Shown: piece by piece, positions 1-64,000 of the stretch
Position numbering within the stretch: position 1 is the stretch's first letter
How the letters are laid out: each line of letters opens with the position of its first letter
Origin: Flammulina velutipes
Taxonomy: Eukaryota > Basidiomycota > Agaricomycetes > Agaricales > Physalacriaceae
Assembly: GCA_011800155.1 (NCBI GenBank)
Contig: JAALGH010000011.1
Coordinates: 868,001 to 932,000, forward strand
Length of the DNA: 64,000 bases
Direction of reading: 5' to 3'
Notes under the pieces: model-generated
What the model was told of the DNA's origin: nothing
What the model saw: the letters and a program-made list of their open reading frames with translations, nothing else
The model's database searches: none
Translations under genes and position numbers: made by a program

Positions 1-1106
1 GGGCTACGACTCGTTCGTCCTTTATGACGGCGTTGAGGCGGTGGAGTGGGCGACGGAGATCGAGGGCGGCGACGAGACGGTGGTGGTGGCGAACGGGAGC
101 CCGAAGGTGACAGACGACGTCTGGGAGGCGAACCGTTGTTGTATGATGGTGATCTCCGCCTCGGCTTCCGGTCTGGAGAGCGATTACGAGGCGAGCTCGC
201 GACAGACGACGGTGTGCGAGATCGACGTCTGCCTGGTGGTGTCCGAGAACGGGAACGAGAACGCCGTCTTGGTGGAGAGCGAGAGAAACGACGACGAGAC
301 TATGGAAATGTCAGAAAACTCTTAAAGAATAGATTTTCGCACGCACTCCGCCAGGAGGAGGGGGACCGCCACCACGGCCACCCCATCCACCATCCCTCGA
401 CCGTGGCGGTCCATCATCGAAGCCGCCTCGACCACCGCCTCTGCCAGATCCTCGACCTCGACCGCGTCCTCTTCCTCGTCCCCGATCCATCTCCCTGATT
501 TCGTCCAACCGAGAGCGCCTGTCCCGTTCGTCGAACGCACGCGAATCTTTTTCGCGCGCACGTCGCATTTCTTCCTTCTTCTCTTCGATGAATGTCCGCG
601 GAACGCCAGCCAAGTCGGTCTGAGCTTCAATCAGGAGTTTCCAGAGGGCTGTCATAAACGCAGGCGTGTCCTTCGTCAGGAAACCAGTCAGCTTAATTTG
701 CATCTTCCGCGGGTCGGGAGACTGCATTCTAGTAAGAAGGATGTCACAGAAAGGATTGAGGAACATACGCGGTCCTGCTCATCCTCTAGTAACCCCATAG
801 CATACTCAATAACAATTTCGTCCTCAAATCCGACCAGTTCAGTAATCTTCTTGACAATCCAAGGCCTGATAACGTTCAAGTTCACTTTCCGCATGTCAAC
901 CTGCAAGCGCATAAGCGAGAATACCAGGTAAAACATACAAACATACCTTCTTCTCAAACTCCGGCGGAAACTTGAGGCTTTTCAACAGTTTCTTTTCCTT
1001 GTCAGAAAACCGAGTGTCCTGGTCAGCAGAAGTGCCTTTGAAGAAGCCTGTGTTGCTATTAGCATCCTGTATACGTCTTGCAAAGAGCCATACCAGCGTC
1101 AGCCAT
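1..1106 (-). CDS. SRRM1/SRm160-like PWI-domain splicing factor, 3' end cut by window
   Basis: Read from the start codon at 1106-1104, a 13-nt first exon (MADAG) joins over a 46-bp intron to FFKGTSADQDTRF, which matches the N-terminus of SRm160-type proteins. Two further short introns lead through the PWI domain (VDMRKVNLNVIRPWIVKKI, then PDPRKMQIKLTGFL and ALWKLLIEAQTDLAGVP). After the domain come a charged helix (EEKKEEMRRAREKDSR), an RGRGRG stretch and, at 1-310, a long Arg/Ser-rich tail (SRSPPRRRSRSRSRTPP type). Known role of the family: a nuclear SR-related coactivator of pre-mRNA splicing, with the PWI domain binding nucleic acid. The C-terminus lies beyond the left edge. Assignment rests on PWI motif order plus the RS tail. 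Confidence 0.88.
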
Positions 1107-1417
1107 GATGGAAGGAAAGACGAACGAGATACACTTATGGTTAGGGTTTATTTAGACGAACTAATATTCCCACGGGGGTCTATAATCTTTTCCGCTTACG
1201 CCCACGACTCGTGTTCTTCGTGTCTTGCTGCTTTGAAGCCTTGTCGGGCTCATACCTTCAAAATCGATTGCTACTCTCATCAGCCAGAAAGGCTGTCTCG
1301 GGTAGCGCTACCCCATTGCCGGCCCCGTCGGCAGTGACCAACGGTCCAACGGATATCCGCTGGCCGCTTTTCAGTTAAATACCAAGCTGTCACTGTTTCG
1401 TTCATCTCTTAGAAATC

Positions 1418-2503
1418 ATGTCATCAACTCCCAACGACAATGAGTTCACCAAACTTGGCAGCTTCGTGTACCTCCGTAGGCCCACACAACCTGTAAAAGA
1501 TGACAATGCACCCAAGTATGTCTTTCTCCTATTCGGCTACCAAGTACGCTACTTACTGTTGACAGTATAATCATAGTCTTCGGATGGAGTGAGAGCACGT
1601 CCATTTACACTACTTTCAGGCACTAAATATTGTACAGTGGGGGCCCAGTTGCGTCACATCCACAAGTACACTCAGGTATACGAACAAATGTACCCCGGCG
1701 CGACCCAGATCGTTATCATGAGCGCGCCCCACTTCTTTTGGAGCTCAGAAAAAACACTCGTGCGCCGCCCCGACCAGAGACCATACGACACCTTCTGACT
1801 GACGCCACAGATCAAAGCCATCACCCCCGCCGTAGAAACCCTAGAGGCGCTGGGTATTATTCCGGGCCAGTCTACCACAGTCTCCGACCCTATACCCAGG
1901 ATACTGGCACATGCATTCTCAAACGGTAGCGTTGTTCAACATCAGCAAGGACTCTAAATCTCACGTCTCATACTAGGCGGTTCCTACAATATGATCACAC
2001 TAGGAAAAGCACTGTCCATGCGGTATCCACCTACAACCCCTCTCCCCGTCAGCGCGGTCATCATTGACTCAGCACCCGGCGGAGGTGGGCTCAAGAATGC
2101 CGTAGATGCGTTCACGTCCCACATCAGTACCCCAGTCAAGCGCCTCATCTTCAAAGCTCTCATCACAGCTGTCTATGTTTTCGGCTACATACTTGGCCCT
2201 CTCATTGGCAAGAAAACCACCTTGCAGAAGATCGAATATCAACTAGGAAACCGCCGTTTGCTTCCATGGGCACACAAAGACACGCCACGCTTATACCTCT
2301 ATTCCAAGAAAGATAATATGGTACCATGGACGGATACCCAAGCGCATCTTTTCAGATGCGAGCAGCTGGGGCTGAACACCACGTCGATACTTTTCGAGAA
2401 CAGCCCGCATGTTGCTCACGCTAGGGCCTATCCAAAGCGATACTGGGAAGCTGTGGCGAAGATTTGGGAAGCCGCCACCCTTCTGCCTCTACCGTCGACT
2501 TAG
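1418..2503 (+). CDS. TMEM53/DUF829 family alpha/beta-hydrolase-like protein
   Basis: Starts MSSTPNDNEFTKLGSFVYLR at 1418. Introns after about codon 33, near 1590 and at about 1927-1978 restore one reading frame. Conserved blocks are IIIVFGW, GAQLRHIHKYTQVYEQMYPG, QIVIMSAPHFFW, HAFSNGGSYN (the nucleophile-elbow-like segment of this family), PRLYLYSKKDNMVPW (acid region) and SPHVAHARAYPKRYW (the His segment). The order FGW - SNGG - YSKKD - H is that of DUF829/TMEM53 proteins, which have an alpha/beta-hydrolase fold and in animals sit at the nuclear envelope. A hydrophobic stretch (KALITAVYVFGYILGPLIG) is present. Substrate unknown. Stop at 2503. Confidence 0.85.
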
Positions 2504-2766
2504 CATCATCTAAGTTTAGTTGACTGCCATACCAGTGTTTGAATTCCTTAGGCTCGAGTATCTTCTCCCACTATCCAAATGTCAGGCTTCTGAAGATAGG
2601 TAGCTTCGCACCGACTGATGAAATTTAAATTTGGAAGGCCTAGATTCTCATCGTTATCTGATAAGGAACGCAAAGTCGTCCCTAAATGTTTATGATGCTG
2701 CGCAACTCCGGACACACGGTCGTTTAGCATGATAAAACATTCGTCGCCCTCCTTGCTTGACCAGTC

Positions 2767-4632
2767 ATGTACTGGTTCAAGTTCACGCTCATCGCTACCG
2801 TCGTCTCCGCCACTCAGACTCCATTTCATTCCCTCCAGTCCAACCACGATCAAACTACTCGGGAATGGGATTTTGACCAAAAGCCGAACGTGAACGCAAC
2901 CGGACACCTCATATTCGACACCGTTAGTTCTCTACTCCAGCATTGGCCTAACACACGGTATCGAAATGGTACGTTTCCCTCTCTCTCTCTCTACTTATCT
3001 ACATCTCTGAATTCCACCCAACAGGCCACAACTTGATTCCCGGAATTGTGCCCATCGGCACCCTACTCTATCACGGTCGTGGCGATGCGAAAGTCCCTAC
3101 CGAACCCCAATGGACCGCTACGGATCCGGAACACTCCTACGCGTTCTGTCGCGGTACGAAGGAAGCTGGATGCTGGCAGCTCACCCTCGTCACCACCCGT
3201 CCACTCAACCTCCTCTACTTCGACGGAAGCTCTGCCGCCAAAATGAAGACAGGTCCGATGGACACACAGGATATCGTCGCGTGGAGGCAAATCCTCCCCG
3301 ACCGCTACTTCGAGGAGAAGCGCCGCCTCCAGGACCTGTGTGATTGGGGAACTCCTCTTGGGCTGGATGGGTTTGTGAGGATGGAAATGGACTTGTGAGT
3401 ACTTACATCTTCTTGCGGCGATTTTCTTTTTTGATGGATCTGTAGCGAGATTTTGCTGTGCGATTTTACGGCTGGGGTGGGTGTGGAGTCATTGTTAAAT
3501 CTCCATGCTCAACCGAGGGGAGGGCCAGGGAGACCAGGACCGGGAGGACCAGGCGGACCACCAGGCGGACCACCAGGCGGACCACCAGGCGGACCACCAG
3601 GTGGACCAGGAGGACCAGGAGGAGGAGGACCGGGTGCGCCACCACCACCACCGCCTTACGGAGATCACCCTCCCATTCCTTCATCCATGGTCCCAAATGA
3701 CATTGGCGCTTTTGGATTCTCTGAGGTCACTCACTCTGGTTCTTGGCACAACCGTTTCCCGGGCGACACACGCATTCAACTTGACATCGCGCGAATGGTC
3801 TCCTTCTATGACACCGATCTGGTGCCGAGCCTCGTCCCCGAACGGTTACAACAAGAGAGGTGGTTCCATCGTCTAGCAGGTATCAGCGTAGAGGATGTCG
3901 ATAGAGTCATGAACAAACTCGAGGAAGCCGTACAGACGCCTCATGGGATGGGATCAAGCGTGGACTGGACAACTCTTGTTCATGTCATAGTTGACCGTTT
4001 CGCGACTAGACTAGAGATGGTTCAGCATCTCTTGAACAAGACCACAGACTCGGGCGATGGAACGGAGGACTTGAAGAAGGCAAAGAGGGTACAGAGCCAG
4101 CTCAAGGCGATGACGCTTCCTTACAACGTGAATTCCGCGCACCCTTCGAGCTCGGACGACTTATCGTGGGCGTCCCCTGTATTTGAGCTATGCGCTACCA
4201 CTCATACGCGTTATATCTCGACGTCTGTGGAGCTGACATCTGGGGAATCTCTCTTGTTACGTTCCATCGAGGAAACGAATAGGGAGATATGCCGTGTTGC
4301 TACCAAGATGTGGGCGCAAGGCGTTCTTGCTGGATTGGATGACATGATTGAGGCGCCTACTGGTTTAGACGACCGATCTCTGGGAGGTTTACTTTCTGAA
4401 TGGTCTGAGGCGGTTAGCGGACTCATGGCATGGCTCGACTGGAGTATTTGGGTTAAATGTCGTCCAGAGTGTGACTTTGAGGTTAGTTTGCTTACTTCGA
4501 AAAACGGGGACGATGCTGATGTTTTTTTAGGAATATTGCTACCTCCCTACATGGCCGTTTGGCAGGGAGGATCGCAATGAAGATGAGATTGAGAAGCCAC
4601 AGCCGAGATGTATCAGTAGATTCTCTGATTGA
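2767..4632 (+). CDS. Secreted protein of unknown function with Gly/Pro-rich insert
   Basis: Four exons are joined by introns near 2969-3024, 3396-3446 and about 4480-4530. The N-terminus (MYWFKFTLIATVVSATQT) is a plausible signal peptide. The core block, roughly GHNLIPGIVPIGTLLYHGR ... DPEHSYAF ... LLYFDGSSAAKM ... GPMDTQDIVAW, resembles a conserved fungal protein family seen only as 'hypothetical'; I know no function for it. A low-complexity GGPPGGPP segment (3540-3650) separates this core from a C-terminal half rich in conserved Trp and acidic residues. The last exon ends RCISRFSD at 4632. N-glycosylation motifs (NATG, NKTT) fit secretion. Confidence 0.75.
3535..3655 (+). repeat. 12-bp tandem repeat (Gly-Gly-Pro-Pro codons)
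   Basis: At least four near-perfect 12-bp copies of the type ACCAGGCGGACC, followed by degenerate ones, coding in frame for GGPPGGPP and ending GGPGGGGPGAPPPPPP. It lies inside the secreted-protein gene, does not disturb the frame, and is a likely site of length polymorphism. Confidence 0.85.
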
Positions 4633-4752
4633 AGTTTGCGAGCAAGTATACCACGTACAGTATGTACTACTTACAAATTACTGAGAAGACGGGCCGCCGG
4701 CCCGGCACATAACCGCAGCTGGAGCCTGGTTTGAACTTGCCCTCCTACCACC

Positions 4753-5667
4753 ATGTCCATTGACCCTAGCAATCCTGATCATCTCGCCTTCATCGCATTT
4801 GGTTTTGACGGTTTCAAGAAAACTCGACGGCGCCATGGCGTAGTCGAAATCGACGACGAAAAGCTCACGACTACTTCGCGCTTTCTCGATAGTCTTACAC
4901 ATCTAGCCATCCCCAAATCATCTAACCAAGTTGTAGCCGTTGGGGCAGATCTCAAGGATGACGGTGTGAACATCATCGTCGCCGAAAACAACGCTGTCGA
5001 CTCGCAAGTAATTGAACACATCCAGCACATCATGGCCGCCCTCTATGAAATCCGTCATACCTTTCGGGAACTTGAACGTCAAGTCACAACAGCTCCTCTT
5101 GTTTCATCCACTAAGCGACTTGTACACTCGTTCGGATACATCGCTGACGACGACACGCGTCTTATTCCATCGCTCCTCAGAGAGCTAGAGCTCTCGATAC
5201 TGCGTCATTCACCCCCGAAAGCGTCTGCCCGTATTCGCAAGGATCTTCGATACTCAATCTTCATCAAATTGGTCAAACGCTTTCTTACTCTTTGCGACGG
5301 TACTAGTGCTACTGGTCAAGAAGGCGGCTATGAGGGCCCCAAGATGTCTCCTCCTGACATGAGAAGGCTAAGCATGACAGTCGAGATCATGCGTTCTGCC
5401 TTGAAAAACCCTTCTCAACTGACGGACCAAAACCTGGCAGATTTCCGTCTATCCTCGTCAGTTCTAGAAGATATTCTGACACGCTACACTGAAGACATGA
5501 CCGCGCTGGCTACATTTTTTCTTTGTGTGTATGTTTATGTATGCTTCCCCATGATGTGCTTCGTCCTGATCTATCTAACAGCTGACCGCACAATCCCATT
5601 GGACGTTCTTCTTTGGCTTTCCAAGATCGGATTCGTTGGCAGGAGAACGTCCGTCCATCTAACTTAA
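4753..5667 (+). pseudogene. OTT_1508-like deaminase family gene lacking the catalytic C-terminus
   Basis: Starts MSIDPSNPDHLAFIAFGFDG and keeps the N-terminal region shared by three other copies in this window: SRFLDSLTHLAI, NQVVAVGADLKDDGVNII, DDTRLIPSLLRELELSILRH. After the first intron (near 5525-5580) only about 27 codons follow (DRTIPLDVLLWLSKIG...), then a stop at 5665-5667. The full-length paralogs run a further ~300 codons and contain the HxE and CxxC zinc motifs, so this copy cannot be a deaminase. It breaks off at GTCCGTCCATCTAA, the same 14 bp that begins every repeat of the tandem array to its right. It may be expressed as an N-terminal fragment; no frameshift lies upstream. Confidence 0.75.
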
Positions 5668-5756
5668 GTACATTATTTGTTTTCCAAGCTATATCAGTAA
5701 CTTTATCTGGTTTAAAAACGCATGCATAGTGGTGTAATTCATAAGTAACGTTCCCT

Positions 5757-6993
5757 TCAAGGTAATCTTACATTAAACCGCTCGACTGTTCTGGGTAAAA
5801 CACAACTGTAGAAATGCCTCGTGAATCTCCGTTCGACGCTTGGTACTGACATAACGGCAACCTTCCCAATGGACGCCCGCGACACCGTCTCGTCAAGTGT
5901 GCGCCATTGATCTGGCGCATCAAAATCCTCAAGGGTATAGTCGGATGACAACGGTATTCCGAACATGTACATTCGCAGCTCGAGAATATGAGGCGCATCC
6001 TCCCTCGCAAACACCTTCGTCCACCATTCGATGGCTCCGTCCAAAGTGGATACCTCACGAGTCACCGTCCTCATATTCGCAGGACCCAAGCCCGACCTCA
6101 AGGCGACCAAGGAGATGAGGTAGCTGCAAAATCGGAATGTCATTTCCGTACCCTGCGATAAACATAAGAAACAGCGCTGGATATAGAAGTTTGAAGACAC
6201 AACGTACAACGAGCCCTGTCTTTTGCAAAGTGAATCATCAGTGATTTCAGTGCGGGCACATGACAGAGGACGTTGTTGATCCTGGTCACCAAGTTGGTGC
6301 TCATATGAGGGACCTTGAGACGTAGGGTTTCCAGCACATGCAAAGGGAGTCCAAAAGATGGTAGAGCGTCGAGGAAGAGGTGATCCAAGGGAAGGTACAC
6401 TATGAGATACAGTGTCCAGCCATTGGATCCTTGGTATTCCTTCTTTGTGTTTGCCACTGGCAATCTACGTTGTATCGGAGGGTCGGGACCTTTGCATTTC
6501 CATCCGATGTTTGAAGCGCCATTCAGACTCTGTAAATGAGTATAATACTCGCAGATAACAAGCCTGGTGAGCGTGAGCGTGCCTTTCCTCATAAACACGC
6601 TCGAAACCGCCTGGATAAGTTCGCGGAATGCGTCCAGTGATATGATTGGGCGAATTGATTCGACCAGATCCAGCTGCATGTCTCGTATCGGAGCGAGGAA
6701 AGCTTGAAAGTCTGACATGATCAAGAAGTTGGTGTTACGCATTGCTATTGTGCGAACATTGGGAAGGCAACGCAGGAGAGTTGGGGTGAGAAGATGGTTA
6801 TTTCTGCTGGAGAAATTCTCATTGTTGTCGTACATGCAGAATGTGGTGACCGATTGAGCGCGTTCGGGGTGTTCAACAAGGGATCTATAGACTGACTCGG
6901 AGTCGATCTTGTGAATCGTGATCGTGAGGTCTGAATCCTGAAAAGTATGAATTCAGTCGTAACTGATGTTGAAAGAGGTCGTACTGCGGACAT
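5757..6993 (-). CDS. LRR-like family protein, tandem copy 1
   Basis: Minus-strand gene starting MSA at 6993, with a 5' intron placed exactly as in the paralog at 39491. Then come DSDLTITIHKIDSES, EHPERAQSV, LLRCLPNVRTIAM, SDFQAFLAPIRDMQL, DHLFLDALPSFGLPLHVLE and LVTRINNVLCHVPALKSL, followed by a second intron and a C-terminal exon (AIEWWTKVFAREDAPHILEL ... RTLDETVSRASIGKV ... FYSCVLPRTVERF). The spacing of Leu/Pro blocks suggests degenerate leucine-rich repeats, as in fungal F-box/LRR-like proteins, but no F-box is visible. In this copy a 7-bp insertion in the last exon brings in a stop (EYEDGDS*) on the frame conserved in the paralog, so the C-terminus may be lost. Confidence 0.6.
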
Positions 6994-7772
6994 TGGATGT
7001 GTAAGCTGAGAGGGAGCGGTAGGATGGGAAGATACTGAGATACACTGTTGGAGTATTTATGAGACGAGCAGTCTCCCAGCCAACCGAGAGGACAATAAGC
7101 TGGATGCATGTCAATGGCACAGGAAGTCCAAAAGTGGCTCAAGACAATAAGTAAAGACCATATCAGAGGGGACCACTGCTATTGTAGTCTGTAGCAGACA
7201 AAAGAGACCAGTCGAAAGGTGGTGACTGACAGCCGCAACGAAGTAGATTATTGTTGAGCACTGAGAAGCGTAAATGCACGAGCCATCTCTGCACAGCAGT
7301 TCATGTGGAGACCTGTTGACCTCGAAATGTGGCGCAATCAGTGAATTCCGCTCAGTCCTCCTAGGCTAGAGCGGGTTTAATGCGGTGTACCGTAGCTAAT
7401 CACCGCTTTCAAAACGCACGTTGGACGTTTGAAGGAAAGATTCGAGATAGCACAGCCGCATCACATCACCGCAAGCCAAGCGTCCGATGTAAACTTGGCT
7501 TGATTAACTACCACCACCAGTGACTACTACCACCACTTCCACTACGACTTTTGCCGTCGTTGGACTTGCTTGTGCTTGAAGAAGAGTACTTAACGACCAA
7601 GCAGCGTACGTGTTCATCTTCGGCGTCGCGATCTTGTGTTGCTGATCCGGCTTGCAGAACACCTCTTTTCTATTTTTCAACTTTTGACTTTCGTTTCTAA
7701 ACTAGAAAGGTTCGTCGAAATGACTATGAGGAATAGCGCAGCCTGACGTCGCGACACTAGGATAATTTCGCA

Positions 7773-7859
7773 ATGTCGATGCCACCACCACCACCGCCTC
7801 TTCCACCTCATCCAGAGATTCGGTACCATCCTTACGAGTACGATGGGCCGGTGGAGTAA
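7773..7859 (+). pseudogene. Truncated 5' end of SKT5 (copy 1)
   Basis: The first 25 codons of SKT5 (MSMPPPPPPLPPHPE ... YEYDG) with the same upstream leader as the intact gene at 29814. The match ends after CGATGG (7846), where cargo begins, and the frame stops three codons later (PVE, TAA). The leader and promoter region are kept, so a short non-functional transcript reading into cargo is possible. Confidence 0.9.
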
Positions 7860-8039
7860 TCGCCGCCCGTCTGCGTCACGACTGCCCCACCCCCACTCCA
7901 AATCACCCCAGAAACGACGATTCCCCGCGGCACCCATCCCTCACTCTCATCGAACGCAACATCGACGCCTGCTAAAACGATGTCAAGTCGCCGCGCAGGG
8001 ATTCGTCAACACACCTAAATTCGCGGCAACGGACGTGCG

Positions 8040-8265
8040 GAGGGACGTCTTGAGAGGGTCCTACACGTCCGTTCGGGAGCGTCTTGAGAGGATGGCGGCA
8101 GAGGACGTGTCTGTGGAGCGCCGTCGGGACGTCTTGAGAGGACGCGTCTCTGGAGGCTCTCAAGACCTCCCCCCGAGAACGCGTCAAGAAGGACGTCTTG
8201 AGAGGATAGCGGCAGAGGACGCGTCTCTGGAGGGCCGTTCGGGAAGGACGCCTTGAGAAGCTTGC
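8040..8265. repeat. Degenerate minisatellite (GACGTCTTGAGAGG motif)
   Basis: About five diverged copies of GACGTCTTGAGAGG, interleaved with GGCGGCAGAGGACGTGTCTG-type and GGACGCGTCTCTGGAGG-type segments; one copy is inverted (CTCTCAAGACCTCC). It lies ~200 bp inside the left edge of the cargo and recurs at 19061-19286 in copy 2. Confidence 0.75.
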
Positions 8266-8909
8266 GGCAGACGTACATCTTTGATTCGATACGCGTCGTT
8301 GTACTTGGTCAAGGAATATCACCCTGCTTTATATCTTTTCTGCGTGCACGGGCCTTGGATGCCGTTCTGCGCGAATATATGCCGTCGCCAACTCCATCTA
8401 GTCAAGTCTACGGATGCTCGCGCTTGCTCGTTCGTCGTCGATAAACTGGGGCGTTGGATTCCTGGATGGCTGCGAGTCGTGGCTATCGAATGGCACTATC
8501 ACCGAGCGTATCCATTTCCCGAATCTCGTGGGAATAATCAGGATGGGTACCCCAGCAGAGGGTCATATTCACACTACAAGGTGGCCCATTTTCTCAAATA
8601 TCTTTCAATTTTGTCCATAATTTCCCCTCCCCGCAGGGACCACACATGAATTAAAAAAAGTCTAGTACATGGGTTCTTACTATACACGGACGTGACGTCG
8701 CGTGCAGTACAGGGATATACAAAATGAAACCCGTGCGCCACATAGCTCCACACCGGACTCCGCATCAAAGGAGTCTTCAGTGCGTGCGGGCAGTCAACCG
8801 GGCTAACTACTAACTGACATGGCGCGGTCCAGAGGGATTGTCGCTCCCGGAGGAGAGAGCCCACTCTGCCGGATTCCATCTCAGTCCGCTTTTCGGCATC
8901 TACGTGTCG

Positions 8910-9447
8910 ACGAGCGACACGTACCGTAGTAGTTGCCCTGGCGCAAACGGGGAGAAGTGTAAATACGAAGCGAAAATGATAAACTGACCGGTCTCGTCAT
9001 CTCTTTGAAAAGGTTAGCGGAACTGTACTCGAGTGCATGAGAAGCTTACTGAATGTTGTAGGATCCGGCATGGTATGTGGCGTTGAGTGTGAATGTTGCC
9101 GAATGATCTTGGCGTCAATAACACTAAAATGCAAGACTGTGATAGAGGTGAGTACCAGGCAACAAGTTGGCAATGCAGACGTACCCAAGTCCTAGCTTTA
9201 CACCGCGCCGAGTACGAATGTCGCCAAATGACTTGTAGTCTGTCGTGAGCCAGGCGCTGCTAAACGAGGTGAATACGGGACACTAATAGAAGGTTTACAA
9301 ACGTACGGGCAAACTTGAAGCGTGTCCTGTCTGTTCAACTGCTAATGAATACAGGACCGCAAGCTAAACATATGGACGTACCCAGCTTTCCGAAACAGCA
9401 TTACGACAACGTGGTGGGAAGAGAGAGAGGAGAAAAGTGACCGACAT
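8910..9447 (-). CDS. Unrecognised multi-exon gene in cargo (minus strand)
   Basis: From ATG at 9447 (MSVTFLLSLFPPRCR) four or five short exons stay open across introns with GTACGT donors and CAG/TAG acceptors (about 9379-9336, 9300-9251, 9182-9121 and 9046-9000). The reading passes through LNRQDTLQVCPAWLTTDY, KSFGDIRTRRG, VIDAKIIRQHSH and, with an AAAGAG acceptor, DETGQFIIFASYLHFSPF, then another GTACGT donor near 8921. The consistency of donors and frame argues for a real gene. I do not recognise the protein, and the 3' end beyond 8910 is unresolved. An identical copy lies at 19931-20468. Confidence 0.45.
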
Positions 9448-9533
9448 ACTGACCCTTATATAGTAACCGTAGTTACATCACGAGCCACAGACGCGTCGCG
9501 GAAAGCTTGTTGATCCAGTCTGGGCTGTGACAA
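9448..9533. promoter_or_regulatory. Candidate bidirectional promoter between mirrored starts
   Basis: Only 86 bp separate two outward-pointing ATGs. The starts are part of an inverted repeat, GTGACCGACAT (9437-9447) and ATGTCGGTCAC (9534-9544), so both frames begin MSVT. Between them are TATATA (9457-9462) and the hairpin GTAAC-CGTA-GTTAC (9463-9476). A promoter role is inferred from position and the TATA-like box. Copy 2 equivalent: 20469-20554. Confidence 0.4.
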
Positions 9534-9830
9534 ATGTCGGTCACTCTCTCTCTTACTTCCACCATCGACTATTCGTCAGCGACATTCATGCCCGCCAATT
9601 CATTGCCACTTGTTCACCGTTGAGACATATTACGAACGCTTGGAATGCCAGAATCATACTTACGACTCCGACTGTGGCGTATATCGTGGTACGTTCTTTC
9701 GTTGTATGTGTTATTGGGAACGCTAAACTTCATTCAATACATGGCTTGTAGTGGACTGCTTCAACCGCTGAAATACCATGTATTGGCTGTCCGCTCGCCG
9801 CTGGGCTTTTTTTCGGGAAAAAAAGTACGT
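9534..9830 (+). CDS. Unrecognised gene start in cargo (plus strand)
   Basis: ATG at 9534 (MSVTLSLTSTIDYSSATFM) mirrors the minus-strand start. Further downstream, GTACGT...TGTAG bounds an intron near 9700-9750 and leads to an exon coding CPLAAGLFFGKK, the first of five copies of this peptide, followed by another GTACGT donor at about 9826. The frame between the first exon and this one is not resolved: the simple reading stops after NSLPLVHR. Equivalent in copy 2: 20555-20851. Confidence 0.35.
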
Positions 9831-11400
9831 CTTTTTACCTCAAAATGTTGCCTTACTGAGCGTTAAATCAAGCTATGTCGCCCTTTGAACTGCGAAACCA
9901 GTCAATGGGTGCCAGTTGGGTCCTACAGACCGGAACAAGAGCTCGCCGACCTGTGCGCCACACTGTTTTCCTTGACGACGAAGAGGTTTCGGGTACGTTC
10001 ATTCCTTTTCATTCCAACCCTCCATACCTAGAGCTTTGCGAGTTCGATACCGGAGATCCATTCCCAAATGACACTTCCGTTGTCACCAAGTCCGTCGCTG
10101 GATCGAATTCCTTGTTTGGCGCTCGCCGCGGGGCTTTTTTTTGAACAAAGTACGTGTTTTAGACTCCCAAAAACATGCTCAAATTGATCTTTCTTTCAGA
10201 CGACACTGTCGCCCGTACGGCCCAAAATGTCTACCTTTAACGCTACATGATCAACTGGGTGTAAACGCTTGGAAGCGCAGCGCGACAAGTCTTTAACTAT
10301 GTCCATTGATGCGCCAGAGTCACTGGTATGTCTTTGTATATATCTCTCTTCAGTGTCGAGCTCACCATTTCCAATTCAGCCAGAGCTTGATTCATGTCAT
10401 TAACATACCCGTCCTCACACTTTCGCTATTGTTGCCATGTGATATTGGCATTGGTGGTTCGCTCGCCGCGGGGCTTTTCATCCGTTTAAAAGGTGTGTAA
10501 TTTCGACTGTGGTTTGCACACAAGATCTGACCTTCAAAACATCCATATAGGCTCGTTTCCCTGCAAACTCGAAGGCTGGAGCCTAACAGACGGTATCGTC
10601 GCCGGGCTATACTGCCCTGCTTCGGAGTCAAGACTATGACGAATCCCCGATGAACGCCACATCTATTTCCCTTCTCGAAATCAGTGCAAATGATCACGAC
10701 GATCATTCCCCTGTGACGCGTATGGGAAGAATCAATGTAAGTAATTCCGTTTGACTTACCTTGAGCGTTAGTTCACACCATAGCCACTGTCTGCCTATCC
10801 ATCCTCCGCTATAATCAATCTCCAGCGGTAAGTTCGCTCGCCGCGGGGCTTTTTAGAGTGAGTGTTTTTCACTCTGTTTAGTAACGATGATCTGACCTTC
10901 AAACATCCAAAATAGACTCGTTTGCCTTCAACGTCAGTGGCACGACGGAAGCCCGGCGCGCATGCCCCATATATTCACCACCCTCTCGAAACGAGCGTGG
11001 ATGATCGTTGCTATCGTTCCCCTGTTCGGCGAATAGATGAATGAACGTCCGTTCAATTCATCTCGACCTTGATCCCACATTCCAAGGCTTCTGACAGCGG
11101 CTGCGCCGCTGTCCCTTCGTCAACATCCTCGACCGCCTCAAACCTCAATCTACTCTGTACACGCTACTGAGCCTAGGAGCGGTGATTCGCTCGCCGCGGG
11201 GCTTTTTTTTGGGGAGAAAGTACGTGTTTTTGACCCTGTAATTTGAAGCTCAATCTGACCTTTGAGATCAGGTAATTCTCCTCCGTCATGCAACAAAATT
11301 GAAGAAATATGAGTCGCAGGGCCGCATGTCATCAGGCCCAAGATCTGGGGCGAACCGCGATGCGCCACACATCACTTTTGCCCTGTTCCGACGTGTCACC
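9770..11400 (+). repeat. Five tandem ~350-bp modules with SLAAGLF peptide
   Basis: The 10-mer GCTCGCCGCG (first copy GCTCGCCGCT) followed by GGGCTTTT occurs at 9793, 10121, 10461, 10836 and 11189, with spacings of 328, 340, 375 and 353 bp. In the shared frame it codes PLAAGLFF, ALAAGLFF, SLAAGLFI, SLAAGLFR and SLAAGLFF. Most modules then have a GTACGT-like donor and an intron with an ATCTGACCTT branch region. Modules 3 and 4 also share a later exon (LEISANDHDDHSPVTR versus LETSVDDRCYRSPVRR). Diverged tandem paralogous exons or small genes are likely; function unknown. Copy 2: 20791-22421. Confidence 0.7.
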
Positions 11401-11868
11401 TATCGTCTCCTTGGCAGCACGTCTACACCCGCGAGATATTCGTGTTCTGGTGCGTCTTTTTGACCCTTCTGGACTTTCCCTCTGGTGATTTGCACAGATC
11501 TCCGTGTGTCGACCTTCCTTCTATCCCTGCAGGAAGTATAGGAGCGTAATGAGTACCGTACGCACGTCTATCTATAGCACGCGCGGACACGTTGACTGGA
11601 TTCATGGACGCGAGGCGGAAGCCTTGCCCTCGTTCCGCAATCTCGCGCAACCCAGAACGTGACTATTTACTTCATACGCCGTCGTAGTGTCGTTCTATTA
11701 GACTCCAATGTATACTATATATCGAATTTCAATACCTTTGTCCTTTTAATGAGTTGAACATCACTCGGACTTGGGAATTCAATGACTTACAGTTGAAAGC
11801 TACGGCGGGATCCCGCTGTGAACACGGGCGCTACGGCGCGCGCAACACTTTGGATCAGAGGGGATAGA

Positions 11869-11913
11869 TATTGCACAATGTCTAAGAGACATAGTGTATA
11901 CAATAGTGCAATA
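11869..11913. repeat. Double-hairpin palindrome
   Basis: Outer arms TATTGCAC (11869-11876) and GTGCAATA (11906-11913) enclose a perfect hairpin ATGTCT-AAG-AGACAT (11878-11892) and the palindrome TGTATACA (11895-11902). The topology is a three-way junction. Copy 2: 22890-22934. Confidence 0.7.
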
Positions 11914-13329
11914 AACGAGATAACACAAAGAAACTTACATATTCCAACAAAGTCGGATAGTTGTTGTACTAACTACTGTATCTCAGCAACACTGTTTTGC
12001 GAATGCACTGTTTCGGATGGCCGTATTGCCGCGAAAATTATGTCAGGGTACTCTTAGCTTCCTAAAACCTCAGAAACATGTGCTACTTGAGCGGGCAGGG
12101 TGCGTATCCAGCCGCTATTGTCGCTCCGGAGGGTGAATGCTCGTTGGGATCTTCCAAGATTCAACGGTGTTGGATGTTCAGGGTGACAGCCGGGAATAGT
12201 ATTAGACCATGTCAAAAATAGATGCCAAGGTCTACTTGGAACATCTAATGTCAGAGCATGTGCCAATCTTCAGTCCGAGCGCCGCCACAGTGCTGCAGAC
12301 CATTGTAAGGCATCCTGTTGCTTTGGCACCTTTTGGTTATCGTAGAATAAAATATTTGAGCTATAAGAGATTATATTTCCTTACTCCGAGACCGAAAACG
12401 CGTGAAAACACGTCAGATTGACTTGAATCCAACTGAGGACGCGCGGACCCTAGCTATCAAGATGATCAGACCCTGTGACACTTTGTCCAATCTAATCGTG
12501 ACGCAAACACGTCTTTCTTCGCAACGTTCATGTTCGCGAAACGTGAGTCGTTTCTTCTCGCTCTAATCCACTGACATATGTATTCATATATCTTCTAGTA
12601 TTCCCTTCGTTGGCGCGATTCACTCAGTACGCGCTCTACAACGTTATTGTAACGTGTTTTAACTATTGCTTAGAACATTCCCATCTTCACGGACAGACGG
12701 GCGCCTCATTGTTCCTCTTACGTCTCTTCCCTTGGTATTTGGAGTCGGACTTGGGAGTCCGCTCCCTTCGAATAACGGGCAGGGTACAATTCCGCCGTTT
12801 TCACTAATTCATCGCTCCAGGCTTCAGCGGTTCAAGAGGCCGCCTACTACCATCAGAGGGTAACGTGATATGACCCTTGATCAATATGGGCATCCGGCTA
12901 TGCGCGTTTGAAGGAGGAAGGTTGCAGAGGGAGAGGAGGAGGAGAAGGTGCTTGTTAGCTCATTGTAAGCAATGGCTATGTGCAGGGACTTGATACACCT
13001 CTAACATGTACCTCCCAACATTAGTTTCGAAAGTTTTCGAGGTCCCAATATGCAGGAATAGGTACGTACTTCAATCTCGTTCGCGCCGCCACCCTCTTCT
13101 CATCAAATGTCATTCCGCACTTCCACAGTTTGGGGCTCTTATTTCGGCCGGACCGGGTATATGTCACTATTGTGACTGTACCTCGCCGTGTATCGGCGTC
13201 CGAGAGCGGAGTCATTCTGGGTATAAGTACGGTAGGATAGTCTGCTGAATATCATCATTCCTTCCCATCTTCTCTATTTCCCTCTTATGCATTATTCTAT
13301 CTTATACGACTCTATTCCATTTCTATCTC

Positions 13330-14536
13330 GTCCTCAACTTCCTTTTCGACGCTCTCAAGAATACTCTTGACGTCGAGCAGAACAGCGATCAAGCCAGGTA
13401 CGTTTCTTTCCCACGGCCTCTTTCCTCTTGCTACCATGTTCGAAATCTCACTCGTTGGACAGGACCTTAGAAACGTTCAGCAAAGCTAACGGTACGTCTC
13501 TTACTACCTTTGTATCGTCCGTTTTGCGCTAACCCAGCTTGTAGCAATTCGAGACGCGCTGACAACGCGCTTAACCACCAACATGCAACGACTTTCATTC
13601 GACTCTGGGACCATCCTGTAGGTTTTATAATGCTTCTAGCGCTCACGTACTATGCTAACTCATCCCATAGGAGTCGCACAATCCTCTCGCTTGGATATTA
13701 GTTGGTCTCGTTCGTGGCGGCGACGAACGGACAGAATGGGTACGTTTTCATTTCATACGAGAATTACTAAACTCACTCCATGCAGCATTATAACTACATT
13801 CCATACGGATTCAGGACCGACTCCACGGCAACCTAACGAAAACGACGACAAGCAGCGACTGGTACGACACCAATGATGGTTCGAGGCATACACATACCAC
13901 AGGATTCCTCATTCGTATCGCACCCTATACCTCGCAGTCTCTTTCGCCTATCGATATCCGAGCCCTATCAACCCCCAGCTTACAAGGAATCGAACAAACA
14001 GGTGTGTATCGCCTTTCTATCATATTTTGCCTCATGCTAACAATGAATCCAGACAGCTATCCTATCAAGTCGTCTAGCGCAGCACGCACCCAACACCGCT
14101 CTGAAGAGCGGCTCGTCGGTATACTGACGTGGGCGGTGTGCGCTTGGACGCAAGAACGTGAGTGATAGCTCTATCCTTTAGGTTATTAATGCTAATATCT
14201 TCGTGTTAGCATCGGATGTCATTCGTCGACAAGCGCCCAACCCAAATGGCTACTTTTACGAACACAAAGTACGGCGCTTAACATATTTCTCTCTCCACAG
14301 AACCGGATTCAAACTCATGGACGTGCGCAACGACATTGGTATGTAATGATATCGTATCACAGCGATTCCTTGCTAACCAAACAATATTAGCTCGACCTCT
14401 TTCTTTGGCGATTGCCATCGGTCAAGTCGAAGGTTTTCCCGGCGCGGCTATGATTCCATTCAGAACGACCAATGACTACCAAACACTGGAACGCGATGTG
14501 CTGTTACGGAGCTGTAGCTATTTGAATTACAACTAG
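13330..14536 (+). CDS. Unrecognised multi-exon gene in cargo (gene X1)
   Basis: A chain of short exons with strong splice signals holds an open frame: DALKNTLDVEQNSDQA, AIRDALTTRLTTNMQRLSF, ESHNPLAWILVGLVRGGDER (13671-13739), a 187-bp exon (13815-14001; LHGNLTKTTTSSDWYDTN ... FLIRIAPYTSQSLSPIDIRA), then the exon holding palindrome A and, in a frame I cannot join with certainty, MATFTNTKTGFKLMDVRNDI and LSLAIAIGQVEGFPGAAMI ending at a TAG at 14534-14536. The N-terminus is not found. I do not recognise the family. One reading across palindrome A meets a TGA where palindrome B has CGA, so the gene may be damaged. Copy 2: 24351-25557. Confidence 0.4.
14076..14144. repeat. 69-nt Y-shaped palindrome, element A
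   Basis: Arms AGCGCA/TGCGCT close a long stem with two single-G bulges. Inside are two 6-bp hairpins: CCGCTC-TGAA-GAGCGG (14096-14111) and CGTCGG-TATA-CTGACG (14114-14129). It lies inside an apparently coding exon of X1. Sequence similarity to element B stops within a few bases of both ends. Copy 2: 25097-25165. Confidence 0.8.
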
Positions 14537-15129
14537 GTGAGCAAACTCAGATTTCGCTTTGTTTTGCATACCCACTCACGGCAACGCGATAGTTCTAAAG
14601 AACTATCTCTGATACTCCAAAATGATTGGGACTTGATATCTTACCTACATCCGCTTGGATAGAATCGGACGCGCATGCTTCGAGCCCCGTATCGGTGTGT
14701 TCAAGTTTGACATCGCCATTGATCTCCTTCTAACGATAAGCGCAGTCTTATCAATCACCGCATCTGAACGCTACACCCGACCAACACCGTTTTGAATGAA
14801 GGACGTGCACTTTATCTAACGCGGCCTGTTAGCGCTTCGACAAAGTGGTTGCGAAATTGGGATACCGCCGGGCATTCAACTCTATCGGGTATGTCTTTCA
14901 TCGGATGCTCTTCTTTTCGTCTAATGAGACTCATAGCATCCGGCAAGGCTTGCCTTTGCCATACCGTCTATGTTCCAAACTCCGAGACTCAACGCTCAAA
15001 GGTGAGCTCAATCGCTAAGGATTGATATAACCATTGACGAAAATCGAATCGTAGTTCGTCACTCGTGATCGTATCGTTTCTTCTACAGTTCCAAATGGTC
15101 AGCACGCGCTTGGTAAGTCCGTTCTTCGC

Positions 15130-15673
15130 TTTCGTCACTGCCAGCTAATCGTTACATCAGTATAGCGAGGGTATCTTTGTTTTCTCGACGACTATCGACG
15201 ACTCGTTGGATTCCATATACCGTGTACCGAGATATCTTCTCGCGGTACGCTTCTTTTTACCTTATTTCATTCCATTGAGCTAAGTATCACGTTACAGCGC
15301 TCACTACAAGATTGCCAAACGATATACCGTTCGCGATCTGGCTTGTTGTTCAGCGCAGCACGCAGCCAACACCGTTCTAACGAACGGCTCGTCGGTATAC
15401 CGACGTGGCTGGTGTGCGCTTACACGAACCATGACAATGGTGAGTACTTACATAGCTGCCTTTTCTTGCTACTGATACTTTCACTAACTATCAGGAACTA
15501 TGTAATCTAATGCGACGCAAACTGGAATACATCATTCAAGCGCGCCATAATATCGATGGTACATCTCGTCTTTGCGTCTGAATGGCTTCGTAAAGTCATC
15601 TAACGACCTCTTAGGCTCGGGCGAAATCAGTGCGTCCAACGTTGCGGGGGACAAGTCGACTGCAGATGCTTAG
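15130..15673 (+). CDS. Unrecognised multi-exon gene in cargo (gene X2, 3' part)
   Basis: One frame stays open over at least four exons to a TAG at 15671-15673: STTRWIPYTVYRDIFSRAHY, KIAKRYTVRDLACCSAQHAA, NTVLTNGSSVYRRGWCALTR, LMRRKLEYIIQARHNID and SGEISASNVAGDKSTADA. Introns have GTACGC, GTGAGT and GTACAT donors and CAG/TAG acceptors. Palindrome B falls inside the second of these exons. The 5' exons, perhaps from about 14792, are not resolved. The family is not recognised. Copy 2: 26151-26694. Confidence 0.45.
15352..15420. repeat. 69-nt Y-shaped palindrome, element B
   Basis: Same architecture as element A but fully paired: the outer stem AGCGCA..TGCGCT continues through GCAC, GC and AGCCA/TGGCT with only two bulged G residues, then branches into CCGTTC-TAAC-GAACGG (15372-15387) and CGTCGG-TATA-CCGACG (15390-15405). 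Eight positions differ from A. Copy 2: 26373-26441. Confidence 0.85.
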
Positions 15674-16787
15674 CGCTTAGTAGGCTTTACCGCGACCTCA
15701 AAGTTTAGTATATAGTTACACGGGAAAAACCGAGTGGCTTGAAGTCTAATGGTATAGCTACCTATTGTCAACACATGGGGGTCGCGAGTTGTTCTTCCAA
15801 CTTGTACGTCCATGTTCATCCCTCTTAGATAGTTTCGGCTAACACTTCGCCTAGGTGTTTTTGAATCGACGTTCTCGTGGATGCGACGTCCGTCAGTGGA
15901 GGACGAGAAGGTGTACTTGGTATTGTCGATGGTACGTCTCCTCTCTTTTCGTCAGATCAACGCTCCTTTTCTAACTCCATGACTTAGCAATTATCGAAAC
16001 GTTCAACGTTTTGACTTGCCTACGTTGACTAGTCCCGCGACAGCGATGGAACTTTTATCTCTTTCGCATCATACCTGCCTCTACCCCAGTCGCAGTTGTA
16101 AGATTGCTGCACGCGTCTGGGTTTCGGGAAACGTGTTCTGGCATACATGGCAAGATTGCTGCCTTTGCCAGGTACATGGTTCTTTGGTTCCCCACGGCCT
16201 CACTCTAGCGTAGAGCTTGCGTCCACGCGTATCGTCGTCTAGGGAGAAAAGGAGCTCTTCAAGGCATGTCTACATTCTACGGTGCATAGATAGCCACGAA
16301 TTGATATAATGAACCGCCACATTGCTAGCAGAAAAGGCTGTTACTCTCGAGCTCTTCGTCGGACGCCTTTGTCTCCGGATGAAAGCCCTTCGGCGGAGTA
16401 GCCACTCAAGCTCGATATCGATCTCATTCACACAGGAGGTACGTCGTCTTGCTTAGTTATACTTTCGTTTGTCAACAGATGCTATAGCCTTGTTGTCGCC
16501 ATGGAATGGACATTATCGCCCGACTCTGGTCTGGGTAACGAAACGAATACCTCGATCTAACCCTCTCGTCGTGACGATAGGAGGAGGGGCAGCAACGAGT
16601 ACGTAGATATGACTCCCTTTGTGTTCGTATCTCATGGCTTCCAACAGACGAATCGAGCCCATGGTTTTTTGCGGGATGGTAGTGCAGCGCGCTGTCCGTC
16701 CATCTAAGTACATTATTTGTTTTCCAAGCTATATCAGTAACATTAAAAACGCATGCATAATGGTTTAATTCGTAAATAACGTTCCCT

Positions 16788-18013
16788 TCAAGGTAATCTT
16801 ACATTGAACCGCTCGACTGTTCTGGGTAAAACACAACTGTAGAAATGCCTCGTGAATCTCCGTTCGACGCTTGGTACTGACATAACGGCAACCTTCCCAA
16901 TGGACGCCCGCGACACCGTCTCGTCAAGTGTGCGCCATTGATCTGGCGCATCAAAATCCTCAAGGGTATAGTCGGATGACAACGGTATTCCGAACATGTA
17001 CATTCGCAGCTCGAGAATATGAGGCGCATCCTCCCTCGCAAACACCTTCGTCCACCATTCGATGGCTCCGTCCAAAGTGGATACCTCACCGTCCTCATAT
17101 TCGCAGGACCCAAGCCCGACCTCAAACCAAGGAGATGAGGTAGCTGCAAAATCGGAATGTCATTTCCGTACCCTGCGATAAACATAAGAAACAGCGCTGG
17201 ATATAGAAGTTTGAAGACACAACGTACAACGAGCCCTGTCTTTTGCAAAGTGAATCATCAGTGATTTCAGTGCGGGCACATGACAGAGGACGTTGTTGAT
17301 CCTGGTCACCAAGTTGGTGCTCATATGAGGGACCTTGAGACGTAGGGTTTCCAGCACATGCAAAGGGAGTCCAAAAGATGGTAGAGCGTCGAGGAAGAGG
17401 TGATCCAAGGGAAGGTACACTATGAGATACAGTGTCCAGCCATTGGATCCTTGGTATTCCTTCTTTGTGTTTGCCACTGGCAATCTACGTTGTATCGGAG
17501 GGTCGGGACCTTTGCATTTCCATCCGATGTTTGAAGCGCCATTCAGACTCTGTAAATGAGTATAATACTCGCAGATAACAAGCCTGGTGAGCGTGAGCGT
17601 GCCTTTCCTCATAAACACGCTCGAAACCGCCTGGATAAGTTCGCGGAATGCGTCCAGTGATATGATTGGGCGAATTGATTCGACCAGATCCAGCTGCATG
17701 TCTCGTATCGGAGCGAGGAAAGCTTGAAAGTCTGACATGATCAAGAAGTTGGTGTTACGCATTGCTATTGTGCGAACATTGGGAAGGCAACGCAGGAGAG
17801 TTGGGGTGAGAAGATGGTTATTTCTGCTGGAGAAATTCTCATTGTTGTCGTACATGCAGAATGTGGTGACCGATTGAGCGCGTTCGGGGTGTTCAACAAG
17901 GGATCTATAGACTGACTCGGAGTCGATCTTGTGAATCGTGATCGTGAGGTCTGAATCCTGAAAAGTATGAATTCAGTCGTAACTGATGTTGAAAGAGGTC
18001 GTACTGCGGACAT
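16788..18013 (-). CDS. LRR-like family protein, tandem copy 2
   Basis: Donor-type copy of the gene at 5757-6993, starting MSA at 18013. The main exon codes the same protein as copy 1. In the C-terminal exon it lacks the 7-bp insertion (so EYEDGEVSTLDGAIEWW is in frame locally) but also lacks 4 bp a little upstream. With the usual acceptor the frame shifts there. A second acceptor 28 bp downstream (TTTTGCAG) would restore the conserved frame to the stop at 16788. It may therefore be functional with a changed splice site. Confidence 0.6.
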
Positions 18014-18792
18014 TGGATGTGTAAGCTGAGAGGGAGCGGTAGGATGGGAAGATACTGAGATACACTGTTGGAGTATTTATGAGACGAGCAGTCTCCCAGC
18101 CAACCGAGAGGACAATAAGCTGGATGCATGTCAATGGCACAGGAAGTCCAAAAGTGGCTCAAGACAATAAGTAAAGACCATATCAGAGGGGACCACTGCT
18201 ATTGTAGTCTGTAGCAGACAAAAGAGACCAGTCGAAAGGTGGTGACTGACAGCCGCAACGAAGTAGATTATTGTTGAGCACTGAGAAGCGTAAATGCACG
18301 AGCCATCTCTGCACAGCAGTTCATGTGGAGACCTGTTGACCTCGAAATGTGGCGCAATCAGTGAATTCCGCTCAGTCCTCCTAGGCTAGAGCGGGTTTAA
18401 TGCGGTGTACCGTAGCTAATCACCGCTTTCAAAACGCACGTTGGACGTTTGAAGGAAAGATTCGAGATAGCACAGCCGCATCACATCACCGCAAGCCAAG
18501 CGTCCGATGTAAACTTGGCTTGATTAACTACCACCACCAGTGACTACTACCACCACTTCCACTACGACTTTTGCCGTCGTTGGACTTGCTTGTGCTTGAA
18601 GAAGAGTACTTAACGACCAAGCAGCGTACGTGTTCATCTTCGGCGTCGCGATCTTGTGTTGCTGATCCGGCTTGCAGAACACCTCTTTTCTATTTTTCAA
18701 CTTTTGACTTTCGTTTCTAAACTAGAAAGGTTCGTCGAAATGACTATGAGGAATAGCGCAGCCTGACGTCGCGACACTAGGATAATTTCGCA

Positions 18793-18879
18793 ATGTCGAT
18801 GCCACCACCACCACCGCCTCTTCCACCTCATCCAGAGATTCGGTACCATCCTTACGAGTACGATGGGCCGGTGGAGTAA
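18793..18879 (+). pseudogene. Truncated 5' end of SKT5 (copy 2)
   Basis: Identical to the fragment at 7773-7859: 25 SKT5 codons, break after CGATGG at 18866, then PVE and TAA from cargo. Confidence 0.9.
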
Positions 18880-21800
18880 TCGCCGCCCGTCTGCGTCACG
18901 ACTGCCCCACCCCCACTCCAAATCACCCCAGAAACGACGATTCCCCCGCGGCACCCATCCCTCACTCTCATCGAACGCAACATCGACGCCTGCTAAAACG
19001 ATGTCAAGTCGCCGCGCAGGGATTCGTCAACACACCTAAATTCGCGGCAACGGACGTGCGGAGGGACGTCTTGAGAGGGTCCTACACGTCCGTTCGGGAG
19101 CGTCTTGAGAGGATGGCGGCAGAGGACGTGTCTGTGGAGCGCCGTCGGGACGTCTTGAGAGGACGCGTCTCTGGAGGCTCTCAAGACCTCCCCCCGAGAA
19201 CGCGTCAAGAAGGACGTCTTGAGAGGATAGCGGCAGAGGACGCGTCTCTGGAGGGCCGTTCGGGAAGGACGCCTTGAGAAGCTTGCGGCAGACGTACATC
19301 TTTGATTCGATACGCGTCGTTGTACTTGGTCAAGGAATATCACCCTGCTTTATATCTTTTCTGCGTGCACGGGCCTTGGATGCCGTTCTGCGCGAATATA
19401 TGCCGTCGCCAACTCCATCTAGTCAAGTCTACGGATGCTCGCGCTTGCTCGTTCGTCGTCGATAAACTGGGGCGTTGGATTCCTGGATGGCTGCGAGTCG
19501 TGGCTATCGAATGGCACTATCACCGAGCGTATCCATTTCCCGAATCTCGTGGGAATAATCAGGATGGGTACCCCAGCAGAGGGTCATATTCACACTACAA
19601 GGTGGCCCATTTTCTCAAATATCTTTCAATTTTGTCCATAATTTCCCCTCCCCGCAGGGACCACACATGAATTAAAAAAAGTCTAGTACATGGGTTCTTA
19701 CTATACACGGACGTGACGTCGCGTGCAGTACAGGGATATACAAAATGAAACCCGTGCGCCACATAGCTCCACACCGGACTCCGCATCAAAGGAGTCTTCA
19801 GTGCGTGCGGGCAGTCAACCGGGCTAACTACTAACTGACATGGCGCGGTCCAGAGGGATTGTCGCTCCCGGAGGAGAGAGCCCACTCTGCCGGATTCCAT
19901 CTCAGTCCGCTTTTCGGCATCTACGTGTCGACGAGCGACACGTACCGTAGTAGTTGCCCTGGCGCAAACGGGGAGAAGTGTAAATACGAAGCGAAAATGA
20001 TAAACTGACCGGTCTCGTCATCTCTTTGAAAAGGTTAGCGGAACTGTACTCGAGTGCATGAGAAGCTTACTGAATGTTGTAGGATCCGGCATGGTATGTG
20101 GCGTTGAGTGTGAATGTTGCCGAATGATCTTGGCGTCAATAACACTAAAATGCAAGACTGTGATAGAGGTGAGTACCAGGCAACAAGTTGGCAATGCAGA
20201 CGTACCCAAGTCCTAGCTTTACACCGCGCCGAGTACGAATGTCGCCAAATGACTTGTAGTCTGTCGTGAGCCAGGCGCTGCTAAACGAGGTGAATACGGG
20301 ACACTAATAGAAGGTTTACAAACGTACGGGCAAACTTGAAGCGTGTCCTGTCTGTTCAACTGCTAATGAATACAGGACCGCAAGCTAAACATATGGACGT
20401 ACCCAGCTTTCCGAAACAGCATTACGACAACGTGGTGGGAAGAGAGAGAGGAGAAAAGTGACCGACATACTGACCCTTATATAGTAACCGTAGTTACATC
20501 ACGAGCCACAGACGCGTCGCGGAAAGCTTGTTGATCCAGTCTGGGCTGTGACAAATGTCGGTCACTCTCTCTCTTACTTCCACCATCGACTATTCGTCAG
20601 CGACATTCATGCCCGCCAATTCATTGCCACTTGTTCACCGTTGAGACATATTACGAACGCTTGGAATGCCAGAATCATACTTACGACTCCGACTGTGGCG
20701 TATATCGTGGTACGTTCTTTCGTTGTATGTGTTATTGGGAACGCTAAACTTCATTCAATACATGGCTTGTAGTGGACTGCTTCAACCGCTGAAATACCAT
20801 GTATTGGCTGTCCGCTCGCCGCTGGGCTTTTTTTCGGGAAAAAAAGTACGTCTTTTTACCTCAAAATGTTGCCTTACTGAGCGTTAAATCAAGCTATGTC
20901 GCCCTTTGAACTGCGAAACCAGTCAATGGGTGCCAGTTGGGTCCTACAGACCGGAACAAGAGCTCGCCGACCTGTGCGCCACACTGTTTTCCTTGACGAC
21001 GAAGAGGTTTCGGGTACGTTCATTCCTTTTCATTCCAACCCTCCATACCTAGAGCTTTGCGAGTTCGATACCGGAGATCCATTCCCAAATGACACTTCCG
21101 TTGTCACCAAGTCCGTCGCTGGATCGAATTCCTTGTTTGGCGCTCGCCGCGGGGCTTTTTTTTGAACAAAGTACGTGTTTTAGACTCCCAAAAACATGCT
21201 CAAATTGATCTTTCTTTCAGACGACACTGTCGCCCGTACGGCCCAAAATGTCTACCTTTAACGCTACATGATCAACTGGGTGTAAACGCTTGGAAGCGCA
21301 GCGCGACAAGTCTTTAACTATGTCCATTGATGCGCCAGAGTCACTGGTATGTCTTTGTATATATCTCTCTTCAGTGTCGAGCTCACCATTTCCAATTCAG
21401 CCAGAGCTTGATTCATGTCATTAACATACCCGTCCTCACACTTTCGCTATTGTTGCCATGTGATATTGGCATTGGTGGTTCGCTCGCCGCGGGGCTTTTC
21501 ATCCGTTTAAAAGGTGTGTAATTTCGACTGTGGTTTGCACACAAGATCTGACCTTCAAAACATCCATATAGGCTCGTTTCCCTGCAAACTCGAAGGCTGG
21601 AGCCTAACAGACGGTATCGTCGCCGGGCTATACTGCCCTGCTTCGGAGTCAAGACTATGACGAATCCCCGATGAACGCCACATCTATTTCCCTTCTCGAA
21701 ATCAGTGCAAATGATCACGACGATCATTCCCCTGTGACGCGTATGGGAAGAATCAATGTAAGTAATTCCGTTTGACTTACCTTGAGCGTTAGTTCACACC

Positions 21801-24800
21801 ATAGCCACTGTCTGCCTATCCATCCTCCGCTATAATCAATCTCCAGCGGTAAGTTCGCTCGCCGCGGGGCTTTTTAGAGTGAGTGTTTTTCACTCTGTTT
21901 AGTAACGATGATCTGACCTTCAAACATCCAAAATAGACTCGTTTGCCTTCAACGTCAGTGGCACGACGGAAGCCCGGCGCGCATGCCCCATATATTCACC
22001 ACCCTCTCGAAACGAGCGTGGATGATCGTTGCTATCGTTCCCCTGTTCGGCGAATAGATGAATGAACGTCCGTTCAATTCATCTCGACCTTGATCCCACA
22101 TTCCAAGGCTTCTGACAGCGGCTGCGCCGCTGTCCCTTCGTCAACATCCTCGACCGCCTCAAACCTCAATCTACTCTGTACACGCTACTGAGCCTAGGAG
22201 CGGTGATTCGCTCGCCGCGGGGCTTTTTTTTGGGGAGAAAGTACGTGTTTTTGACCCTGTAATTTGAAGCTCAATCTGACCTTTGAGATCAGGTAATTCT
22301 CCTCCGTCATGCAACAAAATTGAAGAAATATGAGTCGCAGGGCCGCATGTCATCAGGCCCAAGATCTGGGGCGAACCGCGATGCGCCACACATCACTTTT
22401 GCCCTGTTCCGACGTGTCACCTATCGTCTCCTTGGCAGCACGTCTACACCCGCGAGATATTCGTGTTCTGGTGCGTCTTTTTGACCCTTCTGGACTTTCC
22501 CTCTGGTGATTTGCACAGATCTCCGTGTGTCGACCTTCCTTCTATCCCTGCAGGAAGTATAGGAGCGTAATGAGTACCGTACGCACGTCTATCTATAGCA
22601 CGCGCGGACACGTTGACTGGATTCATGGACGCGAGGCGGAAGCCTTGCCCTCGTTCCGCAATCTCGCGCAACCCAGAACGTGACTATTTACTTCATACGC
22701 CGTCGTAGTGTCGTTCTATTAGACTCCAATGTATACTATATATCGAATTTCAATACCTTTGTCCTTTTAATGAGTTGAACATCACTCGGACTTGGGAATT
22801 CAATGACTTACAGTTGAAAGCTACGGCGGGATCCCGCTGTGAACACGGGCGCTACGGCGCGCGCAACACTTTGGATCAGAGGGGATAGATATTGCACAAT
22901 GTCTAAGAGACATAGTGTATACAATAGTGCAATAAACGAGATAACACAAAGAAACTTACATATTCCAACAAAGTCGGATAGTTGTTGTACTAACTACTGT
23001 ATCTCAGCAACACTGTTTTGCGAATGCACTGTTTCGGATGGCCGTATTGCCGCGAAAATTATGTCAGGGTACTCTTAGCTTCCTAAAACCTCAGAAACAT
23101 GTGCTACTTGAGCGGGCAGGGTGCGTATCCAGCCGCTATTGTCGCTCCGGAGGGTGAATGCTCGTTGGGATCTTCCAAGATTCAACGGTGTTGGATGTTC
23201 AGGGTGACAGCCGGGAATAGTATTAGACCATGTCAAAAATAGATGCCAAGGTCTACTTGGAACATCTAATGTCAGAGCATGTGCCAATCTTCAGTCCGAG
23301 CGCCGCCACAGTGCTGCAGACCATTGTAAGGCATCCTGTTGCTTTGGCACCTTTTGGTTATCGTAGAATAAAATATTTGAGCTATAAGAGATTATATTTC
23401 CTTACTCCGAGACCGAAAACGCGTGAAAACACGTCAGATTGACTTGAATCCAACTGAGGACGCGCGGACCCTAGCTATCAAGATGATCAGACCCTGTGAC
23501 ACTTTGTCCAATCTAATCGTGACGCAAACACGTCTTTCTTCGCAACGTTCATGTTCGCGAAACGTGAGTCGTTTCTTCTCGCTCTAATCCACTGACATAT
23601 GTATTCATATATCTTCTAGTATTCCCTTCGTTGGCGCGATTCACTCAGTACGCGCTCTACAACGTTATTGTAACGTGTTTTAACTATTGCTTAGAACATT
23701 CCCATCTTCACGGACAGACGGGCGCCTCATTGTTCCTCTTACGTCTCTTCCCTTGGTATTTGGAGTCGGACTTGGGAGTCCGCTCCCTTCGAATAACGGG
23801 CAGGGTACAATTCCGCCGTTTTCACTAATTCATCGCTCCAGGCTTCAGCGGTTCAAGAGGCCGCCTACTACCATCAGAGGGTAACGTGATATGACCCTTG
23901 ATCAATATGGGCATCCGGCTATGCGCGTTTGAAGGAGGAAGGTTGCAGAGGGAGAGGAGGAGGAGAAGGTGCTTGTTAGCTCATTGTAAGCAATGGCTAT
24001 GTGCAGGGACTTGATACACCTCTAACATGTACCTCCCAACATTAGTTTCGAAAGTTTTCGAGGTCCCAATATGCAGGAATAGGTACGTACTTCAATCTCG
24101 TTCGCGCCGCCACCCTCTTCTCATCAAATGTCATTCCGCACTTCCACAGTTTGGGGCTCTTATTTCGGCCGGACCGGGTATATGTCACTATTGTGACTGT
24201 ACCTCGCCGTGTATCGGCGTCCGAGAGCGGAGTCATTCTGGGTATAAGTACGGTAGGATAGTCTGCTGAATATCATCATTCCTTCCCATCTTCTCTATTT
24301 CCCTCTTATGCATTATTCTATCTTATACGACTCTATTCCATTTCTATCTCGTCCTCAACTTCCTTTTCGACGCTCTCAAGAATACTCTTGACGTCGAGCA
24401 GAACAGCGATCAAGCCAGGTACGTTTCTTTCCCACGGCCTCTTTCCTCTTGCTACCATGTTCGAAATCTCACTCGTTGGACAGGACCTTAGAAACGTTCA
24501 GCAAAGCTAACGGTACGTCTCTTACTACCTTTGTATCGTCCGTTTTGCGCTAACCCAGCTTGTAGCAATTCGAGACGCGCTGACAACGCGCTTAACCACC
24601 AACATGCAACGACTTTCATTCGACTCTGGGACCATCCTGTAGGTTTTATAATGCTTCTAGCGCTCACGTACTATGCTAACTCATCCCATAGGAGTCGCAC
24701 AATCCTCTCGCTTGGATATTAGTTGGTCTCGTTCGTGGCGGCGACGAACGGACAGAATGGGTACGTTTTCATTTCATACGAGAATTACTAAACTCACTCC

Positions 24801-27714
24801 ATGCAGCATTATAACTACATTCCATACGGATTCAGGACCGACTCCACGGCAACCTAACGAAAACGACGACAAGCAGCGACTGGTACGACACCAATGATGG
24901 TTCGAGGCATACACATACCACAGGATTCCTCATTCGTATCGCACCCTATACCTCGCAGTCTCTTTCGCCTATCGATATCCGAGCCCTATCAACCCCCAGC
25001 TTACAAGGAATCGAACAAACAGGTGTGTATCGCCTTTCTATCATATTTTGCCTCATGCTAACAATGAATCCAGACAGCTATCCTATCAAGTCGTCTAGCG
25101 CAGCACGCACCCAACACCGCTCTGAAGAGCGGCTCGTCGGTATACTGACGTGGGCGGTGTGCGCTTGGACGCAAGAACGTGAGTGATAGCTCTATCCTTT
25201 AGGTTATTAATGCTAATATCTTCGTGTTAGCATCGGATGTCATTCGTCGACAAGCGCCCAACCCAAATGGCTACTTTTACGAACACAAAGTACGGCGCTT
25301 AACATATTTCTCTCTCCACAGAACCGGATTCAAACTCATGGACGTGCGCAACGACATTGGTATGTAATGATATCGTATCACAGCGATTCCTTGCTAACCA
25401 AACAATATTAGCTCGACCTCTTTCTTTGGCGATTGCCATCGGTCAAGTCGAAGGTTTTCCCGGCGCGGCTATGATTCCATTCAGAACGACCAATGACTAC
25501 CAAACACTGGAACGCGATGTGCTGTTACGGAGCTGTAGCTATTTGAATTACAACTAGGTGAGCAAACTCAGATTTCGCTTTGTTTTGCATACCCACTCAC
25601 GGCAACGCGATAGTTCTAAAGAACTATCTCTGATACTCCAAAATGATTGGGACTTGATATCTTACCTACATCCGCTTGGATAGAATCGGACGCGCATGCT
25701 TCGAGCCCCGTATCGGTGTGTTCAAGTTTGACATCGCCATTGATCTCCTTCTAACGATAAGCGCAGTCTTATCAATCACCGCATCTGAACGCTACACCCG
25801 ACCAACACCGTTTTGAATGAAGGACGTGCACTTTATCTAACGCGGCCTGTTAGCGCTTCGACAAAGTGGTTGCGAAATTGGGATACCGCCGGGCATTCAA
25901 CTCTATCGGGTATGTCTTTCATCGGATGCTCTTCTTTTCGTCTAATGAGACTCATAGCATCCGGCAAGGCTTGCCTTTGCCATACCGTCTATGTTCCAAA
26001 CTCCGAGACTCAACGCTCAAAGGTGAGCTCAATCGCTAAGGATTGATATAACCATTGACGAAAATCGAATCGTAGTTCGTCACTCGTGATCGTATCGTTT
26101 CTTCTACAGTTCCAAATGGTCAGCACGCGCTTGGTAAGTCCGTTCTTCGCTTTCGTCACTGCCAGCTAATCGTTACATCAGTATAGCGAGGGTATCTTTG
26201 TTTTCTCGACGACTATCGACGACTCGTTGGATTCCATATACCGTGTACCGAGATATCTTCTCGCGGTACGCTTCTTTTTACCTTATTTCATTCCATTGAG
26301 CTAAGTATCACGTTACAGCGCTCACTACAAGATTGCCAAACGATATACCGTTCGCGATCTGGCTTGTTGTTCAGCGCAGCACGCAGCCAACACCGTTCTA
26401 ACGAACGGCTCGTCGGTATACCGACGTGGCTGGTGTGCGCTTACACGAACCATGACAATGGTGAGTACTTACATAGCTGCCTTTTCTTGCTACTGATACT
26501 TTCACTAACTATCAGGAACTATGTAATCTAATGCGACGCAAACTGGAATACATCATTCAAGCGCGCCATAATATCGATGGTACATCTCGTCTTTGCGTCT
26601 GAATGGCTTCGTAAAGTCATCTAACGACCTCTTAGGCTCGGGCGAAATCAGTGCGTCCAACGTTGCGGGGGACAAGTCGACTGCAGATGCTTAGCGCTTA
26701 GTAGGCTTTACCGCGACCTCAAAGTTTAGTATATAGTTACACGGGAAAAACCGAGTGGCTTGAAGTCTAATGGTATAGCTACCTATTGTCAACACATGGG
26801 GGTCGCGAGTTGTTCTTCCAACTTGTACGTCCATGTTCATCCCTCTTAGATAGTTTCGGCTAACACTTCGCCTAGGTGTTTTTGAATCGACGTTCTCGTG
26901 GATGCGACGTCCGTCAGTGGAGGACGAGAAGGTGTACTTGGTATTGTCGATGGTACGTCTCCTCTCTTTTCGTCAGATCAACGCTCCTTTTCTAACTCCA
27001 TGACTTAGCAATTATCGAAACGTTCAACGTTTTGACTTGCCTACGTTGACTAGTCCCGCGACAGCGATGGAACTTTTATCTCTTTCGCATCATACCTGCC
27101 TCTACCCCAGTCGCAGTTGTAAGATTGCTGCACGCGTCTGGGTTTCGGGAAACGTGTTCTGGCATACATGGCAAGATTGCTGCCTTTGCCAGGTACATGG
27201 TTCTTTGGTTCCCCACGGCCTCACTCTAGCGTAGAGCTTGCGTCCACGCGTATCGTCGTCTAGGGAGAAAAGGAGCTCTTCAAGGCATGTCTACATTCTA
27301 CGGTGCATAGATAGCCACGAATTGATATAATGAACCGCCACATTGCTAGCAGAAAAGGCTGTTACTCTCGAGCTCTTCGTCGGACGCCTTTGTCTCCGGA
27401 TGAAAGCCCTTCGGCGGAGTAGCCACTCAAGCTCGATATCGATCTCATTCACACAGGAGGTACGTCGTCTTGCTTAGTTATACTTTCGTTTGTCAACAGA
27501 TGCTATAGCCTTGTTGTCGCCATGGAATGGACATTATCGCCCGACTCTGGTCTGGGTAACGAAACGAATACCTCGATCTAACCCTCTCGTCGTGACGATA
27601 GGAGGAGGGGCAGCAACGAGTACGTAGATATGACTCCCTTTGTGTTCGTATCTCATGGCTTCCAACAGACGAATCGAGCCCATGGTTTTTTGCGGGATGG
27701 TAGTGCAGCGCGCT
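18867..27714. other. 8.85-kb cargo segment, copy 2
   Basis: Second copy of the cargo described at 7847-16693, offset by 11,021 bp and apparently differing only by one C in a poly-C run near 18946. Every coding signal, module repeat and palindrome is present at the shifted position. Its right end joins the third LRR-SKT5 copy at 27715. Confidence 0.85.
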
Positions 27715-29887
27715 GTCCGTCCATCTAAGTACATTATTTGTTTTCCAAGCTATATCAGTAACATTAAAAACGCATGCATAATGGTTTAATTCGTAAATAA
27801 CGTTCCCTTCAAGGTAATCTTACATTGAACCGCTCGACTGTTCTGGGTAAAACACAACTGTAGAAATGCCTCGTGAATCTCCGTTCGACGCTTGGTACTG
27901 ACATAACGGCAACCTTCCCAATGGACGCCCGCGACACCGTCTCGTCAAGTGTGCGCCATTGATCTGGCGCATCAAAATCCTCAAGGGTATAGTCGGATGA
28001 CAACGGTATTCCGAACATGTACATTCGCAGCTCGAGAATATGAGGCGCATCCTCCCTCGCAAACACCTTCGTCCACCATTCGATGGCTCCGTCCAAAGTG
28101 GATACCTCACCGTCCTCATATTCGCAGGACCCAAGCCCGACCTCAAACCAAGGAGATGAGGTAGCTGCAAAATCGGAATGTCATTTCCGTACCCTGCGAT
28201 AAACATAAGAAACAGCGCTGGATATAGAAGTTTGAAGACACAACGTACAACGAGCCCTGTCTTTTGCAAAGTGAATCATCAGTGATTTCAGTGCGGGCAC
28301 ATGACAGAGGACGTTGTTGATCCTGGTCACCAAGTTGGTGCTCATATGAGGGACCTTGAGACGTAGGGTTTCCAGCACATGCAAAGGGAGTCCAAAAGAT
28401 GGTAGAGCGTCGAGGAAGAGGTGATCCAAGGGAAGGTACACTATGAGATACAGTGTCCAGCCATTGGATCCTTGGTATTCCTTCTTTGTGTTTGCCACCT
28501 GGCAATCTACGTTGTATCGGAGGGTCGGGACCTTTGCATTTCCATCCGATGTTTGAAGCGCCATTCAGACTCTGTAAATGAGTATAATACTCGCAGATAA
28601 CAAGCCTGGTGAGCGTGAGCGTGCCTTTCCTCATAAACACGCTCGAAACCGCTTGGATAAGTTCGCGGAATGCGTCCAGTGATATGATTGGGCGAATGGA
28701 TTCGACCAGATCCAGCTGCATGTCTCGTATCGGAGCGAGGAAAGCTTGAAAGTCTGACATGATCAAGAAGTTGGTGTTACGCATTGCTATTGTGCGAACA
28801 TTGGGAAGGCAACGCAGGAGAGTTGGGGTGAGATGATGGTTATTTCTGCTGGAGAAATTCTCATTGTTGTCGTACATGCAGAATGTGGTGACCGATTGAG
28901 CGCGTTCGGGGTGTTCAACAAGGGATCTATAGACTGACTCGGAGTCGATCTTGTGAATCTTGATCGTGAGGTCTGAATCCTGAAAAGTATGAATTCAGTC
29001 GTAACTGATGTTGAAAGAGGTCGTACTGCGGACATTGGACGTGTAAGCTGAGAGGGAGCGGTAGGATGGGAAGATACTGAGATACACTGTTGGAGTATTT
29101 ATGAGACGAGCAGTCTCCCAGCCAACCGAGAGGACAATAAGCTGGATGCATGTCAATGGCACAGGAAGTCCAAAAGTGGCTCAAGACAATAAGTAAAGAC
29201 CATATCACAGGGGACCACTGCTATTGTAGCCTATAGGACTCCAGACAAAAGAGACCAGTCGAAAGACAGCCGTAACGAAGAAAGTTATTGTTGAGCACTG
29301 AGAAGCGTAAATGCACGAGCCATCTCTGCACAGCAGTCCATACGGAGACCTGTTGACCTTAAGAACGGCGAAGTGTGGCGCAATCAGTGAATTCCGCTCA
29401 GTCCTCCTAGACTAGAGCGGGTTTAATGCGGTGTACCGTAGCTAATCACCGCTTTCAAAACGCACGTTGGACGTTTGAAGGAAAGATTCGAGCACAGCCG
29501 CATCACATCACTGCAAGCCGAGCCTCCGATGTAAACTTGGCTTGATTAACTACCACCACCAGTGACCACTACCACCACTACCACCACTGCTGCGACTTTT
29601 GCCGTCTTTGGATTTGCTTGTGCTTGAAGAAGAGTACTCAACGACCGTACGTGTTCATCTTCGGCGTCGCGATCTTGTGTTGCTGATCCGGCTTGTAGAA
29701 CACCTCTTTTCTATTTTTCGACTTTCGACTTTCGTTTCTAAACTAGAAAGGTTCGTCGAAATGACTATGAGGAATAACGCAGCCTGACGTCGCGACACTA
29801 GGATAATCTCGCAATGTCGATGCCACCACCACCACCGCCTCTTCCACCTCATCCAGAGATTCGGTACCATCCTTACGAGTACGATGG
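27715..29887. repeat. Third partial array copy (donor-left/native-right), continuous with intact SKT5
   Basis: Begins with the same GTCCGTCCATCTAA junction and matches copy 2 for its first ~780 bp. From about 28498 it carries private variants: an extra C, scattered substitutions and several indels around 29206-29350. At CGATGG (29882-29887) it continues into the complete SKT5 coding region instead of cargo. It therefore holds the native right boundary of the locus. Confidence 0.95.
27809..29035 (-). pseudogene. LRR-like family gene, tandem copy 3, frameshifted
   Basis: Starts MSA at 29035 and matches copies 1 and 2 to the PPIQRRLP region. There an extra C (GCCACCTGG at about 28498, versus GCCACTGG) shifts the frame: copies 1 and 2 read VANTKKEYQGSNGWTL, while here the conserved DHLFLDALPSFGLPLH block is out of frame. 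Both paralogs outside the array keep the unshifted reading. The C-terminal part is donor-type, as in copy 2. A base-call error in the short C run cannot be excluded. Confidence 0.6.
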
Positions 29888-32026
29888 TGGACAGCAACCT
29901 GCCCCATCCCAGTATAACGCCCCACCACCGCCTCCTCGGCCGCCATCCGCGTACGATCCGTCATACTACAACTCACCGCCTCCCGCATCTTACAACGCTG
30001 CGCAGCCTCCATCCGCCGATTATCGTGTCACATCACCTATGCCTGCGCCTCGTCCTCAAGGAACGAGTAACCCTGCTGCGGACCTCGAAGGCCTGGCACA
30101 CATGAGCTTGAATCCTCCAGCCCATGGCCAAAGTCCCTTACCTCAGAATGGTTACTTAGGCAATGGCTTCGCGGGCGGGTTTTCGGGCGGATTCGCGCTA
30201 TCGTCATCACATGGTGGTACTGGAAATGATGATGTTATGGCAAGCATCAGCCGAGTGAATAGTGTCGGAGGGCACCACTACTCGGCGCCTCCCTCTGCCA
30301 GCCAAGTCCCACTTCCACGTACCCCAGCGCCTGCAGATGCGTACCCACCCTTGCCAACGGTCAAGAGCCTTACGGACGCTGCCCCTACCACCCCCGCTGG
30401 CCAGATCGCTTGGTGCAGAGACGCTGTCTATTTGATTGAGCGTTCAACCCCTCATGCCCAGTCCCTTTCCACTCGTGCTACTTCTCTCTTGGCAGCGCTA
30501 GGGCCTTCGAACCCAGAAGCCGTCTATCTGCGCGCATGCCTTGCGGCCCCGACGAACCCTCGTTCAGCCTTCAGGGACTTCGAGGCTTCAGCGAGAGGTG
30601 GATGCCACATCGCATGGTTCCGTCTAGGAAGAGACTATGAACAGTTCGGGGACAACCAACACGCAAAAGAATGTTTCGATCGCGGTGTACGCCTTAACGT
30701 TGTCAGTTGCATCTATAGAATGGGTATGGCGCACATGCTTGGCCAACTCGGCGTCACTCAAGATGCCGTCACTGCTATGAATCTCCTCAAACGTGCAGCC
30801 GATGGCGCAACGCTCTACTCTCCAGAACCTGCATACGTATACGCATTGATCCTCATGACTGAGTTCACACCTCCGGCGCCATACACTCTACCTCCATTTG
30901 CACTCCCCCAGAGCCCACTCCTTGCTGCGAAGCCTTACCTCGTCAAAGCGGGCGGTCTTCATTTCGCACCGGCGCAATACAAACTTGCCCATGCATACGA
31001 GTTTGCCACGTACCCGTTCTCTTATGACCCGCTGCTATCGGTGGAATACTACTCCAAAGCCTCACAGGCTGGCGAGAGAGAGGCGGACATGGCACTCAGC
31101 AAGTGGTTCTTATGTGGCTCAGAAGGCGCATTCGAGAGGGACGAGGGGCTTGCACGTGTTTTTGCTGAGCGAGCTGCTGGAGAATTAGCAAGCGCGATGT
31201 TCGCGATGGGCTACTATGACGAAGTTGGCGTGGGAGGGCCTGTCAACCTCGACAGTGCACGGATGTGGTACCAGAAAGCTCACGAGAAAGGAAACAGTGA
31301 TGCTGGAGATCGGCTGAAAGCACTAGGTGCCGGTGGCCAAGGAATGGGGAGGTCTGAACACGAAAAAGTTATGGGGGCTACGTTGGTGAGGACAAGGACC
31401 GATGCGAAGATGAAAGCACACAACCAAGGACAACCTGGGCCGCAACGACGTGGAAACGACGTGGTCGGACAGCTGAGAAAGAGCACGCTGGATGTACCAC
31501 CGCCGATGCCTGCTATGCCGTCCATGGCGGCTCCCCCTTCAATGACGCCTCCTTCTAACCAACCACCTCCCCAATACAACCAACCACCTCCACAATTCAA
31601 CCAGTCGCCCCTTCAACATAACCAGCCGCCCCCGCAGCAAATGCCTGGCCGTAATCGCTATTCACTCGCTGATCCTGGTGCAACACCACGTCCACCTTCC
31701 CAACCACACTCGCGTCCGCACTCACAATCACCTTCTCGGCCTCCGACCGGACGGATTCCAAGCGCTCCCCTTCCCCAGCAACCTGGTAAGCACATTTGAT
31801 ACTGTCCATCGCTTTACCTCCCTCTGACGCAGTTCTTTTAGCCCAAAATTACAGACCGTCCCCGGCACCTTCTGCCTCTGGTGGAGGTCGCGTTCCCTCG
31901 GGTGTAGCGAATACGTCTCAGCCACAGTCCACCGGACACCCGTCGAAGAAACCTGGGCCTCAGACGTTCGCGGAGATGGGATTCCAAGGTACCAAGGCGG
32001 AGGAGGAGAAATGTGTCGTTATGTGA
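29814..32026 (+). CDS. SKT5: Skt5/Chs4-type chitin synthase activator (SEL1 repeats, CAAX box)
   Basis: The long first exon codes a Pro-rich N-terminus (MSMPPPPPPLPPHPE) and then SEL1-like repeats at about residues 190-500, with AWFRLGRDYEQFGDNQHAKE, AQYKLAHAYEFATYPFSYD, GYYDEVGVGGPVNLDSARMW and YQKAHEKGNSDAGDRLKALG as repeat cores. A second Pro/Gln-rich region (NQPPPQYNQPPPQFNQ) follows. One intron (about 31785-31841) leads to the final exon ending FAEMGF ... EEEKCVVM. CVVM is a CAAX prenylation box, as in yeast Skt5/Chs4, which binds chitin synthase III at the membrane. SEL1 repeats plus a farnesylated tail make the assignment firm. It is the only intact copy; two 5' fragments lie upstream at 7773 and 18793. 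Confidence 0.9.
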
Positions 32027-32582
32027 TTGGACATGGACTGGCTAGTATTGATTTATTTATTTTTATGGATCGTGAGTTACTCGACACATCGCTGAGATAC
32101 CCTTATAGTGCACTATATACATCCTGCTCTCATCTGTTTCGACCCTTACAGTACGCTGAATCAAGTTATTGGACATAGTGTGGCGCAAATATTCGAAGAT
32201 CCGACACAGTGTCAATATCATGGTATCTGCTGTGTTATACCACGCACATCTCTTAGCGCCGTTGACCTGTATCAGTCTGCAACCTTACGCTAACAATGAC
32301 AGGCGTGTAGATTTATGTTCCCCTTCCGGCCCGGTATCCCGATGTGCCTCTCCATCATAGGACCCCACAAAGCAAAGAATACGACTCGGGTCTGTTGGTA
32401 GCCAGATCTCTCAATCAGGCTGGGCATTGGGCACCATAATGGTGAGCTTCTAGTCTTGATTTCATCAGCTCAGGCGTTGACCGCGACGGAAAAGACCTAT
32501 TGTTCTTTGACCTTCCTGGGAAATTCCCTCTCCCTTATAAATACCTAGATCTTTCCTCCCAGGTTACACCAGCCTCCCCATC
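32027..32582. other. Intergenic region between SKT5 and LRR-like gene 4
   Basis: About 550 bp with no reading frame or repeat I can support. It should hold the SKT5 terminator and the promoter of the next gene; a TATAAATA sequence lies at about 32536-32543, some 40 bp before the next ATG. Confidence 0.5.
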
Positions 32583-33891
32583 ATGGATTTTCCTGTACGT
32601 CCGTCGCTATCGTCCTCTCTGCGTTATTAACTTCTCGCAGTCTCTTAGAGTTATCGAAATCAATTACCATAACGCTGTCGAATCCATTAGCAAAACCTGC
32701 GAGAGACTCGCGAAACACCCTGAACGCGCCCAGTTAGTCAAGTGCCTGAGCTTTATGGACGATGATTTCGCCGACTCCCACGACAGAGTTTTCACCAGTA
32801 GCAAGCACCCTCGCACCCCCACTCTCTTGCGCCTCCTCCCCAATGTCAACGACTTGTTCATGTCTGGCATGAATTTTGACGTTATGCCTGACTTCCAAGC
32901 ATTCCTTGCTCCGATGAGGGAGGAGATGAAAATAGAGATCGTCGAACTAGACATGCCGCACGCATCGTTGGACGCTCTCCTCGAATTCATCGATGCCACG
33001 GGACTAATGACAAGAAAAGGTACTATCCATATCTCCAATCTCCACATCGTGGATATCGACAACTATCTACTTGCAATGGATTTCGAAACCCCTCATCCTG
33101 CAGGAACGAACCGATACGCCGATCCTCCCATTATGCATGGAGTCCAGCTAGAAACGTCGCACAGGGTCTACTCTGCTTCAAACGAGTGGACTCTGAAGTT
33201 TGTTATGAAGAACGCCTGCGATCATCTCTTTCTCGATATCCTACCATCTTCTGGGCTTCCTTTGCATATGCTGGGAACACTACAGCTTAGCAGTCCTTTC
33301 CTTAGTTCCCGCGTCGTGACGAGAATCAACAATGTCCTTTCATATCTGCCTACTCTCAGCACGCTAAACCTGAGCTTTGGTGATGGCGGATGTGCGCTTC
33401 TTTCCCTTTCATTTTGTTAAACGTTGCATCTCATATCTCTTAAACAAGGTGACGAACCGGCGGAAGGAATACCTGTGTTGCAAATACCCCACGCTCTTCA
33501 GCTTCTCGAAATCGATCTGGGCACCTGCGACCAATTTAACGACAAACAAATGTGTTCATCCCCCCAACTTATCTCCTGGTGGACGAACACGTTTGCGTGC
33601 GATGGTGTACCTGGTATAAACGAATTCCATATCCTACTGGGATTCGCCCGCAAGTTCAAAAATTTTGGTGCGCCACACTTGTGGCGAGATTTTGATAGCG
33701 CGCTGGTTGGGGCATCCTTTGGAAAGGTTATGCCACAATTGACAGACGAGAATCAGTTGCGCGTTTCGCAGCGGTTCTATCGATGGGCCTTCCCTAGACT
33801 TGTTGATCGCTTTAAGCTTTTGAACGAAAGTCCCCCGGACTTGGAAGACTCGGATTCAGAGTCCGAAGAAATGGAGGTTGTTTCTGACTGA
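32583..33891 (+). CDS. LRR-like family protein 4
   Basis: ATG at 32583 (MDFP), a 46-bp intron 32595-32640, then SLRVIEINYHNAVESISKTC, KHPERAQLVKCL, TPTLLRLLPNVNDLFMSGMN, PDFQAFLAPMREEMKIE, DHLFLDILPSSGLPLHMLG and VVTRINNVLSYLPTLSTL. A second intron (donor GTGCGC at about 33391) leads to CDEPAEGIPVLQIPHALQLL ... WWTNTFACDGVPGINEFHIL ... LVDRFKLLNE and an acidic Ser-rich tail (SDSESEEMEVVSD). Same exon plan as the tandem copies and the gene at 39491. Likely degenerate LRRs; no F-box or other domain recognised. Confidence 0.75.
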
Positions 33892-34283
33892 AGTAGATAT
33901 TTTGTAAATGTTCAGACATGTGTGTCGGTAAGATTTTACACAGTGACATCCGTTAAATTTATATAGCATTTTGACAACCGCTAACTGCGCCACGAATGGG
34001 CAACTACCGAAAATGGCCACTGATCCCGAGGGCTCTAGGGAGAGGTGGCGCACCACTACCCTCTTCATTTGACGTGGTGCAGATGCTTCACAGAATACAA
34101 GAAAGCCTCGATTGGCGCAAAAATTAAAGACCAGTATCAGCGGTAAGGTGTAGTAGCTGTGGTTAGGCTAAAGAGTACTTAAATTGCTGATTTGTGATTT
34201 CATTGCAAATTTTATAAAAGGATCGAGGGAAATGCTGCTGATACACTATATACCAGCGCTATACAGAACACTATCTAACCTAC

Positions 34284-35953
34284 TTACTCAGTAAGATTCT
34301 TCCTACAAAACTCAGTATACCCCTGCCAGATAACATCGTCGAAATCTGTGGATTTCAGAATGGTACTAGTCATAACCACTTCTGTGAGACTTACCTGATA
34401 CATTGTCGACGGAGAAGTCGTCGTTCCATCTTCGAGATGACGATCTGTTACACACGATTGTCACCTTTTCCTTGACAACAGCCAGCACCCGCTCCTCCAT
34501 CACACGACGAGTCTCGGGGGGGCTGCCAACAGGACATCGCCACCTTGCCACCTGCCTTTGGGATCCACGCGTGTGATACGTCTCGCCTGCGATTCCGAAA
34601 TACTCACGACACAATCGACAGGATGGCTCTGAGACGCCGACGAAAGTGGCAGGCCGGAGCGCTACATCCCTAAGGTATGCGAGAACTACGCATTCGCAGT
34701 GCGCACCATACAAGGTCACAACGTCGAACTCATCGGCCTCACTCGGCTTAGCCGTCGCGTTGCGAACTCGGACTGTGGGCCGTCAGAGTACATTAGGATG
34801 TTACTTACCAGCGATGACGTACTTGTGATTTGACCTTGGATCGATGGGTCCATGGAAAGCATCCGTAACTTTTTGGCGAGCTGGATGTAGACATCGTCAA
34901 TCATGACGTCCCGGGCGTCCTCATTATGTGGTGCCCATTCTGCTGCTTCCAAGATGGCGATGAACGACGCTCGGGTTATTGTAAAAGATAGCGGCGGCGG
35001 GGAATTTTCTAGAGGATGAATGGTAGGACGGTGCCGCAAAAAATCTGAAAACGTCGAAGAGTCTACGATTGATGCCACGCGGGCGAAATGCAAGCGGGAG
35101 CTGGAAATTTCGGATAACCAAAGTTTAGCTTGTGGTCCGTCGTCAACTATGGAGCATGTTAGCACGAAGATTATCATGTTAGTAGGGACATACGCCTGCA
35201 GAATTCATCCAGAGCTTTGACGTCCGCTGGTGATTTAACCAGAATAGTATCAAGGAATGTCGATGATACACGGAACACTTCAAGCTCCTTTTCTGTCGGT
35301 TCGAGAGGGTTTTTTGTGGTCATGTACAAGTTGGTGACCAACATGATTATGATTTCGATCTTTTTCAATTCGGCCAAGGGCCCAACATAAGTGTCCTCGT
35401 CACTAGGACTAGAAGAACCGTTGCAGTGGACGAGAAAGCGGTTGTCCCGCTTCAGAAAGTTTCGATAGCAACCGCCCTTGCGAATGCGCGCAGAAATTGT
35501 CGGGAATGAATGTCGTAAAATCGAGAGCTCTAGCTGCCTGAGGAGCGACGGGACAGGGCGCGTGTCGTTAACCTTGATGAATCCTAATGATTTCAAAAGC
35601 CTCTGAGTACCCGAAGTAGAGGGTGTCATTGCGGTCAAATTTTCTTCGTTATAGACCTGGCGGATGTCGAAGAGGGCGTTCATAATGTACTGGAGGTGTT
35701 GGGTCACCTGCGGCTCGACCTCGTTGTTTTCGGCGACAACAATATCCACACCGCTATCCTTGAGATCTGCCCCAACGGCGACTACCTGGTTGGACTTGAA
35801 GACGGCTAGATGCGCAAGGCTGTCGAGGAAACGCGAAGCCGAGGAGAGCTTTTCGTCTTCGATGGTAATGTCATTTCGGCCATTGTTGAAGTCGTCAAAA
35901 GCGTATGCGATGAAAGTGAGGTGATCAGGATTGAGAGCATCGATGACAGACAT
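34284..35953 (-). CDS. OTT_1508-like deaminase family protein, copy 2 (full length)
   Basis: Starts MSVIDALNPDHLTFIAYAFD at 35953, aligned with the other copies. Exon 1 holds SRFLDSLAHLAVFKSNQVVA, GADLKDSGVDIVVAENN and DDTRPVPSLLRQLELSILRH. After an intron (about 35197-35150) come WLSEISSSRLHFARVASIVD and IHPLENSPPPLSFTITRASF. After another intron near 34780 comes the zinc-binding deaminase part: LYGAHCECVVLAYL (HxE with Cys in the middle) and SEPSCRLCREYFGI (CxxC), then YHTRGSQRQVARWRCP. A last short exon ends at 34284. These motifs match the fungal OTT_1508-like group of the nucleotide/nucleic-acid deaminase superfamily. Substrate unknown; catalytic residues are present. Confidence 0.75.
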
Positions 35954-36575
35954 GTCGAAGTGGTGGCACGATGGCGGTTGCAATCATTGTCCAGCCACGG
36001 CATTTACCGGGTTAGCCTCTGCTTTATACCACCATGGTCTCCACCACTTCTCGACCTGTGAGGTAGCGATAAGTCCGTGGATTCAGTCACACAAGACTAA
36101 GGACACAGATCTCTTCGGGGGCAGTCTGAATCCTCGCAGGAACTTGACATTGTTTCCGAGATGACAGAGCGAGCGAATGTACGCAAATATACCACTGGTT
36201 AAATGGCAGCGCCGACTACTGTGGCGAATCATCCAAGCTATCTGGAAACGGGTGTACTTCAACGTCGGACGATAGAAGTTGACGTGACCGACAAGACCGC
36301 GACGCTAGCTCCTTGCCATCCCCTGCCACCTCTGCTCGACAACAAAACTTTGGTTGTCACATGCCATTTAGATAGCTCTGGGACTATATGGAACTCTTTG
36401 TGCGCACGCTACCACACTGGCACTTTATCGTTTCCAAACCATCTATTCGACTGACCAGCTTGAAGTGGCGCTGACTTTTAAAACCTGTTTATCTCCTCTG
36501 GGCAGCGCCAGAACTCCAGGCTCCGTGGTATAAAACCAAGATGAAACGCCTTGAAGACGCTCAGCTCTCAGTGGT
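35954..36575. other. Divergent intergenic region, deaminase 2 / laccase 1
   Basis: About 620 bp between two outward genes. A TATAAAAC-like sequence at about 36529-36536 lies 40 bp before the laccase ATG. I see no other supported element. Confidence 0.45.
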
Positions 36576-38792
36576 ATGCGGTTTGTTTTTTCTGTGCTTA
36601 TCTTCTCTTTGGGCGCATGCGCCTACGCGGCGATTGGTCCCTGGGCGAATATGAAGATCGTCAACCGACATATCTCCCCCGACGGGTTCGAGAGAGCGTC
36701 AGCGAAACAGCTCAAAGTCATTCATGAACTGGCTAACGAACACTTAGTGCTGTGTTGGCTGATGGCACGTTTCCTGGCCCACTGGTTCGCGGATTCAAGG
36801 TTAATCTGTTCAGTTTCACCCTATCGTTCATTCCTTGGGCTGATATGTGACAGGGGAACCGCTTCAGGATGAATGTGATAGACCAGTTGACCGACAATAC
36901 CATGCTGAGGAGCACAAGTATTGCAAGTTACCTCTTCGTTCAACTGGAAGCTTCGTGGCTGATACAAACTCTAGCACTGGCATGGTCTGTTCATGGCTGG
37001 AACCAGCTGGGCGGATGGGTAGGGTCTTTTCTTTCGCTCTCTCGCTACTTGGTCTTAATCTATAAATTGCAGGCCGAGCTTTGTCACCCAATGTCCTATC
37101 GCTGCTGTGAGTCTGCCTTACCGTTGTCTATCGCGATTCTCACAAGGACGCAGAATAACTCGTTTCTATACGATTTCAAAGTCCCAGATCAGGCGGGGAC
37201 GTTCTGGTACCATTCTCATCTTTGCGCGTCATTCAAGTAAGTGTTGACGGTGCATGTGCTGACTTTTCTTTGTTAGCGACTCAATATTGCGATGGACTAA
37301 GAGGGCCTTTGGTCGTGTATGATCTATTCGACCCACATCGACATCTATATGACATAGATACAGGTGCGATTGACAGGATATTCTACATATAGGCAACTCA
37401 GTGATTGGACTGAGATAGAATCTACGGTCATCACCCTCGCTGACTGGTACCATATACCCGCTTTGGCTGCTGGCGCAGTCCCAATCTTTGATTCTACGCT
37501 GATCAATGGTAAAGGACGTTACGTCGGCGGAGTGAGTCGAACACTCCTTCCTCACCCACATTCGACTGACGCCACGTATCCAGCCACGTACTCAACTCTT
37601 CAAGCTCAACGTCATTCGCGGACTACGATATCGCCTTCGGCTCGTCGCCATCTCCTGCGACCCAAACTGGGTATTCTCGATCGACGGGCACAACATGACG
37701 GTCATCGAGGCGGATGGGATCAATACGAAGCCGCTTCTCGTCGATTCAGTGCAGATATTTGCAGGGCAGAGATACTCTCTCATATTGCACGCAAACCAGC
37801 CCATCCGTAACTACTGGATCCGCGCCGACCCAAACTTTGGGCCAACTGGGTTCGAAGGAGGGATCAACTCGGGGATTCTACATTATTTGGGCGCGTCGTC
37901 GAGTCAGGACCCAACGTCTATACAGGCTCCGAGTGTGCTCCCGCTGCTGGAGACGAACTTGCACCCATTAAAGGACCCGCAGGCGCCGGGTGGGGATAGG
38001 AAAGCGGATGTGGTGATTCGGTTGGAGCTGGCGTTTGATTTGACGACGTTTCTGTTTACGGTCAATGGGGTGCCATTTATTTCTCCCACAGCGCCCGTGC
38101 TTCTCCAGATTCTGAGTGGGGTAATGGATGCGGAGGACTTACTCCCTCCTGGCAGCGTCTACGGATTGCCACCTAACAAGGTTATCGAGTTGATTATCCC
38201 GGCGTTGGACATTGGTGCTCCTGTGAGTCTTGTGAGTTCTGTATATGGGCTTTGTTGACGCTGTGTTGTGTAGCATCCGTTCCATCTACATGGGGTAACG
38301 CCATCTATTCTAATTGAGTGCTAACCTTGACGTTTCGGTCTATAGCATGCATTCAGCGTTGTGCGTAGTGCCGGCAACTCGACTTACAATTACAACAACC
38401 CCGTCCGGAGGGATGTGGTTTCCACTGGTCTACCTGGGGATGAAGTAACGATCCGCTTTCGTACTGACAACGCTGGGCCGTGGTTTTTGCATTGGTGAGT
38501 CTCGCTCTATCCATTCATTGACTCGATCTAAATTGGTGAATAGTCATATTGATTGGCATTTGGATATGTAAGTGATGGTTTCTCCTGGAAGAGCAGGACT
38601 ATCTAGATTGATGACCTGCACAGTGGGCTAGCAGTGGTGTTTGCGGAGAATATACCTGGAATAGCTAAGCAGAATCCGCCAGGTAAGGTTTTTTCTCATG
38701 GAAGAGGGACTTGATTGTCTAATGGTGCTTGGCTAGCTGCGTGGGACAAGCTCTGTCCGATTTATGATGCGCTAGATCCTTCCCAGCTCTGA
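36576..38792 (+). CDS. Laccase (multicopper oxidase) 1
   Basis: [20 protein letters not shown] is a signal peptide. Many small exons then give the four laccase copper signatures: L1 [19 protein letters not shown]2 [17 protein letters not shown]3 HPFHLHGH and L4 HCHIDWHLDIGLAVVF, plus [15 protein letters not shown] and [15 protein letters not shown]. The type-1 Cys is followed at +10 by Leu, as in medium-potential laccases. Ends DALDPSQL at 38792. Role: secreted oxidation of phenols with reduction of O2 to water. Two introns (36923-36974 and 37224-37276) must use GC donors to keep the laccase frame; the same introns in laccase 2 have GT. Apart from this the gene is complete. Confidence 0.9.
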
Positions 38793-39490
38793 TTTTCCGT
38801 GGCGCTCTATTGCTCTATTCATGGGCTCTCCACATTGAGATGCAGACGGAATAAGATGCAAGTCGCATACCATGAAATCTATACGTCGCGTAGTGCTATT
38901 GTGATATTTATCAAACAAACTCGTCCCGGTCAACAATAAACTCGACTGTGGAATTGTAAATCTAGCGTCTATTGCTGCCATCGAACGTAGGGACTGGAAC
39001 CCAGAGAGAAGGTCCTGGGTGTGCTAGGTGACAGACGATGATTAGAGGCAGAATGCAAGAAACGGTAAAGAGCTCCATCAGTTGACTTTTTCCCACGATC
39101 CATCATGGTAGTCGCAACAAAATAAGTACGACGAAATAGCCGCCCGTTGCAACTTGAAGTATAAAGCTTAGGAAATCAATAACTAGTACTCTCAAGTATA
39201 TTTTTGAACGCTCCCAGAGTATCTGGTTGCATAAGGCGCGAACCTATTCGAGGCTATAACTTCTATCTCCAATTCTGGAACAAGGTATAGGACCATACAA
39301 ATTATCCACTCAGCTGATGGTAGCATACACCCTGGCATAAAATTGTGCTGATAGGAATCATAAATAGTTCTTTGTCCTCTCAGCCTGAGTGGCGTGGGAG
39401 ACTGCCTTTCTGATAAATAGTCCTCTACTTCCTTCAAAGTCTTCATCCTACCCTACCCCACTCTTGCCACTCAACTCCCATCATCACTCA
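38793..39490. other. Intergenic region after laccase 1
   Basis: About 700 bp. No gene, repeat or RNA that I can support. Confidence 0.4.
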
Positions 39491-40799
39491 ATGTCTTCAA
39501 TGTCCATGGTACGCGATCGTCACTCAGTACGACCAATACCGTTAATCCTTGACTCTCTTTAGAGCTCCAAGGTCATCGAGATCGATTCACCCAACAACAA
39601 CTCCGATAGAATTGTAACGCTCTGCAGAACGCTTGCTCAACACCCGGAACGCGCTCGGTTGGTCGAAACACTCTTCCTCAATGGCCAACATGGGCCCACA
39701 GCAGCCAGCAGCACCCCTCACTATCTCCTTCTAATTGCCCTGCAGCACCTCCCGAGCGTCCACACTCTAAAGATACGTTCCATGAATTTCAACGCCATGT
39801 CCAATTCGGATTTCCATGTGTTCCTCGCTCCGATGCAAAACCGAACGCCACCGTTGGATTGGGTCACCCTGGAAGGCTCGTCCATCTCACTGGACAAATT
39901 CTTCGACTTTATCCACGCCACAGGAGTGTTGACAAAGAGAGGGAGGCTCTCCCTGGGCTCGCTCTCACTCGGTTCTCTCTCCATCCCAGAGCTCAACAAT
40001 TCGTTACATGCATTGAACGGCACATCGGACATCGCATGGCAATGCAAAAGCCCCGACCCTCCGATTCAGAGTTTCTCTGCGGGGGGTTCAAACTTGAAAG
40101 ACTACCAGGCGAATGACTGGGCACTGCAACACGTCGTGCATGGTCCCTGTGATCACCTCTTCCTCGATCTTCTGCCATTTTCTGGTCTCCCTTTGCATAA
40201 ACTGGGAACACTTTCTCTCTCTTTGTATCATCTGAGCATCAATTTGGTGACGAGGATCAACAACGTTCTGTTCTGTACGCCCGCGTTGAAAAGACTGTCG
40301 ATAGACTTTCGGAATTATCTACTCGAAAGTGGCACTGGTATTTCGTGTACGTCCGTTTCGATGTTTGCTTCGTTATTTCGTCTGACTACACTTATCATTA
40401 GGCTATGGAAATAATATCCCAATTCTTCGGCTCCCGCAGACGCTTGTTAATCTAACAATTAGTCTGGGGCGCTGCGAGTACGAGGACGGTAATGTGACCT
40501 CTTCTGAGGGCATCATTGAATGGTGGACGAGGCTATTTGCGAGGGGTGATGCGCCACATGTCCCAGAGCTAATCCTCTGCACTGGCGGGCTACCAGATGC
40601 GTCGCACAATTACTCGCTGAAGGACTTTGACGTAGAACATATGTGGCGCACACTCGATGAGACCATTTCACGGGCTTCCATTGGGAAAGTCGTGATTGGG
40701 ACTCCAGAAATCATTGACTCGAGAGTCATAAAGAACGCAAATCGGTTCTACAGATGTGTTCTTCCCAGAACGCTCAAACGGCTGTATTTTCGTTCATAA
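39491..40799 (+). CDS. LRR-like family protein 5
   Basis: MSSMSM, intron, then SSKVIEIDSPNNNSDRIVTL, AQHPERARLVETLFL, HLPSVHTLKIRSMNFNAM, FHVFLAPMQNR, GTSDIAWQCKSPDPPIQSF, DHLFLDLLPFSGLPLHKLG and LVTRINNVLFCTPALKRLSI. A second intron (about 40356-40400) leads to CYGNNIPILRLPQTL, CEYEDGNVTSSEGIIEWW, DFDVEHMWRTLDETISRASI and FYRCVLPRTLKRLYF. It is the closest relative in the window of the tandem-array LRR genes and defines their correct frame. Function unknown. Confidence 0.75.
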
Positions 40800-40865
40800 T
40801 TCAGAAGACTCACGTATATCAATCCTTCCCTCCGGGGTGGATGTACCCGAATATGAAGTGATATA

Positions 40866-41240
40866 TCAGCTGTAGCACGCAACATTGGCTCTTGAGCGGG
40901 GAGCATACACCAACGTGAGAGAAACAAGAAGCGACGTGAGAGTCGATATCGCTTCCTCCATCTCCGTCCAGTTCCGGTCCCGGTAAGATTCACTAACACT
41001 CGGAACGAGAGGATGCCAGTTCGCTCCAGCCGTAAATTCCAGTGCATAGCAGGAACAGCTGAATGGCACGGAACAGAGCTTTGCATTGCCCACGTCGATG
41101 TCAACGTCAAGGTACGGAATTAAATACACTTGCAATGATAGTAGACTCACGAGTCGTCATGTTGTGGTACTTGTGTGTTAATGTAACCGTAGATCTCGAC
41201 ATCATGGCAAGTTGATCAGAGGCAGGTCAAACACTTTGGC
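40866..41240 (-). CDS. Weak candidate gene, unrecognised
   Basis: A minus-strand frame reads LDVDIDVGNAKLCSVPFSCS ... ANWHPLVPSVSESYRDRNWT ... EAISTLTSLLVSLTLVY and stops at 40866. A short upstream exon MMSRSTVTLTHKYHNMTT, ending in a GTGAGT donor at about 41150, could supply the start. No family recognised. It lies between LRR-like gene 5 and laccase 2. Confidence 0.25.
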
Positions 41241-41874
41241 TACCCGGGTATATAGGTGCACGGGGCTCCGAATTCATTCCACTAAGTATGTAGAGAGCAG
41301 ACGAGTCAATCACGGACGATGACAGACGTGACTTGAGTCTGAAGTTTCGTTGCGGAGTCGATGTTGCACAGACGGAGAAAGACGGGAACACAGAAGTCGA
41401 AGAACTACAAGACCCAGATCGGCTAGTGGCGATCGCGACCGCGAGTGACAGTCCCAATGATGATTCTCATGAGCACGACTGTCGGGTGTAGAGATCATGG
41501 CGGGAGGTGGCAAAGGTGATTGTCATCGGAGTTTCAAACACGCCCTTGCTCTCGATCTTCGAACATGGCGCTCTCGAGCTCTCTTGTTCTCCTTTTGTCT
41601 ATACTCCCCTCGTTGGCACCCCACGCGAATACATTGCTTACGTGGTTGGCCGCCCATGACAATCGTTTCGAAACCATCTGTTCGACGTCCAATCCTTCAG
41701 CTTCAGGCCCGCGCGACACTTTGGGAGGAAGGCACAAACGTATGCTGTCACCCAAGCGCTCATTTGTCTCATTTGAACCTAGCGTCGGCTGGCTGCATTC
41801 ATTGTTTTGGTATAAAACCCAGACGACGATGACGATCCTTGGATTCCTCAGGCTTCCTTTCCAGTCCATTCATT

Positions 41875-44102
41875 ATGTATCCTGTCTCTTCTACTGTCTC
41901 TGCTGTGGTGTTCTCTTTGGCCGCATGCGCCTACGCGGCCATTGGTCCTTCGTCCAATATGAGGATCGTCAACGCCAATATCTCTCCCGATGGCTTCGAG
42001 AGAGCGTCAGTGACCTGCGCTACTTTCGTATTTGAGCTGACTGGAACTTGGGTAGTGCTGTTCTGGCTGGCGGTACCTTCCCTGGTCCACTCGTTCGGGG
42101 AAACAAGGTTAGACACCTACATTTCCCCTCCCTAATCACTCGATTGACGACCTGTTTATTTCAGGGCGATCGTTTCAAAATGAACGTGATAGACCAATTG
42201 ACCGATAATACGATGTTGAGGAGCACGAGTATCGTAAGTGTCTTGTTCACCTTGGTGAGGGCTGGGGATAACATGGATTTTAGCATTGGCATGGCATGTT
42301 CATGGCTGGGAGTAGCTGGGCGGACGGGTATGATCCTTGCTCTCCATATCGTTCAGCGGTCTAATACCATCTGTGAACTCCACAGCCCTAGCTTCGTTAC
42401 CCAGTGTCCAATCGCTGCTGTGAGTTCCTTACTTTCATTTGCATGTTCCTCCCTGACATCGAGTTTCATTCAGAACCACTCGTTCCTGTACGACTTCAAA
42501 GTCCCAGATCAAGCGGGGACGTTCTGGTATCACTCTCATCTCTGTGAGTCGTTGAATCTCCCTACGTTGGCTGTACAATTGCTGAATTCCTCATTAGCGT
42601 CGCAGTACTGCGATGGGCTGAGAGGGCCAATGGTCGTGTACGATCCGCGCGACCCGCACAGAAAGCTATATGATGTAGACGACGGTAAGTGAATGGAGTG
42701 GATGTCAATATGGAACACATCGACTCACCTGAAATATGTAGAATCAACGATCATCACCCTCGCAGATTGGTACCACACACCCGCCATGGCCGCTGGCCCC
42801 GTCCCTATCTTTGACTCCACGCTCATAAACGGGAAAGGGCGCTACGTCGGCGGAGTAAGTCCAAACTCTCTCCTTCTCCAACCTAACCATGTTCTGACAA
42901 ACCACACAGCCAGCCACCCCATTCTTCAAACTAAATGTCGTCCGTGGGCTGCGCTACCGCCTTCGTCTCATCGCCATCTCCTGCGACCCAAACTGGGTAT
43001 TCTCGATCGACGGACACAACATGACCGTCATCGAAGCAGACGGGGAGAACACCAAGCCGCTCCTCGTCGACTCCGTGCAGATCTTCGCAGGCCAACGCTA
43101 CTCCCTCATCCTCCACGCCAACCAGCCCGTGCGCAACTACTGGATGCGCGCCAACCCGAACTTTGGACCCACAGGCTTCGACGGGGGGATCAACTCGGGT
43201 GTCCTGCATTATGTGGGCGCACCGGGGAATAGAGACCCGGAGTCTGTGCAGGCGCCGAGTGTGAATCCGCTGCTCGAGACAAGCTTGCGCCCGTTGAGGG
43301 ACCCGCAGGCGCCGGGAGGGGATGGGCAGGCGGATGTGGTGATTCGGCTCGAGCTGGCGTTTGATTTGACGACGTTCTTGTTTACGGTTAATGGGGTGCC
43401 GTTTGTGCCTCCCACTGCGCCTGTCTTGCTACAGATCCTAAGTGGGGCGACAAATGCAGCAGATCTGTTGCCCTCTGGGAGTGTGTATGAGCTTCCAGCG
43501 AACAAGGTCGTCGAGTTGGTCATTCCGGGGTTGGCGATTGGTGGACCGGTGAGTTTTTGGTTATTGTTGTGTGGCCGCTTTTTCTGATCCTGTATAGCAT
43601 CCGTTCCATTTACATGGGGTGCGCTCTAATTCCTTTTTGATCGTGCTCTGGTATTGACATTTGTATAGCATACATTTAGTGTCGTGCGCAGTGCTGGCAG
43701 CTCGACATACAACTACGAGAATCCCGTTCGGAGGGATGTTGTCTCTATTGGTCAACCTGGGGACGAGGTTACGATCCGCTTCCTCACTGATAACGCTGGG
43801 CCGTGGTTCTTGCATTGGTACGTCAATTGAAGTCTGAGGATGACGCGCAACTAACGCTCGTATAGTCATATTGATTGGCACTTGGAGATGTGAGTAGATT
43901 GAAGTTGGATAAGTGTTTGAACTCATGACCGTGTACAGTGGCCTCGCAGTGGTATTTGTTGAAGATATGGGTGGCATGGCACAGCAAAACCCACCTGGTA
44001 AGTCTCAGTTCAGGTGGAAAGCATTTTGACTAACAATGACTGGTAGCTGCGTGGGACAAGCTTTGCCCAATCTATGATGCGCTTGACCCGTCGCAACTCT
44101 AG
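41875..44102 (+). CDS. Laccase (multicopper oxidase) 2
   Basis: Start chosen at 41875 ([20 protein letters not shown]), which gives a signal peptide like that of laccase 1. Copper motifs: [19 protein letters not shown] (L1), [16 protein letters not shown] (L2), HPFHLHGH (L3) and HCHIDWHLEIGLAVVF (L4). Intron positions equal those of laccase 1, here all with GT donors (the first intron uses GTCAGT after AGAGC). Ends [11 protein letters not shown] at 44100-44102. Secreted phenol oxidase. With laccase 1 it forms a pair of direct paralogs split by LRR-like gene 5. Confidence 0.9.
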
Positions 44103-44339
44103 TTCGTGGTATCGTGTTTATTTTCTTTGTTTTCTACGGGCTCTTGGTTGGAATTTTGGACTGTTTATTTGTCTATTTACTATCAAGTATATCATTATAA
44201 TGTTCTGAAAATTCAATTGACAAACACTACTATACCCGGACCACAAGTGCGAAACACTAAAAACAGTTGTGGCGTCATTTTCACAGTGTGGCGCAGAGCG
44301 AAAAGATAAAAAATCAAGACATCATTGACAATTAATCAA

Positions 44340-44427
44340 TGCACCAAAACAGAATTGAACCCCCCGCTGGTTCGAACCATTCGTTCCGACTCAAATGGCA
44401 ACGACCCAATAACCCATTACATTGTAC
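44340..44427 (-). pseudogene. Decayed tRNA-Gly(GCC)-like sequence
   Basis: Minus strand. It keeps GGGTCGTTGCCAT (anticodon arm with GCC) and a T-loop-like GGGGTTCAATTC, but the acceptor stem no longer pairs and the T stem is broken. A relic of the tRNA family seen intact at 48350 and 53130. Confidence 0.65.
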
Positions 44428-44429
44428 GC

Positions 44430-45630
44430 ATCTTTGACTTGACCATGGCACTTGAGAGACAAGAGAACAAGAATCATTGAAGAATGGCATTTGCAAAGAA
44501 CAGAGTAGTGTAGGGAATGTAGTAAATGCCACATATGGGCAAAGGCGCCCCCGGACCCCGACAGAAACTGTCCTCGAAGGTGCAGCCCGCTGCAATACCC
44601 AAGTAGGAAGGAGAGCAGCGACGCATCACAGCGGGGGGTGTATACCACGGACAGAGTCCAGCATAAGGCCATGTGAGAGGCAAGACTCAGGCTGAGACTG
44701 AGGTTTAAAAACCAGTGGTGGATGCATGAGCACCGCTGAGATACCAGGACCGGACCCAGAGCATGTGGTGAAGCACTGGGAACAGAGCTTGTCGACGCGT
44801 CTGACGCACGTATACGTACAAAGATACCCAATATGAAGGAGACGGCAGGGGCATTGGGTTGGAGCAAAGAGGTGCGGAACATGAATGCGGGGCTAGATGG
44901 AGAGTGCCATATGTGGAATGCAAATAGAATGTGGAATGCGATGCAGGGCAGTGGGATGTAGAGGCAGGCCGGTTGTGCAATGTGGAAGGCATGTAGAGCG
45001 CAACAGGTGGAAGGTGCGGAAGTGCAGAGTGCGGAGTGCGGGTGGGTACAATGGGAGAAGTGAATAATATCATAAGTCCAGGCTTGAGATTAGTAGATAG
45101 ACACTGGCCTGCCATGACTTTCTCTTCCAATCATCCTTTTCTCCCTGATTGTTTCTGACCAGTCTTTGTCCTCGTGGAGAAGGTGATGCGAGGCCAAGAA
45201 TAAAACACGTCCGTATCGTTGTGCGGGTACGTGCGCATGTTCGATATCGGCCAGGAGACGAAATGGAGAAAAGATGCAGTCCGCCTATGAGTCGTCGAAT
45301 GCAGGCGGACGACTACCGTCGCGGTGGTCCGAAAGAAGACGAAAATGATCGCACCACGTGTCGCTAGACCCGTGCCTTGCCCATTGCCCAAGGCAGAGCC
45401 AAGACGCCAGCACACAATTGATCTACCTGCTTGCCACTCATTTTCATCCAGACCTAAGTAGCATATCCCACCGCATTAGTGTAACATTTACGACTCCAAC
45501 TCCGACCTAATTAATTAGATACTTCATTGCAAAAAATACGTTGGGGCGGGAGGAGCGGCGTTGGTGAGAAGAGGGTGCATCTCAATTGTCGCGTACACGA
45601 ATAGAATATACCGATGCATCGACTCCACTC
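44430..45630. other. Intergenic region with GTGGAATG-rich low complexity
   Basis: No supported gene. Around 44890-45040 short words such as GTGGAATG, GATG and GTAGAG recur imperfectly. Confidence 0.4.
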
Positions 45631-45639
45631 CGATTCAAA

Positions 45640-45985
45640 TTTGAGACCATGTTCTAACCCAATGAGACAATTTCTCTTGAAAAACAGCATAATCTACCAC
45701 ATTCTCAACCACACAAAATTTGTAATGAGCGCGTTTGTCGATGCTGTCAGCTTCCGCCATGAGAGGTGAAAGGTGAAGGGAGAGGGAAGAGAGGAGATAG
45801 AGGAAATGAAGGGGATGATAGAAAGCACAGGAATGAACCCACCATTCATATCCGTGAACCATTCCTCCTTTTTCTTGAGGTATCCCATATCGTCTACGAA
45901 ATCGTCATTGTCTAGATCGATTACCCATGAGGAGGAGAGGGGCGGGGGTGTTACTAGTGAACACCAAAGGTGTGTCATGAACGGG
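45640..45985 (-). pseudogene. ERV25 (p24) fragment, 3' exons only
   Basis: Minus strand: SSSWVIDLDNDDFVDDMGYL, then KKKEEWFTDMNG followed by a GTGGGT donor, then after the intron a degenerate version of TNARVTNFAWFTIV (read TNALITNFVWL). These match the last two exons of the gene at 48535-49550, with deletions (most of the coiled-coil segment is missing) and frame damage. No 5' exons nearby. Confidence 0.75.
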
Positions 45986-46088
45986 AAGAAGGTGGCCTGG
46001 AAACAACTTTGATAAGAAAAGAAAGAAGAAGAAACCCTCTACCTGTACATATAGTTCACAACCCCCTTCGAGTTAAATGCTAATAGCA

Positions 46089-47244
46089 CATCAGTAAAAC
46101 AGGGCACTGATCTCTGGAGCCTAGATCTCTGCTAAGGCGTCTCTGACGTCTTCGTCTCTGGTAACACTTGTCTTTGGCGTCTCTCTTCAAAAATCTCATC
46201 TCTTCTGTCTCTGGGAAAAATAAAATTTATTCTCAACTTTTCAATTGTAAATGTGAATGTGGTTAATATAACGCCCATTTGAAAACTGCTAGGAATCGTG
46301 CGAGGAGGATGGTAATTAATCATTATCATAGCCGCACTGTTATTTTATAACTTTGAAGCCGCTGGACGCGCCTTGCTAGCGAACTCATTTGGGACGACGA
46401 CGAAGCAGAGAATCCAAAAAATCGTCCAAGTCCATCTGCCGCCGGTAAAAGCAACACGTCACCATCACGTGTGTTTTGGCTTTTACTTGATCAAATTTCC
46501 GAACTCCGAAACCGACGTGGCTCTCCTTCCCACCACCCACCACCAACTTGTTTGCAACGCCATTCGGCGCGACTTTCTTTCAACGCTCGGAATCAATGTC
46601 CCACAAGCATTGCCTGAATGCTTTCTCGCCCCGCTCGGACAGCTATTGGAGCAGGACGAATTGACGACGCGGTCGTAAGGGAGCAGCGGTGCGTTTTGCA
46701 TTGCTATCTATGTACTACCTTCACTGAGACACGCCATTCAGCTAGCTCGTCTATCCGTGCGCCTTCCATCGCTTACGGCTGATCAGGTAGGTCTCCATAC
46801 ACTTTACTTGCTCCCTTATTAACGGGCCTGTTCCCTAGATATCGTTGTGTCGGGAGAGTGGTCTGCCGTCTTCTGTTGTACATATAATTGGACATCCGCT
46901 GTAGTGTTCTGTATTATAGTCATATAGCAATATTTCGTAGCTTGCTTGGAATAAACCTCATTTGACCAACATTTCCTTGTTGTGATATATCCATACAGCC
47001 CCCAATATCGCCCTAAATAAGGTCCTTATAAGCTGTTCAGAGACCGGAATAACGTCCCAGAGATGTCGACAAAGCAACAAGAGAACACCCCAGAGATGCC
47101 TGAGAGACATTGTTAGTGTCTCTAAGAGATTGTACCCTGCTTGACAGAGATGACATGTCTTTCGTGATTTTCGTGTCTTTGGAGTCTTTTGAGTCTTCCG
47201 GAGACGCCAAAGACGTCAAAGATCAGTGCCCTGTTTTACTGATG
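46089..47244. mobile_element. 1.16-kb DNA-transposon-like element with 24-bp perfect TIRs
   Basis: CATCAGTAAAACAGGGCACT-GATC at 46089-46112 is repeated as its exact reverse complement at 47221-47244. Inside both ends are further diverged inverted copies of GTCTCTG/GACGTCTTTG-type words. The interior has one 101-codon frame (46373-46678, MLANSFGTTTKQ...) that I do not recognise, and no transposase signature. No convincing target duplication. Probably a non-autonomous element. Confidence 0.7.
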
Positions 47245-47347
47245 CACAGTGCATCTTGTGGGCGGATCACAAAAAGGACTTGTGTACGAGTAGGATTCAA
47301 TTTGATAATAATATCGCACAAAATCAAGTCGCTACAATGACAAGCAT

Positions 47348-47426
47348 TGCATTAAGAGGGATTCGAACCCTCGGTGGGTCCAATTCATCCCGACAACGAC
47401 TCGGATTACCACTCCCCCGTTAATGC
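47348..47426 (-). pseudogene. Diverged tRNA-Gly-family copy with GTC in the anticodon position
   Basis: Minus strand. The acceptor stem GCATTAA/TTAATGC and T arm GAGGG-TTCGAAT-CCCTC are intact. The anticodon stem has two mismatches (AGTCG versus GGACC) and the loop reads TTGTCG, which would put GTC where relatives have GCC. The intron-like insert is shorter. Most likely a decaying copy. Confidence 0.6.
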
Positions 47427-47470
47427 TTGCCTCGTGCTCTTCTAGTTGTGTTTCATGTCAAGTAATCCAA

Positions 47471-47508
47471 ATGATAACGACCCAGGTTACCGCTACCTCA
47501 TTAATGCT
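47471..47508 (-). pseudogene. 5' half of tRNA-Gly-like sequence
   Basis: Minus strand: GCATTAATGAGGTAGCGGTA then ACCTGGGTCG, i.e. acceptor 5' strand, D arm and the start of the anticodon arm. No 3' half is present. Confidence 0.65.
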
Positions 47509-47831
47509 TGTCTCCTCCCGCGCGTGCTCATCCACATGCTCATAAAGGAGGAGGGCAAGTGCCATGGTGGGAATTCCGACTTCGAACAGTGTAAGTAGAT
47601 CATTAAGTTAATGCTGCCTCGTTCGATTTAGATTGAGAAGCCTCGCGATACGGCACTGCCACATTCTCGATTCAAGAGACGCCGAACCTCCTCCCGCACA
47701 GGTTTCCTCGCCCATGTTCACGTCCACTGATCCCGCACCTCTCCCCTTTATTACCCAGTCTTATCTCTACAAGACTATAATCTGGCACGTTGAACCAAGC
47801 AGATGACAAACAAACTCTGCTAGTGCCGTCC

Positions 47832-47901
47832 TCATGATCGAACCCCAGGCGGGTTGAATGTCAATGGCAACGGCACAGGTTACCACTACCTCTTTAATGC
47901 C
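47832..47901 (-). pseudogene. Decayed tRNA-Gly-like sequence
   Basis: Minus strand: GCATTAAAGAGGTAGTGGTA, TTGCCAT anticodon loop and GGGGTTCGATC T-arm half. The 3' acceptor strand is missing and the anticodon stem is mismatched. Confidence 0.6.
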
Positions 47902-48349
47902 TGGCACGCGCCGTGGGGCGTAGCAGGCTCCAAAATAGGAACTGTCGATGCTAGAGTATATGAACTATGACTTGGAGCTACCGTTTCTCATCACCCTCAT
48001 CCCAACTGGTTCCATCCAAAATGTCGGGGATGAGAAACTTGGATGGAGTTGAACTTGGAGTGTTGAGTAAATATCGAAGAGGTGTGTGTGCATTAGGGTC
48101 CATGATACAATTATGAATCCTGGCCACGGGGGTATTTTCGTTGCGGGACTGCCACCCATCCATGGGAACTTGGTTTCTTCATGAATTGCCCCTCTTCCCA
48201 TGGCTCTTCACGTCGCCACAAATGAATTGTTGAAAAAAAGGTTTTTGTCCTGTTTGAGTACGACATGGATACAGTGATGGATGAGGAAGTTCTGAACCAC
48301 GAACCGAACATCCACGCGTCGCATGGACTGAGAGACCAAAAACATCCTA

Positions 48350-48446
48350 TGCATTAAGAGGGAATCGAACCCCCGGCGGGTCGAGAAATTCGTTTCGACT
48401 AAGACCTGGATGGCAACGACCCAGGTTACCACTACCCCATTAATGC
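48350..48446 (-). tRNA. tRNA-Gly(GCC) with intron
   Basis: Minus strand. Acceptor GCATTAA/TTAATGC, D arm GGGT-AGTGGTA-ACCT, anticodon stem GGTCG/CGACC, loop TTGCCA with anticodon GCC, a ~26-nt intron after position 37, T arm GGGGG-TTCGATT-CCCTC, discriminator A. All stems pair. It lies 88 bp downstream of ERV25 on the same strand. Confidence 0.85.
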
Positions 48447-48534
48447 TTACCTTCTCTCGCTCCTGCTCATCCACACCTTATTCACGAACAACGCAATCCA
48501 TCGCATTAGGATAACTACGACTCAGACTCAGCCC

Positions 48535-49550
48535 CTAATCAATAAGATACTTCCTCTTGAAAAACGCCCTGAGATGCATAATCTGCCACGCCCCCAACCC
48601 CGCAAGAGACACAATCGTGAACCACGCAAAGTTCGTAACGCGCGCGTTCGTCGAGGCTATACGAAGAAACGTCAGCGTCCGCCGTGAAGATGGTAACCTC
48701 ATCTACGAAGGAGGGGAAGGGGAAACCCACCATTGGTATCGGTAAACCTCGCTTCCCTCTTCTTGAGGTACCCCATCTCGTCTACGATCTCTTTAACGAG
48801 CCCTTCGAGCTTGCGCATCTCCGTCTCGAGCCCAGAGAGGGACTCTTGGTTGGCGATGGCGTTGTAGTCTACGGCGTCTGCGCCGATGTCGACGTCTAGG
48901 TCGATTATCCGGGAGGAGGACGAGGGGGGCGAGTCTGGGGTAGGGGGTTAGTGGATGGGAATAGCGGAATAGGGAAGGTGAACGCGAACGGGAATGAAGG
49001 TGAACGGGGGTAGTTGGGACGAGAAAAAGGCGACTGGACACGCAAGGAATGAAGAATAGAGAAAGAGAAGACTAACCAGCCTCCGCATAATTCCTCAAAC
49101 ACACGCCCACTTCACCTTCCACATGCGTCGTGATCGCCAACCGCGTCTCGCCCGATATCCCCCTCTTACTCAGGTAAACATTCCGCTGAGGCGACGAGTC
49201 GATAATTTCAATATCCACACGGGCTTCGCCTCCCTTCTTCTTTGCGTCTTTTCCGTCTTTGTCTTTCTAAACCCCAAACATCAGTCAGTCATTCAGTCCA
49301 TGTGGGAAAGACGAACCTTAGCACCTCCGGCGCCCATACCGCGTCCACCGGCGCTCTGCGTTGTGGGCGGGGGCGCGAAGACGTTGGCGGTGACGATGAC
49401 GAGCGTGCTCGCGTGGACGGGGTTCCAGATGCATTTGGGGGGCGGGTAGCGGTATGCTGGGAGGATGAATTTGATGGAGTTCGTTTCGGGTGGGGCGGTG
49501 AGGAGGAGCAGGAGCAGTGGGAGGAGGGTGGGGAGGGAGGGGAGGAGCAT
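48535..49550 (-). CDS. ERV25: p24 family cargo receptor, Erv25/TMED10-like
   Basis: Starts at 49550 with a Leu-rich signal peptide (MLLPSLPTLLPLLLLLL). The GOLD domain follows: IKFILPAYRYPPPKCIWNPV, ASTLVIVTANVF, then after an intron ARVDIEIIDSSPQRNVYLSK and GISGETRLAITTHVEGEVGV with the conserved Cys pair partner CLRNYAE. A coiled coil (NQESLSGLETEMRKLEGLVK, EIVDEMGYLKKREARFTDTN), a transmembrane helix (WFTIVSLAGLGAWQIM) and the short cytosolic tail FFKRKYLID complete it. The FF and basic residues of the tail are the COPII/COPI signals of p24 proteins. It cycles between ER and Golgi in vesicle cargo selection. The C-terminal exons exist as fragments at 45640 and 50128. Confidence 0.9.
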
Positions 49551-50127
49551 CGTTCGAGGGAGGGCGCGCCGACGTGGTCGACGGAAGGAGGAGGTGTTTG
49601 GGTGTGTTTGGTTCGGAGACTTCTGGAAATACTAGACTTCCTGTTACTGAGTGCTTCATATCAACTATATTGCAACCCATTGTCCGGCCCAAGTACTCGC
49701 TCATACCCTGCACTGGGTTCGTCTTTGGATTATCTTGTCTTGTCTTTCTTGTCTTGCCTGGCGTCGCAACTCTAAGCTCCTCATCATGTAATCTTCGTCC
49801 TCTCCTCGTCACCGAAGCTCTTAACCCCCGATCTTACTCCGAGTACACACAACTCCTCCAACTGAATAAATGATCCCTTCCTTTAAATTCCAGTTCAAGT
49901 TCTCTTCAGTCTCACCTTATCCTATTCGCATCCCGCTCCAACAAGCACAAGAATAATTTTGTGATATTGACAAGACCGTGACAGCAAGGAAGGCAATCCG
50001 CTCCTCCCCCAGTGCAACGTCTACGCACGCTACAGGACGACCACGAGAGTGGAGGTGTGCATTCCATTCCCGCTCGCTGACCACTCATCCCATCCTCCCA
50101 CCTAGACGTAAACCAAGAGACGCTCTC

Positions 50128-50230
50128 TGTGAGATTGTAGATGAGATGGGGTACCTCAAGAACAGGGAAGAGAGGTTTACGGATACGAATGGTGGGTTCC
50201 TTTCTCTGCTACGTACCGCTAACAGGTACA
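50128..50230 (+). pseudogene. ERV25 coiled-coil exon fragment
   Basis: Plus strand: EIVDEMGYLKNREERFTDTN followed by the same GTGGGT donor as in ERV25. Nothing else of the gene is recognisable on either side; orientation is opposite to the intact gene. Confidence 0.75.
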
Positions 50231-51417
50231 AGGGGGAGAGGCGCGGGATCGGGGGACGCAAAGTTGGGCGAGGAAAGGACCTGCCAGTCAGGAAACTCTT
50301 CCTGCGCGTGAGATCCATTTTTGGAGTGGCGCGAGCCAAAGAGACCCAGGCACAGGGAGGTGCAGTGAGCTGTGTTGAGGATTAGGCGTGCGTTTCTTGG
50401 ATCACCGCCATCGAGAGCGCGGTGGTGCCGTTAATCGAACGAAAATCTATGTATATGTATATATATGATCGGTGTTGAAAGGACTCAGCCGACCATTATG
50501 TTGGACTAGCCTCGGTCCTCAATCCTACGCCACACACCATTCAAATCGTTACTTGACACGCCGCGGTTAATCAACAAAGGTTGAACGATTCGAATCACCG
50601 TCATGGAACTAACTTTCCGTCCCCGGAGGGTTATCCGTCTGTGTTACTTACTTAATTTGTAAGTAGGGGATGGAGAAACAAGCTCGCCAGACACTGGCAA
50701 TTCTTCCCGATAACCCAAGCATTCGGTGTAGAGGTAGGGTAAGTCTGACCGAATGTCCAGGTTAACGTTCTAGATCTTTCTCGCTCGTAGTGTTTTTGAC
50801 TTCAATTAGAGATCTCGTACCATTACGTATACAACGAGGGATTAGTACGTTCACCACTTTCGCTAGTGGTTTCCTCAAACATGACACGTTGGAAGTATGT
50901 TGAATACGATGATGCGTCGCTGCACTCCTCATCAATTAGACGCAAAAGACGTGAGAGACATGCGTCAGGAAACTATATCGTTCGATAAATCAAGTGCGAG
51001 AAAGTTGTGTGCCGACATCAAGCAAGTATGGTATGGGAGTCTAACAGTTCATCTATAATTACACAAGGCGCTGCTGGTTTCTTAAAGTAAAAGAGGAGTC
51101 GAAAACAATAGCGATAAACGAAGACTCGAAAATACTGATAGCGAAAAGTAGCAGACAGAAAAATCCTACACATCTCCCAACATCCAGATTGGGGCTTCGT
51201 CTGGAGACAACCCCCTCCGGTTCAATAGCACATTCATCCATTCCATCGACAGACCAAGCATCATCCCCGCCAATTTCCTGACTGATTATCGTCTTCCTCT
51301 TCTTCCCCCTCAGAGGATCCAGCTTGCTTGATAAAAAATCTCACCTCACAGGTTGAAGGAGCACATTGAACTTGAATCCTGGTAATGTGTGGAGAGCGCG
51401 CCACAGCATACCTCTGC
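50231..51417. other. Intergenic region
   Basis: About 1.2 kb. No reading frame, RNA or repeat that I can support. Confidence 0.4.
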
Positions 51418-51507
51418 GCATTAATGGGGTAGTGGTAACCTGGGTGGTTGCCATATCGATGTGGTTTGAGACTCGACCCGCCGGGGGTTCAATTCCCTCT
51501 TAATGCA
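51418..51507 (+). tRNA. tRNA-Gly(GCC) with intron, one anticodon-stem mismatch
   Basis: Acceptor GCATTAA/TTAATGC and D arm are as in the other copies; loop TTGCCA (GCC). The anticodon stem is GGTGG/CGACC, so position 30 has a G-G mismatch, and the T-loop is TTCAATT instead of TTCGATT. It may be functional or an early-stage pseudogene. Confidence 0.6.
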
Positions 51508-51645
51508 AACCACCCTTGTACCGTATGTGCATATTTTTGTTACGGGCGAACGGGCGCTCGATGATTTTAGTCTTGGTCTATGTAAGCGGCCCAATACAGT
51601 ACGTCAAGATAAAATTAACCAAGTGTCCAGCACAAATAAGAGTAA

Positions 51646-52404
51646 CTACAAGTTAACCGGGGGAAGGGGGAGTGGTCTGCCTGGGTAATGGTGTCGCGGG
51701 ATTGGGGGCGGGGGCGGAGGAGGGGGAGTGGGTACGGGTACGGGGATTGTGGCTGTGGGCGATGAGACGGGGGACCATTCCGACGTGGAAGTGGGTGACT
51801 CTGAGGAGAGGACCTGCCAGTCCTCCTGCTCCTGCACGAGGGGACCCTGTACGTCCTCCATTTTAGAGCGCCTGGAGCCAAAGAGGCCGAGGCGCGATGT
51901 GAGAGAGGCGGTGCTGCGGTTGGGACCGGTGAGGAGGTGCAGGAGGCTGCGGTGCGACGTGGGGGAGGTCGGGGTGGATGCGGAGGGGGAGGGAGAAGGG
52001 GAGGGTGAGGGGAGGGAGAGGGAGAGGTTTAGACGTGAGCGCGAGGCAGGGGGAGGGGCTGTTGACGCGCGCTTCTGTTTGGATCTGCGCCATCGTGAGC
52101 GGGGCGGGTCGTATTGGATTGGTACGCTGGCAGCGTCTATAATCTCCAAGTCTTCGTCCTCGTCGTCCTCTCGCGTGGGAGTTCCCATAAGCAGATTATG
52201 CGTGGAAGCGCGGGGGACGAGTGTATGTGTTGAGGCCATGGCCTCGAGGAAGGAGGGAGGCGGGTAGTCGGGGACATCGTCGATGTGCCGCATCTCCCGG
52301 TGCTTGGCGCTCCTACGGGGGCTGGCGGGGGCATACACGTAGGGGTAAGGATGCACAGCAGGCATCGTCAAAGGAGGAGGAGGAGGACAGGTTGCTGCAC
52401 ACAC
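51646..52404 (-). CDS. Proline/serine-rich hypothetical protein
   Basis: Minus-strand frame. Start is either 52404 (MCAATCPPPPPLTMPAV) or, more likely, the inner ATG at 52365 (MPAVHPYPYVYAPASP). A conserved-looking N-terminal block contains DVPDYPPPSFLEAMAS. The rest is low-complexity (SPSPSPSPSASTPTSP, PPPPPPPPIPRHHYPG) with basic clusters (RWRRSKQKR). PPPSF/PDYPPPS resembles PY-type adaptor motifs, but I cannot name a family. Head-to-head with the DUF1640 gene, 62-100 bp apart, so they probably share a promoter. Confidence 0.6.
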   Translation of the reverse strand: MCAATCPPPPPLTMPAVHPYPYVYAPASPRRSAKHREMRHIDDVPDYPPPSFLEAMASTHTLVPRASTHNLLMGTPTREDDEDEDLEIIDAASVPIQYDPPRSRWRRSKQKRASTAPPPASRSRLNLSLSLPSPSPSPSPSASTPTSPTSHRSLLHLLTGPNRSTASLTSRLGLFGSRRSKMEDVQGPLVQEQEDWQVLSSESPTSTSEWSPVSSPTATIPVPVPTPPPPPPPPIPRHHYPGRPLPLPPVNL

Positions 52405-52466
52405 GAGGCATCGTGATAGTCAAAAGTAAACCCATCGTGCCGTCGGCATATCATCAACTTGCCATC

Positions 52467-53063
52467 ATGCGTCGACTACCACCACCACTACTCCGACAAA
52501 TACATACCTCCCCTCCACACGCGTCCTTCCACTTTGACACCCACCATTTCGTGCAGCGTCTCGAGCGCGAGGGGCTGCCGCGCGCACAGGCAGAGGGGAT
52601 CATGACGTCCCTCGCGTCTGTCATCGACGAGTCGATCCGCAACCTCGCTTCATCCATGGTCTCCAAATCCGATTCGGAAAAGCAGCATTACACCCAACAA
52701 GTCGATTTCGCGCAGCTCAAGTCGGAATTGCTCCTCATCTCGCGGAAGGACTTAGCGGCGATGAAGGGCAGCCACGACGCGCTGGTTACCGAGGTTGAGC
52801 GGCTCAAGGCGCGCTTGAGGGAGGAGGTGACGAGGACACAGGCGGGGGTGCGGCTGGATTTGAATTTGGAGAGGGGGAGGATGAGGGAGGAGCAGGGGAA
52901 GCAGGAGATGAAGGTTAGGGAGGTGGAGGGTAGGATCGAGCAGGAGATTGCGGGGCTTAGGACGGGGATTCAGAGTAGTAAGGCGACGGTTTTGCAGTAC
53001 CTTGTTGGAGCGGTTACGGGGAGCGCAGCGTTCTTGTTGGGTTATGTTAGGTTTAGGTCGTAG
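52467..53063 (+). CDS. DUF1640 (CCDC90/FMP32-like) mitochondrial coiled-coil protein
   Basis: Single exon starting MRRLPPPLLRQIHTSPPHAS, a basic presequence typical of mitochondrial import. Next come FDTHHFVQRLEREGLPRAQA and EGIMTSLASVIDESIRNLAS, the N-terminal core of DUF1640 proteins. A long coiled coil rich in Glu/Arg follows, and one C-terminal membrane helix (VLQYLVGAVTGSAAFLLGYV) with a short basic end. Length (198 codons) and layout fit the family, whose animal members are linked to the inner membrane and mitochondrial calcium or proline metabolism. Confidence 0.85.
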   Translation: MRRLPPPLLRQIHTSPPHASFHFDTHHFVQRLEREGLPRAQAEGIMTSLASVIDESIRNLASSMVSKSDSEKQHYTQQVDFAQLKSELLLISRKDLAAMKGSHDALVTEVERLKARLREEVTRTQAGVRLDLNLERGRMREEQGKQEMKVREVEGRIEQEIAGLRTGIQSSKATVLQYLVGAVTGSAAFLLGYVRFRS

Positions 53064-53129
53064 AGTCCTTTGTCAAGTAGGACTTACTTCAAACCGGGAT
53101 CCAAAGCTTTGAATTGCGAAGCTTGACAT

Positions 53130-53218
53130 GCATTAATGGGGTAGTGGTAACCTGGGTCGTTGCCATCTTTAAGTCATTTGAGTTCGACCCGCCGGGGGTT
53201 CGATTCCCTCTTAATGCA
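53130..53218 (+). tRNA. tRNA-Gly(GCC) with 18-nt intron
   Basis: Acceptor 53130-53136 pairs with 53211-53217. D arm GGGT-AGTGGTA-ACCT. Anticodon stem 53155-53159 GGTCG pairs with 53185-53189 CGACC; anticodon GCC at 53162-53164; intron about 53166-53183. T arm GGGGG-TTCGATT-CCCTC, discriminator A. Best-preserved copy in the window. Confidence 0.88.
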
Positions 53219-53499
53219 ATTCGCTGCATACCGATTACACCTTTTTGTCTATAAACCAAGTAGAATTCCACACTTCCGAGTTCCCGCTCTTAAGAGGGTT
53301 GTGTTAAAATTCCCCAACGTGATAAAGTACAAGATTACTGTGAAGTAAGTATGGTATCCTGACATCCAAAGCAAGGATAGCGGTAAACGAAGACTTGAAA
53401 ACACCCATAGAAAAAAAGCAACAGACATCCCCCAGCATCCAGCGGAGGCGCCGCCGGAGAGAAAACAATTGTCATCAGCTCAAGAGGCAGATACAAACT

Positions 53500-54769
53500 T
53501 CCACCTTCCTCTTCTCACCAGTCACACTCAGAAAAGCGGCCATAAATACAAAGGTGGTAAGTCTCCGTACACGTTGTACACGTCCTGCTGGCGCTCCAGG
53601 AGTCCTGATACGCTGAAGCACTTGATGTGAGGAACGATGGTCTATAAATTCTCGCAGGACCGGAACGATATGCAACGTCGACCGGAGACCCGGAGGCCAG
53701 TCCCTCGAGTGGCGGAGTAGATTGTCCATTGACAGAAACAAGATCCAGCGTCGTGCCACGGCATGTTCTTGATTCTGGTCTCGGTCAAGAGCCGCTGATA
53801 GACATATCAATCCCATGAAATAGAAGAATAGCGAAAGAAACGACCTTCGAGCATGTCATACATGCCCCTGAACACGTCGGACAGTCGTTCCCGGCCTTCA
53901 CCGCTGTATGTGGCCATGAACACGGGTGTCACCATTTGAGTAGAAGATTGGGTCGACAGAGAGATGGTGGGCACGCAGGTCTCGCGCTCAGCCCCGGTCT
54001 TGCGAAGTATGTTCCCGCTCAGCGTCAAGGTCAAACAACAACACCTGCGATGCTTCTGTTCGATCTCTGATGTCGCGATGCATCACACCTCGGTCAAGAG
54101 CTACCCATAGCGCTGAAAGACATATCAATGTCCTGGAATGGAAGGATAGCGAATGAAATCACCTTCCAGCACGTCATAGAAGCCCTTGACCACGTCGGAC
54201 AGTCGTTCCCAGCCTTCAAGCATCGTCGTCCTCAGGTGTCTGTAGGGCATGGTGCGAACCCAGCCGGGCATGTATCGAAGGTCGTCGCATATCGCCGTCA
54301 TACAAGACTACTCGAAGACAGGTCTTTGATATGCCATAGAGGTTTCGCTTGGAAGTCGGGGGGATTATCAAGCGCGACGGCGGGGGTGGATTATGCTGTT
54401 CACGTAGGCGATGAGGTGCGACAGGTGGTCGCTATATTGAAACCCAATTGAGACAAGCGGAACAGACGGGTTTGAGAGAAGGATTCGAAGACAGATGCCT
54501 GGCAGTACCGGCGTGTAGTAGTCTTACCGAGTGTCTGCTCGCTGTTCGGATGGTTTGGAAACGCGAGGGTGTCTGGAAAGCGCAAGGCCAGTGTTTCTCA
54601 TTGTTGATTTGAGGGCCACGCGCGCAGTTTTCTCAGAGTCGTCTAAGCCACGGGAGGGCTGCCACTGGAAGGATACATTGCCATGATGGTGGGAAGGAGT
54701 GAACAACATCCCACGGGGGCAAGAATTTCCCACGATACGCTGCCACGAGTGTACGACGACCACCAGCAA
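53500..54769 (-). pseudogene. FunK1 kinase pseudogene, head-to-head with the intact gene
   Basis: Minus-strand pieces follow the order of the intact gene at 54815: DFQAKPLWHIKDL (intact FASKPLWRINDP), MPGWVRTMP (intact APGWVRTMT), ERLSDVVKGFYDVLEG plus intron, LDRGVMHRDI, then DRTEASQVLLFDLD directly after it (the NNILV part is deleted), a TPVFMAT-like piece, a second RLSDVFRGMYDMLEG, and VPVLREFIDHR. Frames are interrupted by stops and shifts and the loop of the catalytic domain is gone. Confidence 0.75.
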
Positions 54770-54814
54770 TGCAGACTGTAGTCAATCCTAATATTGATCT
54801 ATCAGTGAATTACC

Positions 54815-57167
54815 ATGGATGAAGACTCAAATCAAGGAATGGACACCGTTGAATTCGTCAACACCTATTTGGCCGAACCAACACCCGTCGATGTAAACGA
54901 CGCCATTACCCAAATAATCCTCGGGCGCGTCCAAACGGAAGGCGATGGACGCCTCTCCCTGCTAGCATTACTCACGCATCTCCTATCGAAGCTATGTCGG
55001 TGAGATTTCGCGTCTCCCCTTTCATCACGGTAGTCTCATTCCAACGTCTTCTCAGCTGAATCAGACGAAGACGCCCAATCTATACGTTTCGTCGATAGTC
55101 ACCAGCAACCGCCAACTTCACACCGGCATACCACCAACCCAGATTTATCCGCCGTCTACACAACCATTTGGGACAGGTCGAACAAGAAATGGCCCATACC
55201 TTGGCATCACATCCTCTCCGTGATAGAATGGAATCCCGACGATACCTCTCAAGCTAGCGCATTAGGCGGATCCCACAACATGTCGAATCCACAAAACCCT
55301 TCCGTCCTCGTCCTCTCCGCAAGTCCCCATCACTACACCATAGGATACAGCGACCCCTCAGCATACACCCACACCCACCCAATACCCTGGACAGACCTCT
55401 CGCCCCTCCTCGCCTATCTCCACACTATCATCCACCCTCGCCTCGCCGTCCTCGACCCCTCCATAACGCTTCACAATCCCTACGACTTCGCATCAAAACC
55501 TCTATGGCGCATCAACGATCCTACCATCCCCGTCGACGGCATATTCGCCCTCCAAAGTATAGGCCGCCCACACTCCCGGATGACAACGCTATTCCGTAAT
55601 ACGAAAGCTGAGCTGGGCCGGGAGGATATACGATATATCAAGGATGCGTACCCCAAGGTCGAACGCTACGTCTCGGAGAATGAGCTATACTCTCACCTGA
55701 CAAAAGGTGGTACGACTGTAGCGCCAGGTTGGGTTCGTACTATGACACCGAGCAGCCATGAACCCGTGCAGACACCTATCAAAGGCCCAAAACAACGCGA
55801 GAAACATCGGACGGCGATGCTTGACAGCGGCGAAGGGTTAATGGGCTTGGAACGACTGTCAGATGTGTTCAAAGGCTTCTATGACGTGCTCGAAGGTAAT
55901 TTCTTTCGCTATCCTTCTATTTCATGGCATTGATATGGATATGTATGGCAGCGCTACGGGTGGGGCTTGACCGAGGTGTGATGCATCGCGACATCAGCGT
56001 TAACAACATTCTTGTTAAACCGACGACGCCCTCTCGCCCTGCTGAAGGGGATCGCGCGGTCTTTGTTGCGGGTGTCCTGTCTGGGTATGTATGATATATA
56101 CTTCGAACTCGCTGGTTACTAATGCTTCTCAGAGATCGAACAGAAGCCTCACAGATATTATTGTTTGACCTTGACGTCGGGACGCTCCTACGAGACCCCG
56201 ATTCACACACCGCGGACCAGATGAACAAGAGAGAACGAGACCTCCAAGCCCGTACAGTGAGCCATCTCCCCATCTCCCCATTCTCCCACTCACTCACCGA
56301 ACAAGGGCACACCCATGTTCATGGCCACCACAATCATCCGCAATCGCTTCCTCCCAAACCATCCCAATTTCCTCCCACTACCCACATTCACCGACCCGAA
56401 CCTCCAATCATTATACAGTGCCGCGTACGGAGACGATCCACTCCGCCAGCTATCAGGGCATATCGGCACTTTCAACCACACCCTCTTCTCCAAACGCACC
56501 AGCATGTCAATCACGAACAAGCCATGGCACGACGCCGAATCCACCCTCTGGACCCTCATAATCCACCTCCTCCGTCGACTCCCCAAGGCCTCCCCACTCG
56601 AGTCACGCGAGGACCTAGCAGAGATGAACGACATCCACCTCCGCCTAATGGCGCTCACCCCAGGCAAACCAGATTTCCGAACGACCTTCCTGGAGGACGA
56701 TAACTGGGCGGTGCATTTCCACCCCGCGTTCAATGGGATCGTCCCGGTCCTGAGGGAGATGGGGCGGTTTGTTGATCATCGGTGTTATGAGTTCTTTGTT
56801 GGGAACATGATCAAAGCTGAATTGGTGCTGTATGAGGCGTTTCAGAGGATCCTTTTGAGGACGGTGTATGAGTTTGAGAGGGGGGTGTTGGGGGATGTTG
56901 TGCTTGATACGAGGCGCCGGAGGGAGGTGTATGATGGGATGGGAGGAGTCGTGGACGATACTGTGTATAGATCTATTTCTACTCGTGCGTGTTTGTTTGA
57001 CACTTGGTTGGCTTTTCTGATGGGGACTAGGGGTCGTCGGTGTCGGTGTCAAGAGGAAGGCAGGATGTTGTATGTGGTTTTCATCCTGCTTCTCGTTCCG
57101 CCTTGATGACTTTTTTTTTCATTTAGCGGCTGAAGACGAGCGGATGGGAAAAGTACATAAATGTTAG
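54815..57167 (+). CDS. FunK1-family protein kinase
   Basis: Starts MDEDSNQGMDTVEFVNTYLA. A first intron near 55002 is clear, but its exact acceptor is uncertain. Kinase signatures: LDRGVMHRDISVNNILV (catalytic loop HRD...N), LLFDLDVGTLL (metal-binding D) and TPMFMATT (activation-segment end), then the C-lobe with SITNKPWHDAESTLWTLIIH. Introns lie at about 55895-55951, 56085-56131 and 56258-56307. Joining two late introns (about 56987-57031 and 57068-57125) gives an end at 57167. FunK1 kinases are a fungal-specific, strongly expanded family in mushrooms, with proposed roles in multicellularity; targets unknown. Confidence 0.82.
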
Positions 57168-57414
57168 CGAGGGAGACAAAGACGAGATGGGTCGGTCGGA
57201 CTCACGAGCTGTAACATGACAACAAACCCAATTTTGTGGTAGGGCAGCTCATCCATATGTGTGGCATTGTCTATCAAGTCCAGTTTGTGCAACAAAAAAA
57301 GTCGTACATACAAAGAGTGTTCTCCACGAACAAGAGTATCCCGCCGTCTAGTACTTAACTCAGGCAGAGCCAAACTCTGACGCGTACCGGCCAAACAATT
57401 CATCACCCATAGTA

Positions 57415-57778
57415 CTGTACTATTTCGACCGTATCTTCACGGGGTGTGACGCGTTATCCGACATCTTCACCACTCGCCGTGATGTGTTATGGGTAAGGCA
57501 ATATCTTCAATCTACTCCAGGTTTCAGTGTTCAGTAACACTGTATGACAACTCCATTTAGGTGCACCCACTGTAGCCAAACAGTTAAGCTGCAAAGATGG
57601 TTTAGTGGCGCTGTTGGGGGTCATAACGAAAAATATACATTTTAGGTGGAAAAAAGTTGATTTTAGTGATTATAAGTTACATCTTCATTGACTTGTGTTA
57701 CGCGTTATGGAACATGGTTTTTACATCTTCACGAGCCTCTGTTACGCGTGACGTGAATTAACGGTTGAAATAGTACAG
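57415..57778. mobile_element. TA-flanked MITE with ~18-bp (extended ~45-bp) TIRs
   Basis: CTGTACTATTTCGACCGT (57415-57432) is matched by the reverse complement of ACGGTTGAAATAGTACAG (57761-57778), one mismatch in 18. TA lies directly outside both ends (57413-57414 and 57779-57780), as for Tc1/mariner-type insertions. Subterminal TTCACG and ACGCGTTA words are also inverted between the ends, and ATCTTCA...TTACGCG recurs inside. No coding capacity. Confidence 0.75.
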
Positions 57779-59443
57779 TATACACAGCTGTCGGTAGTGA
57801 GGCCTGAGCCCTTATTGTCAGACTGATGTTAACAACATCACCCTGCAGACTCAGTCACTCAATACAAAACAAGCAAGGTTGTGCGCCGCCGTAGGCGGCA
57901 CTTCCCGAGTCTTGAAGTACCGTGTGAAACTATGGGGTGGCACAACGCCGCTGAGGTCCACGGCCGCTTAGTAAGTGCACAGCCACCTCAAAAGTGTCCG
58001 TTGCCGATTTTGTCTATGTTCCGCTTCCACAGGTGTACCACAGTCTGAATCAAGGTATTTACAACCTTGAAGAAACATATAACAAAGGCCCTGCGGCCGT
58101 ATTTTTGATATATATACCGAATTAAAGCAGAATATGACAACGTTCGTGTTGAATACACTATGTCACGCGTGACCGAACGCGATAAATTAGGCATTTGGCG
58201 GGCAAACAGAAAATACATCCTCAGTCACCTACATCTCACTTTCACGTGTCGTTTTTGGCGCGATGAGGTTTAGAAGTGAAAAAAGGGTACACTATAAAGC
58301 CGGATTTTTTATTTTCACTTCCTAAGTGTGATATTCTATCACATTTTGACGCGTCGGAGGCACTATCTCCTTCGTCAGGTAAAAATAAGAAAATTCATCT
58401 TTATAATGTACCCAATTTCTATCCGATATATCATATCCGTCAACATCCGAGGCCAAAATGTGGATGTGGAAGCCTCAATCCTGTACGGACACTTTTCATC
58501 GACCATTTGGCGGAGAGCAAACAAGTACAAATATACCGCGGCTCTGGCCCGCGTTGGCTCGCTACTAGTGCTTGTGGGCTGGTCTGATCAAAAAGAAAAA
58601 GAAAAGAAAAGAAAAAGAAAAAGGGAGGAAAAAAGGAAGAGAAAGAGAAGGAAAGGAAAGGAATATAGTACACCATCTGACACTCCAGTAGTTAGTGAAG
58701 AGAGAGCATGCAAGACGAGACATGAATTTATTATGGCGGAATTCACTACTGCATGCCCGAGGTACAGCCACCTGACAAATCAATGATCGATGAACCACTA
58801 GCGAATTTCTTTCTTTGATTTTCCTATGGACTCGGAGGCGTGCAAAAAAAAATAGGGAACATTACTAGGCATATGAGGACCTTGAGATTAAATTTTTGAG
58901 GCGCGCAAGCGCACATGTCAATTCGAGATGATTTTCGACTGATTTTCGATGATTTCGCTACTGACCGGAGTTTGAATTTTGTGCCGGCGGCCTCAGACAT
59001 GATTGAGAACGACGAAATGGATCGAGGATTGTAGTGCTAGGCAGCTACAGCAGAAGCTGGTTTGCTTTGTAGCTTCTGTAGAACATGATAACAAAGCTTC
59101 CGGAGGTATGTCTGGTTTCAATTCTACCCACAAGCTATTCAATGGCCTCACATACACTACAACCAATTTCTAGAACTTCCTTCAAAGGATGTAAATCAAT
59201 ATTTGAGGTAACTACAGACATCCTCTATATGAGATGTTCCACCCTACTCCGTGCGTCCCCAACGACGTTAACGGGCGTGCAAGATGACGAAGAACACTTC
59301 GCCGGGCGATGCCTAAGCGTGGGAATGATGATCATTCGGCCCGGTTCGCTACTGCACTAGCGACCCACAGGCACTAGTAACGAGCCCCCGCGTTGTGCCA
59401 CCCCAGAAACTATTCCCCGGACGAGACGCACCACCTTTCCGCC
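57779..59443. other. Intergenic region with polypurine tract
   Basis: No supported gene. Contains the hairpin GCCGCC-GTA-GGCGGC near 57885-57899, the palindrome GTCACGCGTGAC near 58160, and an A/G-only tract (GAAAAAGAAAAGAAAAG type) at about 58590-58665. Confidence 0.45.
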
Positions 59444-61067
59444 ATGTTGATAGATCCTTTCAACGCCGATCAAGTCGCATTTCTGCTGTATGGCCTGGAC
59501 GACTTCAAGACGACTTCTGACTCCTCTTCGCATTCAGACGATGTAAAACTCCCCATCGCTTCGCGCTTCCTCGACAGCCTCGCACATCTAGCCATTTGTA
59601 AACCATCCAACCAGGTAGTCGCCATTGGGTTAGATCTCAAGGACGGCTGTACCGGCGTGAATATCGTCGTCGCCACAAACGAGCCGGAGCCAGAGCCGGA
59701 AGTGACACGACATCTGCAGTATGTCATGGACACCCTCTTCGACATCCACTCTGCTTTTCGGGAACAAGAAAATACCACGACCACGACCACGACAGGCCAG
59801 TGTATCAACCTTGATTCGTTAGATTTCATCGCTGCGGACGACACGCGTCCTATCCCTTCGCTCCTCAGAACGCTCGAGCTCTCCGTCCTGCGCCATTCAA
59901 TCCCAAAAGCTGCCGCATGTATTCGAAAGGACGATCGCTATCTCCTGTTCAAAAACGGTGTAAATCGCTTTCTCGCCTTCTGCAACGGAGAAGCTTTTGG
60001 AGACGACGCCATGCATAAGGAGGTGTCTGTCAAAAACATCAAAACCATCTCCTTCGCAGTCGATCTTATGAATTTCGCCTCGCAAGCCGCCACCGAACCG
60101 TCGGAACGTGACCTTGAAAAGTTCCGCGACGCATCGACATATCTTGAAAGATTCCTTCGGGGGAGTTCCAAAGATCTCGAAGCGTTGGAGAGTTTTTTCC
60201 GCAGTATGTCGTGTTATCCTCAACGTGTTTTTACTGATCTTTTCACACAGATCGCGTCGGCACCATGCCAGATGTCAGGAGTTGGTTGTTGGATATTGTC
60301 GGCACCCGGACGCATTTCAGACGGGTAGCGGGAATCATTTACTCTTCACAGTTGTCTGGATTTCTGGACCACCGTGCCACCATTCGTCCCTTGGTGAATC
60401 CTTCCCAGTCGATATCATTCACCATAACTCGAGAGTCGTTTGGATCTGTCTTGGATGCCGCATGTTGGAATTGGGACGAGAAGATAGTCATGGCTGATGA
60501 GGTCTACAAGCAGCTATCCAAAGGATTACGCAAGTTAGCCAATTCGAGACCTGCGGAAGTGATGGGTACGTTGTCGCCTGCATCCCAATCTTCTCTGTCA
60601 ATGACGACCAAACAGTCTTCGTTCGCAGCCCGTCTAATTACCCGAGTGTGTTTGATGAGTTTGATGTCGCCACATCGTACGGTGCTCACTGCGAGTGCGT
60701 CGTCCTTCACTACCTCCAGGGTGTGGCGACCCGACCTACCGACTTCGTTGGTGTCTCAGATCTTTCCTGTCGTTTATGTCAACAATATTTCGCTGTAACG
60801 GCAGCTCATATGGGTGCGGGCTATCATACCCGTGGATCTCATGGTCAGTTGGCAAGGTGGCGATGCCCTGCTAACAGCAGCACCGAGGTCCGACGTCTCG
60901 TAGGGACGCTGCTGCTGGCCATTTTCAAGGAAGAGATGGACTCCAAAGCCAGATCGTCCAGTGTCCCGCGTGGTTCCTCCGATATGTCAGGTAAGATTTT
61001 CTATAAGTGTGTTCAATATTTTTCTGATTACATAGCCTTTGATAGTTACGAATTTTATCGGCGATGA
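59444..61067 (+). CDS. OTT_1508-like deaminase family protein, copy 3 (full length)
   Basis: ATG at 59444 (MLIDPFNADQVAFLLYGLDD). Exon 1: SRFLDSLAHLAICKPSNQVV, LKDGCTGVNIVVATNEPEPE, DDTRPIPSLLRTLELSVLRH. An intron at about 60206-60251 leads to WLLDIVGTRTHFRRVAG and SQSISFTITRESFGSV. A second intron at about 60565-60613 leads to the deaminase core: YGAHCECVVLHYLQG (HxE), SDLSCRLCQQYFAV (CxxC) and YHTRGSHGQLARWRCP. A last intron (about 60991-61034) gives the end AFDSYEFYRR at 61067. Family knowledge: zinc-dependent deaminases of nucleotides or nucleic acids, expanded in basidiomycetes. Intact active-site motifs; substrate unknown. Confidence 0.78.
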
Positions 61068-63447
61068 AATGATAGGCCGTTACGCACCAGAGCTTAGAAA
61101 TTGATACACCCTTGCTCGTGTAGTAGACATGATGGTTTTCGATACAACCAGATTATTCTATTTATTTGTTCACAAAATAAAGTAATGCGTATTGGTCCCG
61201 CTACTTTAGTAGAGGGTCTTATACTCGTGAAAACACCACTTTTACCGCCAACATTTTAAGGCACCTGCCAGAATATGTGGGCTTGGCGCTCGATGGGACG
61301 CGAGTTACGTAAATGGTCACGTTCATTTGTTCTTTTCCTTCTTTATAGAACATTTTTCAAAGAAATTCCTTCTTCTTTGACGGTCGTCCTCGGCCGAGAT
61401 TCAGAGTCGTGATGTAGTGTCCGAAGCGGCGGCCTAGATGAGTCTGTGAGAGTTGCGCCACCAGCGCGTAAAGACTAGCCTCCAAACGATGTGGTTAGGC
61501 TCAAGGGCGCGAAAGCACTTCAAAGCACAGAACTGTACTTTTTAGCAAACCCTAAACAAAGGGATGTTTGATTATTCCAAAGTTCCATGTCATAGAAGAC
61601 TGAGTGTGGCGCTGGCTCGAGAGCACCCACCGCAGGTGGGTGCAGCAGAGCCGGGCGCAGCGATCATGAGTATTTACGATTAGTATAGTCAGCACGATGT
61701 ATGTAAGGTCCTTCTACTGACGGTGTAAAATAGGCTATAGCAGTGTACTTAGCTTGAGTGTAGCGGGCATTGCCGGTATCGGCCTTTCACGTTATTGCCA
61801 AAAAGAACGGCCTTGGGACAAACCTGCTACTTGAATAGTTGAATATGGAGGGAGTCAAATCTCACAGTGGATTGGGGAAAATTACATCTGCTCTGAAATG
61901 ATGAAAGAAACTCGTCTGAGATTAAGTACAAAGTTCTGTAACACTGGAATGAGAAGGGAGAGTTACTGCATCACAAACACTGATACGATGACAGAAAAAT
62001 ACAATTTAGTGTCCATTTCAGCACTCCGGGAACAGAGCCTGATCTGGAATGTATCCCGCGCGTTGAAACGACGAAGAAGACGGCGCAATTCATACAGTAG
62101 CACTCAAAAGTTTGCTCTCCCAAATCTGTTCTCTCTCCGTTGAAACAAATTCTGTTCAATTTTGACTAAATGCTGCCTTTGTTTTCTACTTCTACTTCAG
62201 GGTGAGCTGTTTTCCCTCCCTGTTCTTGCCTGTCCCTCCCCTCTTCTTTCTGCTCCCCTCTTCTTTCCCACACACCCGCCCCGCCGGTGATTGGGTCAAT
62301 ACTCCGCATTACGAAGTCCGGCTAGTGCCGAACCTCCGAAGTCAATAAAATTCGTAGGTTAGAATTCGTTGTTTAATTATTCTATAGACCTCTGAACGTG
62401 TATGAATATTTGATACTGTCTAGAACTTATTCAGCTTATTCGAGAGTGGTGTAGCAAGTGTCATTGAGCCGCTTTTCCAGGTGCCGGATTCCCATGAACC
62501 GCGGCACCTCGGCAGTGGCGTCACTTGCGTGTTGGGTCCTACGACCTCCTACAACTGCCTGGGCAAATGGACTCATTGATTTAAGTGTGGTAAAAAGATA
62601 TAGAAATATAATATTGACACGATGAGGTGTGGTACTACATATTTATAGTGCCACAGCTTCTTCAACTGAAGTCCGGTGTTGGAGAGATTTAGGAGAAGGT
62701 GACACTATTTGAAGGATGTAGAGGTCTCTGAAAGATTCTAAGCAGTCTTAAATAGTTTTAGATGGCGTACAATGAATGTGTGCCATTAAAAGCCTTCAAA
62801 GATTGGTCTGCCCCCTTTGGCGTACCTCAAATTTCCGTCATGTGTAAGTCACATTTAATGATCGAGCACAGCCTCAAACCTCATTAAGGACGCGTCGCGT
62901 CGCCACGAAGAGGAGGATAGAAGATCTCTATTCTGTCAATAAGCAAATAATTATGCTGAATATTACACTTTCCGTGATGAATAATTCATTCTGACACCGG
63001 GAGAGTTCATTCAAGCCAGCACTGCCAGTAGGGTACTTGAAATGGAGTTGGAGACAGTGAGGATTGCTAGCGCGATTGGATATGATTTCTTTGGATTAGA
63101 TATACGACCTCGCTTTGCATTTGTTGTCTGGAATAGTGCTGGGGATCGAACCCGGGTGTATCATACGTACGGGTAACACGCCGTGTGTTTTAGCAGACCC
63201 TAATTCATACGTTAGGGAGCGTTAGCGAGTAGTATTTAGGTCTGCCTACGGGAGACTAGTCTTCGTAGAGAGTTCGGAGTTCGGAATCGCTCTTCGTAAT
63301 TCCGAGCATTGCTCCGCTCTCCCCCGCCGTGACGTTTATCGATCGATGATTCATCGAAATCCGGGGATCGCCGAAGTTCGGGGTCACGCTCCGCCCATCA
63401 AAAACTCGACCTCGGGTGGTGCGAAAGCTACTTCTCCTCTTGCCTTC
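61068..63447. other. Intergenic region, 2.4 kb
   Basis: No gene that I can support. Contains a perfect 9-bp-stem hairpin GCACCCACC-GCA-GGTGGGTGC (61623-61643) and, near 63140-63160, a minus-strand T-arm-like GGGTTCGATCCCC without a matching acceptor stem. Confidence 0.45.
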
Positions 63448-64000
63448 ATGACCCCTATCGATTTCAACAACCCTGATCACCTTGCCTTTGTGGCATTTGG
63501 CCTCGACGATTTCGAGAAAAAGCGCCGAAATGACGTCCCTATCGATGACCAAAAGCTCACCTCGGCTTCGCGCTTCCTCGACAGCCTTGCACATCTAGCC
63601 ATCTTCAAACCGAAGGAACAGGTTGTCGCCGTTGGGGCAGATCTCAAGCCTGGGGCAGATCTCAAGCCTGGGGCAGATCCCAAGGTCGGGAAAGATGACG
63701 GTGTTCATCTTTTTGTCGCTGAGAACAAGGATGTCGACCCCAAAGTGATCAAACATCTTCAGCAAATCATGGATACCCTCTTCGAGATCCGCCAAACCTT
63801 TCGTGAACAAGCAAATATCACGGAAACTCCTTCGACTTCCCCCACCGATAGGCTTATCCAGTCGTTCCCTTACATCGTTCCGGACGACACGCGCCCTATC
63901 CCGTCGCTCCTCAGAACGCTCGAGCTCTCTGTCCTTCGCCATTCATTCCCGAAGGCTGCTGCGCGTATCAGCAAAGGTGATCGCTACCAGCTGTTTAAGC
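63448..64000 (+). CDS. OTT_1508-like deaminase family protein, copy 4 (5' part only)
   Basis: ATG at 63448 (MTPIDFNNPDHLAFVAFGLD); the frame is open to the window edge. Shared blocks: SRFLDSLAHLAIFKPKEQVV, DDGVHLFVAENKDVDPKV and DDTRPIPSLLRTLELSVLRH. Between VAVGADLK and the next conserved block it has an in-frame insertion, GADLKPGADLKPGADPKVG, from 18-bp repeats. The catalytic half would lie beyond position 64000, so activity cannot be judged. Confidence 0.75.
   Translation, partial: MTPIDFNNPDHLAFVAFGLDDFEKKRRNDVPIDDQKLTSASRFLDSLAHLAIFKPKEQVVAVGADLKPGADLKPGADPKVGKDDGVHLFVAENKDVDPKVIKHLQQIMDTLFEIRQTFREQANITETPSTSPTDRLIQSFPYIVPDDTRPIPSLLRTLELSVLRHSFPKAAARISKGDRYQLFK

Follow-up and report, generated by a model that had tools for sequence, protein, structure and literature searches.

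Organization of the locus

The window, by which we mean the whole stretch of 64,000 nucleotides of Flammulina velutipes DNA analysed here (contig JAALGH010000011.1, positions 868,001 to 932,000 of the forward strand), carries a tandem array in which a host segment, designated A, alternates with a cargo element, designated B (Table 1). An earlier note, made from the letters alone, had described a 2.2-kb host segment present three times and separated by two near-identical cargo copies of 8.85 kb, and self-comparison of the window bears this out, the two copies of B being one 1-base indel apart. Positions 5665-18866 and 16705-29887 align at 99.25% over 13.2 kb, and the outer copies of A (5665-7846 and 27726-29887) at 95.6%. 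The start of each A copy was set by a shared GTCCGTCCATCTAA, the extra stretch on the left being masked in the self-comparison by a 5-base indel.

At its right edge, A runs into the gene encoding SKT5, a Sel1-repeat chitin synthase regulator whose ATG recurs at 7773, 18793 and 29814. The frames of copies 1 and 2 stop shortly past codon 25, and that of copy 3 continues as a 665-aa frame with Sel1 repeats; SKT5 is intact on the right only, as the same note had stated. The closest named relatives of this protein are from Hymenopellis and Cylindrobasidium, at 65-66%, with one further relative at 68%. The minus-strand gene within A owes its leucine-rich repeat (LRR) label to the earlier note and has a sub-threshold Pfam match only (E 0.096). 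Since SKT5 continues whole past the outer edge of A but is interrupted at the A|B junction, the order left flank, A, right flank appears to be the native one in the window. Elsewhere in the window, a 1.9-kb direct duplication (36603-38496 and 41911-43819, 75% identity) and two tRNA genes identified by Rfam (51418-51507 and 53130-53218) were also observed.

Table 1. Features of the array in the window, and loci elsewhere in the genome that carry the 18-nt motif of B
Feature	Position	Strand	Second copy or equivalent	Remarks
A copy 1	5649..7846			host segment, adjoins left flank; minus-strand gene labelled LRR to SKT5 codon 25
Crossover interval	6106..6456		~17126-17476, ~28147-28497	three A copies identical
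B copy 1	7847..16693	+		cargo element
~220-nt structured RNA (block 1), predicted	8731..8950	+	19752-19971	73 modelled pairs
Five exon-like repeats	9792..11204	+	20813-22225	17-nt core CGCTCGCCGCKGGGCTT
Promoter-like block 2	12355..13533	+	23376-24554	conserved; TATA-like motif 13219-13232
Three-way-junction RNA motif, predicted	14080..14143	+	25101-25164
Three-way-junction RNA motif, predicted	15356..15419	+	26377-26440
Conserved block	16081..16172	+		87% to C12b; AAGATTGCTGC motif repeated twice
A copy 2	16694..18866			recombinant, agreeing with copy 3 on its left and with copy 1 on its right
B copy 2	18867..27714	+		cargo element
A copy 3	27715..29887			sole copy joined to intact SKT5
SKT5	29814..31799	+		intact, right flank
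Locus C2	3.61 Mb			A-B-A-B-A; A 3.6 kb
Locus C3	3.53 Mb			single A-B-A; A 2.4 kb; 5 events in 2445 columns
Locus at start of C5	0-88 kb
Locus C5b	C5, 3.10 Mb			single A-B-A; A ~2.0 kb, 92%; 153 events in 1997 columns
Locus C7	204 kb			single A-B-A; A at least 2.35 kb, ~93%; B split by insertion
Locus C8	1.58-1.60 Mb			three near-identical units, 28-kb interruption, then diverged last copy
Locus C12b	C12, 541-553 kb			three A copies of 2.6 kb; one B split

Recombination between the copies of A

Re-alignment of the three A copies in the window yielded 55 variant events, at the first 17 of which the middle copy agrees with the right copy and at the following 38 with the left copy. Eight of the 17 fall at the A edge, within its first 16 bases, where copies 2 and 3 were aligned four bases early; the other nine are independent of that edge alignment. 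The differences private to copy 1 (against copies 2 and 3) are confined to positions up to 6105, and those private to copy 3 (against copies 1 and 2) begin at 28498 and lie only to the right, in agreement with where the earlier note had placed the exchange. The middle copies at C2 and C12b likewise switch once and in the same order, agreeing first with the right copy and, past the switch, with the left copy (32 events then 19, and 24 then 14). Given the counts, none of 20,000 shuffles had at most one switch in the window, and for C2 and C12b none of 20,000 was as orderly. Because clusters of events occur at ragged edges of A or where short stretches are misaligned (the first 16 bases in the window, 3603024-3603038 at C2 and beyond 517112 at C12b), the event counts are approximate, with their order unaffected. 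Copy 1 at C8 is set apart from copies 2 and 3 by 25 events within its first 1.05 kb and by one indel elsewhere, and two complete copies of B are identical over 6093 columns.

One homologous crossover inside the window's A is well supported, and recombination between copies of A is held with high confidence. A dimer of identical A copies ageing in place fits poorly, as changes private to the middle copy would then be expected and these make up 0 of 55 events in the window, 0 of 51 at C2 and 2 of 40 at C12b. The earlier note had interpreted the array as a Campbell-type integration, and the window does contain both a direct repeat of a homologous segment on either side of the cargo and a single variant switch. 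The crossover within A stands; the circular donor or foreign haplotype is not identified by the pattern, because an unequal crossover within an A-B-A locus carrying diverged A copies yields an identical middle copy, and diverged A-B-A loci are present in the genome (C3, C5b and C7, the last read with a gap). Campbell integration is possible but not required.

A dispersed family of cargo elements

The array had been known from the window alone, where its cargo appeared as unrelated DNA; a search of the genome (38.1 Mb, 23 contigs) with B detected relatives at other loci, several also in tandem, and B belongs to a family dispersed through the genome rather than being a one-off. An 18-nt motif of B occurs 83 times at up to one mismatch, all within the eight loci of Table 1, and a reversed-pattern control gave 0 occurrences. 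Two conserved blocks of B are 68-86% identical between loci (six of the eight compared), those of the window reaching at most 78% with the five others. Relative to the window, order and orientation of the conserved blocks are preserved at all four loci for which this was compared. No close full-length source copy of the window's B was found among the loci compared in this assembly; for pieces of the 3′ ends of B, matches of 86-90% to solo loci indicate that closer sources exist for parts of the element. The ends of B differ between loci and none is conserved, a comparison in which the A|B junction C7b is unreliable as A may extend past the stretch read; insertion by a dedicated enzyme is for this lack of conserved ends unsupported. 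The core of the three-way junction described below occurs 75 times in the genome at up to one mismatch, many of these beyond the eight loci, and the element looks modular. Two further series of this core, in which the 18-nt motif was not found, lie on C7 at 2850124-2910715 (mostly 11.64-kb spacing) and at 83254-100932 (8.8-kb spacing), and apparently represent a second array family.

The existence of the B family, comprising 6-9-kb elements that encode predicted structured RNAs and no recognisable protein, is held with high confidence. Among eight ORFs of at least 100 aa overlapping B copy 1, none had a Pfam match above cut-off and two matches were sub-threshold (E 0.044 and 0.047). Conservation specific to one frame was absent, similarity between loci being present in all six frames; conceivably B holds an intron-rich gene with small exons. 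Identification of B as a DNA transposon, Helitron or Starship was rejected for want of a transposase, Rep/helicase or recombinase match and of common ends; B may be a non-autonomous relative of such elements. An LTR retrotransposon with A as its LTR was also rejected, as the A segments of seven loci are dissimilar and B has no gag-pol ORF. Searches with exact patterns gave no relatives of B in viral contigs, prokaryote genomes or plasmid DNA, and no piece of A from another locus, as judged with the seven A segments, was present in B. Telomere repeats as part of B were dismissed, with just 0-3 single hexamers per strand and element.

Host DNA duplicated around B

Each of the seven loci read wholly or partly (the window, C2, C3, C5b, C7, C8 and C12b) has an A-B-A or longer arrangement, C7 and C8 having been read with gaps and the A boundaries of C7 incompletely. 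At the eighth locus, the start of C5, a 14-15-kb tandem spacing was obtained from match coordinates only. The direct repeats around B are ~2 kb or more of local host DNA and differ at each locus; no similarity across loci was found among the seven A segments. Besides a short match inside C3, aligning these segments among themselves and against B and some of the flanks revealed just three matches between the window's A and the right flank adjoining it, and a single match of 39 bp to the window's left flank. At C8, A measures ~5.7 kb by alignment, and its last copy is nearly identical to the others over the first 2.7 kb only, the right part being just 68-79% like them. The copies of A have diverged by roughly 0.2% (C3) to ~8% (C5b) at six of the seven loci, with ~2% between the outer copies of the window, and by more at C8. 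Since A copies are mostly 0.2-8% apart and B blocks are at most 86% identical, the insertions appear to be more recent than the lineages of B. At C3, where A is least diverged, B opens with ~30 nt that are similar to an internal stretch of A, 20 of these nucleotides being exact matches, and comparable filler was found at this one of 14 B ends tested. Filler at a junction is typical of template switching.

Genes at the edges of A differ in how they report on the original order, and the joining of the flanks by A is clear in the window alone. At the C12b edges, one frame that may have a start continues for 122 nt in the outer flank, compared with only 17 nt in B; frames at C3 are open across both the A|B and the A|right flank edges. 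A Pfam search of these edge-crossing frames returned no match. At C5b, the gene that is complete, as judged from matches of its C-terminus to relatives, is in the left copy and extends into B, and the right copy is truncated; this locus therefore needs a later deletion or some other history. Between its A copies (3092545-3094538 and 3102915-3104900), 51 of 61 coding differences fall at one codon position in a clear exon, suggesting that both versions of the gene evolved under protein-level constraint.

Several B copies are interrupted. A Ty3/gypsy-like LTR retrotransposon with ~1.7-kb repeats and gag-, RT- and integrase-like frames (judged by eye) is nested in B at C12b (C12:524622-531199), and a partly unread insertion in B at C7 (C7:205566-222871) is flanked by 1.7-kb repeats 98.7% like those of the C12b retrotransposon. 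A mostly unread 28-kb stretch (C8:1602789-1630836) interrupts the third B at C8, beyond which B continues at 93% identity and the divergence of A is much greater.

Predicted RNA and promoter-like features of B

Block 1 is predicted to adopt a branched fold of ~220 nt in which 94% of 437 cells are paired across six loci. Both sides have changed in 22 of its 73 pairs, compared with 10.1 in shuffles and 1-3 with the partners slid, the structure having been derived from the same six-locus alignment used for scoring. The 20 sources searched contain 25 occurrences of the three-way junction (16 distinct), and 13 of its 18 pairs have changed on both sides against a shuffle mean of 3.5, in an alignment fitted to its model. 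The number of further pair types, one of five measures, did not exceed the shuffles for either RNA (413/500 and 103/500 at least as high). Rfam gave no match to 5600-18900 at E up to 1, and for 8560-8990 three matches only, far below threshold (E 1.9-9). Read from these alignments, the ~220-nt fold and the three-way junction are covarying RNA structures without an Rfam match.

Block 2 is conserved to a similar degree as block 1, and its interpretation as a structured RNA was rejected on a covariation term of +4.95 (9 of 111 pairs changed on both sides), compared with -2.99 for block 1; in the part folded, 12674-13240, no covariation was found. Conservation without covariation, together with the TATA-like motif, suggests that block 2 is promoter-like. 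The fold of 16076-16176, around the conserved block near the 3′ end of B, was not clearly better than shuffles (25/200).

The exon-like repeats begin at 9792, 10120, 10460, 10835 and 11188, and a donor-like GT motif lies 6-16 nt downstream of each. Among 33 distinct 17-nt repeats (up to two mismatches), 27 are followed within 45 nt by a donor-like motif, mostly at 15-16 nt, compared with 7.6% of random positions, and 25 have an acceptor-like YAG upstream, against a background of 46%. These flanking motifs make spliced RNAs likely, and we infer that B is transcribed and spliced. The repeats were rejected as codons for an LAAGL-like peptide, the lengths of four exons, counted by eye, being 42, 43, 42 and 44 nt and the wobble positions being fixed as well.

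Origin and spread of the arrays

The reading that we favour, at a probability of about 0.47, is that B inserts with a kilobase-scale duplication of its target and that the duplicates then drive growth of the array by unequal recombination. B would enter a locus by illegitimate joining, probably replicative, as suggested by the differing ends of B and by the resemblance of the C3 filler to A. Some 2 kb or more of neighbouring host DNA would be duplicated on both sides to give A-B-A, which in the window would leave SKT5 intact on one side. Insertion may be replicative or proceed by template switching of an extrachromosomal copy, as in duplicative virus integration; this duplicative step is proposed with moderate confidence. 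Unequal crossover between the long A repeats would then produce A-B-A-B-A and larger arrays, and a reciprocal crossover would release A-B circles, which could be taken back in through a Campbell-type crossover. A free circular donor is proposed with low confidence.

In the Campbell reading, a circular or tandem A-B donor, derived from a divergent nucleus, underwent a single recombination with the native locus, of which the parts left of the switch in copy 1 and right of that in copy 3 are native, everything between being donor. The variant pattern fits exactly, the absence of a close source for the window's B (at most 78% among the loci compared) and the distance between the outer A copies would suit an imported donor, and the constraint on both gene versions at C5b would also favour this reading. 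However, an unequal crossover gives the same pattern and has A-B-A precursors in this genome, a circle bearing the A of exactly this locus would first have to be made, and the spread of A divergence between loci resembles a range of ages rather than one allelic distance, so that we regard this history as unlikely. A slightly poorer prospect is that B is an ordinary cluster of host non-coding RNA genes spread by segmental duplication, with A-B-A arising where sister or homologous chromatids had broken at unequal positions and were joined with B as filler. The conserved promoter-like block and the RNA folds suggest a function, solo relatives with the three-way junction are widely scattered, and the C3 filler would suit such repair; however, simple segmental copies have no need of the long host duplications present at all seven loci read, and the 18-nt motif (up to one mismatch) is absent outside the eight loci.

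An assembly artefact or collapsed haplotypes would be a very improbable explanation. Near-identical tandem copies are difficult to assemble, and the motif of the C5 array is already present 77 bases from the contig start, but in several arrays the private variants of the outer A copies adjoin flanks that are unique, and the arrangement is repeated at loci whose host DNA differs. A more speculative proposal, which we consider doubtful, is that B is a selfish, protein-free replicon living as A-B circles, its ~220-nt fold and three-way junctions aiding persistence; it would enter by kilobase-scale host duplication, leave cleanly through recombination between A copies that restores the host gene, and re-enter by homology with the captured host DNA as a handle.

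Relation to known systems

Single-crossover integration of plasmids in fungi produces A-B-A structures, tandem A-B arrays and recombinant A copies, and needs a circle bearing A. The arrays described here are alike in their architecture and recombinant A copies; in the present case such a circle would have to come from a natural source. Kilobase-scale target duplication is, to our knowledge, a feature of virus integration and not a signature of fungal mobile elements, and a search of full-text literature for long target site duplications gave no paper on such a signature, judged by titles and the beginnings of abstracts.

Gene duplications are reported in most lines latently infected with AAV (PMC2900306), and a polymerase template-switch model of AAV integration has been put forward (PMC5714925). 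The duplication at the target is shared with B; however, AAV encodes Rep and prefers one site, whereas B has neither a recognisable protein nor a shared target. For HPV, looping or heterocateny through rolling-circle and homology-directed steps has been proposed, with host-element concatemers and capture of flanking host DNA that resemble the arrays of B (PMC13386876). HPV heterocateny is tumour-specific and involves a protein-coding virus, unlike a dispersed genomic family without recognisable proteins. Region B of Zygosaccharomyces bailii in wine yeasts, with a proposed circular intermediate and little similarity at breakpoints, is likewise a DNA segment spread in a fungus, but it is a 17-kb segment from another species, and host-segment repeats are not mentioned in the abstract (PMC3053389).

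The main interest of these results is the B family rather than the Campbell reading. If B is mobile, an element without recognisable proteins can spread while the adjoining host gene stays whole, and its structured RNAs would be new ones for study. Ranging in A divergence from 0.2% to more than 8%, the loci constitute an age series on which insertion, amplification and loss may be tested.
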